IMG/VR virus record: IMGVR_UViG_3300028581_000020
Span: 1-64,000 of that record
Reading direction: 5' to 3' (one strand)
Length of the DNA stretch: 64,000 nt
DNA from: a virus
Part shown: positions 1 through 64,000 of the stretch, one piece after another
Layout of the letters: each line of letters starts with the position of its first letter
Numbering within the stretch: position 1 is the stretch's first letter
Notes under the pieces: generated by a model
Databases searched by the model: none
What the model saw: only the letters and a program-made list of their open reading frames with translations
Told to the model about the DNA's origin: nothing
Program-made: the position numbers and the translations under genes

Positions 1-489
1 GGACTTGATGCACCTAAGAAGTTCAATTGGTATTTGAGTCCTAATGAAGCTGTTTTGGCGGCTATGTGGTCCAAGGTGGGGTCCGAGGTGTGGTCCGAGG
101 TGTGGTCCGAGGTGGGGTCCAAGGTGTGGTCCAAGGTGGAGGCTGAAATTTGCTGGGGACAACACGATGCTGGATTTCTTTCAGAATATGCCTTCTATCT
201 GAAAGAATTGGGATTAAAAGAATGTGAACGATTGACTCCCCGTATGGAGCTTGCTAAAGAATGTGGATGGTTTATTCCTTATAAAGACGAAGTATTTATT
301 TCTGAGAAGCCTTGTGAAATTCATTTGAACCATAAAGGACAGCTTCATAATCCCGTAGGTCCCGCTCTATTGTATAAAAATGGTTATTGTCTGTATTCGA
401 TTGATGGAAATGTTCTAGATGATAAAGAAGGATTTAAAATTACTAAGTCAAATTTAATCAATTCGGAAGTGAAGGATTTATTAAAATGA
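1..489 (+). CDS. DUF6745-like protein with WSxV repeats, 5'-partial
   Basis: The frame is open from base 1, so the true start lies outside the window; at least 162 residues are visible. Near the visible N-terminus six 12-bp units encode a (W/G)-S-(K/E)-V ladder. The C-terminal half carries the LHNPVGPALLY and NGYCLYSIDG patterns that I associate with DUF6745 proteins (H..GPA followed by a Y..G strand); molecular role unknown. It ends NSEVKDLLK, the oldest-looking part of the array described in the summary, attached here to a protein larger than most carriers. The TGA stop is fused with the ATG of the next gene (ATGA). Family call is from memory of the motif, so moderate. Confidence 0.6.
   Translation, partial: GLDAPKKFNWYLSPNEAVLAAMWSKVGSEVWSEVWSEVGSKVWSKVEAEICWGQHDAGFLSEYAFYLKELGLKECERLTPRMELAKECGWFIPYKDEVFISEKPCEIHLNHKGQLHNPVGPALLYKNGYCLYSIDGNVLDDKEGFKITKSNLINSEVKDLLK
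67..138 (+). repeat. Six tandem 12-bp units (tggtccRaggtg-type)
   Basis: Units begin at 67, 79, 91, 103, 115 and 127. They differ only at the first base (t/g, giving Trp or Gly) and at one purine (aag/gag, giving Lys or Glu). They are in frame and encode a (W/G)S(K/E)V repeat, so copy number can change without breaking the gene. Confidence 0.9.
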
Positions 490-665
490 ACACAGAAATT
501 AAAAAGCCCGCACAACTCTTCATCATGGAAGCTTCCGCCACACGAAAACTTTTTGGTGAGGCGTCAGACGAAAAGAAACGCGCCCACGCCAAAAGAGTAA
601 TTGACTGGCATAAACAAGTTCGTTATAACAAACTTCGTCATCTCATTGAGAAACTTCGTGGATAA
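486..665 (+). CDS. Small basic protein, 59 aa, unknown
   Basis: Starts at the ATG fused to the previous stop, with AAGGA nine bases upstream (inside the upstream module), and its TAA shares a base with the next ATG (TAATG). The product is rich in Lys, Arg and His, with a predicted long helix from about residue 25 onward (EKKRAHAKRVIDWHKQVRY). No family recognised; nucleic-acid binding is possible from charge alone. Confidence 0.65.
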   Translation: MNTEIKKPAQLFIMEASATRKLFGEASDEKKRAHAKRVIDWHKQVRYNKLRHLIEKLRG

Positions 666-886
666 TGAAACATAAATTAGCACGCCGATATATTGACCAA
701 AACGGAAACGAGCGCTTGCTTGTATTTCATCGGGACTCTCCATATGGTCCCCAATGGCTAGACGAGCAAGGCGACGTTATTACCATTGATACCGTGAAAG
801 ACGTTAACGGAGGCTTGCATAATCCTTGGGATTTTGTTACTATCATAGAAGAATTCTATGTAACCCCGGAGGTATCGGACGAGTAA
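665..886 (+). CDS. Hypothetical protein, 73 aa
   Basis: ATG overlaps the preceding TAA (TAATG). The product has alternating aromatic and charged residues (RRYIDQNGNERLLVFHRD) suggestive of a small beta-rich domain, and an acidic C-terminus (PEVSDE). It does not carry the EVKDLL module. No function can be assigned. A 50-bp AT-rich gap follows. Confidence 0.6.
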   Translation: MKHKLARRYIDQNGNERLLVFHRDSPYGPQWLDEQGDVITIDTVKDVNGGLHNPWDFVTIIEEFYVTPEVSDE

Positions 887-936
887 CGAATTATACAGAC
901 AATAAGCTTATAAATATTAATTAGAAAAGGAGTAAT

Positions 937-1119
937 ATGATCCTGCTTAAACTTGTTCATAACGATACAAATAAATCTGTAGGGAACGTTTTGAGAATTC
1001 GACAAGACGGAGATAAACGTTTGTTGGTTCTTGACAATGGGTCTGAATTGGAACTTAATGTTAAAAACCGCCTTATTTATCGTCTGGAAAAAATCAATAC
1101 CCGCGCTTTTGAAAACTGA
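937..1119 (+). CDS. Hypothetical protein, 60 aa
   Basis: Preceded by a strong AAAAGGAG ribosome-binding site six bases before ATG, unlike the module-coupled genes. Short beta-strand-like segments (LLKLVHND, RLLVLDNGSELEL) suggest a small barrel or sheet fold. Function unknown. Confidence 0.6.
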   Translation: MILLKLVHNDTNKSVGNVLRIRQDGDKRLLVLDNGSELELNVKNRLIYRLEKINTRAFEN

Positions 1120-1130
1120 TAGGACTAATA

Positions 1131-1379
1131 ATGGAAACTATCGAAGAACTTAAGAACCGAATACGAGAACTAGAAAAGCTTGTCTCCGAATTGTCACGAC
1201 AAGGACGTGAAATGTATTCAGACGAACAACTAAACCATGCCTCCGATAGATATGTACAAATGAATAATAGAAAAACTGCGGACCGGGAATCTTTTGTTGC
1301 CGGATTTGGATTTGGCGTTCCCGCAGGCGAGAAATGGGCATATCGACAAGGCTTTGAAGCTGGAAAAAATTCAAAATAA
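1131..1379 (+). CDS. Small coiled-coil protein, 82 aa
   Basis: The first 25 residues form a heptad-like charged helix (EELKNRIRELEKLVSEL), followed by a Gly/Phe-rich segment (AGFGFGVPAG). Follows the previous gene by 11 bases with a short GGAC element upstream of ATG. Unknown role; the coiled coil suggests oligomerisation. Confidence 0.6.
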   Translation: METIEELKNRIRELEKLVSELSRQGREMYSDEQLNHASDRYVQMNNRKTADRESFVAGFGFGVPAGEKWAYRQGFEAGKNSK

Positions 1380-1381
1380 CA

Positions 1382-1409
1382 TTGTAATTTAAATTGTATT
1401 TGTTATAAT
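1382..1409 (+). promoter_or_regulatory. Possible promoter for the MoxR-VWA pair
   Basis: TTGTAA at 1382-1387, a 16-base spacer, and a perfect TATAAT at 1404-1409. The ATG of the ATPase lies at 1433 behind an AGGAG site. The -10 is good and the -35 poor, so this is tentative. Confidence 0.4.
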
Positions 1410-1432
1410 AATAAAATAGGAGAAAATAAATA

Positions 1433-2578
1433 ATGAAATCTTCCGAAATTCACGCAATTCTTGACCTCGCATTTAAGGTCCGCGCCGCAGGCGAACGGTT
1501 TATCCCTTGCTTTGCTGGCGATCCGGGCTTGGGAAAAAGCTTTAATGCTCAACAATGGCAGAAAGACAAGGCTAAAGAAGTTCCCGGCTTTGGTTTTCTT
1601 GACATTCGTTTGGCTCTTCGCGAAGGCCCGGACTTGACCGGCAAACCCACGACGGAGCTTCAGAACGGAAAACTTCGCACTATTTCGGCGCTTCCGGGAT
1701 TTTGGCCCACCGATCCCAAAAGCTCGGGGCTTCTTCTTTTGGAAGAGCCCAATCGGGCAAATACTTGGGTAACGAATTGTATCATGCAACTTTTGACGGA
1801 TCGTAAAATGGATGTTGGGGAAGCGGAACCTTATGTTCTCCCTGAGGGTTGGATGATGGCCGCGTGTATCAATGAAGGGACCGCCGTTGACGTTTCGCAA
1901 ATGGACGCGGCGCTTCGCAATCGCTTCTCTATGTTTGAAATTAAATATGACCGTGTGGAGTTTGTTGACTATATGGAGTCAACGAATTGGCACACAAATG
2001 TTATTAACTTTGTGAAAGACGGAACTTTCCAATTCACTAGCGCCGATGAAATTGGTGAAGGCAAAACCTACGTCTCTCCTCGCACGCTAGAAGTTATTTC
2101 TAATCTTGAGAAGCAATATATTCAAAAGAACGCAACGTTTCATAACACGATTGTTACTAGTATTCTTGGGAAAGAAATTGGGAGCATGTATCATAAGTTT
2201 TGTTTTGACGAATCTCCCATCTCCTATGAAGACCTCACGAAGCGCAAAAAGACCGCTATTAAGCGCCTTGAACGCTTCTCGGGAGTTAACGGCGATCCCG
2301 TTCGTGCCGACATCCTTTCGCTAACGGTACAAAACATTGTCGATAACTTCCCTAATCCCTCGTCGGAAAAAGACCGGAAACTCCTTTATGAAATTTCCCG
2401 TATTATTCCCCTTGACCAATCGGTCGAAATGCTTAAGACGGTATTCAGCAAGGATACAAATAAAGATCTGAAGTTCAAGTCTTTGGAAGCTGAAGATAAG
2501 GAACTCTATGACCTTGTTCTTCGCAAGATGAAAGGTCAATCTGAATACACCAAAGGAACCGAGAAGGATAAGAAATAA
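1433..2578 (+). CDS. MoxR-type AAA+ ATPase
   Basis: 381 residues. Walker A GDPGLGKS at residues 29-36 and Walker B-like LLLLEEPNRA at 101-110, followed by a sensor-type segment with ALRNRFSMFEI (arginine-finger region). This matches MoxR/RavA-like AAA+ proteins that work as chaperones beside von Willebrand A partners. The next gene is such a partner and shares TAATG with this stop, so the two very likely form one complex. The role in phage is unknown: metal insertion, assembly or host-protein remodelling are options. AGGAG lies upstream of the start. Confidence 0.85.
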   Translation: MKSSEIHAILDLAFKVRAAGERFIPCFAGDPGLGKSFNAQQWQKDKAKEVPGFGFLDIRLALREGPDLTGKPTTELQNGKLRTISALPGFWPTDPKSSGLLLLEEPNRANTWVTNCIMQLLTDRKMDVGEAEPYVLPEGWMMAACINEGTAVDVSQMDAALRNRFSMFEIKYDRVEFVDYMESTNWHTNVINFVKDGTFQFTSADEIGEGKTYVSPRTLEVISNLEKQYIQKNATFHNTIVTSILGKEIGSMYHKFCFDESPISYEDLTKRKKTAIKRLERFSGVNGDPVRADILSLTVQNIVDNFPNPSSEKDRKLLYEISRIIPLDQSVEMLKTVFSKDTNKDLKFKSLEAEDKELYDLVLRKMKGQSEYTKGTEKDKK

Positions 2579-3984
2579 TGCCTAATACAAACGCAATGAC
2601 AGATAAGGGAGCGGGACTTGATCCCGTTCCCGTCCCTTCCGAAATTGTGCCGAAAAGGGAGCGCACCCCTCCTGACCTTAAACTCGCCAAAGAGAATATG
2701 GCGTGGGCAACTTCGACGGTTCTCAATGCGTCGGGATTTGGCTTTTATGGCTATATTCTGCAAGGTATGCCAACTCGGTTTACAACGGGACTTCCCACCG
2801 CTGGCGTTGCGTTCGATCCCCGCACTAAGCAATTTAACTTGTATGTCAATCCTTATTTCTGGAATGAATCTCTAGACAAGCTTCAGCGCGTTGCGGTTCT
2901 TATCCATGAAATGCTGCACGTAACCCACAAGCATGTTTATTATAATCTAAAGGGTCATCAAGAAAAGGACCGACTTAACATTGCCATGGATATGGTGATT
3001 AATCAGCAAATTTTGCATATGCCGAAAGAAGCCATCTTTGTCGAGAACTTCAAAGACAAAACCGGCAAACTTTTCCCCAAGAATCAAACTGTAGAAGTTT
3101 ATTACGATCTTTTGGAAAATGACGCTCAAGTCTTTCAACGCTCTCAGAATGGTCAAGGCGAAGGGGAAGGGAAAGACAAGCAAGAAACTAGCGGCCAAGG
3201 AATCCCTGGAGATGTTGAGCACAACGGACAAAGGGGAAAATGGAAACGTCTTGGCGATCTAAAAAAGGAATTGGGCTGGGATCAACATGAATGGGGTCTT
3301 GACTCTCAGGACAATCAAAGCCTTAAAGAAAAGCTCGAAGGACTTCAGGACTTGTTTAAGCGTGCGGAACATAAGGCATCGTTTGACCACTCTATAGATA
3401 AAAACGCTTTTGAAGACTTCCTTAAAGAAATTAAGTCCCGCATTCAAAAACTTGACGCACGCGGCATTTTGCTTAACGCCTTAAGAAAGTCCATGCCTTC
3501 GAAGTTCGTTAAGAAATCTTGGTGGAGAGAATCTAGCCGTTATGGCGACGATGCTCCGGGAAGTCTCAGAGCCCCAATGCCCAAAATTGCTGTACTTGTT
3601 GACACTTCAGGCTCTATGAGCATCGAAGAAATTAACGAATTCTTTGCTGTAACGAATCAATTCATGACGGTAGGCATTGACAAAGCGTTCCTTGGACTTT
3701 TCCATACCGATATGTATTATGACACGATTGTCAAGAAAAACTTCCAGCTTGCCAAAACTAACATTCGGGATAAAGTACAAGGCGGCGGGACTGAATTGAC
3801 GACAGCCTTTGAATGGGCAAAGAAAAAGAATCCGGATATGATTATTGTATTGACAGACGGATATTGGTCTATGCCGAATATCAACGTTAAGAAGCTGCCT
3901 GAATGCTGTTTTGTCATCTCGAAACAAGGAACAACGGATCATCCCATGAAGGGTAGTGGACGAACGGTGAAATATGACCCGTGA
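2578..3984 (+). CDS. Metallopeptidase-like (DUF2201-type) protein with C-terminal VWA domain
   Basis: 468 residues. The N-terminal half carries HEMLH at 110-114 (HExxH zinc motif), as in DUF2201 'putative metallopeptidase' proteins. A Gly/Lys/Gln-rich linker follows. The C-terminal third is a von Willebrand A-like domain: MIDAS DTSGS at about residue 342, a GGGTELTTAFEW loop, and LTDGYW. Partner of the MoxR ATPase directly upstream (TAATG coupling). MoxR/VWA pairs are established as chaperone systems; the phage target is not known. Confidence 0.8.
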   Translation: MPNTNAMTDKGAGLDPVPVPSEIVPKRERTPPDLKLAKENMAWATSTVLNASGFGFYGYILQGMPTRFTTGLPTAGVAFDPRTKQFNLYVNPYFWNESLDKLQRVAVLIHEMLHVTHKHVYYNLKGHQEKDRLNIAMDMVINQQILHMPKEAIFVENFKDKTGKLFPKNQTVEVYYDLLENDAQVFQRSQNGQGEGEGKDKQETSGQGIPGDVEHNGQRGKWKRLGDLKKELGWDQHEWGLDSQDNQSLKEKLEGLQDLFKRAEHKASFDHSIDKNAFEDFLKEIKSRIQKLDARGILLNALRKSMPSKFVKKSWWRESSRYGDDAPGSLRAPMPKIAVLVDTSGSMSIEEINEFFAVTNQFMTVGIDKAFLGLFHTDMYYDTIVKKNFQLAKTNIRDKVQGGGTELTTAFEWAKKKNPDMIIVLTDGYWSMPNINVKKLPECCFVISKQGTTDHPMKGSGRTVKYDP

Positions 3985-4186
3985 TAGGTATTTTCGATTT
4001 ACAAAAGGCCCAAATAGAGGTTCTATTGTATATAAATTAACCGCCGAAGGTTTGTATTATAAAAAAACTGATACCTTGGTCTGGAGAGAATCTGCGGCAT
4101 CGGTAGAACAAATGGAATCCACACTAATGACCGAAGTCACAAAAGAGTATGAAGTACAAAACGAAATTAAGGAGTTGCTTAAATGA
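3974..4186 (+). CDS. EVKDLL-module small protein, 70 aa
   Basis: Starts inside the last codons of the VWA gene. The N-terminal part is beta-like and rich in Tyr and Lys (YRYFRF, GSIVYKL). It ends EVTKEYEVQNEIKELLK, the long form of the module including the VTKEYE segment. AAGGAG within the module precedes the next ATG, which is fused to the stop. Confidence 0.75.
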   Translation: MTRDRYFRFTKGPNRGSIVYKLTAEGLYYKKTDTLVWRESAASVEQMESTLMTEVTKEYEVQNEIKELLK

Positions 4187-4278
4187 TTAAGATTAAAGTC
4201 CTACAATTTCTTGGAGAAATTCTTAACAATGGAATTTTCTATGCAATGATCGCCATTGCTGTGAGGGTTTTTGTATGA
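4183..4278 (+). CDS. 31-aa hydrophobic micro-protein
   Basis: Lies exactly between two coupled cistrons: its ATG overlaps the preceding TGA and its own TGA overlaps the next ATG (4275). The C-terminal half (GIFYAMIAIAVRVFV) is hydrophobic enough to insert into membrane. Coupling at both ends supports translation; no function known. Confidence 0.5.
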   Translation: MIKIKVLQFLGEILNNGIFYAMIAIAVRVFV

Positions 4279-4490
4279 AAGTGCAATTTGATTTTGAATT
4301 GATTAATGGAAATACCGTCTATGTCACGGCAAAAAAGAAAGGCGAAGAGGAATTTGACTTGCGCCTTCAGGATGACAATGGGGTCGAAATCCCTTTGACG
4401 CAAATTGATGAAGACGAACTCGATTCTATGAAAGAAAAAGCCGAAGAAGAGATCTTCTTTAAGACGCAGGAATTGGATTTTAGGGATTAG
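4275..4490 (+). CDS. Acidic small protein, 71 aa
   Basis: N-terminal beta strands (VQFDFELINGNTVYVTAKKK) then a strongly acidic second half (DEDELDSMKEKAEEEIFF). No EVKDLL module although it sits among module genes. Function unknown. Confidence 0.6.
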   Translation: MKVQFDFELINGNTVYVTAKKKGEEEFDLRLQDDNGVEIPLTQIDEDELDSMKEKAEEEIFFKTQELDFRD

Positions 4491-4492
4491 AA

Positions 4493-4717
4493 ATGGACAT
4501 TGGCATTGTTGAAGGTGAATGGTATATGAACCGCGAGACAAAAAACTGCTATAAGGTACTGCATTGGCCTGGATTTTATAGCATGTCTTTCCCTGTATCC
4601 ACCGATGGCAAAAATATAATCACATATAAAACATCTCTTATAAGGAATTGGGTCCACCTTCCTAATTACGAAAAGACCTTGACAATACAATCGGAAGTTA
4701 ATAAGCTATTGGAATGA
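4493..4717 (+). CDS. Module protein, HLPNY subfamily, 74 aa
   Basis: Ends HLPNYEKTLTIQSEVNKLLE. The HLPNY(K/E)K stretch before the module is shared with the proteins at 6228, 12738 (broken) and, loosely, 32634, which marks a second sub-lineage of cassettes. Its stop is fused to the next ATG; a weak TTGACA (4679) with TAAGCT (4702) lies in the module codons at the spacing seen for the leaderless promoters. Confidence 0.7.
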   Translation: MDIGIVEGEWYMNRETKNCYKVLHWPGFYSMSFPVSTDGKNIITYKTSLIRNWVHLPNYEKTLTIQSEVNKLLE

Positions 4718-4932
4718 GAGATATTGCGGTCTTTAAAGACATTGATAGAGAAAACCCCTGGACATGGGTGTATCAAAAAGGAGAACTTGTGGAGGTATTT
4801 TCAAATACAGACCGATATCCTGCCGATACTAAAATGTGGCCATATGATAAAATGCGGGAGTATTCGGGTTTTATTAAAGATATAACAAAAGAATATCTTA
4901 TTGACAAAGAACTGAAGGACCTATTAAAATGA
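4714..4932 (+). CDS. Module protein, 72 aa
   Basis: Trp/Tyr-rich N-terminal part (NPWTWVYQKGELVEVF). Ends IKDITKEYLIDKELKDLLK, the long form of the module. AAGGA sits nine bases before the next ATG (4929), which overlaps the stop. Confidence 0.7.
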   Translation: MRDIAVFKDIDRENPWTWVYQKGELVEVFSNTDRYPADTKMWPYDKMREYSGFIKDITKEYLIDKELKDLLK

Positions 4933-5144
4933 AAGTACAAGCTGGGCAAGTCTGGCTTTGGAAAAGATTTGATCTTTCGGGAGTAAAATGTCGTATTCTA
5001 GAAATTAGAAATCAAACTACAGTTATTGAAAATTGCGAATTAAAAACTAAACACATAATTTTTACAAATTATCTTGCTGATAAATGTTGGGAACTATCAA
5101 AATCGTCTGAAATTAAAGACGAAATAGAGGATCTATTGGCATGA
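4929..5144 (+). CDS. Module protein, 71 aa
   Basis: N-terminal part starts MKVQAGQVWLWKR, a V-x-x-G-Q/D-x-(W/Y) opening also found in several other cassettes (7444, 9784, 12957, 14372), compatible with a small SH3-like barrel; that fold is inference. Ends EIKDEIEDLLA; here GAGGA replaces AAGGA as ribosome-binding site for the next gene. Confidence 0.7.
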   Translation: MKVQAGQVWLWKRFDLSGVKCRILEIRNQTTVIENCELKTKHIIFTNYLADKCWELSKSSEIKDEIEDLLA

Positions 5145-5380
5145 AGTTCTATAAAGGAATGATTTTACGAGGAAAAGGCCCTTATAAACACCTCACGTTT
5201 AAATTGCTTAATATAGAAAAACAAACCTGGAGAGTTTTAGAGGACAATCGAGAATGCGGATCGAGAAACGGGAAAACTGAGGTTTATAGCGTCTCAGAAA
5301 TCGAATGGGGAGACAATCAATGGGAAGTTATTACAAAATCCTTCGAGACTAGTAAAGAATTGAAGGATATTCTAAAATGA
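5141..5380 (+). CDS. Module protein, FYKGMIL subfamily, 79 aa
   Basis: Clear paralogue of the protein at 28277: both open (K/I)FYKGMIL, share FKLLNI about 20 residues in, and have an acidic-Trp segment before the module. Ends SKELKDILK. The module provides AAGGA for the phosphatase gene at 5377. Confidence 0.75.
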   Translation: MKFYKGMILRGKGPYKHLTFKLLNIEKQTWRVLEDNRECGSRNGKTEVYSVSEIEWGDNQWEVITKSFETSKELKDILK

Positions 5381-5832
5381 ATCTTCCTAAAGCAATTTGT
5401 GTTGATATTGATGGCACAATCGCGAATATTGACCATCGTCTTCACCACGTCCGAAGAAAGCCAAAGAACTGGCCGGAATTCTTTAAGGAAATGTCAAAGG
5501 ATTCTGTAAACGAATGGTGTCAAAATTTAGTTTATTTGTATTTCAATGCCGGTTATAAGATTATCTTTGTATCCGGACGCGGCGAGGAATATCGCCGCGC
5601 AACAGAAACTTGGCTTGACGAAAAAGCACAAGTATATCATACTGCCTATGAGCTTTACATGCGTCCAGAAAAAGACTATAGGCAAGACGACATAATTAAG
5701 GAAGAAATCTACTTGACGAAAATCAAAGATAAGTATAATGTTGAAGTTGTAATTGATGATCGGCCACGGGTTTGTCGCAAATGGCGGGAGTTGGGACTTC
5801 TAGTCCTTCAATGCAATGACAAAGAATTTTAA
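5377..5832 (+). CDS. HAD-family polynucleotide 3'-phosphatase-like protein
   Basis: 151 residues, the size of a single HAD domain. DIDGT at residues 10-14 gives the two catalytic aspartates, SGRG near residue 67 is motif II, and DDRPRVCRKW near 128 is the acidic motif; MRPEKDYRQDD matches the phosphatase domain of T4 Pnkp, which removes 3' or 2',3'-cyclic phosphate from RNA ends. It stands alone here; a kinase-domain protein is encoded at 17203 and an RNA ligase at 10528, so together they could repair broken RNA. Coupled to the module gene upstream; the next gene starts 17 bases before its stop. Confidence 0.75.
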   Translation: MNLPKAICVDIDGTIANIDHRLHHVRRKPKNWPEFFKEMSKDSVNEWCQNLVYLYFNAGYKIIFVSGRGEEYRRATETWLDEKAQVYHTAYELYMRPEKDYRQDDIIKEEIYLTKIKDKYNVEVVIDDRPRVCRKWRELGLLVLQCNDKEF

Positions 5833-6013
5833 GTACTATCGAGAATCTTATGGTCACGTTTATAAATACGACGGCGATAATTTGATCGCCGTAAAGCCAA
5901 TGGGCAAAGAATGGAGAGATCCACATCTTCCATTAAATGTAGTGGACTATGATTGGGAAGATGTCACAAAAGAATACCAAATTCAACAAGAAGTCAAGGA
6001 TTTATTGAAATGA
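5816..6013 (+). CDS. Module protein, 65 aa
   Basis: Overlaps the 3' end of the phosphatase gene in another frame. Tyr-rich beta-like N-terminus (FKYYRESYGHVYKYDGDN). Ends WEDVTKEYQIQQEVKDLLK, a near-consensus long module. Confidence 0.7.
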   Translation: MTKNFKYYRESYGHVYKYDGDNLIAVKPMGKEWRDPHLPLNVVDYDWEDVTKEYQIQQEVKDLLK

Positions 6014-6231
6014 ATTATCGCTATTTTTTATCTCTAGATCCTAATACTATCATTAGACGCCATTCGGATTTGTCGGGAATGGAAATGCGGCTATATCATG
6101 ACAAAAACGACGAATGGAGGCCTTCACAGTTAGATATTAAATACATAGAAGCTATGATAAGGTGCGGATCAATGAAAGACGCGACAAAAGAATTGGAAGT
6201 CCTTGACGAAATCAAGGATATTTTGTCATGA
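6010..6231 (+). CDS. Module protein, 73 aa
   Basis: ATG fused to the upstream stop, AAGGA nine bases before. N-terminal part MNYRYFLSLDPNTIIRR with later charged residues; ends KDATKELEVLDEIKDILS, so the T-K-E-L/Y element is kept. Last residue Ser comes from TCA, because the stop/start fusion is TCATGA. Confidence 0.7.
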   Translation: MNYRYFLSLDPNTIIRRHSDLSGMEMRLYHDKNDEWRPSQLDIKYIEAMIRCGSMKDATKELEVLDEIKDILS

Positions 6232-6440
6232 AGCTGAAAGTTGGCGAATATTATAGGTCAATAGGCGCTCACTACGTATTTAGGGTTGATAGTTTCGATA
6301 GAAATCAAGATTATTTTGTTCAATTCGAAACAGATGGCAGATTCGAAAAATGGAAAGATGGTTTAAATGATTACGAACATCTTCCCAATTACAAAAAATC
6401 AATAGAAATAAAGGATGAACTCGATAAGCTTTTGGCTTGA
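6228..6440 (+). CDS. Module protein, HLPNY subfamily, 70 aa
   Basis: Opens MKLKVGEYYR and ends HLPNYKKSIEIKDELDKLLA. The protein at 33715 (MKFKVGEYYE ... KEELDNLLA) is a plain paralogue 27 kb away. The gene is followed by a promoter rather than a coupled start: the TGA is part of the -35 hexamer TTGACT. Confidence 0.75.
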   Translation: MKLKVGEYYRSIGAHYVFRVDSFDRNQDYFVQFETDGRFEKWKDGLNDYEHLPNYKKSIEIKDELDKLLA

Positions 6441-6464
6441 CTCATTCAATAATAATGATACACT
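6437..6464 (+). promoter_or_regulatory. Promoter overlapping a cassette stop
   Basis: TTGACT at 6437-6442, 16-base spacer, TACACT at 6459-6464. The gene start at 6483 has a GGAGGAA ribosome-binding site, so this promoter gives a normal leader, unlike those at 7622 or 33944. Confidence 0.5.
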
Positions 6465-6482
6465 TACTATGTGGAGGAAACT

Positions 6483-6740
6483 ATGAATACGAGAATTCGG
6501 TACTTTGACAATGACGGTGTTTTGGAATCTAGCGGAATGGATGGCGCAAACAATAAAGTGTTGCGTGTTCGGCTTAATGACAATAAATTCTCTGTATTAG
6601 ATCAAAATGACGAGATTTTGGCGGCAGGGGAAGCGAAAACCTCTACGTCCGCAAAAATCAAGGCCAAAGAGTCGCTTAAAAACTTTGGCGTTGTCTTTTC
6701 TGACGAAAAGCGTCAAAGAAAGTCTTCCGATCCCGTATGA
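6483..6740 (+). CDS. Small protein, 85 aa, unknown
   Basis: Start chosen at the ATG behind GGAGGAAACT; an earlier in-frame GTG at 6471 would lack any binding site. Beta-rich first half (TRIRYFDNDGVLESS, KFSVLDQNDEILAAGEAKT) and a Lys-rich C-terminal half. No module. Its TGA is fused with the next ATG. Confidence 0.65.
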   Translation: MNTRIRYFDNDGVLESSGMDGANNKVLRVRLNDNKFSVLDQNDEILAAGEAKTSTSAKIKAKESLKNFGVVFSDEKRQRKSSDPV

Positions 6741-6970
6741 AGAAAGTCCGGCTTGGGCAGATTTTTAAGGCCAAAGAGGGATCTATATATTACGGCGCAA
6801 CTTGGAAATGCATTAATGTCAGAAATGGAAAATTCCAAGAGATGTCAAATCCTAAAGATTGTATCGAAGATCCAGTTCACAGCTTTATCAGAGATTGGGA
6901 AGAAAGCGATTGGATTGACGTGACGAAAGAATATGAAGTTAATGAAGAAGTTAAGGATTTGTTGAAATGA
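6737..6970 (+). CDS. Module protein, 77 aa
   Basis: Opens MKKVRLGQIFKAKEG; ends WIDVTKEYEVNEEVKDLLK, the best match to the long consensus in the window. Followed directly by the 11-residue micro-ORF at 6967. Confidence 0.75.
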   Translation: MKKVRLGQIFKAKEGSIYYGATWKCINVRNGKFQEMSNPKDCIEDPVHSFIRDWEESDWIDVTKEYEVNEEVKDLLK

Positions 6971-7002
6971 CTTCATTAACATTCAGTCGAGCTTTGCAAT
7001 GA
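6967..7002 (+). CDS. 11-aa micro-ORF, copy 1 (MTSLTFSRALQ)
   Basis: ATG is fused with the upstream cassette stop (AAGGA nine bases before) and its TGA is fused with the ATG of the next gene at 6999. A second copy, MISLTFNRASQ, sits in the same arrangement at 26079 before the DNA polymerase. The copies differ at six bases: two changes are silent and four alter three residues. Leader peptide or regulatory RNA element are both possible. Confidence 0.55.
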   Translation: MTSLTFSRALQ

Positions 7003-7259
7003 GTCTCGGTGATATTAAATGTCGCATTTCTGCTGACGCAACAACAAAACTCCTTAAGTATAAAGACAAAGACTTCCTACCCTTCCGAGTGCAGGATTAT
7101 ATACAGAAAGCCATTGAATGCGTCTTTGAAATCTCCCCTAAAGAAGCCGAAAACATGGTGACGTTCTGGACTATTGAGGGTTTAATTAACGTTTTTGAAG
7201 CTGAGACGAATAAGATTCTAGAAATCATTTTGGAAGAAGAGCAGGAGGGACAATGTTGA
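6999..7259 (+). CDS. Hypothetical protein, 86 aa
   Basis: Mostly helical by residue pattern (DYIQKAIECVFEISPKEAEN) with an acidic C-terminus (ILEEEQEGQC). No family recognised. Starts at the end of micro-ORF copy 1, with no clear Shine-Dalgarno of its own, which suggests coupling to that micro-ORF. Confidence 0.6.
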   Translation: MSLGDIKCRISADATTKLLKYKDKDFLPFRVQDYIQKAIECVFEISPKEAENMVTFWTIEGLINVFEAETNKILEIILEEEQEGQC

Positions 7260-7447
7260 TTGTAATGGTGTCGCTATTGTGGCTTTTGAGTGTTACCTGT
7301 GCTCTATATATTTGGGCGAAAAATTTTGATGAAATTCAATATATCGCACTATTTTGTGCGATTATTGGCGGCCCCGTAACGCTTCTAGTTTGGGGAATGA
7401 TGTTTCTAAATGGCAGGAACCACGTTGTCTGGAGACGGAAGAAATGA
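7253..7447 (+). CDS. Two-helix membrane protein, 64 aa
   Basis: Strong AGGAGG site just upstream of ATG. Two hydrophobic spans (LIVMVSLLWLLSVTCALYI and IALFCAIIGGPVTLLVWGMMF) with a basic C-terminal tail. Unknown; shape is holin-like but its position in the early region argues against lysis. Confidence 0.6.
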   Translation: MLIVMVSLLWLLSVTCALYIWAKNFDEIQYIALFCAIIGGPVTLLVWGMMFLNGRNHVVWRRKK

Positions 7448-7653
7448 TGCCTAAAGTCGGAGAAATTTGGAGATTTTGCAACTCTAAAAATTGGAGGATT
7501 CATAAAATTGACTCCAAATGGGCAACACTTGAATCTCCCGATACTGGCGAATTTGTCCAACAATACAACACTAGATATTTCGAAACTCCCGGCTTATGGA
7601 AACACACAAAACATTCTATTATTGACAAAGAAGTGAAAGATCTGCTATCCTAA
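7444..7653 (+). CDS. Module protein, 69 aa
   Basis: Start ATG fused with the preceding stop. Opens MMPKVGEIWRF, ends SIIDKEVKDLLS. This is a clear case where the module DNA is also a promoter (TTGACA from the Ile-Asp-Lys codons). The stop is TAA and the next gene does not overlap it. Confidence 0.7.
   Translation: MMPKVGEIWRFCNSKNWRIHKIDSKWATLESPDTGEFVQQYNTRYFETPGLWKHTKHSIIDKEVKDLLS
7622..7651 (+). promoter_or_regulatory. Promoter inside a module, leaderless geometry
   Basis: TTGACA 7622-7627 (within Ile-Asp-Lys codons), 18-base spacer, TATCCT 7646-7651. The next ATG is at 7658, seven bases past the -10, where +1 is expected; there is no Shine-Dalgarno between. Confidence 0.5.
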
Positions 7654-7657
7654 TCCC

Positions 7658-7933
7658 ATGACACTTATTCAATTCTTTATTGGTCTTTTTGTCTTTATAT
7701 TTGGATATTTGTATTTCCAATCTGTTCTTAAAGACCTTCGCAAAAACGTAATGCCTGGCGATGTTGTTGGTATTCGTTTTGGCGATTATGTCGTCAATAG
7801 AAAAATTCGTGCTATCTCCGGAACGACAGTTGATGTTTTAAGCCTCAAAGGCAATAATGTAATTACTGTTGACAAATCCAATATCTATGTTTGGGATAAA
7901 TTTGCCATTGAGGATGAGAAAATTGATGTCTGA
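7658..7933 (+). CDS. Membrane-anchored small protein, 91 aa
   Basis: One N-terminal transmembrane segment (LIQFFIGLFVFIFGYLYF) followed by a soluble beta-rich domain (GDVVGIRFGDYVVNRKIRAI, TTVDVLSLKGN). Unknown function. Probably the first gene of the transcript from the promoter at 7622. Confidence 0.6.
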   Translation: MTLIQFFIGLFVFIFGYLYFQSVLKDLRKNVMPGDVVGIRFGDYVVNRKIRAISGTTVDVLSLKGNNVITVDKSNIYVWDKFAIEDEKIDV

Positions 7934-7988
7934 TTTGATTTATAAATTTGCAGAAATACAAAAAGAAGTAAAGGATTTACTATCATGA
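7926..7988 (+). CDS. 20-aa cistron consisting mostly of the module
   Basis: Product MSDLIYKFAEIQKEVKDLLS. ATG overlaps the end of the upstream gene; AAGGA lies nine bases before the ATG of nrdA, and TCATGA fuses stop and start. It looks like a cassette that has lost its N-terminal part but kept the piece that feeds the next gene. Confidence 0.6.
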   Translation: MSDLIYKFAEIQKEVKDLLS

Positions 7989-9712
7989 ATCTCGAAGACC
8001 TAAAGAAACGTGGCGATGCTCCGGAATGGATGTCGCCTGAGAGTTTTTCTACCCTTTGTGGTGGGTACCTCCTACAAAATGAAACCCCCAAGGACGCGTG
8101 GAAACGTGTATCAGAAGCTTCAGCAAAGAAATTGAATCGACCCGATCTTGCGCCAAAATTCTTTGACGCCATTTGGAAAAACTGGCTGGCGTTGGCGAGC
8201 CCCGTGATGTCAAATATGGGAACAAGTCGCGGGTTACCCATAAGTTGTTTTGGGCAGCTTATTGGTGATAGTTTGTCTGATATTTTCATGGGTTATCACG
8301 AATCGGCAATGTTGTCAAAACACGGCGGCGGCATTGGAAAGTATTGGGGTGACGTTCGTGGTCGCGGAACTCCCATTGGTCTTAATGGCGTCTCTGAAGG
8401 CGTCATTCCCTGGCTAAAGAATGAAGACGCTAACATCTCTTCTGTATCGCAAGGTGGTGTTCGTCGTGGCGCTTCTGCAAATTACCTCCCTGTATGGCAT
8501 CCCGACATTGAGGAATTCATTGACATCCGTCGTCAAACCGGGGAAGATTCTCGCCGCGCTCGTTCCACACAATTTCACCACGCTGTCGTTTGCGACGACG
8601 ATTTTATGAAGGCAATCAAAACCGGGGATAAATCCAAGCGAAAGCTATGGAGCAGTATTCTGCGTACAAGGACAGAAATGGGCGAGCCCTATCTCATGTT
8701 CTCAGATAATGCAAATAATCAAGCCCCAAAATGGTATAAAGATCAAGGCTTGGTTATTAAAACCTCGCAACTCTGTAACGAATTGTTTCTATTCAACGAC
8801 GAAAATCACACATTTGTATGCTGTCTTTCCAGTCTTAATGTCGCTAAATTTGACGAATGGAAGAATACAGACCTTGTAGAACTCGCCACATATTTCCTAG
8901 ATGGCGTAATGCAAGAATTCATTGACAAGGCAAAAGGCATCTCAGGCTTTGAGAAAGCTGTTAGATTCTCAGAGAAGAGCCGAGCTTTAGGTTTAGGCGT
9001 CCTAGGATGGCACACATTGCTTCAAAATAAAGGCATTCCCTTCGACTCCTTCGATGCTATGATGCTCAATAGAGACGTGTTCTCGCTCATCCAAAGGGAA
9101 TCTGTGAAGGCTTCTCAGAAGATGGCGACAGAATACGGAGAACCTGAATGGCTAAAGGGCTATGGTATGCGTAATTCGCATCTCCAAGCCGTGGCCCCAA
9201 CAATGAGTAATGCTCTCATTTCCGGAGGAGTTTCCCAAGGTATCGAGCCTATTGTAGCCAATGTTTACGCCCAAAAGACGGCCAAGGGGGTGTTTCTGCG
9301 AAAGAATCCCGCTCTTGCCGCTATTCTAGAAGCTAAAGGTAAGAACAATATTGACGTTTGGAATAAAATTAATAGTGATAAAGGCTCTGTTAAGAATCTG
9401 GATTTCCTATCCCAAGATGAAAAGGAAGTCTTTAAAACTGCTAGGGAAATCAACCAATTCGCCCTAGTTCGACAAGCTGCACAGCGGCAAAAGTTCATTG
9501 ATAATGGACAATCACTAAACCTTTTCTTCACAATTCCCGAAGATGTTGGTGATACAGAACTCAAGAAGAAGTTAGGAAAATATATTCACGAAGTTCATTA
9601 TGAAGCTTGGCAAACGGGTTTAAAAGGTCTATATTACCTTAGAGCCGAATCACCATTACGAGGAGATGCTATTTATCATGAAGAATCCGACTGCCGGAGT
9701 TGCGAAGGTTAA
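7985..9712 (+). CDS. nrdA: Ribonucleotide reductase class I large subunit
   Basis: 575 residues, short for the family because the N-terminal ATP-cone is missing. Visible signatures: GLPISCFG (redox cysteine), SKHGGGIGKYWGDVRG, SQLCNE (active-site cysteine and glutamate), VCCLSSLN, and a C-terminal DCRSCEG pair that would shuttle electrons from thioredoxin or glutaredoxin. Reduces ribonucleoside diphosphates together with NrdB at 13193. Translation is coupled to the mini-module cistron upstream. After the TAA, the same frame continues into a module-like sequence that ends right at the next start (see 9713). Confidence 0.9.
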   Translation: MNLEDLKKRGDAPEWMSPESFSTLCGGYLLQNETPKDAWKRVSEASAKKLNRPDLAPKFFDAIWKNWLALASPVMSNMGTSRGLPISCFGQLIGDSLSDIFMGYHESAMLSKHGGGIGKYWGDVRGRGTPIGLNGVSEGVIPWLKNEDANISSVSQGGVRRGASANYLPVWHPDIEEFIDIRRQTGEDSRRARSTQFHHAVVCDDDFMKAIKTGDKSKRKLWSSILRTRTEMGEPYLMFSDNANNQAPKWYKDQGLVIKTSQLCNELFLFNDENHTFVCCLSSLNVAKFDEWKNTDLVELATYFLDGVMQEFIDKAKGISGFEKAVRFSEKSRALGLGVLGWHTLLQNKGIPFDSFDAMMLNRDVFSLIQRESVKASQKMATEYGEPEWLKGYGMRNSHLQAVAPTMSNALISGGVSQGIEPIVANVYAQKTAKGVFLRKNPALAAILEAKGKNNIDVWNKINSDKGSVKNLDFLSQDEKEVFKTAREINQFALVRQAAQRQKFIDNGQSLNLFFTIPEDVGDTELKKKLGKYIHEVHYEAWQTGLKGLYYLRAESPLRGDAIYHEESDCRSCEG

Positions 9713-9787
9713 TTTCCCTATCAATATATTACTACCAGAATCAAATCTTTAGAAATATCCCAAGAATTACAGGACATATTGAAATGA
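9713..9787 (+). pseudogene. Headless EVKDLL module in frame after the nrdA stop
   Basis: Reading on from the nrdA TAA in the same frame gives an open stretch without ATG that ends EISQELQDILK and TGA; CAGGA sits before the fused ATG of the next gene. It is a cassette 3' end without a start, perhaps a scar of a deletion or a former C-terminal tail of NrdA. Readthrough would attach the module to NrdA; nothing in the sequence proves that this occurs. Confidence 0.5.
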
Positions 9788-10032
9788 AATATAAAGTTGG
9801 AGATGTTTTTTATGCAAAATGGCCAAAATATGGTCATGTTTGGAAAATTGAAGTAATTGGTAAAAGAGGAAGATCTAACGCCACGATAGTAGATCCCGCA
9901 AAAACTGATTGGAAGCTCGGTGAAACTATTAAAAATTCCAACGCTAAACTATTTTCTATCGACGAAGGGTGGATTCATATCCCAGCTAAAGAATTTGACG
10001 TTTTAGACGAAGTGAAAGATCTTCTCGCGTGA
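9784..10032 (+). CDS. Module protein, 82 aa
   Basis: Start at the ATG fused with the headless module's TGA. Opens MKYKVGDVFYAKW with further strands (HVWKIEVIGKRG), consistent with a small SH3-like barrel. Ends FDVLDEVKDLLA; the last codon GCG makes the next start a GTG (GCGTGA). Confidence 0.7.
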   Translation: MKYKVGDVFYAKWPKYGHVWKIEVIGKRGRSNATIVDPAKTDWKLGETIKNSNAKLFSIDEGWIHIPAKEFDVLDEVKDLLA

Positions 10033-10280
10033 TTTTAAAACGTGGCCATGTTGAAGTTGGTCGGACGTATAAATATGTCGGCTCTCGTTATGGTTTTGAT
10101 ACGGTCGAAGTGACGAGAATACTATTAAAAGACGATATTGTCGGAAATTATAAATACGGGGAAGTAATTTGGCGAGATTTGTCGCTAAGCTTTTATGATC
10201 CCCTAGATGATTTAAAAGATCTTGTTGACATCACAAAAGAGATTGAGGTAAACTCTGAGGTGAAGGATTTATTGAAGTGA
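10029..10280 (+). CDS. Module protein, 83 aa, GTG start
   Basis: Paralogue of the protein at 25822: both have G-R/G-x-Y, a VEV strand, and G-N/K-Y-x-Y-G-(E/D) in the middle. Ends VDITKEIEVNSEVKDLLK. Start GTG is fused with the upstream stop. Confidence 0.7.
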   Translation: MILKRGHVEVGRTYKYVGSRYGFDTVEVTRILLKDDIVGNYKYGEVIWRDLSLSFYDPLDDLKDLVDITKEIEVNSEVKDLLK

Positions 10281-10531
10281 CTAAACCCGAAATTGGAAGA
10301 TTATATCAATGGCAACCAGACGTAAGAAATACAGCAGACATTGCCAAAGAAAATAAAGACAGAGTATTCAAATTCACTAAAGTCGGACCAAAACTATGGG
10401 CATATGAGTATTTAGATGAAAACTATTCTTTTGAATACGATATGGAAGATTATCCAGATAGATTTGATTATTTAATTGACGTGACAAAAGAAATTGAAAT
10501 ACAAGACGAAGTGAAAGAGCTACTTAAATGA
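10277..10531 (+). CDS. Module protein, 84 aa, GTG start
   Basis: Tyr/Asp-rich N-terminal part (VFKFTKVGPKLWAYEYLDEN) and long module LIDVTKEIEIQDEVKELLK. AAAGA serves as ribosome-binding site for the RNA ligase gene. Confidence 0.7.
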   Translation: MTKPEIGRLYQWQPDVRNTADIAKENKDRVFKFTKVGPKLWAYEYLDENYSFEYDMEDYPDRFDYLIDVTKEIEIQDEVKELLK

Positions 10532-12738
10532 GCACATTCAAAGTTCCCGTCACAACTATTCGTGAAGTATTCGTGCATCCAAATGCCGATTTGCTTGAAA
10601 TTGTCAAGGTGTACGATTGGAATGTGGTCGTTTCTAAAGGTAAATATAAAGCTGGAGATAAAGTCGTTTATGTTCCAGTTGACAGTATTCTTCCCCTAGA
10701 TTTAGAAGAAAAGATCTTTCCCGTAGGATCGAAGGTAAAGCTTAAGAACCATAGAATTCGAACAATCAAACTTCGTAAAGCTATTTCCCAAGGAATGATT
10801 CTTGCTATGGAATTTCTTCCTGAGGCAAATTATAAAGAAGAACAGGACGTATCGACAATCCTCGGCATTACAAAATACGAAGAGCAGGAACTCCCCGAGA
10901 GCATGAAATTGAAGGGCGCAAAATCCAAGAAGAAGGGAAATCCCAACTTCAAGAAATATACAGATATTGAGAATTTCAAATATTATGACCGAGTTTTCCA
11001 AGATGGGGAACTGGTTTATATTTCGGAGAAGCTGCATGGATGTCTAAGAAATAATACGAAAATCACGTTGACAAACGGAGATACTAAAACTATTCAAGAC
11101 ATCGTTGATAATAAACTGGAAGTTGAAGTTTGGGGAATTGATAACGATTCTCAAAAACTTATTCCGACTAAAGTTGTCAATTGGTTTAATAACGGAATTT
11201 CACACGACTGGCTAAATATTCGAATGACACGAAGTCGAATGGGCCGGGGAAATAGTTTTGCGGCAATTGACGTTACCCCAAATCATCAATTCTATAATCC
11301 AAATACAAAGCAATATGTCGCTGCCGGGAATCTCAAAGTCGGCGATTCTGTTTTGTATTATCGAAATGATAGACAAGTTAGCTACGTTCAAGAACAAATC
11401 CTTATTGGAAAAATGTTAGGGGACGCATCTTATAATAAAAGTACCAATATTGTCACCTTTGGCCAGAAAGAACTTCACGAAGATTATCTTGACGAGACTT
11501 TAAAAAATCTAGGAGATGTCGGTGGAAACCGAAGCAAAAATCAACAATCCGGATACGGAACGACAATGTGTCGCGGCAATACTAACTCGCTATTAAAATT
11601 CAATGACCTATTTTTGGATTGGATTTCGGGAACACAAAAGGTTGTTCCGGCGTCCATTGCCAATAAATTAGGACCAATCGCCCTAGCATATTGGTATATG
11701 GATGACGGCTCTTTGTCGTCTGTCGAAGGTCAAGAAGACAGGGCCGCGTTTGCTACTTGCGGCTTTGATGAAGCCTCTATTGATAATTTGGTTACTGGAC
11801 TTAATAATGTTGGAATTTCTCCTATCAAATATCAAGCCGATGGATATTGGAGATTACGATTAAATGCAGACGAAGCTGAAAAACTTTTTGTCTTGATTTC
11901 TCCATATGTGGTCCCTTGTATGCGCTATAAATTGCCAGAAAGATATAGAAATTGCACAGTCACAGATGTTATTCAAAAAAGTTCGCAGTATAAGCCTAAG
12001 CTTGTCGAACAAAAAATTATTGGGATTACCCCTATCCAAAACCATAAATCTAAAAATAACACTAGATACGATATAGAAACCGAATGTCACAATTTCATAG
12101 CCGATGGGGTTGTTGTTCATAACTCGTCCTTCCGCGCTGGTTGGTTTAAAAATGCTCCCGACACACTCTGGAAGAAAATCCTATTCCTATTTGGCGCTCT
12201 TCCAGAATGGGAATTCTGTTGGGGATCGCGAAATGTGCAAATTCAAAGCAAGCTGTTAAAAAAACATTCCGGGGCAAAGATCGAATCCCAAGGCGTCGAT
12301 TTTGGCGATGTTTATACAAAGATGGTCGATCAATATTCTCTTCGTGAAAACATTCCTAAAGGCTTTTCTGTATATGGTGAAATTGTCGGGCCTGGAATTC
12401 AACGTAATTATGCATATGGATGCGCAAATGGCGAACATAAGCTCTTTGTATACGACATTATGGACGAGCATGGGAAATGGCTTGACTATCCTAGATTCAA
12501 GCGCTGTGTGGCAAATTGGGGCTTAGAGAGGGTCCCTGAGTTGTATGTAGGTCCTTTCTCTAAATCTGTTGTCGAAGAACATCGGGAAGGGGATTCGACC
12601 ATTGGCGGACAAAAAGTCCGGGAAGGCGTCGTTGTTAAACCTCTGGTTGAACGACAAACGCCCTCTCTCGGTCGCCTTGTATTGAAAGCCATTTCCGAGG
12701 CTTATTATCTCAATAAAGATAATACAGAATTCCACTAA
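10528..12738 (+). CDS. RNA ligase (Rnl5-like) interrupted by an intein
   Basis: 736 residues before splicing. Exteins: residues 1-171 and 533-736, giving a 375-residue ligase after splicing. The N-terminal extein resembles the OB-type domain of Deinococcus-type Rnl5 ligases. Nucleotidyltransferase motifs after splicing: I EKLHGSSFR (lysine adenylation site), III FSVYGEIVG, IV EGVVVKP, V LVLKAISEA. It would seal RNA ends prepared by the phosphatase at 5377 and the kinase at 17203. The gene is fused to the upstream cassette through ATGA, and its TAA shares a base with the next ATG. DNA ligase activity is less likely from the motif set. Confidence 0.8.
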   Translation: MSTFKVPVTTIREVFVHPNADLLEIVKVYDWNVVVSKGKYKAGDKVVYVPVDSILPLDLEEKIFPVGSKVKLKNHRIRTIKLRKAISQGMILAMEFLPEANYKEEQDVSTILGITKYEEQELPESMKLKGAKSKKKGNPNFKKYTDIENFKYYDRVFQDGELVYISEKLHGCLRNNTKITLTNGDTKTIQDIVDNKLEVEVWGIDNDSQKLIPTKVVNWFNNGISHDWLNIRMTRSRMGRGNSFAAIDVTPNHQFYNPNTKQYVAAGNLKVGDSVLYYRNDRQVSYVQEQILIGKMLGDASYNKSTNIVTFGQKELHEDYLDETLKNLGDVGGNRSKNQQSGYGTTMCRGNTNSLLKFNDLFLDWISGTQKVVPASIANKLGPIALAYWYMDDGSLSSVEGQEDRAAFATCGFDEASIDNLVTGLNNVGISPIKYQADGYWRLRLNADEAEKLFVLISPYVVPCMRYKLPERYRNCTVTDVIQKSSQYKPKLVEQKIIGITPIQNHKSKNNTRYDIETECHNFIADGVVVHNSSFRAGWFKNAPDTLWKKILFLFGALPEWEFCWGSRNVQIQSKLLKKHSGAKIESQGVDFGDVYTKMVDQYSLRENIPKGFSVYGEIVGPGIQRNYAYGCANGEHKLFVYDIMDEHGKWLDYPRFKRCVANWGLERVPELYVGPFSKSVVEEHREGDSTIGGQKVREGVVVKPLVERQTPSLGRLVLKAISEAYYLNKDNTEFH
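11041..12123 (+). mobile_element. Intein with LAGLIDADG homing endonuclease
   Basis: 361 residues from Cys172 (CLRNNTKITL, block A) to a terminal His-Asn before Ser533. Block B-like DVTPNHQFYN and blocks F/G YDIETECHNFIADGVVVHN are present. Two dodecapeptide motifs, LIGKMLGDAS and LAYWYMDDGS, mark a LAGLIDADG endonuclease with both acidic residues. The insertion point is directly after the K-x-H-G of ligase motif I, so the unspliced protein should be inactive. Splicing and homing both look intact. Confidence 0.9.
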
Positions 12739-12950
12739 TGTCGCTTATTACACGGGAATATTATAAGTGTCTTTGTGGCTGTAAAGACATTTGTGAAGTT
12801 TTACAAATAGAAGACCCAAACTACTTTATTCGATAGGATCGAACTAAGATTATAGAACTTTGGTATGCTGGATCTGATTGTTTTGAACATCTCCCCAACT
12901 ACAAAAAATCAAAAGTCATTGACAAAGAGTTAAAAAAGCTGTTAGAATAG
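12738..12950 (+). pseudogene. Cassette of the HLPNY subfamily broken by an amber codon
   Basis: Starts at the ATG fused to the ligase TAA and reads 32 codons to an in-frame TAG at 12834-12836. The frame then continues uninterrupted to HLPNYKKSKVIDKELKKLLE and TAG, the typical end of this subfamily. TAG ends other genes in the window, so general recoding is unlikely; a decayed gene, a fresh mutation or a sequencing error are the options. Its 3' end still works as promoter DNA for the next gene. Confidence 0.65.
12919..12948 (+). promoter_or_regulatory. Promoter inside a decayed module, near-leaderless
   Basis: TTGACA 12919-12924, 18-base spacer, TAGAAT 12943-12948 (5 of 6 to consensus). Next ATG at 12957, nine bases after the -10. 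Confidence 0.55.
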
Positions 12951-12956
12951 ATTCAA

Positions 12957-13196
12957 ATGATCGAAGTTGGGCAAGTTCGTGAGTGGATTTTAGGCTCTGG
13001 TATAAACGCCAATACTAACCACCATTTAGGACCATTTAAAATCACAGCAATATCCAATGATCGAGTATATTATACCTATATAAATTTTCTTATAGAAAGA
13101 ACAGATTTGTATAGGCCAGCATCAGAACTTGAAGCCGAATCTGGTATTTGTAAATCATACATTATTAATCAAGAAGTAAAGGATCTATTATTTTGA
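12957..13196 (+). CDS. Module protein, 79 aa
   Basis: Opens MIEVGQVREWIL; central strands FKITAISNDRVYYTYI. Ends YIINQEVKDLLF; Phe from TTT makes the stop/start fusion TTTTGA, so nrdB starts with TTG. No Shine-Dalgarno upstream, in keeping with the leaderless promoter. Confidence 0.7.
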   Translation: MIEVGQVREWILGSGINANTNHHLGPFKITAISNDRVYYTYINFLIERTDLYRPASELEAESGICKSYIINQEVKDLLF

Positions 13197-14155
13197 CTCT
13201 CCTTTCGACAAGAACCTCGTATTCTCCCATCCTTTATCCCAAAGCGCAAGAATTCAATGAAGCTCAGCGTTCTGTATTCTGGCTTCCAAATGAAATCCCT
13301 ATGGGTAAAGACATCCAAGATTGGAAGATGAATTTGACGACAAACGAACAACAAGTTGTTGGTCATATTCTAAAAGGCTTTGTTATTACAGAAACTTTCG
13401 TTTCAGATTTTTATTCGTCTAAAGTTGCTCGCTGGTTCAAGCATCCAGAAATCCAACGCATGTCCGCAACTTTCTCAGCATTTGAAGGCATTCATGCCGA
13501 AAGCTACGCCCGGCTTAATGAAAACCTGGGACTCCTAGACTTTGACGCTTTTCTCCACGAACCGACAGCAAAAGCCAAGATTGACCGATTGATGAACACA
13601 AAAGGCAATGGCAAAGCCGACATTGCTCGTCAATTGGCCATTTTCTCAGCATTCACAGAAGGCGTCAATTTGTTCTCATCTTTCGCCGTTCTTCTTTCCT
13701 TCTCAAAGCGAAACCTGCTAATGGGAGTTGGAAAGATCATTGAATTTAGTATTCGTGACGAATCCCTCCATTCCCGCGCTGGTTGTTGGCTTTTCAATGA
13801 ATTTATTAAGGAATATCCAGAGATTTGGACGGACGAATTGAAGAAGGAAATTTATGAAGCCGCGCGCCTGACAATCGAGCTGGAAGACAATTTTATTGAG
13901 AAGGCTTTCGAAGGTGGGAACATTGAAGGTCTCGATCCCAAGGACTTGAAAATGTATATCCGATACAGGGCTAATTCAAAGCTTCAAGAACTAGGACTAA
14001 AGAGCAATTGGAAAAACATTGACAAGGACGCATTAAATCGTCTACAATGGTTTGACGTTATGTCTCAAGGAGTAAATTTACAAGATTTCTTCGCAGGGAG
14101 AGTTTCGGAATACGCCCGTTCTGGAGCAGATTTCGACGATATTTATGAAGATTGA
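13193..14155 (+). CDS. nrdB: Ribonucleotide reductase class I small subunit
   Basis: 320 residues, ferritin-like helical protein. Metal ligands and radical site are visible: FEGIHAESYARL (E, H and the candidate radical Tyr), FTEGVNLF, and IRDESLHSRAGC (D/E-x-x-H). Works with NrdA, encoded 3.5 kb upstream and separated by cassettes and the RNA ligase. TTG start fused with the upstream TGA with AAGGA in the module; the first in-frame ATG lies much later, so TTG is favoured. Confidence 0.9.
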   Translation: MTLLSTRTSYSPILYPKAQEFNEAQRSVFWLPNEIPMGKDIQDWKMNLTTNEQQVVGHILKGFVITETFVSDFYSSKVARWFKHPEIQRMSATFSAFEGIHAESYARLNENLGLLDFDAFLHEPTAKAKIDRLMNTKGNGKADIARQLAIFSAFTEGVNLFSSFAVLLSFSKRNLLMGVGKIIEFSIRDESLHSRAGCWLFNEFIKEYPEIWTDELKKEIYEAARLTIELEDNFIEKAFEGGNIEGLDPKDLKMYIRYRANSKLQELGLKSNWKNIDKDALNRLQWFDVMSQGVNLQDFFAGRVSEYARSGADFDDIYED

Positions 14156-14375
14156 AGAATTTGATATTGGTGATTATTTTGTAGCAGAAGAAGCCGCCGG
14201 TCCAGCGTTTTATCACCGCTTAGTTTGTAAAACCCCAGTTATTACCGATAGGTTTTGGATCAAAGGTGATCACGTAGAGGACACTAATTACAAATGGAGA
14301 AATTCAGATAATTGGGGATTTTATCCATATAAAGCGCCACAAATTAAACAGGAAGTGAAAGACTTGCTGTCATGA
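14145..14375 (+). CDS. Module protein, 76 aa
   Basis: Starts inside the last codons of nrdB. Aromatic-rich N-terminal part (FDIGDYFVAEEAAGPAFYHR). Ends APQIKQEVKDLLS; TCATGA fuses it with the next cassette. Confidence 0.7.
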   Translation: MKIEEFDIGDYFVAEEAAGPAFYHRLVCKTPVITDRFWIKGDHVEDTNYKWRNSDNWGFYPYKAPQIKQEVKDLLS

Positions 14376-14653
14376 AATTCCAAGTTGGCGATATTTGCGG
14401 GTTTAACCAATTATATGACAATGCTCATCCCGAAAAATACGACTTAGTATACGAAATTTTAGAGGTTATTGACAATGGATACAAAGCTCAATTTTTAGAA
14501 GACAATATCGAAGATTCTTTTGCGGGAAATCGAGTAGAAGACTCCCCAGCATTTTATCCTCAAGAAACCAATCTCATTACTTCAGGATTTTTTCTCCCTG
14601 AATATACAAAGCGGATGAAAATCAACAAGGAAATAAAGGATCTCCTCGCTTGA
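14372..14653 (+). CDS. Module protein, 93 aa
   Basis: Opens MKFQVGDICGFN; middle part is acidic (EDNIEDSFAGNRVED). Ends PEYTKRMKINKEIKDLLA; GCTTGA provides a TTG start for the following gene. Confidence 0.7.
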   Translation: MKFQVGDICGFNQLYDNAHPEKYDLVYEILEVIDNGYKAQFLEDNIEDSFAGNRVEDSPAFYPQETNLITSGFFLPEYTKRMKINKEIKDLLA

Positions 14654-14940
14654 GAAAAAAGAAAACATCCATGTTCTTTAAAACCTTCGCCGGTAGTTTC
14701 CTCAATATCTATACGTCTTTACAAACTGCTCAAAGTGTTGAATCCGAAGAAGGAACCGCGCATAGCGATACTCCATTGGTATTCCAAGGATATTTACTTG
14801 ACAAAGACGATGAATACTATTATCTTGGTAGCACCCCCGACGAAGTAAATTGTAGCATTCGTATTGACGAAGTTAAATTTGCTGTTGTTGCAAATGAAGA
14901 AACTAACGAAGACGTTCCTTCACGAAAGGATTTAAATTAG
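14650..14940 (+). CDS. Hypothetical protein, 96 aa
   Basis: TTG start fused with the upstream stop; a later ATG at 14671 is an alternative but lacks a binding site. Contains YLLDKDDEYYYLG and an acidic tail ending SRKDLN, so there is no module. Unknown. Confidence 0.55.
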   Translation: MRKKKTSMFFKTFAGSFLNIYTSLQTAQSVESEEGTAHSDTPLVFQGYLLDKDDEYYYLGSTPDEVNCSIRIDEVKFAVVANEETNEDVPSRKDLN

Positions 14941-14941
14941 T

Positions 14942-15382
14942 GTGAATGTGAAATCTTGGAAACAATGGGTAATGGAAAATGCAGTAGAAGTCCAAGATGG
15001 ATTTATTATGGAATTTGCATTACCCAATGAACTAAAAAATTGGAATTATTGGGCATTAACTGAAGACGCTGTAATTGCTCGTAGGAAAAAAGCTCTGTTT
15101 GTTAAAACTACTGGGAATGTAATTCCTTGTAAGCAATACGCTGTTAAATTGTGGGTGATTTTCCAATCTAAAATAAACACTAGAGAATTTCATATTCCGG
15201 AAAAGAAACTAGACAAAGCTTCACGTCCTCCTGGAACTTGGCTAACAAAAGAAGCCGCCATTAAAGAATTTGTTCGCCTTAATAAAGAAAAGATTCGGAA
15301 TTGGCAAAAAAATATCAGCGATACAGAAGCCCTTATTAAACCCTACGAGGTCCAATTAGAACTGGGAGAACTTCTGTCATGA
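14942..15382 (+). CDS. Module protein with a larger N-terminal domain, 146 aa
   Basis: GTG start close to the preceding TAG. A soluble Trp/Lys-rich domain, a helical segment (KEAAIKEFVRLNKEKIRNWQK), then the diverged end VQLELGELLS. Although the residues have drifted, the codons still hold a purine run (GGGAGAA) before the fused ATG of the nuclease gene, so the translational signal is kept where the peptide has changed. Confidence 0.65.
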   Translation: MNVKSWKQWVMENAVEVQDGFIMEFALPNELKNWNYWALTEDAVIARRKKALFVKTTGNVIPCKQYAVKLWVIFQSKINTREFHIPEKKLDKASRPPGTWLTKEAAIKEFVRLNKEKIRNWQKNISDTEALIKPYEVQLELGELLS

Positions 15383-16488
15383 AGCTTTCACATTCCGCCG
15401 TTAGTAAATTTCAGGACTGTCCTAAAGCATTTGATTATCATTATAATCAAGGCCTTCGATCAACAAAACAATCCGCCGCTCTTTCCTTTGGAACTGCCGT
15501 TGACAAAGCAATCGGACAACTTTTAGAACCAAAAAACTCTTCTAGCTATGTTGACGTTTTTATTAAAACGTGGGAAACACAAGAAGTCAATAAAGTAGAT
15601 ACGTACCTGCCAATCTGTACGGACATTGTTTATGCTAATACAGATTTTGATGACGAGCTTTTGACTGCCGAAGATTGGCGATCTTTAATGAAGATTGTCT
15701 CCGATGCAACAAATTCTCCCCCATTGGGATCTGCCGCTTTGATGCAAGCCATTGACAAAGTGCGCAAAGAAAAGGAACGCGTCGGATTTTCAAACCTGCC
15801 GAAAAACGATCAGAAGCTATTCAATGCCGCAAACTGGCAATGTTTGTACAGAAAAGGCATTATTATGCTCGAATCTTTCAAAAAGAAGATTCTTCCTAAT
15901 ATTAAGAAAGTTTACAATACACAAGAAGAGGTTAAACTCGAAAACGAAGACGGCGATACTGTCGTTGGATTTATTGACCTAATTTGCGAATACAAAGATC
16001 ACGAAGAACCTATTGTATTTGACATTAAAACTTCAGCTAGGCAATATGAGGAATCCGCCGTATTAACTAGCCCGCAACTATCGTTGTATCTTCATTCGGT
16101 CTCGGACAAATACAAAACCAGAAAAGCTGGCTATATTGTATTCTCTAAGCAAATCCTTAAGAACAAGGAAAAGACTTGTTCGAAGTGTGGTAATGACGGT
16201 TCTGGCGCTCGCCATACGACGTGTAATGCGATAATTGAGGACCAAAGGTGTCATGGTGAATGGGAAATTAAAATTCGTCCTGAGGCGTTTATTCAAGTTC
16301 TAGTAAATGAAATTCCTTCAAGACTAGAAGACATTGTTCTTGATAATTATGACCAAATTAATAAGGCTATTAAAGCTGGAAACTTCCCTAGAAATTTTTC
16401 TTCTTGTATTAAATATAATGGGGCTGTAAAATGCCCTTTTTATGACGTTTGCTATAAAAATGATTTTTCAGATGTTGTTAAGAAATGA
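15379..16488 (+). CDS. PD-(D/E)XK nuclease, RecB/Cas4-like
   Basis: 369 residues. N-terminal SHSAVSKFQDCPKAFDYHY is the typical opening of this family; GFIDLI (Asp about 200) and FDIKTS (Asp215, Lys217) form the catalytic core; SPQLSLYLH is the QxxxY-type motif. Paired cysteines follow (CSKCGN near 262, CPFYDVC near 355), which could hold a metal or Fe-S cluster. Likely a DNA exonuclease in recombination or host DNA breakdown. Confidence 0.8.
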   Translation: MKLSHSAVSKFQDCPKAFDYHYNQGLRSTKQSAALSFGTAVDKAIGQLLEPKNSSSYVDVFIKTWETQEVNKVDTYLPICTDIVYANTDFDDELLTAEDWRSLMKIVSDATNSPPLGSAALMQAIDKVRKEKERVGFSNLPKNDQKLFNAANWQCLYRKGIIMLESFKKKILPNIKKVYNTQEEVKLENEDGDTVVGFIDLICEYKDHEEPIVFDIKTSARQYEESAVLTSPQLSLYLHSVSDKYKTRKAGYIVFSKQILKNKEKTCSKCGNDGSGARHTTCNAIIEDQRCHGEWEIKIRPEAFIQVLVNEIPSRLEDIVLDNYDQINKAIKAGNFPRNFSSCIKYNGAVKCPFYDVCYKNDFSDVVKK

Positions 16489-16712
16489 CTCGTTATAAAG
16501 TTCCGGAACGCGGTCGTCAAATATTGGGAACCACAGAGTTTTGGACTTTAGAGCGTGAATATGAGCTGTGCGACTTTGGAACAACTATCCCTAAAAAATA
16601 TTATAAATTTGTAGACGATAAAAATATTTCATATACACTAAACGAAGAGCAATATCTTCGTTGCTTTAAATCTGAAGAAATCAACAAGGAAGTGAAGGAT
16701 TTACTAGCATGA
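16485..16712 (+). CDS. Module protein, 75 aa
   Basis: ATG fused with the nuclease stop. N-terminal part MTRYKVPERGRQILGTTEFW, then KKYYKFVDDKNISYTL strands. Ends SEEINKEVKDLLA; AAGGA nine bases before the next ATG. Confidence 0.7.
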   Translation: MTRYKVPERGRQILGTTEFWTLEREYELCDFGTTIPKKYYKFVDDKNISYTLNEEQYLRCFKSEEINKEVKDLLA

Positions 16713-17197
16713 GGATTGTTGAAAAATATTGTGTCGTTGATAAAAACGGAATGATTCAAGTAATGTCAAGCTATGGAAGCTCCTTTGGATCTTACGGATT
16801 GTCTGTTACAGATTATCGTTGGAAATATGTTCCTCAGGTTTTTAATACAGCGATGGAAGCTCAAATTGCTTCCCAATTAAAAGCATTCAATAATATCAAC
16901 TCTATGACGGCAAAAGTCAAGCTCTACGAAGTTGAATATACGAGAGTCAGAAAAGGCGTCATTGAACGTCAAACCGTCTGGCTTTCTAAGAAATCCGACG
17001 CGAAGCGAATCGACGAGCAATCAAAGAACGCCACAGAGAAGGCTCAGAAATACTGGAAACGTCGTTGTGAATATGCTAAAGCGTCCATTGAATATCATGA
17101 AAAGCTGACAACGAAAGTAAAAGAAAGTCTTGTTGTATTCGAAACTAAGGTTAAAGAATTTGATATTGACAAAGAAGTCAAAGATCTGTTAGCATAG
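16709..17197 (+). CDS. Large module protein, 162 aa
   Basis: One of the biggest carriers. A beta-type N-terminal third (MRIVEKYCVVDKNGMIQVM) is followed by a long Lys/Glu/Ala-rich helix (about 90-150) that looks coiled-coil, then KEFDIDKEVKDLLA and TAG. The last codons contain the TTGACA promoter for the kinase gene. Confidence 0.7.
   Translation: MRIVEKYCVVDKNGMIQVMSSYGSSFGSYGLSVTDYRWKYVPQVFNTAMEAQIASQLKAFNNINSMTAKVKLYEVEYTRVRKGVIERQTVWLSKKSDAKRIDEQSKNATEKAQKYWKRRCEYAKASIEYHEKLTTKVKESLVVFETKVKEFDIDKEVKDLLA
17166..17195 (+). promoter_or_regulatory. Promoter inside a module, leaderless geometry
   Basis: TTGACA 17166-17171 within Ile-Asp-Lys codons, 18-base spacer, TAGCAT 17190-17195. ATG of the kinase gene lies at 17203, eight bases after the -10, without a Shine-Dalgarno. 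Confidence 0.5.
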
Positions 17198-17202
17198 CTT
17201 TT

Positions 17203-17625
17203 ATGATTATCGTATTGTGCGGCATCCCCGGATCTGGCAAATCCACCATGTGTAAAACTAAATATTCTCAATACATCCGTATTTCTCAAGATCAATTGGG
17301 AACTCGGGAAGCTTGTATTAAGAAGGCCAACGAAGAGCTTCTTAAAAAGAACTCCGTAGTAATTGACCGCGCGAACGTTTCTAAACAACAGAGAAAATTC
17401 TGGATTGACTTGGCAAAGAAACGTGGAGTAGAATGTCATTGCGTCGTTCTTAAAACGCCAAAGGATGTTTGTATTGAGCGAGTTTTGGCTCGCAAAGATC
17501 ACGAAACTCTAGGACCTTCTGTCTCTAATGAGAAGAAAATCAAGGTTGTTGAGGATTTTAATAGGTCGTTCGAAACACCGGATTTAGACGAGGGATTTAA
17601 TGTCATTGAAATCACGTTTGGATAA
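17203..17625 (+). CDS. P-loop polynucleotide kinase-like protein
   Basis: 140 residues. GIPGSGKST near residue 7 is Walker A; SQDQLG and VIDRANVSKQQRKFWIDLAKK match the 5'-OH polynucleotide kinase part of Pnkp-type enzymes (D-R-x-N after the lid region). Together with the HAD phosphatase (5377) it would make a two-protein version of T4 Pnkp, feeding the RNA ligase at 10528. Other small-molecule kinases of the AAA_33 type cannot be excluded. Confidence 0.7.
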   Translation: MIIVLCGIPGSGKSTMCKTKYSQYIRISQDQLGTREACIKKANEELLKKNSVVIDRANVSKQQRKFWIDLAKKRGVECHCVVLKTPKDVCIERVLARKDHETLGPSVSNEKKIKVVEDFNRSFETPDLDEGFNVIEITFG

Positions 17626-17628
17626 TAA

Positions 17629-18279
17629 ATGAGCGCAAAAATTGAAGCTTTGTACGTCGATCATTTAGGCACCGATCTTACGCCCGTAAACGCCGCAAGA
17701 ATCTCATTCGCGAATACAAAACAACTGCTAGACGAATCCGATATTAAGCTTATCAAATATCTAGCAAAACACAAACATCTAAGCCCATTTGAACATTGTC
17801 AATTGACGGCAATTATCAAATGTCCTTTGTATATCCGCTCACAGATTCATCGCCATCGGACTTTTGCGTATAACGAGGTTTCTAGGCGCTATACAGAAAA
17901 GAACATGGAATTCTATGTCCCGGATCTTAATGACATTCGGAAGCAGTCTAAATCAAATAAACAGGCCTCAGAAGGATTAATTTCTGAGGACAAGCTTGCA
18001 ACTTCTGAGTTTCTATTTAAAAAAGCAAACGAGGATTGCCTTGCCATTTATAATACACTTCTGGAAAATGGTGTATGTCGTGAACAAGCTCGCGGTGTTC
18101 TTCCTCAAAATCTCATGACAGAATTTTATATGACGGGAAATCTTAGAAACTGGGCACATTTCCAAAAGCTACGCTTAGGAAAAGACGCACAAAAAGAAGT
18201 CCGGGATGTTGCGGAACAACTCGACGCTATCCTAAAAGACAAGTTCCCAATTAGCTATACAGAATTGATGTCACAATGA
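17629..18279 (+). CDS. thyX: Flavin-dependent thymidylate synthase
   Basis: 216 residues. The ThyX signature RHR-x7-S is present at residues 75-85 (RHRTFAYNEVS), followed by RRYTEK. Makes dTMP from dUMP using FAD and methylene-tetrahydrofolate. Fits with NrdA/NrdB, dUTPase and the deaminase at 32076 as a complete route to dTTP. Stop fused with the next ATG (CAATGA). Confidence 0.9.
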   Translation: MSAKIEALYVDHLGTDLTPVNAARISFANTKQLLDESDIKLIKYLAKHKHLSPFEHCQLTAIIKCPLYIRSQIHRHRTFAYNEVSRRYTEKNMEFYVPDLNDIRKQSKSNKQASEGLISEDKLATSEFLFKKANEDCLAIYNTLLENGVCREQARGVLPQNLMTEFYMTGNLRNWAHFQKLRLGKDAQKEVRDVAEQLDAILKDKFPISYTELMSQ

Positions 18280-18515
18280 ATACTCGATCAGAATACATGG
18301 GAAGATACCTGAGACATAAGGATTGGGATAATACATCTAGTTATCATAATGTGCATTGGATTGTATATGACGTTGATCATAGTTTTTTGAAGGTAAGACT
18401 TAGTATTAGCGAGGACTATACAAGCATAATTCCTTATCGGTCTTTAAAAGAAAACAGATGGTATTTTTATAAAGGCGAAGAAATCAGGCAAGAAATAAAG
18501 GATTTACTTAAATGA
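18276..18515 (+). CDS. Module protein, HKDW subfamily, 79 aa
   Basis: Paralogue of 19553: both show G-x-x-L-(R/K)-H-K-D-W near the start, a D-x-x-W-I-V strand, V-x-L-S, and W-(F/Y)-x-x-x-x-E-I before the module. Ends EEIRQEIKDLLK; AAGGA precedes the lipoprotein gene start. Confidence 0.75.
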   Translation: MNTRSEYMGRYLRHKDWDNTSSYHNVHWIVYDVDHSFLKVRLSISEDYTSIIPYRSLKENRWYFYKGEEIRQEIKDLLK

Positions 18516-18802
18516 GAATTTTATTAACTGTACTAGTTATTTCATTAATTAGCATTCTATTTCTTTCTTGTTCAACTTCAAAAGAATCTTTATTTTCTTA
18601 TAATCAAACTCAACTACTGGATCTTCAAGAAAGTAGTTTTGTAACTGGCTGTATTGGTGGTTTTATTAATCTATATCAATTGGGAATGTATAAACCTACA
18701 AGCCCAGACGGTCACGCAAATTATGAAAAAATCAAGCTGGGATGTCAACAACAAGGAATTCTTTATCGCCTAGAACTCAGACAATTACACGGTGGTCTAT
18801 GA
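18512..18802 (+). CDS. Predicted lipoprotein, 96 aa
   Basis: Signal peptide with lipobox (ISILFLSC, Cys about residue 21), so likely anchored to inner or outer membrane facing the periplasm. The mature part has GCIGGFINLYQLG and no known domain. A role in superinfection exclusion is common for phage lipoproteins but is only a guess here. Stop fused with the next ATG. Confidence 0.65.
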   Translation: MRILLTVLVISLISILFLSCSTSKESLFSYNQTQLLDLQESSFVTGCIGGFINLYQLGMYKPTSPDGHANYEKIKLGCQQQGILYRLELRQLHGGL

Positions 18803-19512
18803 GCCTTATTGACGAATTTGTAAATGGTTACATTGCCCCTAATGGTGGAGGGAAAGCTGAGCTTTGGGATGAAACTGATGGCTTGTATCCTGGCGCTTCG
18901 CGTCGTGCTATTAACGAAAACTCTATCCTATTCCTTGTCCAACCAGCACTAGAACTTGATCCTGAAGGGAAGGACCCACGTATTGCTAACGCCTATTGCC
19001 GCTTTACAGACGCGGCCACAATTGACACTGGGCTTTATGGACGCTGGCCCGGACATATGCCTGGGAAATACGACTACATTGGACAATCACACGATAACGT
19101 TGTATGCCATTCTATTGGCTCTTGGTTATACAACACAAAACATGCCGCACAAATTTGTGATTATGGAGAAGAGCATTGGTTCTCTTATAATGTAAAAAAG
19201 CTAGGGAAATTCGACATTAAGCAGTGGTTACAGCCGGGAGACTGGGCAATTGTCCGCCTTGCAGCAAAAAGAAATCCTGGACTTATCCCCAGTATTTGGC
19301 TGGCCGTAGGTCTTTCTATCACAAAGAATTGGAATCTGGCTGATGTTCGTGTTCAATTTCTAAATAAGGTAAAAATCCCTTGGTACTATCGCTGGATTAT
19401 TATGTTTGGCGTTCGTCGTTATGAATCTAGAAGCATCCCCAGAGCTATGTGGGTTAAGAGTTTTTATAGAGATGACGGAAACCCCTTCAAAAAGAAACTC
19501 CTCACCGATTAA
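18799..19512 (+). CDS. Conserved-looking protein of unknown function, 237 aa
   Basis: Start at the ATG fused to the lipoprotein stop; an earlier in-frame ATG at 18742 would run inside that gene. Trp- and Tyr-rich soluble protein with PGHMPGKYDYIGQSHDN, DYGEEHWFSYN and WYYRWIIMFGVRRYESR. It could bind membrane or sugar, but I recognise no family. Confidence 0.65.
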   Translation: MSLIDEFVNGYIAPNGGGKAELWDETDGLYPGASRRAINENSILFLVQPALELDPEGKDPRIANAYCRFTDAATIDTGLYGRWPGHMPGKYDYIGQSHDNVVCHSIGSWLYNTKHAAQICDYGEEHWFSYNVKKLGKFDIKQWLQPGDWAIVRLAAKRNPGLIPSIWLAVGLSITKNWNLADVRVQFLNKVKIPWYYRWIIMFGVRRYESRSIPRAMWVKSFYRDDGNPFKKKLLTD

Positions 19513-19517
19513 ATAAC

Positions 19518-19546
19518 TTGACACACAAACAAGCCTTTGGTATTGT
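19518..19546 (+). promoter_or_regulatory. Strong leaderless promoter
   Basis: Perfect TTGACA 19518-19523, 17-base spacer, TATTGT 19541-19546. The ATG at 19553 begins seven bases after the -10 at the expected +1 and there is no binding site upstream. The promoter is intergenic here, not within a module. Confidence 0.65.
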
Positions 19547-19552
19547 GTTTGT

Positions 19553-19795
19553 ATGACGTTTCAAGATCTATACGTAGGTGCCGAACTTAAACATAAAGAT
19601 TGGGTCGGTCCAGCCAAAATATATAATGATGATAGTTGGATTGTTATTAGTTTTCAAACAAATAGAGCCAACGTTCAATTATCGTCAAATCCAAAAATTA
19701 TTTCATATTTCAATAACCAAGATTTCACATACGATGGCTGGTTCATAGTCAAAGCTTATGAAATTAATGAAGAAATTAAAGACCTTCTAAAATAA
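19553..19795 (+). CDS. Module protein, HKDW subfamily, 80 aa
   Basis: Sister of the protein at 18276 (shared ELKHKDW, DDSWIV). Ends KAYEINEEIKDLLK with a TAA stop and no fused start. It seems to be the first gene of a leaderless transcript. Confidence 0.75.
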   Translation: MTFQDLYVGAELKHKDWVGPAKIYNDDSWIVISFQTNRANVQLSSNPKIISYFNNQDFTYDGWFIVKAYEINEEIKDLLK

Positions 19796-19805
19796 AGGAG
19801 ATAAT

Positions 19806-20027
19806 ATGTCAAAAAATAAATCAGAACCCATAAAGCTTGTAGAAATGCCTCATATTGCAATTTCTGTAGTCAAAAACGAGGAGGGTAAATGGGTACTTGT
19901 CGAAGTTGCATTTGATCTCGTTACCGGAAAGGCCGAGGTGCGACATGTCACTAATACCGGGGAAAGTGGGAGAGACTTTGGTATTGATGCCTTTAAGAAA
20001 GCCGCATCGGAGCATAATTTTGTATGA
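19806..20027 (+). CDS. Hypothetical protein, 73 aa
   Basis: AAAGGAG six bases before ATG. Beta-strand-rich (HIAISVVKNEEGKWVLVEVAF) with a short C-terminal helix. No module. Unknown function. Confidence 0.6.
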   Translation: MSKNKSEPIKLVEMPHIAISVVKNEEGKWVLVEVAFDLVTGKAEVRHVTNTGESGRDFGIDAFKKAASEHNFV

Positions 20028-20206
20028 ATGTGATTTTAGGAATTGTTACGTTCCTTCTTCTAGAAGTTGCATTGTATTTGACAATTGGGAGTTTATTGCT
20101 TAGTATTTCCCCAATGCACGCGTATGTAATTGGCGGACTTTTAATCCTACGCCTTGTTACTGGATTTTTTGTTAAAAAAGATTTAAAATTGGAGCAAAAG
20201 AAATGA
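20024..20206 (+). CDS. Two-helix membrane protein, 60 aa
   Basis: Two hydrophobic spans (ILGIVTFLLLEVALYLTIG and HAYVIGGLLILRLVTGFFV) with a basic C-terminus (KKDLKLEQKK). Coupled by ATGA on both sides to its neighbours. Function unknown; it may assist the exported proteins that follow. Confidence 0.6.
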   Translation: MNVILGIVTFLLLEVALYLTIGSLLLSISPMHAYVIGGLLILRLVTGFFVKKDLKLEQKK

Positions 20207-20949
20207 AAAAGTATTTGATGCTTCTAGCCCTAACGGCCTGCGGTCCTTTTGTTGTTCCTCTTTTTAAAGGCGACAAGGGATCTGCCGGTAAAGACGGCGC
20301 TTCCGGTGTTCAGGGTGAAAAGGGTGATCGGGGCGAAGTCGGTCCTCGTGGCATGGACGGATATTCTATTGTATCCCGTAGCGAAGCTGCTAGCCTTGTA
20401 GATTGTCCTGCAGGCGGGAATACTGTAGTCCTCGCCCAAGATCGTGATTATGATGGCGTTTTTACCGATGCGGATCTTCAGTATTCTGTATCGAGTTTTG
20501 TTGCTTGTAATGGCCTTATTGGTGCTCAGGGTCCTCAAGGCCTGGCAGGGAATCCTGGTCAAGATGGAGTAAACGGACAGGACGGCGCTCAAGGGCCTCA
20601 GGGTATTCCCGGCACGTCTTCGGTACTTGTCGGGGTCGGAAACATGGCCGTATGTAGTCACTCATGGATGCTTTTCTCGGATGGCCGACTGATTCTAAAC
20701 GAAAGCTCGGCATCAGCGTCTTCTGGTAATAACCTGGGAACTTGGTATATCCCATATGACACGGCGTTTAATCTAGCTATTGGTGGAAATACAACGTGTA
20801 GCAATATGCGATATCGTCTCAATACAAACCTTGAACGAATCCTTCGTTACGATAACGGGTGTTTCTTGCTTGAAAGTTTGAATGGTGATAATAACTGGGC
20901 AAACGAGACGGCTCTTCCCCTAACCGATTCTCGGTGTAACACACTATGA
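20203..20949 (+). CDS. Collagen-like lipoprotein, 248 aa
   Basis: Signal peptide with lipobox LTAC (Cys13). Two blocks of Gly-x-y triplets (residues about 23-50, GDKGSAGKDGASGVQGEKGD; and about 107-140, GAQGPQGLAGNPGQDG) flank a globular segment, and a C-terminal globular domain with several cysteines follows. Triplet blocks should form a triple helix. An exported, membrane-tethered trimeric fibre is expected; a virion fibre would not need a lipobox. It may coat the infected cell. Coupled to the fibre-like gene downstream. Confidence 0.7.
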   Translation: MKKYLMLLALTACGPFVVPLFKGDKGSAGKDGASGVQGEKGDRGEVGPRGMDGYSIVSRSEAASLVDCPAGGNTVVLAQDRDYDGVFTDADLQYSVSSFVACNGLIGAQGPQGLAGNPGQDGVNGQDGAQGPQGIPGTSSVLVGVGNMAVCSHSWMLFSDGRLILNESSASASSGNNLGTWYIPYDTAFNLAIGGNTTCSNMRYRLNTNLERILRYDNGCFLLESLNGDNNWANETALPLTDSRCNTL

Positions 20950-22055
20950 AAAAATTACCTGTAAGCCTATTGTTTATTAGTTGTTTATCAAATGCACAAA
21001 CACTCCTAGACGGTGGAAATTCTACAGGATATCCACTAATTATGGGAACAAATGATAATAATCCGGTAAATATTATAACCAACAGTATAAATCGAATCTC
21101 TATATTATCAGGAGGACAAGTTGGAATTGGTAATAACTCCCCCACAGATAATGGGCTATCTTTATATAAAACAATCGACGGAAATTCTACTTGGAGTAAT
21201 TTAGACGCAGTTCTTGTTGTCAACTCTTCAGGAACCGGCTCGTATCATCAAGGACAATATGTTGGCGTTCGAGCAAATCATCCTTCAGGAACTTTAGACT
21301 TATTGCGAAACTATAATACGTGTGAAATGACTGGCGACGGCGTTCTCACTGAGTGCTATGGGAATCGAGCGATTACTAGACTGTTCGATTATAATGCAGG
21401 CGGCAATGATACGACAGAAGGCACGATTGTCAATGGATTTGGCCTAGAAGCCTATGTCGGGACTAATACTATCAGCACTGGTAAAATTCGCAATGCAACA
21501 GGAATTTATATTTCCCGCGCTCACGCGACCGGCGATGATCCCGGAAGCGATCATAAAGCTGTCGGTCTTAGAATTGATAATATTGTCGCCTCCGGAGGAG
21601 ATAATAATCAAGCGCTATCTATTTGGTCAAATACAACGGCGCTGTCGGTTTTCAATGGACCAATTCAAACCCCTAATCTTCTTCCGGTATCTGCGTTTAG
21701 TGGAAGCGTTGGAACCTTCGATACACCATACGACAGCATTTACGCTGGAGGGTTTAAAGCAAAAGTAAACGGATACGAGTTCGCCATTTATCCCGGAAAT
21801 ATGAATCAGAATATGCGTTGGTTCATGCCAACAAGTCACGGGACGGCAGGACAGGCCTGGGTAGAAGACGGAACCGGAGTAATCGAGCCTGGATCAGTTA
21901 GCGACGTACAAATTAAAACCCCGAGCACGCAGCCAACCTGTACTAGCCAATTGAGAGGAAAAGTGTGGAATGTTGAAGGCGGTTCTGGAGTTGCGGATCA
22001 ACCTCAAATGTGTATTAAAAATTCCTCAGATATTTACGTTTGGTACAACTTATAA
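20946..22055 (+). CDS. Exported fibre-like protein, 369 aa
   Basis: Signal peptide MKKLPVSLLFISCLSNAQ with a probable cut after Ala17. The mature protein has Gly/Asn/Ser-rich beta-repeat character (GGQVGIGNNSPTDNGL, GIYISRAHATGDDPG) as in phage and bacterial surface fibres, and a C-terminal CTSQLRGKVWNVEGG segment like the end pieces of tail-fibre and exported proteins. Its start is fused with the stop of the collagen-like lipoprotein, so both are probably exported together. Confidence 0.65.
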   Translation: MKKLPVSLLFISCLSNAQTLLDGGNSTGYPLIMGTNDNNPVNIITNSINRISILSGGQVGIGNNSPTDNGLSLYKTIDGNSTWSNLDAVLVVNSSGTGSYHQGQYVGVRANHPSGTLDLLRNYNTCEMTGDGVLTECYGNRAITRLFDYNAGGNDTTEGTIVNGFGLEAYVGTNTISTGKIRNATGIYISRAHATGDDPGSDHKAVGLRIDNIVASGGDNNQALSIWSNTTALSVFNGPIQTPNLLPVSAFSGSVGTFDTPYDSIYAGGFKAKVNGYEFAIYPGNMNQNMRWFMPTSHGTAGQAWVEDGTGVIEPGSVSDVQIKTPSTQPTCTSQLRGKVWNVEGGSGVADQPQMCIKNSSDIYVWYNL

Positions 22056-22061
22056 ATTGTA

Positions 22062-22090
22062 TTGACAGTAGAAAAAAACTCGTGTACTGT
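22062..22090 (+). promoter_or_regulatory. Strong promoter for the recombination/replication genes
   Basis: TTGACA 22062-22067, 17-base spacer, TACTGT 22085-22090. A 39-base leader with an AAGGA site leads to the ERF gene ATG at 22129. Confidence 0.7.
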
Positions 22091-22128
22091 AATAAAACAC
22101 CAACAATTAAAAAGGAAATTATAATAAA

Positions 22129-22668
22129 ATGAACAGCTCACCAAGCGTTACGAAAATTGCCGCTGCCCTTCTCAAAGCTCAGAAAGAAATGGGCGACGCA
22201 TCAAAAGGTTCGAAAAATCCCTTCTTCAAATCAAGCTATGCAGATCTAAACTCCGTACGAGAAGCTGTTACCCCGGCGCTCAATGCGAACGGAATCACGG
22301 TTCTCCAACCCATGGTGGCTCGTGAAGGAAAGCAATTTGTACAGACTCTCCTTCTCCACGAAAGTGGCGAATGGTTCTCTTCGGAAACGGAAGTTGTTTG
22401 CGCAAAACAAAATGATCCTCAAGCGGCAGGAAGCGGCATTTCATATGCTCGACGTTACGGTCTTCAGTCCTTCCTATCAGTAGGTGCCGTTGACGATGAC
22501 GGAGAAAGCGCTATGGCTCGCCCCCAAAAGACCTGGGCTAAGCCTGCCGAGAAAGAAGAACCTAAGTGGCCTGAAACTGTTCCCGCAGCAAAAGAAGAAG
22601 CTCCCAAGCCTTCAAGCTCGTTCCGTAAACCCCCGGCTAAGAAAGAATCAGAAAGTGAGTGGTCATGA
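22129..22668 (+). CDS. ERF-family single-strand annealing protein
   Basis: 179 residues. N-terminal AKIAAALLKAQKEM-like helix, NPFFKSSYADLNSVREAV, and GSGISYARRYGLQSFLSV are the ERF family landmarks; the C-terminal 50 residues form a Lys/Pro/Glu-rich tail typical for partner binding. Anneals complementary single-stranded DNA in phage recombination. The first gene behind the 22062 promoter. TCATGA fuses it with the next gene. Confidence 0.85.
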   Translation: MNSSPSVTKIAAALLKAQKEMGDASKGSKNPFFKSSYADLNSVREAVTPALNANGITVLQPMVAREGKQFVQTLLLHESGEWFSSETEVVCAKQNDPQAAGSGISYARRYGLQSFLSVGAVDDDGESAMARPQKTWAKPAEKEEPKWPETVPAAKEEAPKPSSSFRKPPAKKESESEWS

Positions 22669-23063
22669 GCGAACAAGAAGTCCTCGATCCTAAAGAAGTA
22701 GAACAACAACTTCTTAATGAACAAAGCCAGCCCCAAGTATCGGATGATCCCGAAGAGATGGCGGCAACACTATTCACTCTGTATCGTCCTCGTTACGATG
22801 CTCTGGTTAACAACTTGTCGTCAAATGCTATGCGCCGTCTTCTAAAGAAAATGGTGGTCTTTCCGCTAAACGAAAAGGAAATGAAGTCTACCTCCAAAGA
22901 AGAGAATGAGGCCTTCGCAATTTCTCAACGACTTCTTGAGGCTAAATATGTAATGATTATGTCCACATATCAAAAGGCCGCAGAAGAAGCGTACAAAAAA
23001 CAACAAGAAACCGAACAAGTTAAAACACAAGAAGAAACCCAAAAGGAGAATGAAAATGGCTAA
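22665..23063 (+). CDS. Acidic helical protein, 132 aa, ERF neighbour
   Basis: Start at the ATG fused with the ERF stop. Very Glu/Gln-rich, ending KQQETEQVKTQEETQKENENG; central FTLYRPRYDALVNNL and MRRLLKKMVVFPLNE. A role in recombination or as an ssDNA accessory factor is suggested only by its place. Confidence 0.6.
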   Translation: MSEQEVLDPKEVEQQLLNEQSQPQVSDDPEEMAATLFTLYRPRYDALVNNLSSNAMRRLLKKMVVFPLNEKEMKSTSKEENEAFAISQRLLEAKYVMIMSTYQKAAEEAYKKQQETEQVKTQEETQKENENG

Positions 23064-23325
23064 GTGGAAACGTCGCACTATTGGTAGTGTTGTTAAGTCT
23101 AAGGAAGCTGGAGAACCTGATTATATTAAGATTGGTGATGATGTCGTTCTCAAAAAAGGCGACACTCTTCGTCTAGAATCAAAAGCCGCACAACTTCGTA
23201 ATCTAGAAGAAGGCGTTCAAGCTGGAAGGCTGGGCGAAGAAACTGCCTCAAAGATTCGAGAACGCCTAGATCGGTTTCCTGAATGGGTACGTTTTGAAAT
23301 TGTTCAGCTAACTAAACAGCAATAG
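23056..23325 (+). CDS. Small basic protein, 89 aa
   Basis: Start at 23056 with AAGGAG seven bases before; an upstream ATG at 23050 would be only two bases from that site. Contains KRRTIGSVV, a beta segment (IKIGDDVVLKKGDTLRLES) and a helix (EETASKIRERLDRFPEWV). Last gene before a terminator. Unknown, perhaps a DNA-binding partner. Confidence 0.6.
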   Translation: MAKWKRRTIGSVVKSKEAGEPDYIKIGDDVVLKKGDTLRLESKAAQLRNLEEGVQAGRLGEETASKIRERLDRFPEWVRFEIVQLTKQQ

Positions 23326-23333
23326 TTCTATTC

Positions 23334-23374
23334 GGCCCTTTGACAGACTTTATGATCTGTTTTAGGGCCTTTTT
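23334..23374 (+). terminator. Rho-independent terminator
   Basis: Outer stem GGCCCT (23334-23339) with AGGGCC (23364-23369), inner stem ACAGA (23343-23347) with TCTGT (23356-23360), followed by TTTTT. It closes the ERF operon. Confidence 0.8.
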
Positions 23375-23379
23375 GTATC

Positions 23380-23502
23380 ATGAATAAGCTGCTAGTATTT
23401 TTGTGGGTATTATGGGTCTTCCCTTGGTTATTACTTATATTATTATATTGCACTATTGAGGCTTTCTTTTTTCCAGAGTTTAAATCTTATAAGAGGTATT
23501 AA
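23380..23502 (+). CDS. 40-aa membrane micro-protein
   Basis: One strong hydrophobic span (LLVFLWVLWVFPWLLLILLY) and a short basic tail (PEFKSYKRY). Lies between the terminator and the primase-helicase gene and ends one base before its ATG. No Shine-Dalgarno is seen, so translation is uncertain. Confidence 0.4.
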   Translation: MNKLLVFLWVLWVFPWLLLILLYCTIEAFFFPEFKSYKRY

Positions 23503-25437
23503 ATGAGATATGTTCGACTCACTACAAACTTCGCCGATAAAGGGAAGCTAGTTCCGCATGACAAAGTTTGGGACTTTATTAAAAATGATAAAGAACATTA
23601 CGTAAGCACTTATTATTATAATGATAAGCACTTTGAACAATTTCAAAAGACCGGCAGTGTCAAAGGAATTCGTGACGTTGTTGCCGATAAAATTTGGTTT
23701 GACTTTGATAACAAAGAAAATCCGGCCCTTGCCCAAGCTGACTGTCTCACAGTTGTTGAACGTCTTAAACGTCAAGGAATTCCCGACTCTGACATTCAAG
23801 TTTTCTTTTCGGGACAAAAAGGCAATAACATCGTAGTCGATACAAAACAAACACTGACCCCCGAAGAAGTCGCTCGTGTGACAGAAAAACTAGCGGGAGA
23901 TCTTAAAACGTTTGACTTGTCTCTGTATGACGCTTCGCAAATTATGCGTGTTCCAGGAACAAAGCATCAGGCTTCCGGCCTATATAAAATTCCGCTTACA
24001 ATTCCCCAACTTACAAAGGATATCTCTCAAATTAGGGAAATGGCAAAGGATCTTTCGAATGTTGGAGATTTTCAATGGGGAAGAGCTAGTTTGCCTCCAG
24101 ACCTTCTAAAAGCTCCTCCAGCTAAAAAGAATACCCCAGCAGCGCAAATGCCTGTTGTTGGACCTTCGAATCCTCCGTATGGCTGGAAAGCGTATAAATG
24201 GGCATTAGTACAAGGGAACTTCGAATCCGGCGAACGGCATAACGCCTTGATGGTTGTTGCCGCTACATGTCGTGGTTTGGGATATGACAAAAATACCACT
24301 TATTATATCTGCAAAACCGCTATTAAGAACCAAGCGGCTATCTCTGGCGCAGACGAATTCCCTAAAGAAGAGCTATTTAAAAACATCATCGAGGAGTCTG
24401 TATTCTCCGATGGCTGGGAAGGTGGGTCTTATTCGCCTAAAACTAACCCATGGCTTCGTAAATATTGCGAGCGAATGGGGTTTAAATGGGAAGATGACAT
24501 TGAAGAAAATCCTTGTGTATCCCTTGATGACATGACACAAACGTTCTCAAGCTACGCACAAAACTTCGAACAAAATATTATTAAGACCGGACTTGTTGAG
24601 CTTGATAATAACCTTATCCTTTCAACATCAACTCTTAACGGACTTCTTGGGCAGCCCGGAGCAGGTAAAACCTCCGTGTGTTTAAACATCCTTCGGCACA
24701 CGGCAAAAAATAATATTCCGTCTATCTTCTTTAGTCTTGATATGGGCCTTCCCCTCATCTACTCAAAACTTGTACAAAAGGAAACCGGATACGATTTTAA
24801 GCGCGCAATGGACGTTTATAGAAACAATTCCGATCTACGGGAAAAAGTCTCTCAAAAAATTAAAGAAGATTATAAGAATGTTTCTTTTAATTTTAAATCC
24901 GGAGTGACGGTCGCTGATATTAAAAAGATTAAGCGAGCACAAGAAGAACTATCAGGCAAGAAGATTCGTCTCTGTGTCATCGATTATTTGGAATGTATTG
25001 CTAGTCCGTTCTCTGATGCCACAGCCGGAGCAGCTTTCATTGCTAATCAATTAAAAGATCTTGCCAATGAAGAAGAAATGTGTGTATTGCTCCTTCTTCA
25101 AACGCAGAAACACTCTACCGCTGATATTTCAGATCCTTTGCTTTCTATGAAGCAAATTAAGGGATCGAGTGTTATTGAACAAGCGTGCTCGACGATTTTA
25201 ACTCTATGGAGAGAAGGATATTCACCCAAGACCGTCAATGACGATAGGTATTTATCTTTTGCTGTTGTAAAAAATCGCTTTGGAAGTCTTTGGAGCGGCG
25301 ATTTTTCTTGGAATGGCGTCACAGGTGATGTATCATCTCTAACACAGGAACAAGTTATTCAACTAGACGATTTTAAGCAGCGTAAATTCGAAGCTAAAAT
25401 GAAGCTTGAGAAGGAAAGCAAGGCCCAATGGGATTGA
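23503..25437 (+). CDS. Primase-helicase fusion (AEP-like primase + RecA/DnaB-like ATPase)
   Basis: 644 residues. The N-terminal third has archaeo-eukaryotic primase features: WFDFDN (Asp67, Asp69), SGQKGNN near 103, and RVPGTKH near 150. A linker helix domain follows. The C-terminal half has Walker A GQPGAGKTS at 383-391 and Walker B LCVIDYLECI, as in DnaB/RecA-type hexameric helicases. It would unwind and prime at the phage fork, with the polymerase at 26111-28277. GAGG is present ahead of the start. Confidence 0.8.
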   Translation: MRYVRLTTNFADKGKLVPHDKVWDFIKNDKEHYVSTYYYNDKHFEQFQKTGSVKGIRDVVADKIWFDFDNKENPALAQADCLTVVERLKRQGIPDSDIQVFFSGQKGNNIVVDTKQTLTPEEVARVTEKLAGDLKTFDLSLYDASQIMRVPGTKHQASGLYKIPLTIPQLTKDISQIREMAKDLSNVGDFQWGRASLPPDLLKAPPAKKNTPAAQMPVVGPSNPPYGWKAYKWALVQGNFESGERHNALMVVAATCRGLGYDKNTTYYICKTAIKNQAAISGADEFPKEELFKNIIEESVFSDGWEGGSYSPKTNPWLRKYCERMGFKWEDDIEENPCVSLDDMTQTFSSYAQNFEQNIIKTGLVELDNNLILSTSTLNGLLGQPGAGKTSVCLNILRHTAKNNIPSIFFSLDMGLPLIYSKLVQKETGYDFKRAMDVYRNNSDLREKVSQKIKEDYKNVSFNFKSGVTVADIKKIKRAQEELSGKKIRLCVIDYLECIASPFSDATAGAAFIANQLKDLANEEEMCVLLLLQTQKHSTADISDPLLSMKQIKGSSVIEQACSTILTLWREGYSPKTVNDDRYLSFAVVKNRFGSLWSGDFSWNGVTGDVSSLTQEQVIQLDDFKQRKFEAKMKLEKESKAQWD

Positions 25438-25465
25438 GAGTGTTTAAAGTCCTTCGGGAGTGAAA

Positions 25466-25825
25466 ATGATGATTATCGAATGGTTTGTTGTTTTATTGGC
25501 GTTTGTTGTTTATTTATTCATTGGATTTATTGTAAGCCGCTGGCATATTAAAAGTCTTATTATTAATCAGTTTAAAAAACTTGAAAATATAAACGAGAGG
25601 CGAGAATTTAAAAAATGGACAGCAATTAAGGTTGATACTGAGTTAGATGACGCACTAACGCCAGTTCGAATTGTAATTTGGCCATTCTATGTGGTGTGTC
25701 AATTATTTTTTTGGGTTCCTGCTGTCATTAAATTTTTCGATAATATGTTAGTTGATAATATTCAAAAGAATCTACATATTAAAGAAGATGAGGTTCAAGA
25801 AGAAGTCAAGGGGCTTTTGAAATGA
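25466..25825 (+). CDS. Membrane module protein, 119 aa
   Basis: Start at the ATG behind GGGAG; an ATG three bases later is equally possible. N-terminal transmembrane span (IEWFVVLLAFVVYLFIGFIV), a second hydrophobic stretch (VIWPFYVVCQLFFWVPAVI), then EDEVQEEVKGLLK. It shows that the module can be joined to a membrane protein. Lys-Gly is coded AAGGGG, which still works as a binding site. Confidence 0.65.
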   Translation: MMIIEWFVVLLAFVVYLFIGFIVSRWHIKSLIINQFKKLENINERREFKKWTAIKVDTELDDALTPVRIVIWPFYVVCQLFFWVPAVIKFFDNMLVDNIQKNLHIKEDEVQEEVKGLLK

Positions 25826-26082
25826 AGCAAAGAAAGCACATAGTAGTTGGTGGAAGGTATTTAAACACGGGTATCTTCGATGATGGTTATTTTTTTCATC
25901 ATGTCGAAGTTGAAGGGTTTTCTGGTAATGTCATCATTGGTAAATATTATTACGGTGATTCATTAAAGAATTCTTCATTTACAAACGTAACGCACTTAGA
26001 CTTTAATGATGAAGATCTTGATGCTCTCGTTTCCATGAAAGCTTTAGAAATTGATATTGAAGTGAAGGATCTTCTAAAATGA
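25822..26082 (+). CDS. Module protein, 86 aa
   Basis: Paralogue of 10029 (GGRYLNTG, HHVEVEGF, GKYYYGDSL). Ends LEIDIEVKDLLK. Directly followed by micro-ORF copy 2. Confidence 0.7.
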   Translation: MKQRKHIVVGGRYLNTGIFDDGYFFHHVEVEGFSGNVIIGKYYYGDSLKNSSFTNVTHLDFNDEDLDALVSMKALEIDIEVKDLLK

Positions 26083-26114
26083 TTTCACTAACGTTCAATC
26101 GAGCTTCGCAATGA
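26079..26114 (+). CDS. 11-aa micro-ORF, copy 2 (MISLTFNRASQ)
   Basis: Same arrangement as at 6967: ATG fused with a cassette stop, TGA fused with the ATG of the DNA polymerase. The bases just before the polymerase ATG (gcttcgca) lack a purine-rich site, so polymerase translation probably depends on ribosomes finishing this micro-ORF. Confidence 0.55.
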   Translation: MISLTFNRASQ

Positions 26115-27619
26115 CCGACAGAATTATTTACGGCAAAGCGCCAGAAGAAAAAATTGTCAGTATAGAAATCAAAGACGACGCTGCCACTCTCTTCATTCAA
26201 AAAGACGATGGTAATGTCACGATCAAGGAAGTTCCTAATCGCTATTGGATACTTTCCTCACAGCCGCTCGGAAAGGGCTGGTCAACACTTAAAGGTGATC
26301 TCCACTACAAATACGGAAAGCAATATCTCTCTCGAAATGCCTTCTCAAAAGAACGCTCCTATTTCAAGAAATCAAATTTAGATATCTTCTCGATTTGGAA
26401 TCCCAAAGAAGCCTTTATGGTGAAAGATGGCTATACGTATCTCAAAGGCTTAAAGCACAACGAAGTTACCTGCCTGTCCTTCGACATTGAAACGACAAGC
26501 ATTGACCATACAGATGACGCAAAACTCCTGCTAATCTCTAATACGGGGAGAAAGAACGGCGTTCTAACTCGCAAGCTTTTCTCGTATGACGATTATCAAT
26601 CTGAAGGCGCGATGATTGAGGATTGGTGCAAATGGGTAAGAGAATACGATCCCTCCCTACTAATCGGTCATAACATCGTATGCTTCGATTTGCCGTATAT
26701 CCAGTTTATCGCTGATCGCGAAAACGTCTCTGTCGATTTGGGAAGAAACGGCTCCTCGGTTGAATTTGACCGGACAGAATCCAAATTCAGGAAAGACGGA
26801 TCGCAACATCTCGACTATTTCAAAGCTCATGTCTATGGTCGCGAAATTATCGATACCATGTTCCTTGCTTATAAATACGATGCAGCTTCTCGTAAATATG
26901 AAAGCTATGGACTAAAGAACATTATTAAACAAGAAGGCTGGGAACAAGAAGGTCGTGTCTTTTACGACGCTTCCCAAATTCGTCATAATTATAAAGATCC
27001 CGTTGAATGGGAAAAGATTAAGCAGTATTGCGAATTTGACGCTGATGATAGTTTGAAATTGTATGACAAAATGATTGCGCCATTTTTCTATATGACGCAA
27101 AGCATTCCTAAGCCCTTCCAATTGATTATTGAATCCGCAACAGGATCTCAGATTAATGCGATGATGATTCGAAGCTATCTACAAGAAGGGCATTCGTTAC
27201 CTAAAGCCGATGAAATGGCAGCGTTTACTGGCGCACATTCCGGGGGTATTCCTGGGGTATATAAAAACTGTATTAAATGGGACGTGGCCAGCCTTTATCC
27301 TAGTATCATGATCGAATATAAAGTTTATAATCCAAAGAAAGATCCACAAGGGAACTTCTTAAAGCTGGTTGAAATATTTACAGAAGAACGACTTAAAAAC
27401 AAGAAACTATTTAAAGAAACCCAAGATCCTTACTACGACGATTTACAAGCCGCCCAGAAGACGGCTATAAATTCCATGTATGGCTTCATGGGCGCAACCG
27501 GACTACTTTTTAATAGCTTAGAACACGCGGCGTTTGTTACGACAAAAGGTCGAGAAATACTAGAAGCTGCTGTTAAATGGGCAACTGGAAAGGAATTGAA
27601 TTCATATGTCCAACCATGA
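26111..27619 (+). CDS. B-family DNA polymerase, N-terminal part (exonuclease and palm motifs A, B)
   Basis: 502 residues. Exo I FDIETT (Asp125, Glu127), Exo II NIVCFDLPYI, Exo III YCEFDADD, motif A SLYPS near residue 394, motif B KTAINSMYG. Motif C is missing and is found at the start of the next gene, in the +1 frame, whose ATG lies 14 bases before this stop. The enzyme is thus made as two chains or joined by frameshift. Confidence 0.85.
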   Translation: MTDRIIYGKAPEEKIVSIEIKDDAATLFIQKDDGNVTIKEVPNRYWILSSQPLGKGWSTLKGDLHYKYGKQYLSRNAFSKERSYFKKSNLDIFSIWNPKEAFMVKDGYTYLKGLKHNEVTCLSFDIETTSIDHTDDAKLLLISNTGRKNGVLTRKLFSYDDYQSEGAMIEDWCKWVREYDPSLLIGHNIVCFDLPYIQFIADRENVSVDLGRNGSSVEFDRTESKFRKDGSQHLDYFKAHVYGREIIDTMFLAYKYDAASRKYESYGLKNIIKQEGWEQEGRVFYDASQIRHNYKDPVEWEKIKQYCEFDADDSLKLYDKMIAPFFYMTQSIPKPFQLIIESATGSQINAMMIRSYLQEGHSLPKADEMAAFTGAHSGGIPGVYKNCIKWDVASLYPSIMIEYKVYNPKKDPQGNFLKLVEIFTEERLKNKKLFKETQDPYYDDLQAAQKTAINSMYGFMGATGLLFNSLEHAAFVTTKGREILEAAVKWATGKELNSYVQP

Positions 27620-28277
27620 TTTTAACTTGGTAAATTATGATACCGATAGTATTATGGTTTGTAAACCCGATGGATCGGCGTTTGATTCGGAAGAACAATC
27701 CCAACTTCTAATCGAGCTTAATTCTCTTTTCCCCAAAAGGATTAAATGGGAACCCGATGGGTATTTCCATACGGTAGCTATCATTAAAGCTAAAAACTAT
27801 ATCTTGTACGATGGAAAGAAGTTGAAAATCAAGGGAGCCGCATTAAAAGCAACAACAAAAGAACCTGCCCTACAAGAATATATTAAAGAAGTCATTGACT
27901 GTATTATTGAAGGTCGTTATAATCATAAAGAAGTCTATGATAAATACGCTAAAGAAATCATGTCGTTAACCGATATTAAACGCTGGGCGACGAGAAAGAC
28001 CTTGACTAATACTGTATTTGCTGGCGAGCAAACGACGGCAAAGAAAGTGCTTGACGCCATTGACGGAACTGAATATACTGAAGGAGATCGTGCTTATTTC
28101 TTCTTTAAGCCCGACGAATCGTTAGAACTAGTTGAAAACTTCACGGGAGAATATCATGTTGACAAACTTTTGGAAAAGCTGTTCAAAACTTCTTCAATTT
28201 TTCACACGGTCATTCCGAAAGACACCTTCCCAAACTACAAACTCAAACGAAATAAAATACTGTTATCCAGTTTATAA
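27606..28277 (+). CDS. B-family DNA polymerase, C-terminal part (motif C and thumb)
   Basis: 223 residues. NYDTDS at residues 10-15 is motif C with both catalytic aspartates; KLKIKGAALKATTK is the KxKG-like element that follows in family B, then a helical thumb. It needs the chain encoded upstream for activity. No intein halves are seen at the break. Sequencing error is possible but the ATG overlap is typical of coupled genes. Confidence 0.8.
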   Translation: MSNHDFNLVNYDTDSIMVCKPDGSAFDSEEQSQLLIELNSLFPKRIKWEPDGYFHTVAIIKAKNYILYDGKKLKIKGAALKATTKEPALQEYIKEVIDCIIEGRYNHKEVYDKYAKEIMSLTDIKRWATRKTLTNTVFAGEQTTAKKVLDAIDGTEYTEGDRAYFFFKPDESLELVENFTGEYHVDKLLEKLFKTSSIFHTVIPKDTFPNYKLKRNKILLSSL

Positions 28278-28516
28278 TGATTTTCTATAAGGGAATGATT
28301 TTAAAAGGAATTAATAGCATGGAAGGATTAGTTTTTAAGTTATTAAATATTAGTTCTCATGAATGGGAGCTTATTCAATCAACACGTATTGGTCCATCAC
28401 ATAGACCATATATAGTTTCGTATCCTATATCCGACCGAGAGTGGCCCGAAACAGAATGGATTGATGTAACAAAAGAATATGAAGTTGCTGACGAAATTAA
28501 GGACCTCTTGAAATAG
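28277..28516 (+). CDS. Module protein, FYKGMIL subfamily, 79 aa
   Basis: Sister of 5141 (FYKGMIL, FKLLNI). Ends WIDVTKEYEVADEIKDLLK. The stop is TAG and the next ATG follows one base later, so the NTGA fusion has been lost although AAGGA is still at the right distance. Confidence 0.75.
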   Translation: MIFYKGMILKGINSMEGLVFKLLNISSHEWELIQSTRIGPSHRPYIVSYPISDREWPETEWIDVTKEYEVADEIKDLLK

Positions 28517-28517
28517 C

Positions 28518-29471
28518 ATGTTCCGAGACAATCTCCCAAAACCCGGCAATACAACAAAGATCAACGTCTTAATAACAGACGGCGGTCTTGGAGATCTTGC
28601 TTGTTCCCTCGTTCCCGTAAAATACATGCTCGATAATATGTTCTGGTTGAATCCTCAAATCTTTGTACCTGATTATTTATTTGACTTCGCAAAGAACGTC
28701 TTACCTTCAAAGGCAAAAATCTTCCGCTATTCCGAAGCCTCTCGTTATTATAAGGAAAAACTCCCGGCTGTATCCACGCAATGGAAAACCAACCATACGG
28801 CAATGCGTACACATCCGGTCGATTATGCATTCCACATGCTCCTTGACAAAACTCCAACGCCAGAGGAACGGAATTACCTCAAGGTGTCGCCGGTTGATAT
28901 TTCCGTTTTCAATCTCCCGACAAAATACGTCTGCATTGGAGTCGGACACACAAACCGCACTAAGGAATTCAAACCCGATGTTGTTAATGGAATTGTGACT
29001 TATTGTCTCTCCATGGGATACCTTCCCGTATTCCTTGGAAAAAAGGAAGAGCCCACAGGACATGAGAAACTCGGCTTAAAGGCTGAGATTTCTAATGACA
29101 TTGATTATACGAAAGGCCTTGATTTTACTGGGAAAACGACCATTTTGGAAGCCGCGAGTATTATCAACGGAGCGAAATGTTATATTGGAATGGACGGCGG
29201 ACTTGTTCATATCGCAGGATTTACAGATGTTCCGATCATCGCTGGTTATACGTTTGTGAACCCTAACCATATTATGCCTATTCGTAATGATATTCTAGGT
29301 CACAACGTACAAAATATAGTCCCGCCCCCATCATTAGGGTGTCGATTTTGTCAAACAAATTGGTCTATGTTTTATGACCATTCGTTCTTTGATTGTTATT
29401 ACGATGATTTTGAATGTGTTAAACAATTGACTCTTGACAAATGGATAGAAAAGCTGGAGAATGTATTATGA
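28518..29471 (+). CDS. Glycosyltransferase family 9-like protein
   Basis: 317 residues. LITDGGLGDLACSLVPVKYM is the GT9 opening (heptosyltransferase-like GxGD), and NGAKCYIGMDGGLVHIAGFTDVPII is the nucleotide-sugar binding region of GT-B enzymes. Could modify LPS of the host or another glycan. C-terminal LDKWIEKLENVL echoes the module in spacing, and its codons contain TTGACA. Next start fused to its stop. Confidence 0.75.
   Translation: MFRDNLPKPGNTTKINVLITDGGLGDLACSLVPVKYMLDNMFWLNPQIFVPDYLFDFAKNVLPSKAKIFRYSEASRYYKEKLPAVSTQWKTNHTAMRTHPVDYAFHMLLDKTPTPEERNYLKVSPVDISVFNLPTKYVCIGVGHTNRTKEFKPDVVNGIVTYCLSMGYLPVFLGKKEEPTGHEKLGLKAEISNDIDYTKGLDFTGKTTILEAASIINGAKCYIGMDGGLVHIAGFTDVPIIAGYTFVNPNHIMPIRNDILGHNVQNIVPPPSLGCRFCQTNWSMFYDHSFFDCYYDDFECVKQLTLDKWIEKLENVL
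29434..29462 (+). promoter_or_regulatory. Weak leaderless-type promoter at the GT9 3' end
   Basis: TTGACA 29434-29439, 17-base spacer, GAGAAT 29457-29462 (4 of 6). ATG at 29468 is six bases after the -10. Listed because it repeats the arrangement at 7622 and 17166. Confidence 0.3.
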
Positions 29472-29827
29472 TTGATTTTTTAAAAGGTATTTTTGGTATC
29501 TCTGCAAATAGTCAACAAATCCAGTCCTTACAATCGGGTGCTATTGCACGACAACAACTGGGCTCTCAAGGAACCAAAAGTAAGTTTTCTGTATATACGA
29601 CACCAGGTTCCGAAACATTCTTTCCATATTCACAAGGAAGTATTTATTATGATCCAGAACGTCTTTTGCCGCTTCATCAAAGAAAAAGGGTGTCTCTTCT
29701 AAAGCTTCAACGCCGAGCGGCAGAAGTCTCCTCTCTTATTACTGAAAAACAGGACGATCTTATTAAATTAAACGCTCGAATTAAAGAAATTTCTATTCAA
29801 GAAGAGCTTAAAGACCTATTGAAATGA
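29468..29827 (+). CDS. Module protein with coiled-coil, 119 aa
   Basis: Start chosen at the ATG fused with the GT9 stop. Gln/Ser-rich first part (ISANSQQIQSLQSG) then a heptad-type helix from about residue 75 (VSLLKLQRRAAEVSSLITEKQ) into SIQEELKDLLK, so here the module continues a longer coiled coil. Confidence 0.65.
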   Translation: MIDFLKGIFGISANSQQIQSLQSGAIARQQLGSQGTKSKFSVYTTPGSETFFPYSQGSIYYDPERLLPLHQRKRVSLLKLQRRAAEVSSLITEKQDDLIKLNARIKEISIQEELKDLLK

Positions 29828-30090
29828 CCTTCACAAAAGGACACGTTTATTACTCTAATTGTAATACCTATGGTATTGCGTGGGAATGTTTAGAATCAAC
29901 GATAGTCGCCCACGTACGGTGTCAGGCCGTAGAGTTTACTGGAAATGTTCCCGATCATATTACAGTTAGACTATTTGACCCACAGACAATCGTATTTGGC
30001 CTGCATACAGACCACATGAAAAATATTACGGAATACGCATCAAAAAAAGCCTGGGAAACTAGAAACGAAGTGAAAGATCTACTTGCTTGA
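29824..30090 (+). CDS. Module protein, 88 aa
   Basis: N-terminal MTFTKGHVYYSNCNTYGIAWE with three cysteines in the first 45 residues. Ends KAWETRNEVKDLLA; GCTTGA makes the next start TTG, with AAAGA as binding site. Confidence 0.7.
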   Translation: MTFTKGHVYYSNCNTYGIAWECLESTIVAHVRCQAVEFTGNVPDHITVRLFDPQTIVFGLHTDHMKNITEYASKKAWETRNEVKDLLA

Positions 30091-30293
30091 AATTTAAACT
30101 TGGTGATCTTATTAGCCCTAAAAATATGTCGGTAGTCTATAAAGTAATGTCAATTGATCCTGTCATGAACAAAATAAAATTACTGACTCCAGATCTCAGA
30201 ATACTTACGCTTTATAATGATAATACAGAAGAACACTTTGAAATTGCTAAAGAACAAGTTGTTTCTGATGAAGTGAAGGATCTTTTAAAATGA
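30087..30293 (+). CDS. Module protein, 68 aa, TTG start
   Basis: Opens MKFKLGDLISPKN and has strands VYKVMSIDPVMNKIKLL, the small-barrel pattern again. Ends EQVVSDEVKDLLK. Confidence 0.7.
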   Translation: MKFKLGDLISPKNMSVVYKVMSIDPVMNKIKLLTPDLRILTLYNDNTEEHFEIAKEQVVSDEVKDLLK

Positions 30294-30493
30294 TTGTAAA
30301 TTATAAAACATACGGACAATTGGTATCAGTATTCAAAGGAACATATGAAGCTCCATGGAAAACCGAGACAGACGTTTCCCGGCTTTTTGAATATAGAAAC
30401 ATGCCGGGGATGTCAACGGAAAATACCGAGTTCATTGACAAACGAATTAAGGAATTAGAAACGTCACAAGAAGTGAAGGAACTATTGAAGTGA
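30290..30493 (+). CDS. Module protein, tandem copy 1, 67 aa
   Basis: Shares TYGxL near the start, an E-T segment and (R)-(I/K)-K-x-(I/L)-E-T-x-Q-E-V-K before the end with the next gene, so the two look like a tandem duplication that has diverged. Ends LETSQEVKELLK. Confidence 0.7.
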   Translation: MIVNYKTYGQLVSVFKGTYEAPWKTETDVSRLFEYRNMPGMSTENTEFIDKRIKELETSQEVKELLK

Positions 30494-30702
30494 GCATTAC
30501 TTATATGCTTAAGGCTACATACGGTAATCTTATAAATCTAATTCCGGAAGGCGTTTATTTATTCTCCATTGAAAGAGAAACCTCATTAGAAAAACTTAAT
30601 AATATGTTAACAAATGAACGCTCTGAAGATATTTTAGATCGCGTTCGTAAAAGAATCAAACACATTGAAACCCAACAAGAAGTGAAGGATTTACTCGCTT
30701 GA
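30490..30702 (+). CDS. Module protein, tandem copy 2, 70 aa, GTG start
   Basis: Second member of the pair (ATYGNLINLI, IKHIETQQEVKDLLA). Helical and charged in the second half. GCTTGA fusion gives the glycosyltransferase a TTG start. Confidence 0.7.
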   Translation: MSITYMLKATYGNLINLIPEGVYLFSIERETSLEKLNNMLTNERSEDILDRVRKRIKHIETQQEVKDLLA

Positions 30703-31346
30703 AAACCGCCATTGTCTCTACATGTTGGCTGGGGAATGACGATTATATTAAGAAAACGGCTAAATTCCTCAAATATTACTCCCAATCAGTCCATAAAGCC
30801 CTTGGAAGCCCCGATCTATGGTTGGTAGATAATGCCTCCCCTCCGGAAGGACATCGCGCATTGGACGGCCTCTGGGGCACGTCTAAAGTCAAATGGAAGC
30901 GTTATGACAAGCATTATACAAGATCGGCGCATTTAGAATATCCGTATTTGTGGCGCGCTTTGTATTTCTGCCGCGATTTGTTCCAAGAGCATGATTATGA
31001 AAAGGTAATATTCGCGGATAATGATGCTTATATTATCTCAAATAATATGGCCGATGTTATTAAGCAAACGAAGAATACGGCATGGTGGAGCCCTTTCTGT
31101 ACAAAACACGGGTTTGCTGAAACTGGCATTCAGATCATTGGAAGCAATAATACAGAATATTGGGACTTGACTAGAAAACCGTATGTAAGCTACAATGGAT
31201 TGACAATGGAAACGACTCTTCCTGTCACAAAGAACAAAACGCTTGTTGGTGATCGATTCTCAGAATACGGAATTGATAAGCAAGTTCCAGGCTGGGATTT
31301 CTCTACACAAACGACTTTAGAGATGGATATTAAATATAATGGATAA
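30699..31346 (+). CDS. GT-A-like glycosyltransferase, 215 aa
   Basis: AIVSTCWLGNDDYIKKTAKF opening, LWLVDNASPP, and KVIFADNDAYI (D-x-D-like metal site) match small GT-A fold enzymes; ETGIQIIGSN follows. Lies between two other sugar genes (28518, 31359). Donor and acceptor unknown. The reading frame ends NG-TAA just ahead of a mini-module in another frame. Confidence 0.65.
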   Translation: MKTAIVSTCWLGNDDYIKKTAKFLKYYSQSVHKALGSPDLWLVDNASPPEGHRALDGLWGTSKVKWKRYDKHYTRSAHLEYPYLWRALYFCRDLFQEHDYEKVIFADNDAYIISNNMADVIKQTKNTAWWSPFCTKHGFAETGIQIIGSNNTEYWDLTRKPYVSYNGLTMETTLPVTKNKTLVGDRFSEYGIDKQVPGWDFSTQTTLEMDIKYNG

Positions 31347-31362
31347 GGATCTTTTGAAATGA
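31339..31362 (+). CDS. 7-codon mini-module (MDKDLLK)
   Basis: ATG-GAT-AAG-GAT-CTT-TTG-AAA-TGA overlapping the end of the glycosyltransferase in the +1 frame; TGA is fused with the next ATG. Too short to call a gene, but it keeps the AAGGA at the standard distance. Likely the nucleotide signal without the cassette body. Confidence 0.4.
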   Translation: MDKDLLK

Positions 31363-32000
31363 GTAAAATCAAATGTATTCTCCCTTGTGCAGGACTTGGA
31401 ACGCGAATGGGAATGAAAAATAACGAAGCCAAAGAACTTCTATTAGATCCAACGTATCAAACTCCAATTATCGACTATTCGCTTAAGATCTGTAAAGATC
31501 AAGGATTTACGCCAGTTATCATCTCTCGCAAGGAAAAACGTGAATTTAATCGTTATGTCTCAGGAAAAGCTGAATTGCTTATTATTGAACCCCGAGGAGA
31601 ATGGATGGACTCTATACTACAATCGAAAGATTTGTGGGAAGAAAAAAACATCCTAATTCTCCCCGATACAAGATTTAGGCCTATTGACGAGGCTTCAAAG
31701 CTCGTTAAAGATCTGGATTTCTGTAATCTGTCCTTTGGTCTTCATTTTGTAAAAGATACACAAAACTGGGGCATTGTCAAGCAAATAGATATGAAAACTT
31801 ATGATGTCATTGAAAAGCCTAAAGACAACATCTTCTGTTCTACGGCTTGGGGAATCGTCGCTTTTAAGCCAGAACAAGGCGAACAACTATTCGAAGGCTT
31901 TCGGACAAAGAACCAATGGTTTAGGGTTGAAAACGCTTCTTGTGCTTATCTTCAAAGTTTTAAAGATATAACGAGAACCGGAAAGATCGAAGATGCTTAA
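31359..32000 (+). CDS. Sugar-phosphate nucleotidyltransferase
   Basis: 213 residues. ILPCAGLGTRMG with KELLLD downstream is the G-x-G-T-R...K signature of NTP_transferase enzymes such as RmlA and GlmU; LPDTRFRP gives a metal-binding aspartate. It would supply an NDP-sugar to the glycosyltransferases nearby. Confidence 0.8.
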   Translation: MSKIKCILPCAGLGTRMGMKNNEAKELLLDPTYQTPIIDYSLKICKDQGFTPVIISRKEKREFNRYVSGKAELLIIEPRGEWMDSILQSKDLWEEKNILILPDTRFRPIDEASKLVKDLDFCNLSFGLHFVKDTQNWGIVKQIDMKTYDVIEKPKDNIFCSTAWGIVAFKPEQGEQLFEGFRTKNQWFRVENASCAYLQSFKDITRTGKIEDA

Positions 32001-32076
32001 AGTTGACGATACTGGGATTCCTTTTACATATATCGGAAATGAAGTTGAAAAAGAAGTCAAGGACTTGCTTAAGTAA
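31993..32076 (+). CDS. 27-aa mini-module cistron
   Basis: Product MLKVDDTGIPFTYIGNEVEKEVKDLLK. Starts inside the end of the nucleotidyltransferase gene and shares TAATG with the deaminase gene. Like 7926, a cassette reduced to little more than its 3' end in front of an enzyme gene. Confidence 0.55.
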   Translation: MLKVDDTGIPFTYIGNEVEKEVKDLLK

Positions 32077-32432
32077 TGAAACTCAAATACTTCGATCTGG
32101 CAAGACAGCTCTCTGAGAAATCCGACCACCACACGTATAAAATTGGTTGCGTCATTGTTCGTAAAAATCGCATAATTGGAATGGGCTGTAATAAAATGAA
32201 AACCCATGTGGCTTCTCCACACAAATGGAAACATATTCACGCAGAATTTGATGCCATTCTTTCGACTCGAAATAAAGAGGACCTTGTTGGTGCGAGCGTT
32301 TATGTATTCCGCGCAAGGAAAGACGGAACGAACGCCATTTCAAAACCGTGTCCATCTTGTAAAAATATGTTGCAATCTGTAGGTGTCTCTGATATCTTCT
32401 ATACAGAGGACGGTGGATATGGGAAAATTTAA
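32076..32432 (+). CDS. Cytidine/dCMP deaminase-family protein
   Basis: 118 residues. Zinc motif H-A-E (HIHAEFDA) and P-C-x-x-C (PCPSCKNM) are both present, in the order of the CDA superfamily. A dCMP deaminase would feed dUMP to ThyX. Substrate not certain; size is small and fits a single domain. Confidence 0.75.
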   Translation: MKLKYFDLARQLSEKSDHHTYKIGCVIVRKNRIIGMGCNKMKTHVASPHKWKHIHAEFDAILSTRNKEDLVGASVYVFRARKDGTNAISKPCPSCKNMLQSVGVSDIFYTEDGGYGKI

Positions 32433-32637
32433 AATAGGGCAATTGATTGAGAGTTCTGCGCATCCCGGTAATATTACTCTAGATAAAATAATTACGGACA
32501 TTAAAGAAGAAATTTATATTTGTAAAAATGTAGTAAATGGTGCTCAATTGTACCTTCCTTTTAGTTTTGTCGATAACCGTTACACTTTACATAAATCTTG
32601 CCAAATTGAAGAAGAAGTGAAGGATTTATTGAAATGA
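32419..32637 (+). CDS. Module protein, 72 aa
   Basis: Start inside the deaminase 3' end, ATG GGA after a GGTGG element. Opens MGKFKIGQLIESSA; ends SCQIEEEVKDLLK. AAGGA precedes the next ATG. Confidence 0.7.
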   Translation: MGKFKIGQLIESSAHPGNITLDKIITDIKEEIYICKNVVNGAQLYLPFSFVDNRYTLHKSCQIEEEVKDLLK

Positions 32638-32858
32638 GCTTTAGAGTGGAAATTGGGATGGTATTTCGAGTTCCGCAAGGACTCCAAAGCAGCGGTCCCT
32701 GGCACTTCGAATACCTAGGCAACGGTAACTTTAAAAATCTAGAAATTAATAAAATTATTAGCTATGATCCAGACCATTCTTTGTGGGAATCTTATTATGT
32801 TCCAAACTATAAAAAAACTAAGGAGATTAAAGATGAAATTTCTACTCTTCTGTCTTAG
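32634..32858 (+). CDS. Module protein, (Y/H)xPNYKK subfamily, 74 aa
   Basis: Opens MSFRVEIGMVFRVPQG; ends YYVPNYKKTKEIKDEISTLLS, close to the 6228/12738 type. The next gene starts 26 bases before this stop, using the AAGGAG of the Lys-Glu codons of TKEIKD as binding site, so the signal has moved upstream. Confidence 0.65.
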   Translation: MSFRVEIGMVFRVPQGLQSSGPWHFEYLGNGNFKNLEINKIISYDPDHSLWESYYVPNYKKTKEIKDEISTLLS

Positions 32859-33255
32859 CCTTTTACCTATTGCCGCACATGCTTGGGGAGAAGTTGATGG
32901 TTATCTAGAAGCTCGCAAATATTTTAATGCAAATTATCCTGGTCATTTTGATGCCACAGGAGATCCACAATTATACGGCGTAGATTTCCAATTTAACTTT
33001 CGGCTTGTTCCCAAATATTTTACACTAATTGCCGGAGCCAGGTCTAATGGTAATGCCCACGGCTTCTCTCAAGCAGCCGGACGGGCTGGTATTGAAACGC
33101 ATTGGAAAATGCCCTTTGGTGGTCCGCGCATTGACGTTGGAGTTATGCACGAATCGCAACATAATTTTGAATATGAACAAGGCCTGAACGTTCCCTATCG
33201 CTTCTATACGGGAGAATGGCTGTATGTCCGATACAATTTTGGAAATAAGCCGTAA
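32833..33255 (+). CDS. Exported small protein, 140 aa
   Basis: Start set at the ATG with AAGGAG seven bases before, overlapping the upstream cassette in another frame. Signal peptide MKFLLFCLSLLPIAAHA with a cut after AHA. The mature part alternates polar and aromatic residues (QLYGVDFQFNFRLVPKYFTLIAG, RFYTGEWLYVRYNFG), which suggests a short outer-membrane beta barrel. Function unknown. Confidence 0.65.
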   Translation: MKFLLFCLSLLPIAAHAWGEVDGYLEARKYFNANYPGHFDATGDPQLYGVDFQFNFRLVPKYFTLIAGARSNGNAHGFSQAAGRAGIETHWKMPFGGPRIDVGVMHESQHNFEYEQGLNVPYRFYTGEWLYVRYNFGNKP

Positions 33256-33257
33256 TT

Positions 33258-33509
33258 ATGATGCAAGTTATTACCGTATATAACGGAACGGTTCTAAAAA
33301 ATAAAAATACCGGGACGAAGTGGACCTTTGTTATTGAACCTAATGAGATGTATTGGCTTCGGAATGGGACACATAAATATCCAGTAAACAGCGATGAAGT
33401 TACAAAACGTGAAAATTCCGATCAATACGAGGCGTCAATTCCTGATTTTTTTATCGACATTACAAAAAGCAATGAAATTGAAAAAGAAGTGAAAGACTTG
33501 TTGTCTTGA
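33258..33509 (+). CDS. Module protein, 83 aa
   Basis: Two adjacent ATG codons (33258, 33261). Strand-rich middle (TKWTFVIEPNEMYWLRNG). Ends FIDITKSNEIEKEVKDLLS. TCTTGA fusion gives a TTG start for the next gene. Confidence 0.7.
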   Translation: MMQVITVYNGTVLKNKNTGTKWTFVIEPNEMYWLRNGTHKYPVNSDEVTKRENSDQYEASIPDFFIDITKSNEIEKEVKDLLS

Positions 33510-33718
33510 AATCAGCGGATAAAATTGTAGCGGTCAACGATTCCAAAGGTATAACGTATTATGCCTTTAATTTTGACAGTCAAATGTATTGTGCTTATTT
33601 TATGGACTCTGTAAATTTCTATTCCTTTCATAGCGGCTGGCTTCCTATAAATGACGAGGCCCGGAGAATTCTTAAACAACACGAAGTTAATGCTGAGATC
33701 AAGAGTCTATTAAAATGA
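33506..33718 (+). CDS. Module protein, 70 aa, TTG start
   Basis: Tyr/Phe-rich (ITYYAFNFDSQMYCAYFMDS). Ends KQHEVNAEIKSLLK; Lys-Ser in place of Lys-Asp, with CAAGAG as a weaker binding site for the next cassette. Confidence 0.7.
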   Translation: MKSADKIVAVNDSKGITYYAFNFDSQMYCAYFMDSVNFYSFHSGWLPINDEARRILKQHEVNAEIKSLLK

Positions 33719-33963
33719 AATTTAAAGTCGGTGAATACTACGAAATAACCGAAGACATGCAGGGACACGCAGTATGCCACAAACGCGGCTCGGTTTTTAA
33801 AGTTATGGAATCAACTTCAGAAATTGATAGATTCGTAATCAGATTTATTGATGGAGAAAAAACAACCGGGCCTTGGTATGACGGAATGTCTTGCTATAAG
33901 CACCGCCCAGAACTAAAAAAGGGCGACCAAGTAAAAGAAGAACTTGACAATCTACTAGCGTGA
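33715..33963 (+). CDS. Module protein, VGEYY subfamily, 82 aa
   Basis: Paralogue of 6228 (KVGEYY at the start, KKG/KKS before the module). Ends QVKEELDNLLA and TGA. The Leu-Asp-Asn codons give the -35 of the promoter at 33944. Confidence 0.75.
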   Translation: MKFKVGEYYEITEDMQGHAVCHKRGSVFKVMESTSEIDRFVIRFIDGEKTTGPWYDGMSCYKHRPELKKGDQVKEELDNLLA

Positions 33964-33972
33964 TGATAATAT
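33944..33972 (+). promoter_or_regulatory. Near-perfect promoter inside a module, near-leaderless
   Basis: TTGACA 33944-33949, 17-base spacer, TAATAT 33967-33972. ATG of the downstream enzyme at 33981, nine bases past the -10. No Shine-Dalgarno between. The best example of the module codons doubling as promoter. Confidence 0.75.
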
Positions 33973-33980
33973 AGTTCTAT

Positions 33981-35045
33981 ATGAAATTAGCATTTGATGA
34001 CGTTCTTATTAGTCCCGGATTTTCCCATATCAACTCCCGTAAAGACGTTGACCTTTCCTCCAACCTCGGAAGCTTGGGATTGAAACTCCCAGTAATCTCG
34101 GCTCCGATGGATACTGTAACGGGACCTGCGATGGCAAACGCCCTATCCAAGGTTGGCGCTGCCGCAGCCCTTCATCGCTTTCAAAGTATTGATGATAATT
34201 TGAAGCAGTTTAAAGCTTGTGAAGGAAAAGTCATTGTTTCTGTAGGCTTGAACGATTGGGAACGAACCAGCGCTCTTTATGATGCTGGTGCTGAATATTT
34301 CCTATTAGACATTGCTCATGGAGCGCAAATGCAGGTTGTAGATTGGGTATCTGCCTTTCGGCAGAAGTATTCTGGAGTATGGCTAATGGTTGGGAATTTT
34401 GCTAATGCGAATCAAATCCACACATTTATGACACATACAAATAAAGTAGATAGTTGGAGGATAGGAGTGGGCTCAGGATCGAGTTGCGAAACAAGAGTTA
34501 AGACCGGATGTGGTTTGCCGACTCTTTCAAGCCTTCTCTCCATCAAAGATTATAATTCATCAAATTGGAAGCATCAAATCGAGAATATTGTTGCTGATGG
34601 CGGAATTAAGAATCCTGGGGACGTTGCAAAGTCCTTGGCCGCAGGAGCTTCTGCTGTAATGGTCGGAAAACTTCTTGCTGGAACTGATGAAAGTCCTGGT
34701 GAAATTACAGAAGTCGGAGGATGGTTTGCTCGACCTGATAAATACGCCGTCGAGAAAGAAACCCGAGTTGACGGCATTAAAGTGAAACAATATAGAGGCT
34801 CGGCTTCCGCCGAAAGCTATAAAGATCAAGGAAAAATCCAAGGCTATATTACGACAGAAGGAGTGTCCTTCACAATTCCGTATAAAGGCCCAGTATCTTC
34901 TGTGTTAACCGACATTGAAGGTGGCCTTCGTTCTGCCCTCACCTACGCGGGCGTTTCGAACCTGAAGGATTTTAGACAGTCTGCTGAGCTTGTACAGATT
35001 ACGAATGCCGGAGCTTTAGAAAGCAAAGCACATGGCAAAATTTGA
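33981..35045 (+). CDS. GMP reductase / IMP dehydrogenase family enzyme
   Basis: 354 residues, TIM barrel without CBS domains. FDDVLISPGF and APMDTVTGPAMA are N-terminal landmarks; GSGSSCETRVKTG has the catalytic Cys at 169; IVADGGIKNPGDVAKSLAAGASAVMVG is the phosphate-binding region; YRGSAS resembles the mobile flap. Length and the C-x-T-R-x-x-T-G pattern favour GMP reductase, but a CBS-less IMP dehydrogenase is possible. Either would shift the purine pool. First gene behind the 33944 promoter. Confidence 0.8.
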   Translation: MKLAFDDVLISPGFSHINSRKDVDLSSNLGSLGLKLPVISAPMDTVTGPAMANALSKVGAAAALHRFQSIDDNLKQFKACEGKVIVSVGLNDWERTSALYDAGAEYFLLDIAHGAQMQVVDWVSAFRQKYSGVWLMVGNFANANQIHTFMTHTNKVDSWRIGVGSGSSCETRVKTGCGLPTLSSLLSIKDYNSSNWKHQIENIVADGGIKNPGDVAKSLAAGASAVMVGKLLAGTDESPGEITEVGGWFARPDKYAVEKETRVDGIKVKQYRGSASAESYKDQGKIQGYITTEGVSFTIPYKGPVSSVLTDIEGGLRSALTYAGVSNLKDFRQSAELVQITNAGALESKAHGKI

Positions 35046-35298
35046 GGTAGGACAGCAATATAGGTTTTCTCCAAAAGGAGTTTATAATCTCACGTTTGAA
35101 GTTTTATCTAAAACTGATGATGGTAGTTATAAATGTATTACGTTGACATTTGAAGCTACTGGAGCGACGCCTACGCCGACTGAAATAGCCGTTCCCGGAA
35201 AAACCTGGACATTTACACCGACTTCTTATATTGAAGAAATTTCAACATCACTAAAAGCCGAAGAAGTAATGGCAGAAATAAAAGAGCTTCTGTCATGA
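35032..35298 (+). CDS. Module protein, 88 aa
   Basis: Starts inside the end of the previous gene. Opens MAKFEVGQQYRF with strands LTFEVLSKTDDGSYKCITL and a Thr/Pro-rich middle. Ends EEVMAEIKELLS; AAAGA is the binding site for the fused ATG at 35295. Confidence 0.7.
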   Translation: MAKFEVGQQYRFSPKGVYNLTFEVLSKTDDGSYKCITLTFEATGATPTPTEIAVPGKTWTFTPTSYIEEISTSLKAEEVMAEIKELLS

Positions 35299-35447
35299 AG
35301 ATTCTTTGGTTTGTCATATATTATCTAGTGTTATCTGTAATGTGTGCGGGATTTGGACTTATGGGCTGGTATCCGCATTATCGACTTATACTTCTTTCTC
35401 TTTCAGCAATGATGCTTACGAGCTGGACTTTTAGGCTTTTCAAATGA
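35295..35447 (+). CDS. Two-helix membrane micro-protein, 50 aa
   Basis: ATG fused with the upstream stop and TGA fused with the next ATG. Hydrophobic spans LWFVIYYLVLSVMCAGFGLM and LILLSLSAMMLTSW. It precedes an exported protease and may be related to it; function unknown. Confidence 0.55.
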   Translation: MKILWFVIYYLVLSVMCAGFGLMGWYPHYRLILLSLSAMMLTSWTFRLFK

Positions 35448-36106
35448 AAACATTTCTATTAGCAGTTCTATTATCCTTCACAGTTTTTGCTAAAGAGACT
35501 CGTATTAAAATCGCAGTGATTGACACCGGCATTAAAGATTCTCCAGAAATTACTCCTTATCTATGTAAAAAGGGCCATAAAAACTTTACAAAAGGAACTC
35601 TTAAAGACGTTCATGGCCACGGAACAAATGTGGTCGGTCTTATTGCTAATAACATTAATAAGAATAAAGTATGCCTATTAATTATTAAATACTACCATTT
35701 AGAAACCGATGTGCTTCCTCCTGAAAAATACGGAGAGTTGTTTGATTATGTCAGAAAACAAAAAGTCAAATATATAAACTTTAGCTCTACGGGAAGAAGT
35801 CCTATCGAAGTTGAAAGACAGCAAATTTTAAGCTTGCTTTCTAAAAAAGTACATGTTATAGTTGCAGCAGGAAATGAAGGGATTAATCTGAAATATGACT
35901 GTTCTTCTTTCCCCGGTTGTTATAACATAACGTCTCAGTATTTCCATGTTGTTGGTGCTAAAGACCTGCTAGAAAGTAATTATGGAATGCTGGGACAAGA
36001 GTATGAAAATGGAAAAGATCAGTGTTCTCTAGGCGTTTGTCTTTCGGGATCTAGTCAAGCAACTGCTGTATATACAGGAAAACTTGCGGCAAAGGAGACT
36101 CGATAA
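35444..36106 (+). CDS. Exported subtilisin-like (S8) serine protease
   Basis: 220 residues. Signal peptide MKTFLLAVLLSFTVFA. Catalytic triad of the S8 family: Asp27 in VIDTG, His59 in HGHGT, Ser204 in SGSSQA; VIVAAGNEG is the oxyanion region. Short for the family and without an obvious propeptide. Would act in the periplasm or outside the cell: possible use in exclusion, lysis or release. Confidence 0.8.
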   Translation: MKTFLLAVLLSFTVFAKETRIKIAVIDTGIKDSPEITPYLCKKGHKNFTKGTLKDVHGHGTNVVGLIANNINKNKVCLLIIKYYHLETDVLPPEKYGELFDYVRKQKVKYINFSSTGRSPIEVERQQILSLLSKKVHVIVAAGNEGINLKYDCSSFPGCYNITSQYFHVVGAKDLLESNYGMLGQEYENGKDQCSLGVCLSGSSQATAVYTGKLAAKETR

Positions 36107-37069
36107 GTGTTTAAAGTAAAGAGTAAGAAAGTCTTAGGAACTCTAGAAATTGGTGAAGAAATTCCTGACAGCGACTTTGCTCTGCATTGTCCACAAACTA
36201 ATGAGTTTGTTCAGTTTGAATATGTTGATGGTGAAAAGGTTTACGGACAAACTGAGGTTCGTCCTGGCATCTTTGCCATTTCTAAACGTGCAACGGGTCT
36301 TGTATTAGAAAAAACTTCTTTTGTATCTGACAATATTCTAGAAGAGTTTGTTCACACCCACGACATTCAGGACAAGATTGATTGCTTTTTTAAAAACATT
36401 CACGTATATGCGGAAGAAGGATTTGAAGTTGCTAAGCGTGGGATTTTACTGTGGGGACCTGCGGGCACCGGCAAAAGCACCGCCATCTCCAAGGTATGCC
36501 GTGGTTATGTAAACGACAATAAAACTGCGGTGATTGTCTGGCATACGGACAAATTTGAACCTCAAGTAATTAAGGGATTTATTAAGCATTTTAAATACGT
36601 TGGAGTTGAAAAAATCATCTTTGTTGCTGAAGACATTGGTGGAACAGAGCAGGAAAATGCCCGTTTTCGTAGTGACGCGTCTCTTTTATCTCTTCTGGAT
36701 AACCAAGAAAAGACTTTCACTATCCCAACGCTTATCCTGGCCACTACGAACTTTCCAGAAGCATTCCTAGCAAACTTAACAAACCGGCCTAATCGTTTTG
36801 ATGATAAGATTCAAGTCGGGTATCCTGATAAAGAAAGCCGAGGGAAACTCCTTAGCTTCTTCACAAAAGGTGCAGCAACTCCTGAAGACATCTCTCTAAT
36901 CCAAGACAACAAATGTAAAGAATTTACCCCCGCCCATATTCGAGAAATCCGTATCCGGTCCCGTATCTACTCTAAAACTATTAAACAAGTGATTACGGAA
37001 ATGCTTAAAGAAATTGCGGAATATAAAGCGATGTTCCAGGATAAGAAGGCCATGGGATTCAATGACTAA
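36107..37069 (+). CDS. AAA+ ATPase, 320 aa
   Basis: GTG start right after the protease stop, GGAG upstream. Walker A GPAGTGKST near residue 119, Walker B IIFVAEDIGG, sensor 1 LILATTNFP, and NRPNRFDDKIQV with an arginine-finger type segment, as in FtsH/BCS1-like AAA domains. The N-terminal 90 residues form a beta-type domain. Substrate unknown. Confidence 0.75.
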   Translation: MFKVKSKKVLGTLEIGEEIPDSDFALHCPQTNEFVQFEYVDGEKVYGQTEVRPGIFAISKRATGLVLEKTSFVSDNILEEFVHTHDIQDKIDCFFKNIHVYAEEGFEVAKRGILLWGPAGTGKSTAISKVCRGYVNDNKTAVIVWHTDKFEPQVIKGFIKHFKYVGVEKIIFVAEDIGGTEQENARFRSDASLLSLLDNQEKTFTIPTLILATTNFPEAFLANLTNRPNRFDDKIQVGYPDKESRGKLLSFFTKGAATPEDISLIQDNKCKEFTPAHIREIRIRSRIYSKTIKQVITEMLKEIAEYKAMFQDKKAMGFND

Positions 37070-37283
37070 AAAAATGCCGCAGCAAACCCCGCTAGTTGAT
37101 TTTATTCTAAAAGATAACACTAAGATCAATATAATTGATAAGCCTAGTCCCAGAACCTATATGGTTTCAGAATACGGCAACGAATACATGATTAATGGGG
37201 AATACGAATTTGCCATCTGCCCAGAATCCGGAAGTATTAATAGAATTATATATGACGAAATGTTTAGAAAGTTTCTTAAATGA
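37062..37283 (+). CDS. Small protein with a weak module-like end, 73 aa
   Basis: Start at the ATG inside the end of the ATPase gene. Ends IIYDEMFRKFLK: the acidic-hydrophobic spacing and the final Lys-TGA/ATG fusion resemble the module, but the K-D-L-L core is lost. Unknown. Confidence 0.55.
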   Translation: MTKKMPQQTPLVDFILKDNTKINIIDKPSPRTYMVSEYGNEYMINGEYEFAICPESGSINRIIYDEMFRKFLK

Positions 37284-37678
37284 AAACGACAAAAAATATG
37301 CACTGGGCAAATCCTTTTATTAAGTCCGTCAAAGATATTGTAGACCTACATAAACTCACTAAAGTAAGTGGTTATATTGTTCCATTTGGAAAAGAAGCTG
37401 TCAACGACGGGACATTGCATAAAACTGGGAATTCGTACACCCTACAAGTGAGGCTTAATTATTGTCAGGGATCTTCAAAACACGCGCACTATCAGCGCAT
37501 GCCGTTTCCGAGTATTCTAGATACACTAGCTCACGAACTTGCCCATATACAAGAATGGGAACACACGGTTGAGCATATGAAGTTACAATACCGCATCATG
37601 CAAAGATTTGCCACCGTCGTAAAAAAGAAATACGATCCTAAAAATTACTATAATATCAAGTATTGGAGAGAGTTGTGA
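37280..37678 (+). CDS. HExxH metalloprotease-like protein (SprT-like)
   Basis: 132 residues. LAHELAHIQEWEH gives the HExxH zinc site with a downstream Glu/His candidate ligand. Size and motif position fit small SprT/WLM-type proteases that act on DNA-protein crosslinks; that assignment is tentative. ATG and stop are fused to both neighbours (ATGA, GTGA). Confidence 0.65.
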   Translation: MKTTKNMHWANPFIKSVKDIVDLHKLTKVSGYIVPFGKEAVNDGTLHKTGNSYTLQVRLNYCQGSSKHAHYQRMPFPSILDTLAHELAHIQEWEHTVEHMKLQYRIMQRFATVVKKKYDPKNYYNIKYWREL

Positions 37679-38157
37679 AGGTTTGTTCCGTATCTGGTTG
37701 TGGGAAAAAAATCCATTCCCGCGGGCTTTGTAATCCGCACGCCCATAAAAAACGTCGCACAGAACATCCGACCGTGGACAAAGAATACGAAAAAACTCCG
37801 GGTGGCTTTTTAATGCGCGCGTATAGAAATATGAAGTCGCGAGTAACAGGAGTACAAAAAAAGAAGTTCTACCTGTACAAAGGTCTTTCTATTCTTCCTA
37901 AAGAACAATTTTACGAGTGGTCGAAAGAAAATAAGGACTTCTGGCGTCTCTTTAAGAACTGGGCGGATCATAGTTATGACCGAAAGTTGAGTCCTTCTGT
38001 AAATCGTATTGACTCTAAGAAAGGATACGAAATTGGCAACATTGAGTGGATTACCCATTCCATCAATTCATCGCTTAGCTCTGTTACTAAGCGTAATAAA
38101 AATAAAGAACTCGAACAAATTTATAAAACACTAGGAGTAAATAATGTCAAAGCTTGA
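37675..38157 (+). CDS. HNH-type endonuclease-like protein
   Basis: 160 residues from a GTG fused to the upstream TGA. N-terminal Cys/His cluster (CSVSGCGKKIHSRGLCNPHAH) may bind zinc; SVNRIDSKKGYEIGNIEWITHSIN matches the core of phage HNH/homing-type nucleases (RID..KGY...N..W.T). Free-standing. AGGAG within its end serves the phosphoesterase gene. Confidence 0.7.
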   Translation: MKVCSVSGCGKKIHSRGLCNPHAHKKRRTEHPTVDKEYEKTPGGFLMRAYRNMKSRVTGVQKKKFYLYKGLSILPKEQFYEWSKENKDFWRLFKNWADHSYDRKLSPSVNRIDSKKGYEIGNIEWITHSINSSLSSVTKRNKNKELEQIYKTLGVNNVKA

Positions 38158-38884
38158 AAAAGTTCTAATTGTACCTGATACGCACGTTCCTTATCACGAT
38201 AAGAAAGCATTCGAATTAATGTTGAAGGTTGCGAAGAAATTCAAACCGTACCATTTGATTATCGGCGGAGATTTTATCGATAACTATTCGGTATCTTCCC
38301 ATAATAAAGATCCTAATCGAGCTTTGAAATTGAACGACGAAGTGAACGAAACCATTAAGGAACTTAAAAAACTCAAGGCTCTCGACGCCAAGAACAACGT
38401 TTTTCTAGGGGGAAACCATGAGGACCGTCTAGAGCGCTATCTGATGGAAAAGGCCCCGGAACTTTACAATATTATCTCAACTCCTTCCATTCTGAAACTC
38501 AAGGAAATTGGGTTTAATTACGTTCCTTATAAACATTCGTACAAACTAGGAAAGCTTGCAATTACTCACGATTTGGGGAAGGCCGGACGTTTCGCTCATT
38601 ATAAAGCGATGGACGATTATCAAAATAATATTGTAATTAACCACACGCACCGTTTAGGATATGCCGTCGAAGGCGATGTTGAAGGTAATAAGCACGTCGC
38701 GGCAATGTTTGGCTGGCTCGGCGATGTTGAAGGTGTTGATTATAAACATCGTCAATTGGCAAAGAAAGAATGGTCACTTGGCTTTGGTATTGGTTATCTC
38801 GATCCAAAGACGAAAGTTGTATACCTCCAGCCGATCCCCATTGTGAATTATACGTGTGTCGTTGAAGGAACCCTTTTTACTTGA
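38144..38884 (+). CDS. Calcineurin-like metallophosphoesterase
   Basis: 246 residues. Metal-binding series in order: PDTHVPYHD (D-x-H), GGDFID, GGNHEDR, ITHD, and NHTHR. Acts on phosphoesters in nucleotides or nucleic acid ends; the exact substrate cannot be read from sequence. Stop TGA lies within TTGACA at 38881. Confidence 0.85.
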   Translation: MSKLEKVLIVPDTHVPYHDKKAFELMLKVAKKFKPYHLIIGGDFIDNYSVSSHNKDPNRALKLNDEVNETIKELKKLKALDAKNNVFLGGNHEDRLERYLMEKAPELYNIISTPSILKLKEIGFNYVPYKHSYKLGKLAITHDLGKAGRFAHYKAMDDYQNNIVINHTHRLGYAVEGDVEGNKHVAAMFGWLGDVEGVDYKHRQLAKKEWSLGFGIGYLDPKTKVVYLQPIPIVNYTCVVEGTLFT

Positions 38885-38928
38885 CAAAATCATTAAGCCG
38901 TGGGAAACTATTTAAATAAAGGAGATAT

Positions 38929-39087
38929 ATGAAGTACATTATTCTGGCCCTAGCAATTTCTGCCTGTTGTTCCCATCCTCCTAAACGTGTCGTGCCTAAA
39001 GGACATAAAACGTCTGCACATAAAAAGGCACCAAAAGTCCATAAAACCCCTCCAGCACGTTCAGTTAAGGTTCGAGGGGACGTATGA
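38929..39087 (+). CDS. Small His/Lys-rich lipoprotein, 52 aa
   Basis: Strong AAAGGAG site. Lipobox ISAC (Cys13). The mature peptide is very basic (KRVVPKGHKTSAHKKAPKVHK). As a tethered polycation it could bind DNA, LPS or peptidoglycan in the periplasm. A weak TTGACA-type promoter may lie at 38881-38909. TGA fused with the next ATG. Confidence 0.6.
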   Translation: MKYIILALAISACCSHPPKRVVPKGHKTSAHKKAPKVHKTPPARSVKVRGDV

Positions 39088-39242
39088 CTCGCCAAGATTT
39101 AGAAGCTATGGACGTTCCTGACGCCCCTAGCGCCTTAGAGCTTGAGATGTTTTTAAACGACGTTCTCGATTTTGAGCCCTCATATCCAGATGAAGTTCAA
39201 AAGCTTAAGACCTGGGCAAAAGATCTATTGGAGCGTTTGTAA
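39084..39242 (+). CDS. Small acidic protein, 52 aa
   Basis: ATGA and TAATG overlaps on both sides support translation. Mostly acidic helix (LELEMFLNDVLDF) and ends VQKLKTWAKDLLERL, which contains a K-D-L-L followed by two more residues; this may be a drifted module. Confidence 0.55.
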   Translation: MTRQDLEAMDVPDAPSALELEMFLNDVLDFEPSYPDEVQKLKTWAKDLLERL

Positions 39243-39481
39243 TGAATAACATTGAGCTTACTATGAGACAATATGTTGTGCTTAATAAGAATACCGGGGA
39301 TCTTCTAATTGCCACGCCTTTGTATCCCGAGCAAGCAAATCTAGATAACGTTGATGGGTATTCTATTTCCATTTCTGTAAAGCCCGAGAATCCTTGGGCT
39401 TTTGCATTGGAAAACGATCAGCATATGGAAGTGTATGCTGAAGGTATTAAGAATTATTTCGAGATCCTTGGAGATTTGTAA
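39242..39481 (+). CDS. Hypothetical protein, 79 aa
   Basis: TAATG overlaps at both ends. MRQYVVLNKNTGDLLIATP gives a beta-type opening; the rest is acidic. No known domain. Confidence 0.6.
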   Translation: MNNIELTMRQYVVLNKNTGDLLIATPLYPEQANLDNVDGYSISISVKPENPWAFALENDQHMEVYAEGIKNYFEILGDL

Positions 39482-39756
39482 TGGAGCTTTCCGCTTGCTC
39501 TTCTTGCGGTTGGGTTCATTTTGTTGTTTCTAGGGAACATGCGGAAAAGGAAGTGGTAAGATTTAACGAGTATTTCAATAAGCTGGGAGACAAAGAAAAG
39601 TATGAATACTATGGAGGAAAGCCTTCGAGTATTGTATCATATCAGCATTGCTTTTGTTGTGGAAATTCTTATAAAGAATTTGTAGATTACGACGTAAATA
39701 AACATAATAACATTAACGGCCATACGCTATCACCAATTATGAGGAGAGAAGAATGA
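39481..39756 (+). CDS. Probable zinc-binding small protein, 91 aa
   Basis: Two cysteine pairs, CSSCGW near residue 6 and CFCCGN near 59, with a His just before, can form a zinc ribbon. GGAGAGAAGA near its end is the binding site for the next gene. Function unknown. Confidence 0.6.
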   Translation: MELSACSSCGWVHFVVSREHAEKEVVRFNEYFNKLGDKEKYEYYGGKPSSIVSYQHCFCCGNSYKEFVDYDVNKHNNINGHTLSPIMRREE

Positions 39757-40169
39757 CACAGAAAGAATTTTTAGAGCTGTTTGATCGAGAAGTGGCGCTT
39801 ATGCGTGAAACGCTGGTTGCCAAGGGCAATGACTATTCTGGTGGAGATTCGGATACTCTTGCGAATTTCAAGATGACAGAAAAGTTAGGATTGGCAGATG
39901 CCGACACTGGCCTTCTTATCCGTATGGTCGATAAAATCCAGCGCGTGAAGAGCTTCCTTCAACGAGGAGAGCTTTCTGTTAAGAACGAGTCGGCAAAAGA
40001 TGCCGTTCGCGACATTATCGGCTATTCTTTCCTAGAGCTTGCTCTTATGGAAGAAAAGGAAGAGCGTGTTAATGTTCCTGTTAAATTCACAATGACCGAT
40101 GGAAAAGTCACGGTATCTCCGGTTGGTAATGAAATTAACTACGGACACGAATGGGTTATCCCTGGTTGA
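39753..40169 (+). CDS. Nmad1/DUF1599-like protein
   Basis: 138 residues. AKGNDYSGG...TLANFKM, then MVDKIQRVKSFL and ESAKDAVRDIIGYSFL, matches the DUF1599 'nucleotide modification associated domain 1' pattern, related in fold to MazG-type pyrophosphohydrolases. The place next to dUTPase fits a role in nucleotide handling. Confidence 0.65.
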   Translation: MTQKEFLELFDREVALMRETLVAKGNDYSGGDSDTLANFKMTEKLGLADADTGLLIRMVDKIQRVKSFLQRGELSVKNESAKDAVRDIIGYSFLELALMEEKEERVNVPVKFTMTDGKVTVSPVGNEINYGHEWVIPG

Positions 40170-40170
40170 T

Positions 40171-40596
40171 ATGAAAGTGAAAATTAAACGTCTGCATGAA
40201 AACGCTGTAATTCCCCGGCGAGCGAAAAATGGCGACGCCGGTCTAGACATTGTTGCAACGTCAAAAGACATTCAGGAACTTTATACAGAATACGGCACCG
40301 GAATACAATTAGAGCTGCCTCCGAACCATGTAGGACTTTTGTTCCCTCGAAGCTCGATCTCCAATAAAGTTCAGATGTTATCGAATTCTGTAGGCGTAAT
40401 TGACGAAAATTACCGTGGGGAAATCAAATTTCGTTTTCGCGACCGTTTCGGAGCAACAACGAAAAATACATACGATATTGGCGATAGAATCGGACAATTG
40501 ATTATTATTCCGTATCCAGAAGTGGAATTGGAAGAAGTTGACGAATTGTCTGAAACTGAACGGGGAACCGGGGCATATGGGAGCAGCGGCAAATGA
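40171..40596 (+). CDS. dut: dUTP pyrophosphatase
   Basis: 141 residues from the ATG one base after the previous stop. All five motifs can be seen: AGLDIVA, PRSSISNK, GVIDENYRGE, IGQLIIIP and RGTGAYGSSGK. Trimeric enzyme that hydrolyses dUTP to dUMP, keeping uracil from DNA and feeding ThyX. An upstream in-frame ATG at 40099 lies inside the previous gene and is not favoured. Confidence 0.9.
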   Translation: MKVKIKRLHENAVIPRRAKNGDAGLDIVATSKDIQELYTEYGTGIQLELPPNHVGLLFPRSSISNKVQMLSNSVGVIDENYRGEIKFRFRDRFGATTKNTYDIGDRIGQLIIIPYPEVELEEVDELSETERGTGAYGSSGK

Positions 40597-40931
40597 TTAG
40601 TATTAGCTATCTACAAGAACTCGCTAAAAAAAGGCAAACCGAAATTGCAGATAATACGGAGAAGAAAAAACACATAGTTCCTTTTATAGTAGAGGAAAAA
40701 TTAAAACGTGCTGCGTATCTTCAACAAACACACACCACCGTAAATATTGCGTTCGAAATCGAACCTGAAAATTTTAAGAAGAATTTTCGTATATCTTTAG
40801 AAGACGTTAACGTTAATGATATCGTTGAAAAATTTGATGAGGTTGTTAAATCCCTTCAACCATTGGGTTACACTGTATGTAGTAATGCAGAATTATTTAC
40901 CAAATCAAAACACTACGTCATTGAGTGGTAA
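40593..40931 (+). CDS. Hypothetical protein, 112 aa
   Basis: ATG fused with the dUTPase stop. Basic helical N-terminus (LQELAKKRQTEIADNTEKKKH), then FEIEPENFKKNFRISLEDV. Overlaps the following ATG by one base (TAATG). Unknown. Confidence 0.6.
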   Translation: MISISYLQELAKKRQTEIADNTEKKKHIVPFIVEEKLKRAAYLQQTHTTVNIAFEIEPENFKKNFRISLEDVNVNDIVEKFDEVVKSLQPLGYTVCSNAELFTKSKHYVIEW

Positions 40932-41239
40932 TGGGTAAAAAACGAAACGAAGAATCATACGTTGAGAAACTCGAAAAAGAACTCAGAGAAGAAAAGGCCA
41001 AAAATAGACAGCTTATAAAGCGTCTCAGAAAGCTTGACAAAGCTTATAATCGGTCCATAAAAGAAGCGGAGCAAGAAGCCCGCGACGAACTAGAAAAGGA
41101 ATTTCATGGCCACGTTGAAAAAGAAGAAGTCGAAAAGTGTCCTTCCTGTGGAAAAGGAAGACTCCTTGAAATTAACCTCGGAGCCAGAATCATCAAAAAG
41201 TGTTCCCAATGCCCCTACAGGAAAACCGAAAAAGCCTAA
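40931..41239 (+). CDS. Coiled-coil zinc-ribbon protein, 102 aa
   Basis: Long charged helix (KLEKELREEKAKNRQLIKRL) followed by a zinc ribbon with CPSCGK and CSQCPY near the C-terminus. Likely DNA- or polymerase-binding regulator. Its last 134 bases overlap the next gene in another frame. Confidence 0.6.
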   Translation: MGKKRNEESYVEKLEKELREEKAKNRQLIKRLRKLDKAYNRSIKEAEQEARDELEKEFHGHVEKEEVEKCPSCGKGRLLEINLGARIIKKCSQCPYRKTEKA

Positions 41240-41573
41240 GACCTTCAATTTTAAATCTTTTATCATTCAGTTATTACGTCGTGGAACTTATCGTTATAAA
41301 CCTAGAAATGACGCGCTAAAAGACGCTAAAATAGCTCGTAATCAGTATAAATGTGCAACATGTTCTGGTATTTTTGGAAGGAAAGACGTTCAAATTGACC
41401 ATACAGATCCCGTTGTAAGTGTTGAAACTGGATTTGTAGACTGGAATACATATATAACTCGTATGTATCCGGAAAAACAAGGCTTTCAAATTTTGTGTTC
41501 ACAATGTCATTCTAATAAATGCTTATTAGAAAAAGAAATGCGTAAGTTTTATAAGAATAAACTTGACAAATAA
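41106..41573 (+). CDS. HNH endonuclease
   Basis: 155 residues. HNH core with zinc cysteines: YKCATCSG, IDHTDPV, and LCSQCHSNK. The first 45 residues are low-complexity Lys/Ser/Pro and overlap the zinc-ribbon gene; no later ATG precedes the core, so a later GTG/TTG start is possible. The Leu-Asp-Lys end contains TTGACA of the promoter at 41563. Confidence 0.75.
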   Translation: MATLKKKKSKSVLPVEKEDSLKLTSEPESSKSVPNAPTGKPKKPKTFNFKSFIIQLLRRGTYRYKPRNDALKDAKIARNQYKCATCSGIFGRKDVQIDHTDPVVSVETGFVDWNTYITRMYPEKQGFQILCSQCHSNKCLLEKEMRKFYKNKLDK

Positions 41574-41591
41574 TGAATTCCATGTTAAATT
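41563..41591 (+). promoter_or_regulatory. Promoter ahead of the lysis-type genes
   Basis: TTGACA 41563-41568, 17-base spacer, TAAATT 41586-41591; then AAAGGA and ATG at 41607. A second TTGACA/TATATT pair with 18 bases lies just inside the gene (41622-41651). Confidence 0.65.
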
Positions 41592-41606
41592 GAAAGGAAA
41601 TAAAAT

Positions 41607-41903
41607 ATGATTGTTCTTGACAAACTTAAAAAACTTATGGTATATTGTAATGAACAGGGAGTAATGCTTCCGTTACTACATGATCCAATTAAAAAGGCCC
41701 CTTCTGTGTCTCTGACATTCCTTTTCATCTCAGGGAATGTCGTTCTTGCCGGGCTTCTCGGTAAAGCCGCAGGATTCTTCGGCGGCATTGATATCTCACA
41801 AGCTCTCTATTGGTTTGGTATGTGCGCAGCTTTATATTTTAGTCGTAGCTTTTCTGGCGACGGCAAACAACAAAACATCTCAAACGATGAGAAAAAGGAA
41901 TAA
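41607..41903 (+). CDS. Holin-like membrane protein, 98 aa
   Basis: Two transmembrane spans (VSLTFLFISGNVVLAGLLG and LYWFGMCAALYFS) joined by a short Gly-rich turn and a charged C-terminal tail (SNDEKKE), typical of class II holins. Position just before spanin-like genes supports a lysis role. No family match is claimed. Confidence 0.55.
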   Translation: MIVLDKLKKLMVYCNEQGVMLPLLHDPIKKAPSVSLTFLFISGNVVLAGLLGKAAGFFGGIDISQALYWFGMCAALYFSRSFSGDGKQQNISNDEKKE

Positions 41904-41905
41904 TA

Positions 41906-42814
41906 ATGAATAAGCTACTAATACTGTCCGGCCTTCTTTCAATTACTGCCCTAGCACAGGTTCCTCTATCCAAAACTGATATTGTTCTATCAGAAAAAAA
42001 CACGTTAGTGTTTAATACAGACTTTAATAGTCGTGATGTTGCTAAATTATCTCAGAATGCTCGGGATATGGACGCGGCCTTACCGTCACAAGAGCCTATT
42101 TTTCTTGTTATGTACTCGCCAGCAGGTAGTATCGACGCCGGTCTTGAGCTTATCGAAACGCTTACAAGTCTCAATCGACCCGTCAATACCCTATCTATCT
42201 TTGCCGCTAGTATGGGGTTTCAAACCGTCCAAGGTTTGGGTGAACGTCTCCTGGTAGCCAATGGTACGCTCATGAGCCATAAGGCCACCGGAGGATTTTC
42301 CGGTGAATTTCCCGGACAGCTAGACAGCAGATATTCTTACTATCTAAAGCGAATTGCTCGATTGGATGAGAAAGTTGTTGCTAGGTCTAAGGGAAAGCTT
42401 ACGCTAGAGAAATACCGTTCCTTGGTGGAAAATGAACATTGGTGTGACGGTGAAGATTGTGTAAAAGAAGGTCTTGCCGACAGGGTTGTTAAGGCGTCGT
42501 GCGACTCTACGCTGGCCGGAACAAATGACGTTGTTCTTGCTAAGTTTATGTTTGCCGGAGCATCAATACAAGTCAATGCTGTTAGATCTAAATGTCCACT
42601 AATCACTGGAATTTTGTCTGCTAGCGTTACTATTAATGGTGAAAACATGTACAAAGAAGCTAAACCTCAAAAAGACCCTGTCGTTGTGGATTATTATACC
42701 CAACAAGCCCAGCCGGTTCTTTCAAAAGAAGAGATTGCACAGTTGGTTATTCGGGTTGACAAAATTCTTGACGATAATAGCGGCACAAATCGTCAAGTAA
42801 TTCGAGGCTACTAA
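41906..42814 (+). CDS. Exported ClpP/crotonase-fold serine protease-like protein
   Basis: 302 residues. Signal peptide ending ITALA before Gln18. MYSPAGSIDAGLELIETL, then FAASMGFQ with candidate nucleophile Ser102, then SHKATGGFSG with a candidate His, follows the ClpP/SppA-type order. Acts in the periplasm if exported. An unusual neighbour for holin and spanin genes; may process cell-wall or membrane proteins in lysis. Confidence 0.7.
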   Translation: MNKLLILSGLLSITALAQVPLSKTDIVLSEKNTLVFNTDFNSRDVAKLSQNARDMDAALPSQEPIFLVMYSPAGSIDAGLELIETLTSLNRPVNTLSIFAASMGFQTVQGLGERLLVANGTLMSHKATGGFSGEFPGQLDSRYSYYLKRIARLDEKVVARSKGKLTLEKYRSLVENEHWCDGEDCVKEGLADRVVKASCDSTLAGTNDVVLAKFMFAGASIQVNAVRSKCPLITGILSASVTINGENMYKEAKPQKDPVVVDYYTQQAQPVLSKEEIAQLVIRVDKILDDNSGTNRQVIRGY

Positions 42815-43077
42815 TGGAGTATTTGATCGGAATTATCGGCCTCCTTCTTGGGGGCTTTATTTTTCAGCGCACAAAGCGCAAATCAGCAGAATCGCTTCTA
42901 AATAATCTTCCGGTTAAAGAAGAAGCTGCAAAGCACGAAGCCTCCGTTACCAAGAATGAGGCTTTAGGTGACGCTGAGAAACAAAAACGGGCAGACATTG
43001 AATCGGAAACAAAGGCAAAACAAGATGAATCGACTAATCTACAAGATCTTGAGCGTTTCTTTAATCGCAAGCCTTAA
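42814..43077 (+). CDS. Inner-spanin-like protein, 87 aa
   Basis: N-terminal membrane anchor (YLIGIIGLLLGGFIFQ), then a charged helical periplasmic part (EEAAKHEASVTKNEALGD). A second gene begins out of frame within its 3' end (43025), as in Rz/Rz1 pairs. Assigned by shape and layout only. Confidence 0.5.
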   Translation: MEYLIGIIGLLLGGFIFQRTKRKSAESLLNNLPVKEEAAKHEASVTKNEALGDAEKQKRADIESETKAKQDESTNLQDLERFFNRKP

Positions 43078-43426
43078 TATCTCAGCATTAGCACAAGAAG
43101 TAGTTATCGTACAAAAGGGTCAGGAAGCTCCTTTCACGGGGCTTCTTTTCACCAAAGAACGAGCCGATGTTATCAGGGACAATGAAATTGCTCTAGATGG
43201 ACAAAAGAAACTTAATACATCTTTAAACCTTGAACTAACGTTTAAAGACTCCTCTTTAAATGCCCGTAAATCGGAAATTGACATTCTAATGGCCCAGAAC
43301 GACAAGCTGTCAAAATCGCTCATGGAAGAGCGCTCTGTGGGCTCCTGGGAGCGTCTTAGTTGGGTAGCGGTTGGTATTTTAGCTTCAGGATTAGCATTTT
43401 ATGGACTCCAAAAAGTACAAAAATAG
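43025..43426 (+). CDS. Exported protein with C-terminal anchor, spanin-like, 133 aa
   Basis: Start nested in the preceding gene. Signal peptide ending ISALA before Gln, a helical middle (LNLELTFKDSSLNARKSEI), and a C-terminal transmembrane segment (LSWVAVGILASGLAFYGL). This could link membranes, but there is no lipobox, so it is neither a classical o-spanin nor u-spanin. TTGACATTCT-type sequence inside is not considered a promoter. Confidence 0.5.
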   Translation: MNRLIYKILSVSLIASLNISALAQEVVIVQKGQEAPFTGLLFTKERADVIRDNEIALDGQKKLNTSLNLELTFKDSSLNARKSEIDILMAQNDKLSKSLMEERSVGSWERLSWVAVGILASGLAFYGLQKVQK

Positions 43427-44096
43427 CACAGAAGATCTTTTAACGGCTCTTAATTCTTCAGATAAAGACATTGTTATTATTGAGAAAGAAGCTCCCTCTG
43501 ACATTGGTCGGGCGGGGGTTTTTTTACGTTTGTATGATCTTATGCCCGGAAGTACTAAAATCTCACAGAATACAGTTTTTAAAGCTTATAAACTTAGTGT
43601 TAAGAAATTTAAAATCAAGTTTAAAACTAAGCAATCCTTTTTTGACTATTTAGCAACGCTAGGATTTAATACTGAGAGGAATTTTGTATTTGTCGATGGA
43701 AAAGTCAAGGAGCTGGTTTATGCCGCGACTGAAAAAGAAGTAAAGATGGCTAAATACAAGAAAGAAACCACATATAAACTTCTAGAACAGTTTATTAATG
43801 AGCTTTCGATTTCCCCAGGCGATTGTCGTTGGGCTTTTGCCAATGTTCGTACAGTGATTTGGCTATGGCTTATTAATAATAAGTTAAAAAATCGTGTAGA
43901 ATCGAAGCATATCAGTCATGCGTTCTTTAAAAAACACAAATTGGCGAGTAGTAGTACATATCATCTCTACGTCTCGGATGACGCAGATAAAAACATGAAG
44001 GAGTATTTAAATGGTAATGCAAGTAAAGAAAAAACGAGTAAAGCGCAAGAGTCTAAAATACCCGGCGCTGGACCCGGCGGTCAATCTAAAGACTAG
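43401..44096 (+). CDS. Unknown protein, 231 aa
   Basis: Begins inside the previous gene. Basic, helical (AYKLSVKKFKIKFKTK), with an aromatic helix (DCRWAFANVRTVIWLWLINN) and a polar C-terminus. DNA binding is plausible from charge. No family recognised. Confidence 0.6.
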   Translation: MDSKKYKNSTEDLLTALNSSDKDIVIIEKEAPSDIGRAGVFLRLYDLMPGSTKISQNTVFKAYKLSVKKFKIKFKTKQSFFDYLATLGFNTERNFVFVDGKVKELVYAATEKEVKMAKYKKETTYKLLEQFINELSISPGDCRWAFANVRTVIWLWLINNKLKNRVESKHISHAFFKKHKLASSSTYHLYVSDDADKNMKEYLNGNASKEKTSKAQESKIPGAGPGGQSKD

Positions 44097-44424
44097 ATCT
44101 GATTTGATTGACTATGATTATATTAATAAGCTCTCTGAGAAAGAGAAAGCTTTTCTAAATGACTTTACTGAAGAATATACAAACGCTTCACTAGACTCTA
44201 AAAATCTAGAAAACAATATGCATAATACTGTTGCGTTGAAACGTGACTGTTATAAGCGCAATAATGACAGAAATGCTGACATCTATACAAAATCTAAGGC
44301 TCAGGGAATTTTATTACAGCTCGATGACTTGAAAATCTTCAATGAAAATGAAGAAGATCAGATGATTGAGCGTATTATTTTAAGAAAGAGCGTTAATAAT
44401 ACCGATGACGATGGCAACAAATGA
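44011..44424 (+). CDS. Unknown acidic/basic protein, 137 aa
   Basis: Two possible ATG starts (44011, 44017). Basic head (KKKRVKRKSLKYP) then DLIDYDYINKLSEKEKAFLNDFTEEY and RDCYKRNNDRNADIYTKSK. I have a vague memory of this pattern in phage packaging-type proteins, not enough to call it. Last + strand gene; its end overlaps the opposing gene by 45 bases. Confidence 0.55.
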   Translation: MVMQVKKKRVKRKSLKYPALDPAVNLKTRSDLIDYDYINKLSEKEKAFLNDFTEEYTNASLDSKNLENNMHNTVALKRDCYKRNNDRNADIYTKSKAQGILLQLDDLKIFNENEEDQMIERIILRKSVNNTDDDGNK

Positions 44425-44655
44425 TGCTATTGCTGCAACATAACCCAAAATTTCAGCCGTAAACTTAATTTTTCTAACATGAAGTTTGATAGGTTCAAGA
44501 TCTTGTCGTAATAAACCGATACTTTCTTCAGCTAGATCTGTACGTTTAATGTGATGATCTATGTTTGATTCTTGTTTAGCAAGCGTAACCTTCATCTCGC
44601 CAATATCCTCTGAGATTTTTTCTACTTTTTCGTAAAGTTTATCAGCGATAGACAT
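44380..44655 (-). CDS. Coiled-coil protein with C-terminal anchor (XhlA-like), 91 aa
   Basis: GAGGAG six bases before ATG. Long heptad helix (KLYEKVEKISEDIGEMKVTL), then a C-terminal transmembrane span (AEILGYVAAIASFVAIVIGIIN). This is the layout of hemolysin XhlA-type and some holin-partner proteins. Last gene of the - strand block and convergent with 44011. Confidence 0.6.
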   Translation of the reverse strand: MSIADKLYEKVEKISEDIGEMKVTLAKQESNIDHHIKRTDLAEESIGLLRQDLEPIKLHVRKIKFTAEILGYVAAIASFVAIVIGIINALS

Positions 44656-44657
44656 GA

Positions 44658-46544
44658 TTACTCCTCAGTCGGCAGTTGTTCTCCAACAGCTTGTCTCGCT
44701 GCTGGGTTTTGTAATATCGTAAATAGTGCGGCATTCTTAGCCATCTGATTCTTATCAGAAAGCGCCGTGCGTAAAGCCTCTCCGACTTTTCCTAGTCCGG
44801 GGGTATTTTGTAGCTTATCTGCAATAAACATCAAGTTGTCGTCGCTGGCAGTCGTTAGCGCACGATTGAAATTTGGTAGTGCTCTGGCGGCCTTCCCTGC
44901 CAAGTTTGCGGCCTCAATTGGGATACCCCTACCAGTCGATACACGACCAAAACTAGCTACAGATATAAGATTATTAAATACGTTACCATGTGGGTCAGTT
45001 CCCAGGGCTGTATGTACGGTGGCGGCTTTGTCGGCTTCATCACGAATTTGCTTAAAGAAAGAGTTTTTATCAACTCCCATTCTATCAAAGATAGTTTCTA
45101 ATTGTTTACCTTCTTTAGATGCTTCGAATTTACGAACGGCTTCAGACGATTCTAATTGCTTAAAGTTTTGTTTTAATTTATTCAAAAGCTCTGTAGAATC
45201 TAAGGCTTTAGTTCCAGGAAGTTCCGATTTATTAATTAGATTCTTCAATTCGTCATAAACCTTGGTTTCGCCCGTCTTTAATTGTCCATAACGAACATTA
45301 GAAAGGCCTTCAGGACGAGCTTTTCCGATGATGGTTTCCGGAATCATTTCGCGGAACTCGGCAAAACGTTTAGCAGCTTTAGCGTATTCTGGAACTTGGT
45401 CATTAAGACGGCTCATAATATTTCGACTAAGATTCTGTAGATTTTCTCTTGCGGCTCGGGATTCTGGATTTAAATTTGCGGCAAGGTATTTAGATGCGTC
45501 GTCAAGCTCTGCTCGTAAAGAACGCACTTGATCTGGGGTGAATTCGAAATTAGGCTGTGAGTAAATCTTACGGAAAATCTTTGAAATAGTATTATCTGCG
45601 TCAATAGCAGGGTTATTGAGGAATGCCTTTTCTAATTCTTGTGCCGATTTATTAAGATCTGCACCAATATTAACCTTAATACCCTTTGCGGTTGCATTGG
45701 CAATGGAATCACCAACAGCCTTCCCGAGCATGTCGTCGGCGGCATTAATTTTATTCAACATAACTTCTGCGGCCTGACCTGGTTTAGACGCAAAAGCTTC
45801 TTTATTGGCAATATCAGTTCCTTCTTTACCGACATCAAATGCGTATTTCATTTGTCTGAGAAGTGCTGGGGCTTTATCTTTGTCCGGGACTTTTTTAAGC
45901 AGGGCGGCAGCGCCAGCTTTAGCCCCCATACCTAGAGCGCCTAATGTACCAAAACCCGCACCCCACTTAGCGCCACTTTCAGCGCCCTCAAGTCCGGATT
46001 CCAGGAGTTTTTTACGACTATCTTCAGTATCAAGGTTTCCTTCAGACTGCGTGAGTCCTAGGATTCCTCCCGTAACGCCTCCGACGCCAGCGCCCTTAGC
46101 GACACTTCCGGCCATGCGAGCAAGAAGAGGAAGCTTTGTTGCGCCTTGTGCGGCCTTGCCAATAGGCAAGAGAGCGCCCATGCCAATGCTACCGGCAATA
46201 TTACTAATCGTACCAGCAGTCGGACTTCTTTTCATTGCATCTTTGGCTTCTTTTTCACCAATCTTCTGATATTCGCGATATAACTCGGTCCAGTCTTTGC
46301 TAGAATCCCCGCCCATTGAATCGGGAAGAATCTTGGCAAGCGAAGCCCCAACAGCACCAGAAGCCTCATCGGCAAGACCACCAGAAAATCCTTGAGCCGC
46401 TTGAATTGCGCTGTCATACAAAGTCTCACCGACAGCGTTGGCACCTTCTTGAATACGAGATCCAATAGAGGGACCTTCGAGGCTTTGCTCTTCAAATCCA
46501 TCATCTAAACCGACATCAATAAAACCATCATCAAGTTTTGGCAT
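44658..46544 (-). CDS. Large virion-associated (ejection) protein candidate, 628 aa
   Basis: Acidic N-terminus (DDGFIDVGLDDGFEE), Gly/Ala-rich segments with amphipathic or membrane-like stretches (SIGMGALLPIGKAAQ, GVGGVTGGILGL, WGAGFGTLGALGMGAKAGAAAL), then a long helical part. Such proteins in podoviruses are internal virion proteins ejected with DNA. Start shares TAATG with the upstream gene. Assigned by composition and position. Confidence 0.55.
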   Translation of the reverse strand: MPKLDDGFIDVGLDDGFEEQSLEGPSIGSRIQEGANAVGETLYDSAIQAAQGFSGGLADEASGAVGASLAKILPDSMGGDSSKDWTELYREYQKIGEKEAKDAMKRSPTAGTISNIAGSIGMGALLPIGKAAQGATKLPLLARMAGSVAKGAGVGGVTGGILGLTQSEGNLDTEDSRKKLLESGLEGAESGAKWGAGFGTLGALGMGAKAGAAALLKKVPDKDKAPALLRQMKYAFDVGKEGTDIANKEAFASKPGQAAEVMLNKINAADDMLGKAVGDSIANATAKGIKVNIGADLNKSAQELEKAFLNNPAIDADNTISKIFRKIYSQPNFEFTPDQVRSLRAELDDASKYLAANLNPESRAARENLQNLSRNIMSRLNDQVPEYAKAAKRFAEFREMIPETIIGKARPEGLSNVRYGQLKTGETKVYDELKNLINKSELPGTKALDSTELLNKLKQNFKQLESSEAVRKFEASKEGKQLETIFDRMGVDKNSFFKQIRDEADKAATVHTALGTDPHGNVFNNLISVASFGRVSTGRGIPIEAANLAGKAARALPNFNRALTTASDDNLMFIADKLQNTPGLGKVGEALRTALSDKNQMAKNAALFTILQNPAARQAVGEQLPTEE

Positions 46545-48229
46545 TATAATTTTCCATCCTTGATTTCTTTAGTTCCATCAGCATAAATAAATTGCGTTTG
46601 ATTAGTTTTAGGATTGTACCCCTTTTTCACAACAGACTTTTGTTGAGATTGTGAAGGAGCTTCGGGAACTTCCGGTAAAATAAGACTAGCATCAACACCA
46701 CGTTTTTTAGCTTGCTGCAAATACGGAGCTGCGGTCGTTTTCCATTGACCATATTGTACGTTTCTGGCGTTTATTGCGAAATTTTTAACATTTTCGCGCT
46801 CTTTTGGCGTTAAAATTTCCCCTTTTAGGCCGCGAGTAATGGAACTTTTTACTGTCGTTGGAATTGAGCGTGCATTCCTAACGAACGAAATTTCACCTTC
46901 ACGAACCACTGAATCTGGATCTAGAGAACGAACGAATCCGTATAATAGCGCCAAATCGTTTTGTGGGTTGGGTTTATTAACCAACTCATCCATCTGTTTC
47001 GTCATACTATCCAAGGTCATGAGTTTTTCGTATTCTTTTCCGGTGACTTTCGGTGCCACTTGTCGGGCAAATTCTTCTCCGCGCTGGTCTTCTTTTGTTT
47101 GCCTATTTACAGCGAGGACCGCCTGGCGGAATTTACCTTCTTCTTTTCTAGCATCCAGACGATCAGCTTGCATGTCTTTTTGATTTTGACGCGCAAGCTC
47201 CATTTCCTTTTCTTTAAATACGTTAGGAAGAATCTTTTCTAGATCTTCAGCAGAAGCATCGCCCTTAACTTCAAGACCAAGCTTCTTCATATAATCACGA
47301 TAACCTTTAGATACAGGACTATTTGGGTCTTTCTTATCAAGAGCCATCGTTTCTTTTACTTGACCGGGCATTGCTTGGGCTTGTTCAATGTTCTTTTGGA
47401 ACAATTCTTGACCAACAGGTTTAACGTGAGCAATCGAAGAACCGATTAAATTTGCAGATTGGCCCAGATTACCAACTAGAGAACCTCTATTAGCTCCCTC
47501 TTGTGCTGCCATAAAAGCCGCCATACGATCTTGTCCATCACCAAAGTCAATGGACTTCTGGGGAGGAGGAAGCGGAGCTTCTAGCTGTGCTGGGGCTCTT
47601 GGGGCAATAGATGCCGGAGGCTTCATACCATCAGCAGGAGGAGGCATAATTGGAGCTTCTAGGGCTTGTGGGGCTTCAGGCATAGGGGGCTGTGACGCCA
47701 TAGGAGCCATTGGAGGCTCACCCTTGACGGAAGGAGATCCACGGAGCATGTCCATAAGACCGAGGGCACCCAAACCGCCTCCCACGACGTATGGAAGAGC
47801 CTTAGGAGTTGACATATTTACAGGGGCAGGAGGAGGAAGGGCTAGTTGCGCAGATTGAGGTGGAAGGGCTTTTGGGGCCATAGAAGGTGCGGCCTCGTCC
47901 GCCATACGAAAAACACCTTCTTCGAAATCATCGGCAGCGCCCATGGCTTTTTTAGTGAAATCGTATCCCTTAGGAACCATATCACCAACAACTTCGGCTT
48001 CTTTTGCTGCCATTGGAAGCGCCTTCATTGCGCCAGAACCGACATTTGAAATTGACCCAATCATAGACGCGCCTTGGGTTGACAAATCACGAATTTTTCT
48101 AGCTTTGTCTTCATCACCAACGAGTTTAGCCGTCATTTCGTCAATGCCTTTTTCGTAAGGAGCGGCAATATCCAACATGGGCTTTTGAAGCTCTTTGTAT
48201 TTCTTAAGAAGCTCTTCTAAGTAATTCAT
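46544..48229 (-). CDS. Pro/Ala-rich virion protein candidate, 561 aa
   Basis: Residues about 130-220 form a Pro/Met/Ala-rich flexible region (KALPPQSAQLALPPPAP, PPMAPMASQPPMPEAP), flanked by helices; RQNQKDMQADRLDARKEEG is a charged helical segment. Probably one of three co-ejected or tail-lumen proteins. Coupled by TAATG on both sides. Confidence 0.55.
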   Translation of the reverse strand: MNYLEELLKKYKELQKPMLDIAAPYEKGIDEMTAKLVGDEDKARKIRDLSTQGASMIGSISNVGSGAMKALPMAAKEAEVVGDMVPKGYDFTKKAMGAADDFEEGVFRMADEAAPSMAPKALPPQSAQLALPPPAPVNMSTPKALPYVVGGGLGALGLMDMLRGSPSVKGEPPMAPMASQPPMPEAPQALEAPIMPPPADGMKPPASIAPRAPAQLEAPLPPPQKSIDFGDGQDRMAAFMAAQEGANRGSLVGNLGQSANLIGSSIAHVKPVGQELFQKNIEQAQAMPGQVKETMALDKKDPNSPVSKGYRDYMKKLGLEVKGDASAEDLEKILPNVFKEKEMELARQNQKDMQADRLDARKEEGKFRQAVLAVNRQTKEDQRGEEFARQVAPKVTGKEYEKLMTLDSMTKQMDELVNKPNPQNDLALLYGFVRSLDPDSVVREGEISFVRNARSIPTTVKSSITRGLKGEILTPKERENVKNFAINARNVQYGQWKTTAAPYLQQAKKRGVDASLILPEVPEAPSQSQQKSVVKKGYNPKTNQTQFIYADGTKEIKDGKL

Positions 48230-49305
48230 TATGCAATACTCCCGGAGTTACCGAATCCCGAGCCGGAAGAATTTCCTTTTATAAGTTTTTTTGCCGAATT
48301 CTCTAGTTCTTTGTCTTTCAATCTCTTCAAAATCTCATTGTTTTGGAGATAATTAGCACCGGCTCCTAGCCCAGAACCAACACCACTACCAATCCCAGAC
48401 CACATTTGTGCTGTAGAATTTGCATTATTTTGGTCATTTGACGCCTTACCTTGAAGAGCATTTGCTTTGCGTTCGGCCTGTGCTGCACGATTTGCATATT
48501 CTTGCGCTTCTGCGCTTCTTTGACGATTTAGTTCTTGATTGGCCTGTGCTGTATTTTGATCTGAGGCCTGTTGTGCGGCATTTAGATTGTATTTTTGTGC
48601 TTCATTTGAAGAATTAGTATTGCGCGTTTGGCGAGCAATTTGATTTTGTAAATTAAAACGTGACATTTCATCAGCAGCGGAAGCCTTGGCTTGTGCAATC
48701 GTATTATCTTGTCCGCGAATGCTACCGGACATATTACCGTATTTATCTAGGGCGCTTAAAGACGCTCGGGAAGCCTCTGCCGCTAGACGGTCAGCTTCTT
48801 CTGCTTGTTGGTTTGCACCGCTTTGTGCTGCTTGTAATTGAGCAACTAGCTCTGCGCCAGAACCACCCATACCACGTTGTTGTAGTTGTTGGAGAATTTG
48901 TCCACGTTGTCCTTGAACATCACGTTGAACTTTATTACGCATTTCATTGAATGCTGCTCTCTCTTCAGGACCAATTCCGGTTTCGGAGCGGTCTTTTAGA
49001 AGCTGCAAAGCGCTCATCTGAGCTTCACGAAGACTGGGATCTTCCTGTACTTGCGCTGCTTGCGATACAGCATCACCAAGGTCTTTTTCTAATTGAGGAG
49101 TTAAAACCCCAACAGACTTGAATTTTTCTAGAATGATTTCTCGTTGAAGATCAGGGCCAGCGCCAATAGCGTCAATTTCTGCCATAGCAGCATCGAGGGC
49201 CTGCTGCGCTTTTTCTCTGTCTCCACGAGACGAAATGTTGCCAATAACACCACCAGCAATGGGGGCTAAAGCACTACCAATAGCGAGAGCTGTTCCGACT
49301 GCCAT
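48229..49305 (-). CDS. Ala/Gln-rich ejection-type protein, 358 aa
   Basis: N-terminal hydrophobic Gly/Ala segment (ALAIGSALAPIAGGVIG), then almost continuous Ala/Gln/Asn-rich helix (QQLQQRGMGGSGAEL, NQQAEEADRLAAEASR), and a second Gly-rich hydrophobic piece (SGIGSGVGSGLGAGANYL). This is the make-up of DNA-ejection (pilot) proteins. AGAGG precedes the start. Confidence 0.6.
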   Translation of the reverse strand: MAVGTALAIGSALAPIAGGVIGNISSRGDREKAQQALDAAMAEIDAIGAGPDLQREIILEKFKSVGVLTPQLEKDLGDAVSQAAQVQEDPSLREAQMSALQLLKDRSETGIGPEERAAFNEMRNKVQRDVQGQRGQILQQLQQRGMGGSGAELVAQLQAAQSGANQQAEEADRLAAEASRASLSALDKYGNMSGSIRGQDNTIAQAKASAADEMSRFNLQNQIARQTRNTNSSNEAQKYNLNAAQQASDQNTAQANQELNRQRSAEAQEYANRAAQAERKANALQGKASNDQNNANSTAQMWSGIGSGVGSGLGAGANYLQNNEILKRLKDKELENSAKKLIKGNSSGSGFGNSGSIA

Positions 49306-49306
49306 T

Positions 49307-49684
49307 TTATAACCTCTTTATCATATTAGACATTTTAGTGTCTGTAATTAAAAAACCAAAGTCTTCATATCTCTGAATAAGTCCAGGATGCTCCAGAGAA
49401 GTAAACACACTTTTAAACCCAGATTCTTTTGCTTGTGACAAAAGATCGTCAATAATCAAATTCAGAGCTTGACTACGATCAGACTTATCTGACTCTGGGT
49501 TTGAAATAACAAACTCAAGCCAACAAATTTTACTATCCGTACGATACAAAAAACCAGCAGCAACGCCATCGACAATCATTCCCGTGGCTGGAAGCATGTC
49601 GTAAGAAGGAACAGACCAATCCCTAGCTCTCCACCATGAGGCGAGAGTTGGATAATCGGTTATTTCTACCTTACGCAATACCAT
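49307..49684 (-). CDS. GNAT-like acetyltransferase, 125 aa
   Basis: RKVEITDYPTLASWWRARDW opening, GAxFLYRT-type strand, and ESGFKSVFTSLEHPGLIQRYEDFGF match small phage GNAT proteins; the acetyl-CoA loop is degenerate. Sits between two ejection-protein genes, a place where such proteins recur in podophages to my knowledge. Substrate unknown. Confidence 0.6.
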   Translation of the reverse strand: MVLRKVEITDYPTLASWWRARDWSVPSYDMLPATGMIVDGVAAGFLYRTDSKICWLEFVISNPESDKSDRSQALNLIIDDLLSQAKESGFKSVFTSLEHPGLIQRYEDFGFLITDTKMSNMIKRL

Positions 49685-51177
49685 TAAAATCCTCTACTCA
49701 TAAGATTTTTATAATAGGCAAGTTGTTGAGATTGTTGTTCATTATCTCGACGAGCGTTTTCTATATCTCGTTCTTGTTTTGCTATTTCCGATTTAAGACT
49801 TGCACTCTTTGCTTGGCTTTCGAAATCAGAAATACCACGCTTACGAAGCTGTGCTAATTCAGTGTTTAATTGTGCTAATCTAGATTGACCAGTTTGTATG
49901 TGCTGATTTCCCGTTTCATATCTAGCTTGGATTGGGGCACTTTCAGCCGCCCATTGTTGCTTCATTGGGTCTAGAAGGCGATTTCCAGCCTGACGACCGA
50001 CCTGAGCATCGAGTCCGGCCTTAATTTGCGGTAATTGTCCGGAGAATGCCTGATATGCCTGGTCTACGCCACCTAGTCGCGCTAAAGCATTTAAACGTGA
50101 AGCCTTTTGTTCATCAATGAATTGTTGTTCCTTAACAGGACCGGCTTGCTCGTATTGTAAAGAAGGGGAAAGAACGGCGGCAGGATCTAGGCCGTATTCA
50201 ACGGCCTTCTTAGCCAGTTCAACCAACTCAGATTGTTTTTGTTGTGGTGTCCCCAAATTAGACATTCCAGGACGGCTTAAATTTATTTTGTCGCTTTGCT
50301 GGTCTTCGGGAGATTGAATACCAGGGTTACGATATTGACGCTCAAGTTTTTCTATTTGCTGATAATATTCAGGACTTCCTATAGCAACTCCCGCCTGACC
50401 ACGAATAGTTGCCTGAAGTTGGTCGTAAATACCTTGGGCCGCCTGTGATTTTTTATTAAATTGGCGAGCTTGATCGGCAGCTTCGGCTGTAACGGCATTT
50501 TGAGCGCCAGACAACTGTTTTTTAGTTTCTTCTGCAAATTGCTGAGCTTGACCTAGCGCTTGTTGTCCTTGTCCCAAGGCGGCAGCTTGTGCGGCCTGTG
50601 CTTCTGGAGATATGGCAAGTGCTTGACGGCGAGCACCTTGGAGTGCAGAACGATCAACATTAGCGCCAAATAACAAGGAGTCTAGACGTTTTTGTCCACC
50701 CGTATATTGTTGATTCCCAGCAGCAAAACGCTGGAGGAGATTCATTTGTCCTGGAGTATTACTAACATCTCCGGCAAGTTTTGCTGTTCTTTGCGCGGCA
50801 GATTGAATTCCGGCAGAGTTCGAAAGGCCCTGTTGGCCCATCTGTTTTAATTCGGCAGATGGTCCTGATAGATAGTTCTTGAATTTATTGACATCTTCGT
50901 CCGTTGCTGTTTGAGCGCCAGACAGAATGCGGGCAGAATTTTCTTTATCGGCAGAAGTTCCTAATTGTTGTTGTTGAAGACCCGCACTAAACTTTTCTTT
51001 AGATTGACCAATATCTTGCTTGACTTTGCCGGTCTCATTTTTAATACCAGTAGTTACAGCTTGGCCTAGTTTATTACCCTCGTTTGCTTGCAGGTAACGG
51101 CTAAGGTTTGTAAACCCAGAGCCCTTTTTTTGGGGGCCGCCAATACCAGCGTCTTTTTTATTAATAATATCAGCCAT
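49684..51177 (-). CDS. Gln/Ala-rich virion protein, 497 aa
   Basis: Start set at 51177 (MADIINKKDAG) behind AAGGA; an in-frame ATG at 51210 would overlap the previous gene and has no site. Long low-complexity helices (AQAAALGQGQQALGQAQQFAEE, RKRGISDFESQAKSASL). Likely internal or tail-lumen protein co-packaged with its neighbours. Stop fused to the next ATG as TAATG. Confidence 0.55.
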   Translation of the reverse strand: MADIINKKDAGIGGPQKKGSGFTNLSRYLQANEGNKLGQAVTTGIKNETGKVKQDIGQSKEKFSAGLQQQQLGTSADKENSARILSGAQTATDEDVNKFKNYLSGPSAELKQMGQQGLSNSAGIQSAAQRTAKLAGDVSNTPGQMNLLQRFAAGNQQYTGGQKRLDSLLFGANVDRSALQGARRQALAISPEAQAAQAAALGQGQQALGQAQQFAEETKKQLSGAQNAVTAEAADQARQFNKKSQAAQGIYDQLQATIRGQAGVAIGSPEYYQQIEKLERQYRNPGIQSPEDQQSDKINLSRPGMSNLGTPQQKQSELVELAKKAVEYGLDPAAVLSPSLQYEQAGPVKEQQFIDEQKASRLNALARLGGVDQAYQAFSGQLPQIKAGLDAQVGRQAGNRLLDPMKQQWAAESAPIQARYETGNQHIQTGQSRLAQLNTELAQLRKRGISDFESQAKSASLKSEIAKQERDIENARRDNEQQSQQLAYYKNLMSRGF

Positions 51178-51196
51178 AGGTTCCTTAATATAGTTG

Positions 51197-51610
51197 TTAA
51201 TTGTACGCAAATACAGTTAATAAGAACGGCGTATTTGCCGGTAGTCCTGTGACGTGTAAAATGTCTACAGATGCCGATAGTTGTCTGTACGTTATAAATG
51301 GGGCATTATTTGGATAACCTGCGGCATTTGATTGGTTTTCCGCTCTTAATACGGATAATCCGACCACCCGCACGGCACTCTTTAAAGGCACAACGGTTTT
51401 GGCTTTTACCGTTCCATCAGCATTTACCGTAATATTAACGGTGAACAGCGTCCCCTGCATATTATCGCCTAGAGTAAGACGACCGCTTAAAGCCGCATAG
51501 GCACTATCAAATCCATCATTTATAGAGCCAGCAAGAAGGTCGATGGTTGGCTGGATTTCTTGGTCAAAATCAGACTTATTAATTCGCTTAAAATTTCCAA
51601 GCTTAGCCAT
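51197..51610 (-). CDS. Small virion or tail protein, 137 aa
   Basis: Beta-strand-rich C-terminal part (TLFTVNITVNADGTVKAKT, ITYRQLSASVDILHVTGL), helical N-terminus (NKSDFDQEIQPTIDLLAG). AGGAA site ahead of ATG. Between nozzle-like and ejection-type genes, so tail association is inferred. Confidence 0.55.
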   Translation of the reverse strand: MAKLGNFKRINKSDFDQEIQPTIDLLAGSINDGFDSAYAALSGRLTLGDNMQGTLFTVNITVNADGTVKAKTVVPLKSAVRVVGLSVLRAENQSNAAGYPNNAPFITYRQLSASVDILHVTGLPANTPFLLTVFAYN

Positions 51611-51612
51611 AA

Positions 51613-54600
51613 TTAGTTCCTATATGCTCTTGTAGAAATACCGACATTTCCACTAATAGTTACTCCATATACAGACCACTCTTCTCTAGCAACAGAATGT
51701 AAGAACGATAGATTAATATAACGACATCTCATGTAGTTTCTAGGAACATACGTTCTAAATGGTGATGAATTCGAAGCTCCGCCAAAATAGCCTTCACCAA
51801 AAGGTCCCGTACCCGTCCCAAATATCCCATTACCGGAAGAATTAAATTCCACGTAAGTGGTCAGAGGAATTAAATCGCTACTAAAGCCCATCTTACCTTT
51901 GGTGAATGCCCTATTAGCAAACATGATAGTTGCTTCCATTAAATGTTTCCATCCCAAGGGATCGCCCATTGTTTCTGGAGCATAAGTTACAGAACACGGA
52001 ATAGACTTAAATACCGTCATTTCACCAACAATAAATTGCGGGCTAACGTTAAGTGTAACTTTTTTAATATTACGATTTACAGCAGTTACTACCGCCTCGA
52101 AGGAAGTGTCGTATTCAATTTGTGAATAGTTTGTGAACGTAAAGTTTGTGCTGGTATTCATTGCATCTATCATAGCATTATAACATGCCATAATATCTTG
52201 AAACGATTCTACCTGCGTAGACCAAGTTCCAGTGGTTCCTGGAGTTGTGACATCAACAGGAACCGTAAAGGTATTGGCCGTAAGAACAGTAACTTCACGA
52301 GAACCGTTAATAACTGGAAAGGAATCTGTGCTAGCAATTGTAATAACACGACCAGAAACCAAGCCATGTGCAGAATCAGTGACAACTGTTGGATTAGCAA
52401 CAGAAATTCCGGTTATAGTACCAGTTTTTGATGCAATTAGGCTGCTAAATGTTGGTGATTCTGTTATCTCAGAGTCTAGTTTAGTTGCGAGTGCTTCCAT
52501 TTTAGAGCGCATATCGTCCCCAGAAACAGCAAATAGTGTCGAATAGTAATCATCAGAAGGAACTGATGGATCTATGTCAAGCTTTTCAAGAAGACTATTA
52601 AATCTAAATACACTTAATGTTTGAGATTGTTCAATAACATCACCAACTTCAATATCTGAAACCGAAGAAAACTCTAGGGTATTTGGTGCTGGATATCCAG
52701 AAGAAGACAGCAGAAGGCTATACTGCCTATCAGCATAATCCGTACGAGTGAAGTCTTTTCTTTCTTGTTCGATTTGATTAACATCCCCGGCACCAATAAC
52801 CAGGCGGTCGTCCACAGGATTCACAATGCCACAGGTGTTTTGCTTTTCGTAAGTGGTCCACGTTTGTGTTAGTGTACTGTATCTAAAACACTGTGTTGCG
52901 GTTGTGTCGTTAGTATTGGAGACTGTCCATACCAAGTAAGAATCGTCGGACTCATACCCAATTCCCCACGTCGCTGTTGCAAAGTTTGTATAGCTGCTTG
53001 ACGCTAGCTTAAGTATTTGTGTGTCAATTGCACGCGATCTTGTGTCTACCGAGGCCTCAGTGACCGTTACGATGCCCTTTTTGGTCCAAGCATAAATTGT
53101 ATTATTTGAAGAGTCCACGCTATCTGGAGCAATGAGGATACACGAAAGATCAAATGGTTCTAGTATGTACTGTCCAGTTTCTCCTGAAACGCGATATAGC
53201 CCATCTTCTGTAAAGATGAATAAACTATTTCTTAATGGAAAAATACGAAGTATCTGGTTTTCTAGTGGTCCAACGTCAAAATAGTTAACAAGAGGAACGG
53301 CTTCCGGTTGTCCTGGTTTAGAATAGAATATTCTGTTTGGTCGTGCCTCGTTCTCAGAAACCTCAGCGGAAGGTAGCGGGATCAATGCCCCCATAGTTCC
53401 ATTTGCCGTGGTTGAAACTGGAACGGTAAAGCTTGTTGAATTTATTACAGTAACAACTCTTATTCCGTCAATGCTTGGCGTTGAGTCTGTATTAGTAATT
53501 AACACTTTATCAAGATTATTCAGTCCATGTGGAGTTGAGGTTGTTACGGTTGCTTGTAGTTCTGGTGCGGCGATATTAGAAATCTGCACGCTAGGAGCTA
53601 CAATCGGATCAAAGCTTTCGGCCACCGTTGAGTTATTCGCTAAGATATAGAATTCCGGTACAGGCAGGTCGCGACCTTCTAATAACATAATACCTGGATT
53701 TGTATCAATACCAGGTAAATAATATCCGTATGTAACTTCGCCTTTGTTCTTATTCATAACACGAACAAAGCTCTTTGCTGTATTTTCTACGGCCTGTCCC
53801 ACCGAAGTGATTGTCGAAAGAAGAACTTGTAGCTCTCCTTCTTGTGAAGTGCTTACAGTAAAGCCCCCAGATGTCACGTTCTCTGTAGTAGGTGACGTTG
53901 GTCCATAATCAACACTGGTGATAGTTAGTTGATTTGTATTAACTGAGACGTTAAAATAACCAGTATCAGTCAGCGCAGTTTGGATCTTGATGGCCATCTG
54001 ATCGGCAGTCTCAGATCCAGTGGTGTCAATGCTAATCCCGCTCAAACCGAATACGTTCGGGTCTGTGGCCGATCCGCGATCAAACCATACATAATATTGT
54101 TGTTTACCAAAGGGGGTAAACACACTGAAATAGTCAGCAGTTCCCGCTGCGGCATATGCGGAGCCAGCAACGCACGTAACAACTGAGACTTCTTGTGTTA
54201 CTTTTTCACCACGACCCTGCTGCGTAACCGTGAAGGTGAAGCCTGCTGGAAGCGTAGAAACAACGTCATCAACATACCCATCTTCCAATGTCGTAATTAA
54301 AACTGTGCTGGTCGATATTGAAGATATTTCAGCATTAAAATCGTATAATAATGTATTAATACAGTTTTTTACTTTTTCGGCAACCTGGGATGATGTATCA
54401 GAAGAAAGAACGTCTATAGCAAGTCCCGTTCTACCGGAAAGGGCGGGATCTGTGCCCGCATTGTCAACTCTAAACCAGAAATAGTATAAGTTTTCGTTGT
54501 TGCCAGAATTTATATTGAAATAGCTGCTAGCCAATAATGCTGTACTTCCTGCAGCACAAACCAGGGAGGTCTCTTCTTCTCTCCCAGTAACAAATTCATA

Positions 54601-56592
54601 GGTATGAAAATCGCTGGAGGTTGCTATTGTAATTTTTGGCGGCCTTCCAGCATTATACTCGTCTATTAAATCTTGAACGCCCAAAAGTTTAAATTGTCTT
54701 CTTTGGCGAGTTTGTGTATTCGCATAAAAAACAGAGGTCTTATAAAGCGAAACATCTCCGGCCTCGGGAGGAACATCGTTTGCTTGAACAATTCCTTCAC
54801 CAGTGGTTTCGTTTGTATAAAGATTTGCTCCGAGGAAAATGTCAGGAGTGATATCCTGAACAGTTAGAGTTCCATCGGCGAGTTCTGTGTCGGTAGGAAA
54901 TCCCTCAAATACAAGCTGAAGTTCATCAGAAGGAACCAGGTCATCAAGAACATCTGTTCCGACCGCAGTTACCTGTGCTGAACGATATACTTGATAAAAG
55001 TTATTGGTTGTTGCACTTTCAGGAATAGTAATTTCGAGGTACGACGTTACTGTCGTTGTAATCGCCAAGTCATCGACAAATTCTTGTCCAAGTTCGTCAT
55101 TAAATACAATGGTTTTGCTAATAAAGGCATCTGCATCTGGAGGACCTGAACCTGAATAGGTACTAGCAAATTGTAGGGTGGTTGACGTAACGTTTGTAAT
55201 TGTTTTGTATCCGTCAATACTAGCACTAATAAACCCAGAAAGATAAATCTGTTGTCCAATTTGTACATAGTCTCTTGGGTCGCCAACAGAAAATGTTACG
55301 GTGTAAGTAGACCCATCACCAGAACATGAGGCCGAGTCGATATTGAGAAGTCCGGTGCCCCCCGCGTCATTTGCAAGTAACGACTCGCGTGTAACGTTTT
55401 GAAGGGCCGTGATAATGGACTCCAAATAAGTCTGTAGGTCTTGAAGTTGTGTGTGGGTCGTGGGAGTTGACGGAGCGGAAGGAACTGTAATATTACGGAA
55501 AGTTCCACTAGTAACTGTTGCCGAAGAGCTTGCAGTTACAGTGCCAGTGGCATCTGTGGTAAAACTTAGGGTATTTGCTGTGGGATCAATTGCTGTAATA
55601 GTTCTTAGGCCGTTGAGTGTTCCCGACGTTCCAGCCGTAAATCCGGATAGATAAATAACTTGGCCAATATCGAAATATTGTTTAACATTGCCTCCGTCAT
55701 TTCCTCCAGTAGCAAAGGATACGGTACACGTTGTTCCAGAAATAACGGCAGGAGTTGCTGCTAATTCTAAAGGAATAGCTGCTGAAATTGCTCCGTCATT
55801 ATCTGCATATAAAATATCGTTGTCAAGTTTCGCTGTAAGGCCTAATAAATTTGTATATAAATCGTTAGCATCTGAAGAATCCGTCAAGTTATAAATAGCT
55901 TGATAGTTTCCATCAGTAATCATGCTTCCGAATTGATCCAATTGATCGAGTCTAAGAAGTAGATTATTAAAGTCCCTGGCAATAAGCTGCAACATTGGAT
56001 TGTATAAAATGGTCTGTTCGGAAGGCGTTCCTAAAATTAGGTTATTGTTTAGGTCTCTTGAGGCCCAAACAACACGGTATGCAACAACCGAGTCTTGCTG
56101 AAACCAGGAGGTCTGGTCTCCTAATATAACTCCTAAACGAGCGGCAACATCCAAAGCTTTAATACCACCAGCATCGGTAATATAGCCAGCATTTGCGGTA
56201 AGATCTGTGGCTGTTTTTGCTGAGATCTTTTTAATACCAGCAGACGTTGTAAAATATAAATTCCCATTACTAGCAACAAATTTAATACGAAGACCTGGAC
56301 TAGTTTCTTCATACGAACCGGAAAAATCTGTAAAATTCCCAGATCCATCATCAAAAGCTAGAGTATTGTCATAATGTAGGATAATACGGTCACGATAAGC
56401 TCTTAGTTGATTAGCTCTTTGTTGAATAGAACCAAATGCAGAACCATACAACTTAAAGCCACGACGAGATTCAATGACATTATCACGACGGATAATGACG
56501 TTCTCAGCCTTAACAAGACTTCCTGATGGAAGGTCAATATTATTAGGCGAATAGTTCAAACCTAGGGCTTTTAAATTAACCTGACTAGGCAT
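51613..56592 (-). CDS. Giant tail-nozzle-like protein, 1659 aa
   Basis: The N-terminus (NLKALGLNYSPNNIDLPSGSLVKAENVIIRRDNVIESRRG) matches what I know of podoviral tail hub/nozzle proteins, which build a beta-propeller plug. Within it are duplicated immunoglobulin-like modules: HGL-x-(S/N)-G/L ... ING(S/I)R.VTV...(N/S)(T/S)FTVPV occurs near residues 1010 and 1460, and a YLSGF...T(I)T type repeat occurs near 310 and 440. The C-terminus (VSTRAYRN region) is also beta. AAGGAATAAATA before the start. Function is inferred from N-terminal pattern and position. Confidence 0.6.
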   Translation of the reverse strand: MPSQVNLKALGLNYSPNNIDLPSGSLVKAENVIIRRDNVIESRRGFKLYGSAFGSIQQRANQLRAYRDRIILHYDNTLAFDDGSGNFTDFSGSYEETSPGLRIKFVASNGNLYFTTSAGIKKISAKTATDLTANAGYITDAGGIKALDVAARLGVILGDQTSWFQQDSVVAYRVVWASRDLNNNLILGTPSEQTILYNPMLQLIARDFNNLLLRLDQLDQFGSMITDGNYQAIYNLTDSSDANDLYTNLLGLTAKLDNDILYADNDGAISAAIPLELAATPAVISGTTCTVSFATGGNDGGNVKQYFDIGQVIYLSGFTAGTSGTLNGLRTITAIDPTANTLSFTTDATGTVTASSSATVTSGTFRNITVPSAPSTPTTHTQLQDLQTYLESIITALQNVTRESLLANDAGGTGLLNIDSASCSGDGSTYTVTFSVGDPRDYVQIGQQIYLSGFISASIDGYKTITNVTSTTLQFASTYSGSGPPDADAFISKTIVFNDELGQEFVDDLAITTTVTSYLEITIPESATTNNFYQVYRSAQVTAVGTDVLDDLVPSDELQLVFEGFPTDTELADGTLTVQDITPDIFLGANLYTNETTGEGIVQANDVPPEAGDVSLYKTSVFYANTQTRQRRQFKLLGVQDLIDEYNAGRPPKITIATSSDFHTYEFVTGREEETSLVCAAGSTALLASSYFNINSGNNENLYYFWFRVDNAGTDPALSGRTGLAIDVLSSDTSSQVAEKVKNCINTLLYDFNAEISSISTSTVLITTLEDGYVDDVVSTLPAGFTFTVTQQGRGEKVTQEVSVVTCVAGSAYAAAGTADYFSVFTPFGKQQYYVWFDRGSATDPNVFGLSGISIDTTGSETADQMAIKIQTALTDTGYFNVSVNTNQLTITSVDYGPTSPTTENVTSGGFTVSTSQEGELQVLLSTITSVGQAVENTAKSFVRVMNKNKGEVTYGYYLPGIDTNPGIMLLEGRDLPVPEFYILANNSTVAESFDPIVAPSVQISNIAAPELQATVTTSTPHGLNNLDKVLITNTDSTPSIDGIRVVTVINSTSFTVPVSTTANGTMGALIPLPSAEVSENEARPNRIFYSKPGQPEAVPLVNYFDVGPLENQILRIFPLRNSLFIFTEDGLYRVSGETGQYILEPFDLSCILIAPDSVDSSNNTIYAWTKKGIVTVTEASVDTRSRAIDTQILKLASSSYTNFATATWGIGYESDDSYLVWTVSNTNDTTATQCFRYSTLTQTWTTYEKQNTCGIVNPVDDRLVIGAGDVNQIEQERKDFTRTDYADRQYSLLLSSSGYPAPNTLEFSSVSDIEVGDVIEQSQTLSVFRFNSLLEKLDIDPSVPSDDYYSTLFAVSGDDMRSKMEALATKLDSEITESPTFSSLIASKTGTITGISVANPTVVTDSAHGLVSGRVITIASTDSFPVINGSREVTVLTANTFTVPVDVTTPGTTGTWSTQVESFQDIMACYNAMIDAMNTSTNFTFTNYSQIEYDTSFEAVVTAVNRNIKKVTLNVSPQFIVGEMTVFKSIPCSVTYAPETMGDPLGWKHLMEATIMFANRAFTKGKMGFSSDLIPLTTYVEFNSSGNGIFGTGTGPFGEGYFGGASNSSPFRTYVPRNYMRCRYINLSFLHSVAREEWSVYGVTISGNVGISTRAYRN

Positions 56593-56595
56593 TAT

Positions 56596-57069
56596 TTATT
56601 CCTTTTTTAAAGCTTTTAAACGGCCTTTAGCGCCCTTTAAGATATCATCATATTCATCAGCAACGGCTCGCCCTTTTATTAGCTGTGGGCTATCTAATGC
56701 CTCTAGGGACTTTTCTACGGCCCTACGAGCCAAAGGAGCGGGCTCTGGTTTAATCTGGATATTATCTAGGGCGTTTCCGGCCTGTTCTATAAATTCCTGA
56801 CCAGAAGCCGGAACCTTAGCACCTAAACCACGAAGGTAGTCTAAAAATTCCTTTTTTTCTATTAGGGGAAGGAGCTTCTTCTGAACAGCATGTTCTAGAC
56901 TTTCTTCAATGACTGTCGGTCTGATAGGACCGATACTTCCGACAGCAGAAGCTCCGGATTCTGCTAGTTCCCGAACCCTTTCAGGATCGTTGACATAAGG
57001 ACGTGATAAGTCGTCAATTCCCTTTTGGGATTCGGCAATTTTTTGTTTGAGACGTTCTAAAAGACCCAT
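56596..57069 (-). CDS. Helical virion-associated protein, 157 aa
   Basis: Lys/Glu/Leu-rich helices (LLERLKQKIAESQKGIDDLS, EESLEHAVQKKLLPLIEKKE), basic tail. The N-terminus resembles that of the 561-residue protein at 46544 (AELLKKYKELQKP; SRPYVNDPERVRELAESGASAVGSI versus DKARKIRDLSTQGASMIGSI), so the two may share a short domain. TAATG coupling at the start. Confidence 0.5.
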   Translation of the reverse strand: MGLLERLKQKIAESQKGIDDLSRPYVNDPERVRELAESGASAVGSIGPIRPTVIEESLEHAVQKKLLPLIEKKEFLDYLRGLGAKVPASGQEFIEQAGNALDNIQIKPEPAPLARRAVEKSLEALDSPQLIKGRAVADEYDDILKGAKGRLKALKKE

Positions 57070-58325
57070 TATGAATTCCTACGCCACCCGTTCCATTTAC
57101 CGTAACGTAAAATACTGTGTGTATTATTAACTTTTTTTGCAGCGCCTTCTACTCGATTAGATATCATCTTATTTTCAGCGCTAATAATGTCTTGAATCTT
57201 AGCATTTGTAACTTGTAGTCCGGCTTGATCGCCAATTGCTGCTAATACTCTAGCGGAGCTTCTTTCTGCCAGCCCGTTATGAAGATCCGATGGGATTTGC
57301 GGGATAATACATTCTCCGGCTGTGCAAATATAATCACCAATTTCAAAATTATCGGGAACTACCCCACTAGAAAATGTAATTTGATTGCCAGAAATTGCAC
57401 TATTTGATAGTAGAATGTCAAATTTATATGTTTTATGCGCTCCGGGGGTTTGTAGAAAGTCGATTTTTGTATTATTCGCGATATTATCGGGAATACTGTC
57501 AAACTGAACCACTTGTAATGGACTGATAATAATAGCATCCTCGTTTACAGTAGAGAAATCTGTTGTCACAATCGAGTACGAGACAGTTACGGTGGCAGTT
57601 GAGGGAGTTCCATTTGATGCTGAATATTCTCCGTTGGAATTTATAGCGTTCACTAGATTGGTAGCTGTCAAAATTGAAGATGCGCCAATTAAAAACTCGT
57701 TACTTAAAGGAGATCCTGTTACGGCGGTAAACTGCTGTTCTCCGATAGTTAAAACGTCGCCATCGGCAATCGAAGCATTGTCAATTTCGATATTTTTTAG
57801 GAATGCCGTGGCCGTTGCTGCTCTATTAATTGGAACCAACTGGTTTGGACGCATGAAATAGTACATAACAAGCGAGCCCGTTGGAGACTGATTTGCTCCA
57901 GGGGTAATCACAATGTCAGACCCTTCCAAATAAAATCCCTGAATTACGTCTGGATTCGCTGCATTTTGCTGGAAGAAAGCCTTTTGACCTGCGTCAATTT
58001 GCGTCATTTCATACAAATTACCGTAGTCTTGACCGGGAATAATTTGGTTATCAGCATAAAACACGTCACGAAGTTTATCACCAATAGCACGCTTAGGAAT
58101 AGCATAGCGAGACTTATTAGATTGTAACGGGACAACAACGTACGATACAAAATATTCTTCGTGGTGCTCAAGAATAGCGGGAACTTGTCCGATCATCATC
58201 TCCTCGTTAGCAAAATCGAGCAAATCCTGTTCGGAAAAGGTCGCAGAAGCTATTGGAAACGAGATCTTACGTTTTAGGGCAGCAATAAGCTGCGTGCTAT
58301 TCATCCAAGACGTTGCATTTGCCAT
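57069..58325 (-). CDS. Head-tail connector/adaptor-like structural protein, 418 aa
   Basis: N-terminal helices (STQLIAALKRKISFPIAS, FSEQDLLDFANEEMMIGQVPAIL) resemble podoviral adaptor proteins, then a beta domain (EEYFVSYVVVPLQSNKSRYAIP) with an inserted Ig-like segment (about 170-330, TVTVSYSIVTTDFST). Directly upstream of the nozzle-like gene. AAGGAG before ATG. Family not proven. Confidence 0.55.
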   Translation of the reverse strand: MANATSWMNSTQLIAALKRKISFPIASATFSEQDLLDFANEEMMIGQVPAILEHHEEYFVSYVVVPLQSNKSRYAIPKRAIGDKLRDVFYADNQIIPGQDYGNLYEMTQIDAGQKAFFQQNAANPDVIQGFYLEGSDIVITPGANQSPTGSLVMYYFMRPNQLVPINRAATATAFLKNIEIDNASIADGDVLTIGEQQFTAVTGSPLSNEFLIGASSILTATNLVNAINSNGEYSASNGTPSTATVTVSYSIVTTDFSTVNEDAIIISPLQVVQFDSIPDNIANNTKIDFLQTPGAHKTYKFDILLSNSAISGNQITFSSGVVPDNFEIGDYICTAGECIIPQIPSDLHNGLAERSSARVLAAIGDQAGLQVTNAKIQDIISAENKMISNRVEGAAKKVNNTHSILRYGKWNGWRRNS

Positions 58326-58334
58326 GGAAACTCC

Positions 58335-58715
58335 TTAGGCTTTCTTTGCTTTTAGAGCCTCTTTTTTGGCTTGAAGTGAAGCGAGAAGTTCATCAATTTG
58401 CTCTTCTGACATTTCTTCACCTTCCATGTCATTTTCCGGCTCACGATCTTCGCCGTCATCGGCAATCTCACCAAAACCACCCGCCTGACCTTCAACAATC
58501 TCTTCGGCTTTTTCTAGACCAGACTTCAGCCCCTCGGGAGAGTCGGCGGCAACCGAAACTTTCTTAAGGCCCTGAAGAGGTTCTTTCATAGCACCCATAG
58601 CTTCAGAACGAAGGCTGCTAAGAACAGACTTTTTGGCATCCTTTTCCATAGGGTCCATTTCACAGTCTTTGCCACCTTTAAGCGACTTTAGCTTTTTTAA
58701 CATTTCCATTTTCAT
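58335..58715 (-). CDS. Acidic scaffold-like protein, 126 aa
   Basis: Basic start (MKMEMLKKLKSLKGGKD), very acidic second half (DDGEDREPENDMEGEEMSEE), then a Lys/Ala helix (LQAKKEALKAKKA). Such bipolar sequences occur in phage scaffold or head-completion proteins; no proof. AAGGAA before ATG. Confidence 0.5.
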   Translation of the reverse strand: MKMEMLKKLKSLKGGKDCEMDPMEKDAKKSVLSSLRSEAMGAMKEPLQGLKKVSVAADSPEGLKSGLEKAEEIVEGQAGGFGEIADDGEDREPENDMEGEEMSEEQIDELLASLQAKKEALKAKKA

Positions 58716-58724
58716 ATTAATTCC

Positions 58725-58961
58725 TTACTTAAGGTTTAGTGATGCAGAGCCCGAGCCTGCGCCAGAAGCCGCGATTGCTTGCGTAGTAGTGCGCGTAGCA
58801 ATTTCGATCTGAGCGGGAGCACCGGCAGTAATCTGAAGAAGAAGGTTTAGGACTTGCTGGACTACTTCATGGGGTTTGGTGCTGTCTAGTTGTAGTTGCT
58901 GCGTCACTTGTCCGCAGTCTAGGGCTTGAGTCTCGATACGAATCATTACATAACCGGCCAT
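58725..58961 (-). CDS. Small structural-type protein, 78 aa
   Basis: Beta start (YVMIRIETQALDCG), a Gln-rich helix (EVVQQVLNLLLQI), then Ala/Ser-rich tail. AAGGAG site. Tail or head accessory protein by position. Confidence 0.5.
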   Translation of the reverse strand: MAGYVMIRIETQALDCGQVTQQLQLDSTKPHEVVQQVLNLLLQITAGAPAQIEIATRTTTQAIAASGAGSGSASLNLK

Positions 58962-58970
58962 AATATCTCC

Positions 58971-59420
58971 TTATTTTAGAGCTAACAAAATCAACGTCAG
59001 AACAATTCCAACGCTGTTAATAATATATAGTAAGTTCATGTTTTTATGTTCTGTTATCGTCTTTTCAATAATAACAGGCTTCTCAATGACTTGGTATTCC
59101 GTGATATATTTAGGAATCTCTACGATCTGCACTTCTTTGACAATAACCGGAACTTCGATTTTCTCGATTTGAACTTCTTTAACGACAATAGTTTTTTCAA
59201 CTTCAAAGGGCTCTTTGACAATCTCAGGAATCTTAATTTCTTGTATTTCTTTGACAATGACAGGAACCTCGATCTTCTCAATCTTAATTTCTTGTGGGGC
59301 AGTTTTGATTTGCGACGAAATCACAGGCATTTCGCCGTTCACAATAAGAACTCTGGTTGCATTCATGTTCTCGTCATGCGTATCGCGGATAATTTGGTTT
59401 GAGTCTTTAAGAGTTAGCAT
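58971..59420 (-). CDS. Repetitive IxKIEVPVIVKE protein with C-terminal anchor, 149 aa
   Basis: A (I/V)EKIEVPVIVKE(I/V)Q unit occurs twice (about 47-60 and 79-92) and shorter VPVIVKE/IPEIVKE copies lie between, giving extended Pro-punctuated beta-type repeats over residues 45-120. The end (NLLYIINSVGIVLTLILLAL) is a membrane span. Shape suggests a periplasm-spanning rod with a single anchor, possibly a spanin or tail-assembly aid. Start TAATG-coupled with the fibre gene. Confidence 0.55.
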   Translation of the reverse strand: MLTLKDSNQIIRDTHDENMNATRVLIVNGEMPVISSQIKTAPQEIKIEKIEVPVIVKEIQEIKIPEIVKEPFEVEKTIVVKEVQIEKIEVPVIVKEVQIVEIPKYITEYQVIEKPVIIEKTITEHKNMNLLYIINSVGIVLTLILLALK

Positions 59421-60970
59421 TATACCGCCGTCGTGATCGCTCTAAATTTCATTGTTAATGCTGAGAATCCCGAATAGTTAGCCGAGGTATACTGAATTTG
59501 TCCGGCGTCCGTAATAGTAAAAACGACAGAAGAGGCGTCGCCCACGGAAGTAATCCCCAATACCCAATCGGCCCCTCTTTGAATACCATTCAGTCTAAAT
59601 TGCTCGAATAAATCACTAGTAGCATCCACAGAAACACTCACCAAAGCTTCAAAACTACGAACAGACGCATTTGAAAACGCAAGACCAGTAACGTTTGCTG
59701 GTGAAGATTGGTTGTTTGCTCCAGAAAATGAGGTTTGGTTAATATCGCCAGTTGAGGCGGTCGGAACTGAAGCCCACGAAAGAGTTCCCGACCCATTAGT
59801 TGATAATACCTGACCAGTTGTTCCACTACTATCAGGGAAAAGAAGGGTCCTATTTGCTGTCAGTGTTTGTGGAATTGAAAAATCGTAACTAAAACCTGAT
59901 CCGTCTGCGTCTCTCATTGAGAGTGTATTGGCGGTTTGGTTCATTTTGAGTGTGGCGGAAAGTCTTGTTCCAGAAAGCCCAGAACCGGAAGCTCCACCAG
60001 TTGGGGAAACGTATAGGTTAATAGCACTTCCGTTTGATCCACGACCAGAAGAGGCCGTAATATTGATATTACCGCCGTTAAGATCTGATCCGGTTCCAGC
60101 AGCACTGGAAGAAATAGATATTGCGCGACCAGGAACTCCAGCACTGGGAGTCGTCACCGAAATTGCGGGACTTGTATTGTCAAAATTAAGGTTTGTGTTG
60201 ATAGCTACAGACGCTAAATTAGATAGCGCAGTATTTGCTCCAGAGCCAGAAGGCGTTGTCCAAGTGCCATCAGCACGTAAGAAATTAGACGTTCCACCAC
60301 CAGATGCGGGAGCAAGACCCTTTAAGGAAGTGGTAAAGTTATCTAGGAGTGCAGTTACCTGTGTTCCGGTAAGGTCTGATGGGGACGTTGAGCCGCCTGT
60401 AGCGTTACCTTTAATAGTGGTGGCCGCCATGTTTGCAAGTTTTGCGTTAGAAACTGCGTTATTTGCAATAGTTGCTGCAGCAGATCCCGGACCAGAGGCG
60501 GTTACATCGCCAGTAAGGTCGGTAATATAATTACCAGTGGACTGCTTGCCGTTTAATTGTGTTTGAATATCAGAAGTTACTCCTGATAGGTATTGAAATT
60601 CTGAGCTTGTTACAGAACCATCTGCGATTTTAGTTGCATCAATTCCAGAAGAAAGAGTTGTTGCCCCGGTATTACTAATGGTAACAGCTCCGGACATGGA
60701 AACCGCTGTGGCTAAATTTGAAGAATTACCAACAAAAATTTGGCCGTCTGTCAAAGAATATCCGCTGTCGGTGTTTACCCAAGCGCTACCATTCCATACC
60801 CAAATTCGACCAGTATCAATGGCAACGCGAGCATCACCAGTAGTATTTCCAGAGGAAGGCAAAGCCGCCTGATTAGCGACAGCAGATTGCCAGGTGATTG
60901 CGCCACCACCTCCACCACCACCTACGAGGTCGAACTGGCCTGTTAGGCAATTGTATCGGTAACCGGCCAT
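59420..60970 (-). CDS. Tail fibre protein, 516 aa
   Basis: Poly-Gly after residue 16 (VGGGGGGGAITW), then Gly/Ser/Thr/Asn-rich repeats such as ISNTGATTLSSGIDATKIADG, FLRADGTWTTPSG and LSTNGSGTLSWAS, which are common in phage tail fibres. C-terminal part is a compact beta domain (VSVDATSDLFEQFRLNGIQ). GAGGAAG before ATG. Confidence 0.8.
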   Translation of the reverse strand: MAGYRYNCLTGQFDLVGGGGGGGAITWQSAVANQAALPSSGNTTGDARVAIDTGRIWVWNGSAWVNTDSGYSLTDGQIFVGNSSNLATAVSMSGAVTISNTGATTLSSGIDATKIADGSVTSSEFQYLSGVTSDIQTQLNGKQSTGNYITDLTGDVTASGPGSAAATIANNAVSNAKLANMAATTIKGNATGGSTSPSDLTGTQVTALLDNFTTSLKGLAPASGGGTSNFLRADGTWTTPSGSGANTALSNLASVAINTNLNFDNTSPAISVTTPSAGVPGRAISISSSAAGTGSDLNGGNINITASSGRGSNGSAINLYVSPTGGASGSGLSGTRLSATLKMNQTANTLSMRDADGSGFSYDFSIPQTLTANRTLLFPDSSGTTGQVLSTNGSGTLSWASVPTASTGDINQTSFSGANNQSSPANVTGLAFSNASVRSFEALVSVSVDATSDLFEQFRLNGIQRGADWVLGITSVGDASSVVFTITDAGQIQYTSANYSGFSALTMKFRAITTAV

Positions 60971-60971
60971 T

Positions 60972-61607
60972 TTATTTCTTCCTCATTGCTTTATGGGCAT
61001 AATTATCGGTCTGTTTATGACAAACATGACATAACGTTCTACAGTTCGAAGCCTCAAAACGAAGTTCTGGGTAATTGCACCACTCTTTAATGTGGTCCAT
61101 TTCTAACGATTTTCCTTTTTTGCTACATATTTGGCAAGAATAATTGTCACGTTTAAGAACTAGAATTCGTAACTCTCGGTATTCAATACTAGAACGAAGT
61201 CTTTGTGATTCAGAGGTTTTTCCGCCATCCCAACGATTTGAAAGCGGTCCTCGTTTACCTAATTTAGCGGCTCTCTGTTTTTGTCTTCCGGCTTCGGTGC
61301 TTAATGACTCAGGATTAAATAGCGCACGATATAATACTGGCTTATTCGATCTTTTACTTCCCCTTCGTGTTTCTGAAGCTTTTCTTTTAGCTTCGGGACA
61401 AGAATGGCCAATCTTAAGACCCTCTAAGTTGAAATTAATTTCCCCGGCAGCAATCTGACACTTCTTACACTTATCCTTAGTGTTTCCCTTTTCAATATTC
61501 CATTTTTGAGCATAAGAAACAATTCTTTCATGCTGACAATCTGGGCAAACGCAAATCCATTTGGTTTCACGCCGCGTAACGTCGGGATTGATTGGAACTA
61601 GCATCAT
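60972..61607 (-). CDS. Free-standing HNH homing-type endonuclease, 211 aa
   Basis: N-terminal zinc finger (CVCPDCQ...CKKCQ), a NUMOD-like basic stretch (KRKASETRRGSKR), and an HNH core (YSCQICSKKGKSLEMDHIKEWCNYP...LCHVCHKQ). Inserted between a fibre gene and small structural genes, as mobile HNH genes often are. No Shine-Dalgarno is clear. Confidence 0.8.
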   Translation of the reverse strand: MMLVPINPDVTRRETKWICVCPDCQHERIVSYAQKWNIEKGNTKDKCKKCQIAAGEINFNLEGLKIGHSCPEAKRKASETRRGSKRSNKPVLYRALFNPESLSTEAGRQKQRAAKLGKRGPLSNRWDGGKTSESQRLRSSIEYRELRILVLKRDNYSCQICSKKGKSLEMDHIKEWCNYPELRFEASNCRTLCHVCHKQTDNYAHKAMRKK

Positions 61608-61611
61608 ATAA

Positions 61612-61881
61612 TTAACTAATCCGTTCGGCTGAAACTAAAACGTCACGATTTCCATTCGTATAAATAATTCTGAGCGAGTACAGAGCAATTCCGTTCTCAG
61701 AAAATGCATAGGTTTCTGTGTCATTAGAAACCGTTGTGGTGCTAATGGTCATCTCAACTTTATTACCAATAAGACCAACAAGAAACCCATTGGTAGAGAT
61801 TGTCTTATCTACGTCATTAAATACAGAACGAATAGCTTGTGCCATGTCTTTATCGGACATTGGCTTTGTGGTGTTTGCCAT
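61612..61881 (-). CDS. Hypothetical structural-region protein, 89 aa
   Basis: Helical start (DKDMAQAIRSVFNDVDKTI), beta second half (VEMTISTTTVSNDTETYAF, LYSLRIIYTNGNRDVLV). TAATG-coupled to the DUF3008-like gene with AAGGG upstream. Function unknown. Confidence 0.55.
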   Translation of the reverse strand: MANTTKPMSDKDMAQAIRSVFNDVDKTISTNGFLVGLIGNKVEMTISTTTVSNDTETYAFSENGIALYSLRIIYTNGNRDVLVSAERIS

Positions 61882-62084
61882 TAGTCACCCTTCATGTGTT
61901 TTTTAATCTTGGACCATTTACCTTTAGACTCGGGAAGCTTTTTATAGGCTTTCTTCCCTTTATTATCGGATGTGAATTCTTTGGCCTTTTCTGGCGAAAG
62001 ACTTTTAGGAGCGTCAAACATATTCTCTTTATTATTTTGGACAGCTTTCATAAAGCGAAATTGACGTTTTGAGACGCTAGGCAT
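61881..62084 (-). CDS. DUF3008-like small basic protein, 67 aa
   Basis: MPSVSKRQFRFMKAVQNN is the typical opening of DUF3008 proteins (S-K-x-Q-x-R-F-M). The remainder is Lys-rich (KKAYKKLPESKGKWSKIKKHMK). Common near virion genes in phage; role unknown. Confidence 0.65.
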   Translation of the reverse strand: MPSVSKRQFRFMKAVQNNKENMFDAPKSLSPEKAKEFTSDNKGKKAYKKLPESKGKWSKIKKHMKGD

Positions 62085-62086
62085 AA

Positions 62087-64000
62087 TTAGTTTCCGACCC
62101 TCTCGACGTTGAAATAAGTATTTGCAGTAGTTCCCGAAATTGTGAGTGTGCTTGCCGAGTTGTTTCCAAGGCCGTATAGGAAGATTTCAACGTAATCCCC
62201 AGCATTCAACTGAAGCGTCGTGCTTCCATTGAACGCGTTGATTGTCGTTGCGGCAGATGTTCTGTACCCAAACAGACGAGCGGACGCTCCGTTTTTGTAG
62301 AGGTAAAGCCCGTAATCAGATGCGAGCACGTTAGCTGAGGCGAGCAGGACTGCGGAGCTTATGCGGTACTTACCCGATACGGGTGCAGTGAATCTGCTGT
62401 TTGCTGAGCTAAATGATCCGGTCGTGTCAAACACTGCGGAAGAAAAAGCTACCTTAACGAAACTATTATTCGTCGCGATCCCTGTTTGGTTAGACCCTCC
62501 AAGTGTTGCATCCATCGCGACTGTTTCACTCGCCGCGATCTGCGACGGGCCGGAGATACGCGAGATTGAGAAGTAGTTGTCAACAACACTACCTCCGACA
62601 TTCAATGCTCCACCTGAGTTTTGGAAAACTTGAATCCCTACCGTGTCCCCTGCATTGAACAAATATTCTGTTGCACCATTCAAAAACGTACCTGCAGAAG
62701 CCGTAGGGTCGAATATGTATGCCAGTGTGCGGATATTGCTTCCGTTTACACGCAGACGAACCTCACGACCGTTCGTCGAGCTTGCGGCAAAACTTACTTG
62801 AGTCGTAATCCTATACCAGCCGGGGACTGGAATCGTGTAGAGACTTGTACCGGTATTCCAAGCCCCGTGCGTGTCGCTGATTGCGGCATCGAACGCTACG
62901 AGTGTTCCGGTGCTGTCTGGAATTGACTGAGTGGCTGCGCGGCCTGTAGTCATTGCCACGACGCGAGTGTCCGTCTCAGACGACATCTGCACTTGAGACG
63001 ACCATCCGGTGATGGGGACGAGGAAAGATCCGCCAAAAACCGTGTTGTTGGCCCAAGCCGTCCCTAACGTGCCATTGAAATAATTATCTGCCTGTTGGCT
63101 AATGATTGCGACCGTTGTTGGAGAACCTGTGGCTACGAGAATATTGCCTGACCATGGGGTTTTAGATGCGGTAAGCGCCCCCACAACAGAGTTGTTTACG
63201 GCTCTAGTTATGTCCATAGAAAGGCCGCTTGGCAGCGAAATAGAAACTGGTGATCCAGAATTTGTTCCAGAAGTAACTGTAAACATGACTTCAAGAGAAT
63301 CACCTACGCGCCGATACTTGGCGATAGATGCAGAAACAGTTCCTAGGCCAACGTATGTCGGAGTGTAGCTCTGCCAGTCCGTGACTGGCGTTCCCTGCGT
63401 GATGATCTGCGGAGAGACGCGGACGTCGGATAGCGCCATCGTGTAGGCGGATGCCGACGTGCTGCCAACGTGGATACAGAGGCGGTAGCTGGTCGAGTTA
63501 GAGGCTGCCTGGAAAGTGCCTCTCCAACTTTGTTGAACAGTGGTGCTTTCAATCGAAGAAGGGGCCGGTTGAATCAAAATCGAGTTGGTAACATCGTAGA
63601 TCCAGACCGAAAGATCGCTCGTGGCGTAAGTCCCGCTGACTACCTCGTAGGGGAACGTAATTTGCAGGACTTTACCTTTGTCGGAATTATCAATCGTGAA
63701 TGCATTCGAGACCCCGTTGCCTTGCCGGTTGTTTGCATCCTTGACGAGGTTGAAGTCAGCTCCCGGACGAAGCGGCGTTGTGGTCGAGCGCGAGATCGCA
63801 AACGTAGGGCTACCGCCCGTGCAATCGACCGGAGAGCTGGCTGCCGAATCAGCATACCCCGCCCATCCGAGAGTATCTTTTCTAGCGTAGGCGTTTTTTA
63901 TGTAGTTGCGGGAAGAGCTTGATCCGCTGTCGAGGAAATCTGCATCTAAAAACCTAGGGGTTTGCGCAAACGTAGTGCTCGCCCCAAGGGCTGCCGCTGC
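62087..64000 (-). CDS. Receptor-binding fibre with two C1q-like domains, 5'-partial
   Basis: The frame is open to the right edge of the window, so at least 637 residues and the true start is outside; an internal TTG at 63577 is not needed as a start. A Ser/Asp-rich N-terminal jelly-roll-like part is followed by two copies of a C1q/TNF-like domain: F.A.....T.... Y.(I/A)PV(P/S)G(W/K)YRI...V ... LYLYKNG... and FNAGDTV(G)IQVF / LNAGDYVEIFLYG, each ending in NYFSISRIS or TYFNVERVG. Such tips bind receptors on the cell surface. This gene is visibly richer in G+C than the genes next to it. Confidence 0.75.
   Translation of the reverse strand, partial: AAAALGASTTFAQTPRFLDADFLDSGSSSSRNYIKNAYARKDTLGWAGYADSAASSPVDCTGGSPTFAISRSTTTPLRPGADFNLVKDANNRQGNGVSNAFTIDNSDKGKVLQITFPYEVVSGTYATSDLSVWIYDVTNSILIQPAPSSIESTTVQQSWRGTFQAASNSTSYRLCIHVGSTSASAYTMALSDVRVSPQIITQGTPVTDWQSYTPTYVGLGTVSASIAKYRRVGDSLEVMFTVTSGTNSGSPVSISLPSGLSMDITRAVNNSVVGALTASKTPWSGNILVATGSPTTVAIISQQADNYFNGTLGTAWANNTVFGGSFLVPITGWSSQVQMSSETDTRVVAMTTGRAATQSIPDSTGTLVAFDAAISDTHGAWNTGTSLYTIPVPGWYRITTQVSFAASSTNGREVRLRVNGSNIRTLAYIFDPTASAGTFLNGATEYLFNAGDTVGIQVFQNSGGALNVGGSVVDNYFSISRISGPSQIAASETVAMDATLGGSNQTGIATNNSFVKVAFSSAVFDTTGSFSSANSRFTAPVSGKYRISSAVLLASANVLASDYGLYLYKNGASARLFGYRTSAATTINAFNGSTTLQLNAGDYVEIFLYGLGNNSASTLTISGTTANTYFNVERVGN

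Follow-up and report, generated by a model that had tools for sequence, protein, structure and literature searches.

Twin 36-base units ahead of a DNA polymerase gene and an 86-residue protein gene in a bacterial virus: candidate translational-coupling elements

In a bacterial virus recorded as IMGVR_UViG_3300028581_000020 (104,527 bases), two open reading frames of only 11 codons lie 19 kb apart, each between a small cassette gene and a longer gene, and they raise the question of what so short a unit, present twice, may do for the genes that follow it. The window analysed comprises positions 1 to 64,000 of that record (64,000 nucleotides). A preliminary description of this DNA had placed the units at 6967-7002 and 26079-26114, encoding MTSLTFSRALQ and MISLTFNRASQ, and had each fused by ATGA to the cassette before and to the gene after; the sequence agrees in all these respects, and both junctions were confirmed in both copies. 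The units and their neighbours are:

6737-6970, plus strand: cassette gene before copy 1, 77 aa, ending in EVKDLLK and a stop
6967-7002, plus strand: micro-ORF copy 1, MTSLTFSRALQ and a stop, ATGACTTCATTAACATTCAGTCGAGCTTTGCAATGA, with an ATGA overlap at both ends
6999-7259, plus strand: gene for an 86-aa protein that follows copy 1; a low-confidence prediction makes the protein all-helical
23503-25437, plus strand: gene for a DnaB-like helicase
25822-26082, plus strand: cassette gene before copy 2, 86 aa, ending in EVKDLLK and a stop
26079-26114, plus strand: micro-ORF copy 2, MISLTFNRASQ and a stop, ATGATTTCACTAACGTTCAATCGAGCTTCGCAATGA, with an ATGA overlap at both ends
26111-27619, plus strand: gene for a family B DNA polymerase, covering the exonuclease domain and the beginning of the polymerase domain (Pfam DNA_pol_B, 5e-17)
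27606-28277, plus strand: second ORF of the split DNA polymerase, holding its remainder and matching DNA_pol_B profile positions 221-344 at a score below the curated cut-off

The copies are identical at 31 of 36 bases. Six differing bases had been counted previously, four of them altering three residues and two silent; the two silent changes and the three altered residues (T/I, S/N, L/S) hold, whereas the differing sites number five (unit positions 5, 10, 15, 20 and 29), of which three alter residues. Every difference is a transition, and the residue-changing ones all fall at codon position 2. Ungapped pairs with at least 31/36 identity are expected by chance only about 0.0009 times in the whole record, and a whole-record scan allowing up to 16 mismatches found no third copy closer than 13 mismatches; given this rarity and the lack of a nearer third match, the twin units can be taken as real and homologous. 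A degenerate pattern for their 5' 26 bases matched twice in the window, against 0.06 matches expected, and across the 104,527 bases it matched the twin units alone.

Beyond this pair, the family could not be extended. A search for the peptide pattern, as the preliminary description had suggested, gave no match elsewhere, and neither the peptide nor the base pattern had a true copy in the IMG/VR or GTDB contigs. Ten IMG/VR matches of the DNA pattern, belonging to two unrelated sequence families and having neither cassette tail nor ATGA borders, were rejected as chance. The DNA pattern of the cassette tail gave single matches per contig only in IMG/VR, no DNA match to 5800-8000 was found in phage records, and no close relative turned up through the polymerase, the helicase or the 86-aa protein. 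The composition of the record also bears on the count. From about 64 kb to about 101 kb its GC content is 51-62%, compared with about 40% before, and this part carries podovirus-like head-tail connector and tail genes. A 1.7-kb fibre segment with BclA_C and C1q domains occurs twice (62086-63787 and 100348-102049, 87% identical), its copies flanking about 36 kb of higher-GC DNA. The record is probably more than one genome, with two phages joined at the fibre gene, either as an assembly chimera or as a true hybrid; what is present of the phage of interest may therefore be only a part, and the missing part may hold additional copies of the unit.

Each unit is preceded by a cassette gene with a tail of the EVKDLLK type, which is common to some 30 genes of the region. 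The tail, E-[VIL]-x-x-[LI]-L-[KAS] followed by a stop and mostly EVKDLLK, EVKDLLA or EVKDLLS, forms the C-terminus of about 30 different small and middle-sized proteins on the plus strand between 489 and 35298 of the window, and its codons usually supply AAGGA for the next gene. Some tails, for example ELDNLLA at 33963, keep the peptide where the ribosome-binding (SD) sequence is lost, a pattern suggesting that a C-terminal tag is under selection at the protein level. Downstream of the tail that ends at 35298, the junction (35254-35331) folds with unusual stability (-22.7 kcal/mol, z -4.4) and is possibly a terminator closing the cassette region. Tails also occur bare or nearly so: MDKDLLK and a stop at 31339-31362, ahead of a 213-aa gene at 31359 (nucleotidyltransferase-like by eye); a tail-only ORF of 20 residues, MSDLIYKFAEIQKEVKDLLS and a stop, at 7926-7988, ahead of ribonucleotide reductase; and, after that same gene, a tail at 9716-9787 that lacks a start codon. 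These look like cassette remnants acting as SD donors, and such short remnants would fit a genome in which cassettes arrive, decay and leave translation adaptors behind. In the same region, an RNA ligase gene (10528-12738) contains an intein that carries a LAGLIDADG endonuclease domain.

Before both units, the tail codons AAG GAT yield AAGGA nine bases ahead of the next ATG:

6953-6957, plus strand: AAGGA SD for micro-ORF 1, within the EVKDLLK codons that end the cassette gene before it; TAAGGA at spacing 9, with a duplex energy of -5.9
26065-26069, plus strand: AAGGA SD for micro-ORF 2, within the terminal codons of the cassette gene before it; spacing 9, with a duplex energy of -5.5

These sites, lying inside the preceding genes, had been passed over in the preliminary description, which stated that the downstream ATGs have no purine-rich site before them. 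The latter is correct insofar as the polymerase and 86-residue genes have no SD; each has only GAG at spacing 7, with a duplex energy of -2.2 compared with the -5.9 and -5.5 of the micro-ORFs.

Because of this gene layout, the unit is likely linked to translation of the gene downstream. As the favoured explanation, to which we give an even chance, it would be a minimal cassette of 11 codons that serves as a translational-coupling element and ties downstream output to the cassette array. Ribosomes would start on the micro-ORF from the AAGGA that lies within the preceding cassette's tail, read the 11 codons and halt at the ATGA, where part of them would reinitiate at the overlapping ATG of the polymerase or the 86-residue gene. 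Both genes would be tied to the cassette array in this way and their output set, probably at a lower level, with the peptide itself probably dispensable. In support of coupling, the ATGA overlap is exact at both ends of both copies, and the micro-ORFs have the SD energies that the downstream ATGs lack.

The limits of the conserved block also argue for coupling. Identity between the two loci is 75% over the last 20 bases of the tail, 86% over the unit and 30% past it; because it falls from 86% to 30% at the second ATGA, where unit stop and downstream start overlap (6999-7002 and 26111-26114), the block stops exactly there. The tails of cassettes 1 and 2 are each nearer to other tails than to each other, the closest to tail 1 being those ending at 6013 and 32637, and the closest to tail 2 the one ending at 30293. 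The paralogue nearest to cassette 1 is found immediately past the polymerase (28277-28516; 78% identity over 78 bases, 28437-28514) and is not followed by a micro-ORF. Since the tails differ in history and the paralogue is without a micro-ORF, the unit is best read as more than a passenger of one duplicated cassette. The same paralogue lends itself to another account, namely that the units are neutral or nearly neutral scars, short pieces duplicated or transferred by recombination at shared tails and kept because they do no harm to the reading chain. A paralogue on the far side of the polymerase implies that material moved between the two regions; other remnants are present in the phage (the tail ending at 9787, the MDKDLLK ORF and the 20-residue ORF ending at 7988); and the changes between the copies are scattered over codon positions 1, 2 and 3. 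A scar would, however, have had to land twice with identical ATGA borders before genes without an SD, and the flanking tails have a history other than that of the units, so that this account appears somewhat unlikely and is ranked level with the RNA operator considered below.

Relatives of the polymerase, fetched from IMG/VR at 44-52% identity, provided a view of the locus in other genomes. In three of them (L040, L014 and L043) the polymerase directly follows the helicase gene, an arrangement that favours coupling, whereas in the window the two are separated by a pair of cassette genes and the micro-ORF; as the relatives' polymerase adjoins the helicase directly, the cassettes and micro-ORF look inserted. 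None of the seven relatives inspected has a comparable micro-ORF ahead of the polymerase. Absence from relatives had been named in advance as counting against a functional unit; it weakens the case but is not decisive, as no close relative of this phage was found. Coupling itself has to accommodate three observations: the seven relatives do without a micro-ORF, the 31/36 conservation between copies is more than coupling alone needs, and a missing SD is not peculiar to the polymerase and 86-residue genes, an SD of at least 4 bases being absent from 23 of 82 genes of the region in a crude automatic gene call.

The two downstream genes were also considered in their own right. That copy 2 precedes a DNA polymerase, as first described, is correct as to the enzyme, which is of family B; the gene, however, is split in two overlapping ORFs (26111-28277; 502 and 223 aa), divided before the DTDS motif. 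Relative L046 also has a divided polymerase, with the break at nearly the same point and a small additional gene separating the two parts. The best phage matches of the polymerase were Salinibacter (28%) and Nostoc/Anabaena phages, and no Escherichia phage was among the 90 polymerase-match records. The suspicion by eye that the 86-aa protein is ClpS found no support, with no Pfam match, an all-helical model of pLDDT 62 and no fold match.

The preliminary description had proposed a leader peptide or an RNA operator. A functional peptide, in which the 11-residue product would act as a leader peptide or small effector, is very improbable. Both frames are open and of equal length, but three of the five changes, each of them at codon position 2, replace a residue, and comparison of the two copies revealed no protein-level constraint on the peptide. 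Further, the peptide has no match in IMG/VR or GTDB contigs and, unlike the leaders of attenuation systems, neither MTSLTFSRALQ nor MISLTFNRASQ has a run of codons for one amino acid, a run of rare codons or a stalling motif. The frame of the downstream gene would make three of the five changes silent, which also speaks against the peptide; as a product in itself, this downstream-frame reading (NDF[IT]N[IV]QSSFA-M) was laid aside as unnecessary; it has a stop just before it and no start codon, and would require a +1 frameshift at AAA-TGA. The leader peptide is thus without support, and the RNA operator is the part of the earlier proposal that is still possible, on the basis of a weak fold at the start of each micro-ORF with two compensatory pairs and a UAAC loop:

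6969-6988, plus strand: candidate hairpin 1, GACU-UC-AU-UAAC-AU-UC-AGUC, weak fold
26081-26100, plus strand: candidate hairpin 2, GAUU-UC-AC-UAAC-GU-UC-AAUC, weak fold, with two pairs changed on both sides relative to copy 1

The helix would comprise G3-C22, A4-U21, the 5-20 pair, U6-A19, an internal loop, A9-U16 and the 10-15 pair, closed by the loop UAAC. Four of the five differences make up two compensatory changes in one helix register, C5-G20 to U5-A20 and U10-A15 to C10-G15, with the fifth outside the helix. An operator so formed would be bound by a phage protein, either the polymerase or another replication protein, which would block initiation on the micro-ORF and with it the coupled gene, making the polymerase and the 86-residue protein a regulon of two members. 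Joint folding of both copies returned exactly this hairpin, and when five random transitions were placed on copy 1, 9% of trials produced two nested compensatory helix pairs and 0.7% produced them in one register. The covariation nevertheless rests on a single pair of sequences, the fold energies (-1.6 and -1.1 kcal/mol; z -1.1 and -0.6) are little better than those of shuffles, and in longer context the copies favour other folds that differ from each other. A UAAC loop is also present in the gene 43 operators of T4 and RB69 (PMC3014915), and 2% of random 40-base windows of this phage's AT-rich DNA contain a TAAC hairpin; as such hairpins are common enough in this DNA, the likeness is suggestive only and serves as a lead. 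TAAC or CAAC hairpins in the polymerase relatives (4 of 7) are about as frequent as in random 170-base windows of this phage (40%), and the hairpin sits before the GAG and does not cover an SD of the polymerase. Over the whole record, a descriptor of the UAAC hairpin picked out, on the plus strand, both units and a single further place attributed to chance; no Rfam family matched the window. A longer hairpin of cassette tail and unit, with 10 perfect pairs in copy 1, was rejected, being absent from copy 2 and having ordinary z-scores. Taken together, the operator is a serious rival to coupling but appears somewhat unlikely, no more and no less so than the kept scar. The bolder form of the proposal, a polymerase RNA operator of the T4 type that evolved independently in a distant polymerase B lineage and lies on a micro-ORF, with one binder silencing two genes 19 kb apart, is more doubtful still.

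Should the units be couplers, they would give a cassette-packed phage a way to keep core replication genes translated after cassettes have been inserted upstream of them; should the hairpin be an operator, translational control linked to a polymerase would be known from a second, independent case, again with the UAAC loop. The closest parallel for coupling is termination-reinitiation, which is general at stop-start overlaps, where 13 of the 14 gene pairs tested showed strict coupling and four of five E. coli pairs showed weaker coupling without the SD (PMC6728339). As in that system, stop and start overlap as ATGA, here on both sides of the unit, the downstream start is ill-served by its own SD, and the upstream ORF has an initiation signal of its own, AAGGA at spacing 9. 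The present case differs in that the upstream partner is an ORF of 11 codons found in two near-identical copies before unrelated genes, and in that the SD lies inside a repeated C-terminal tail. With the autogenous gene 43 operators of T4 and RB69 (PMC3014915), the unit may share a small hairpin with a UAAC loop ahead of a family B phage polymerase, though the candidate fold is weak and not favoured in longer context. Those operators extend over the polymerase gene's own SD and involve no micro-ORF (loop AAUAACUC, read from the genomes), whereas the candidate hairpin here overlaps a micro-ORF start and ends 10 bases before the polymerase ATG, with no SD before 26111 except GAG; moreover, a second copy stands before another gene, and the polymerase is not close to T4 gp43.
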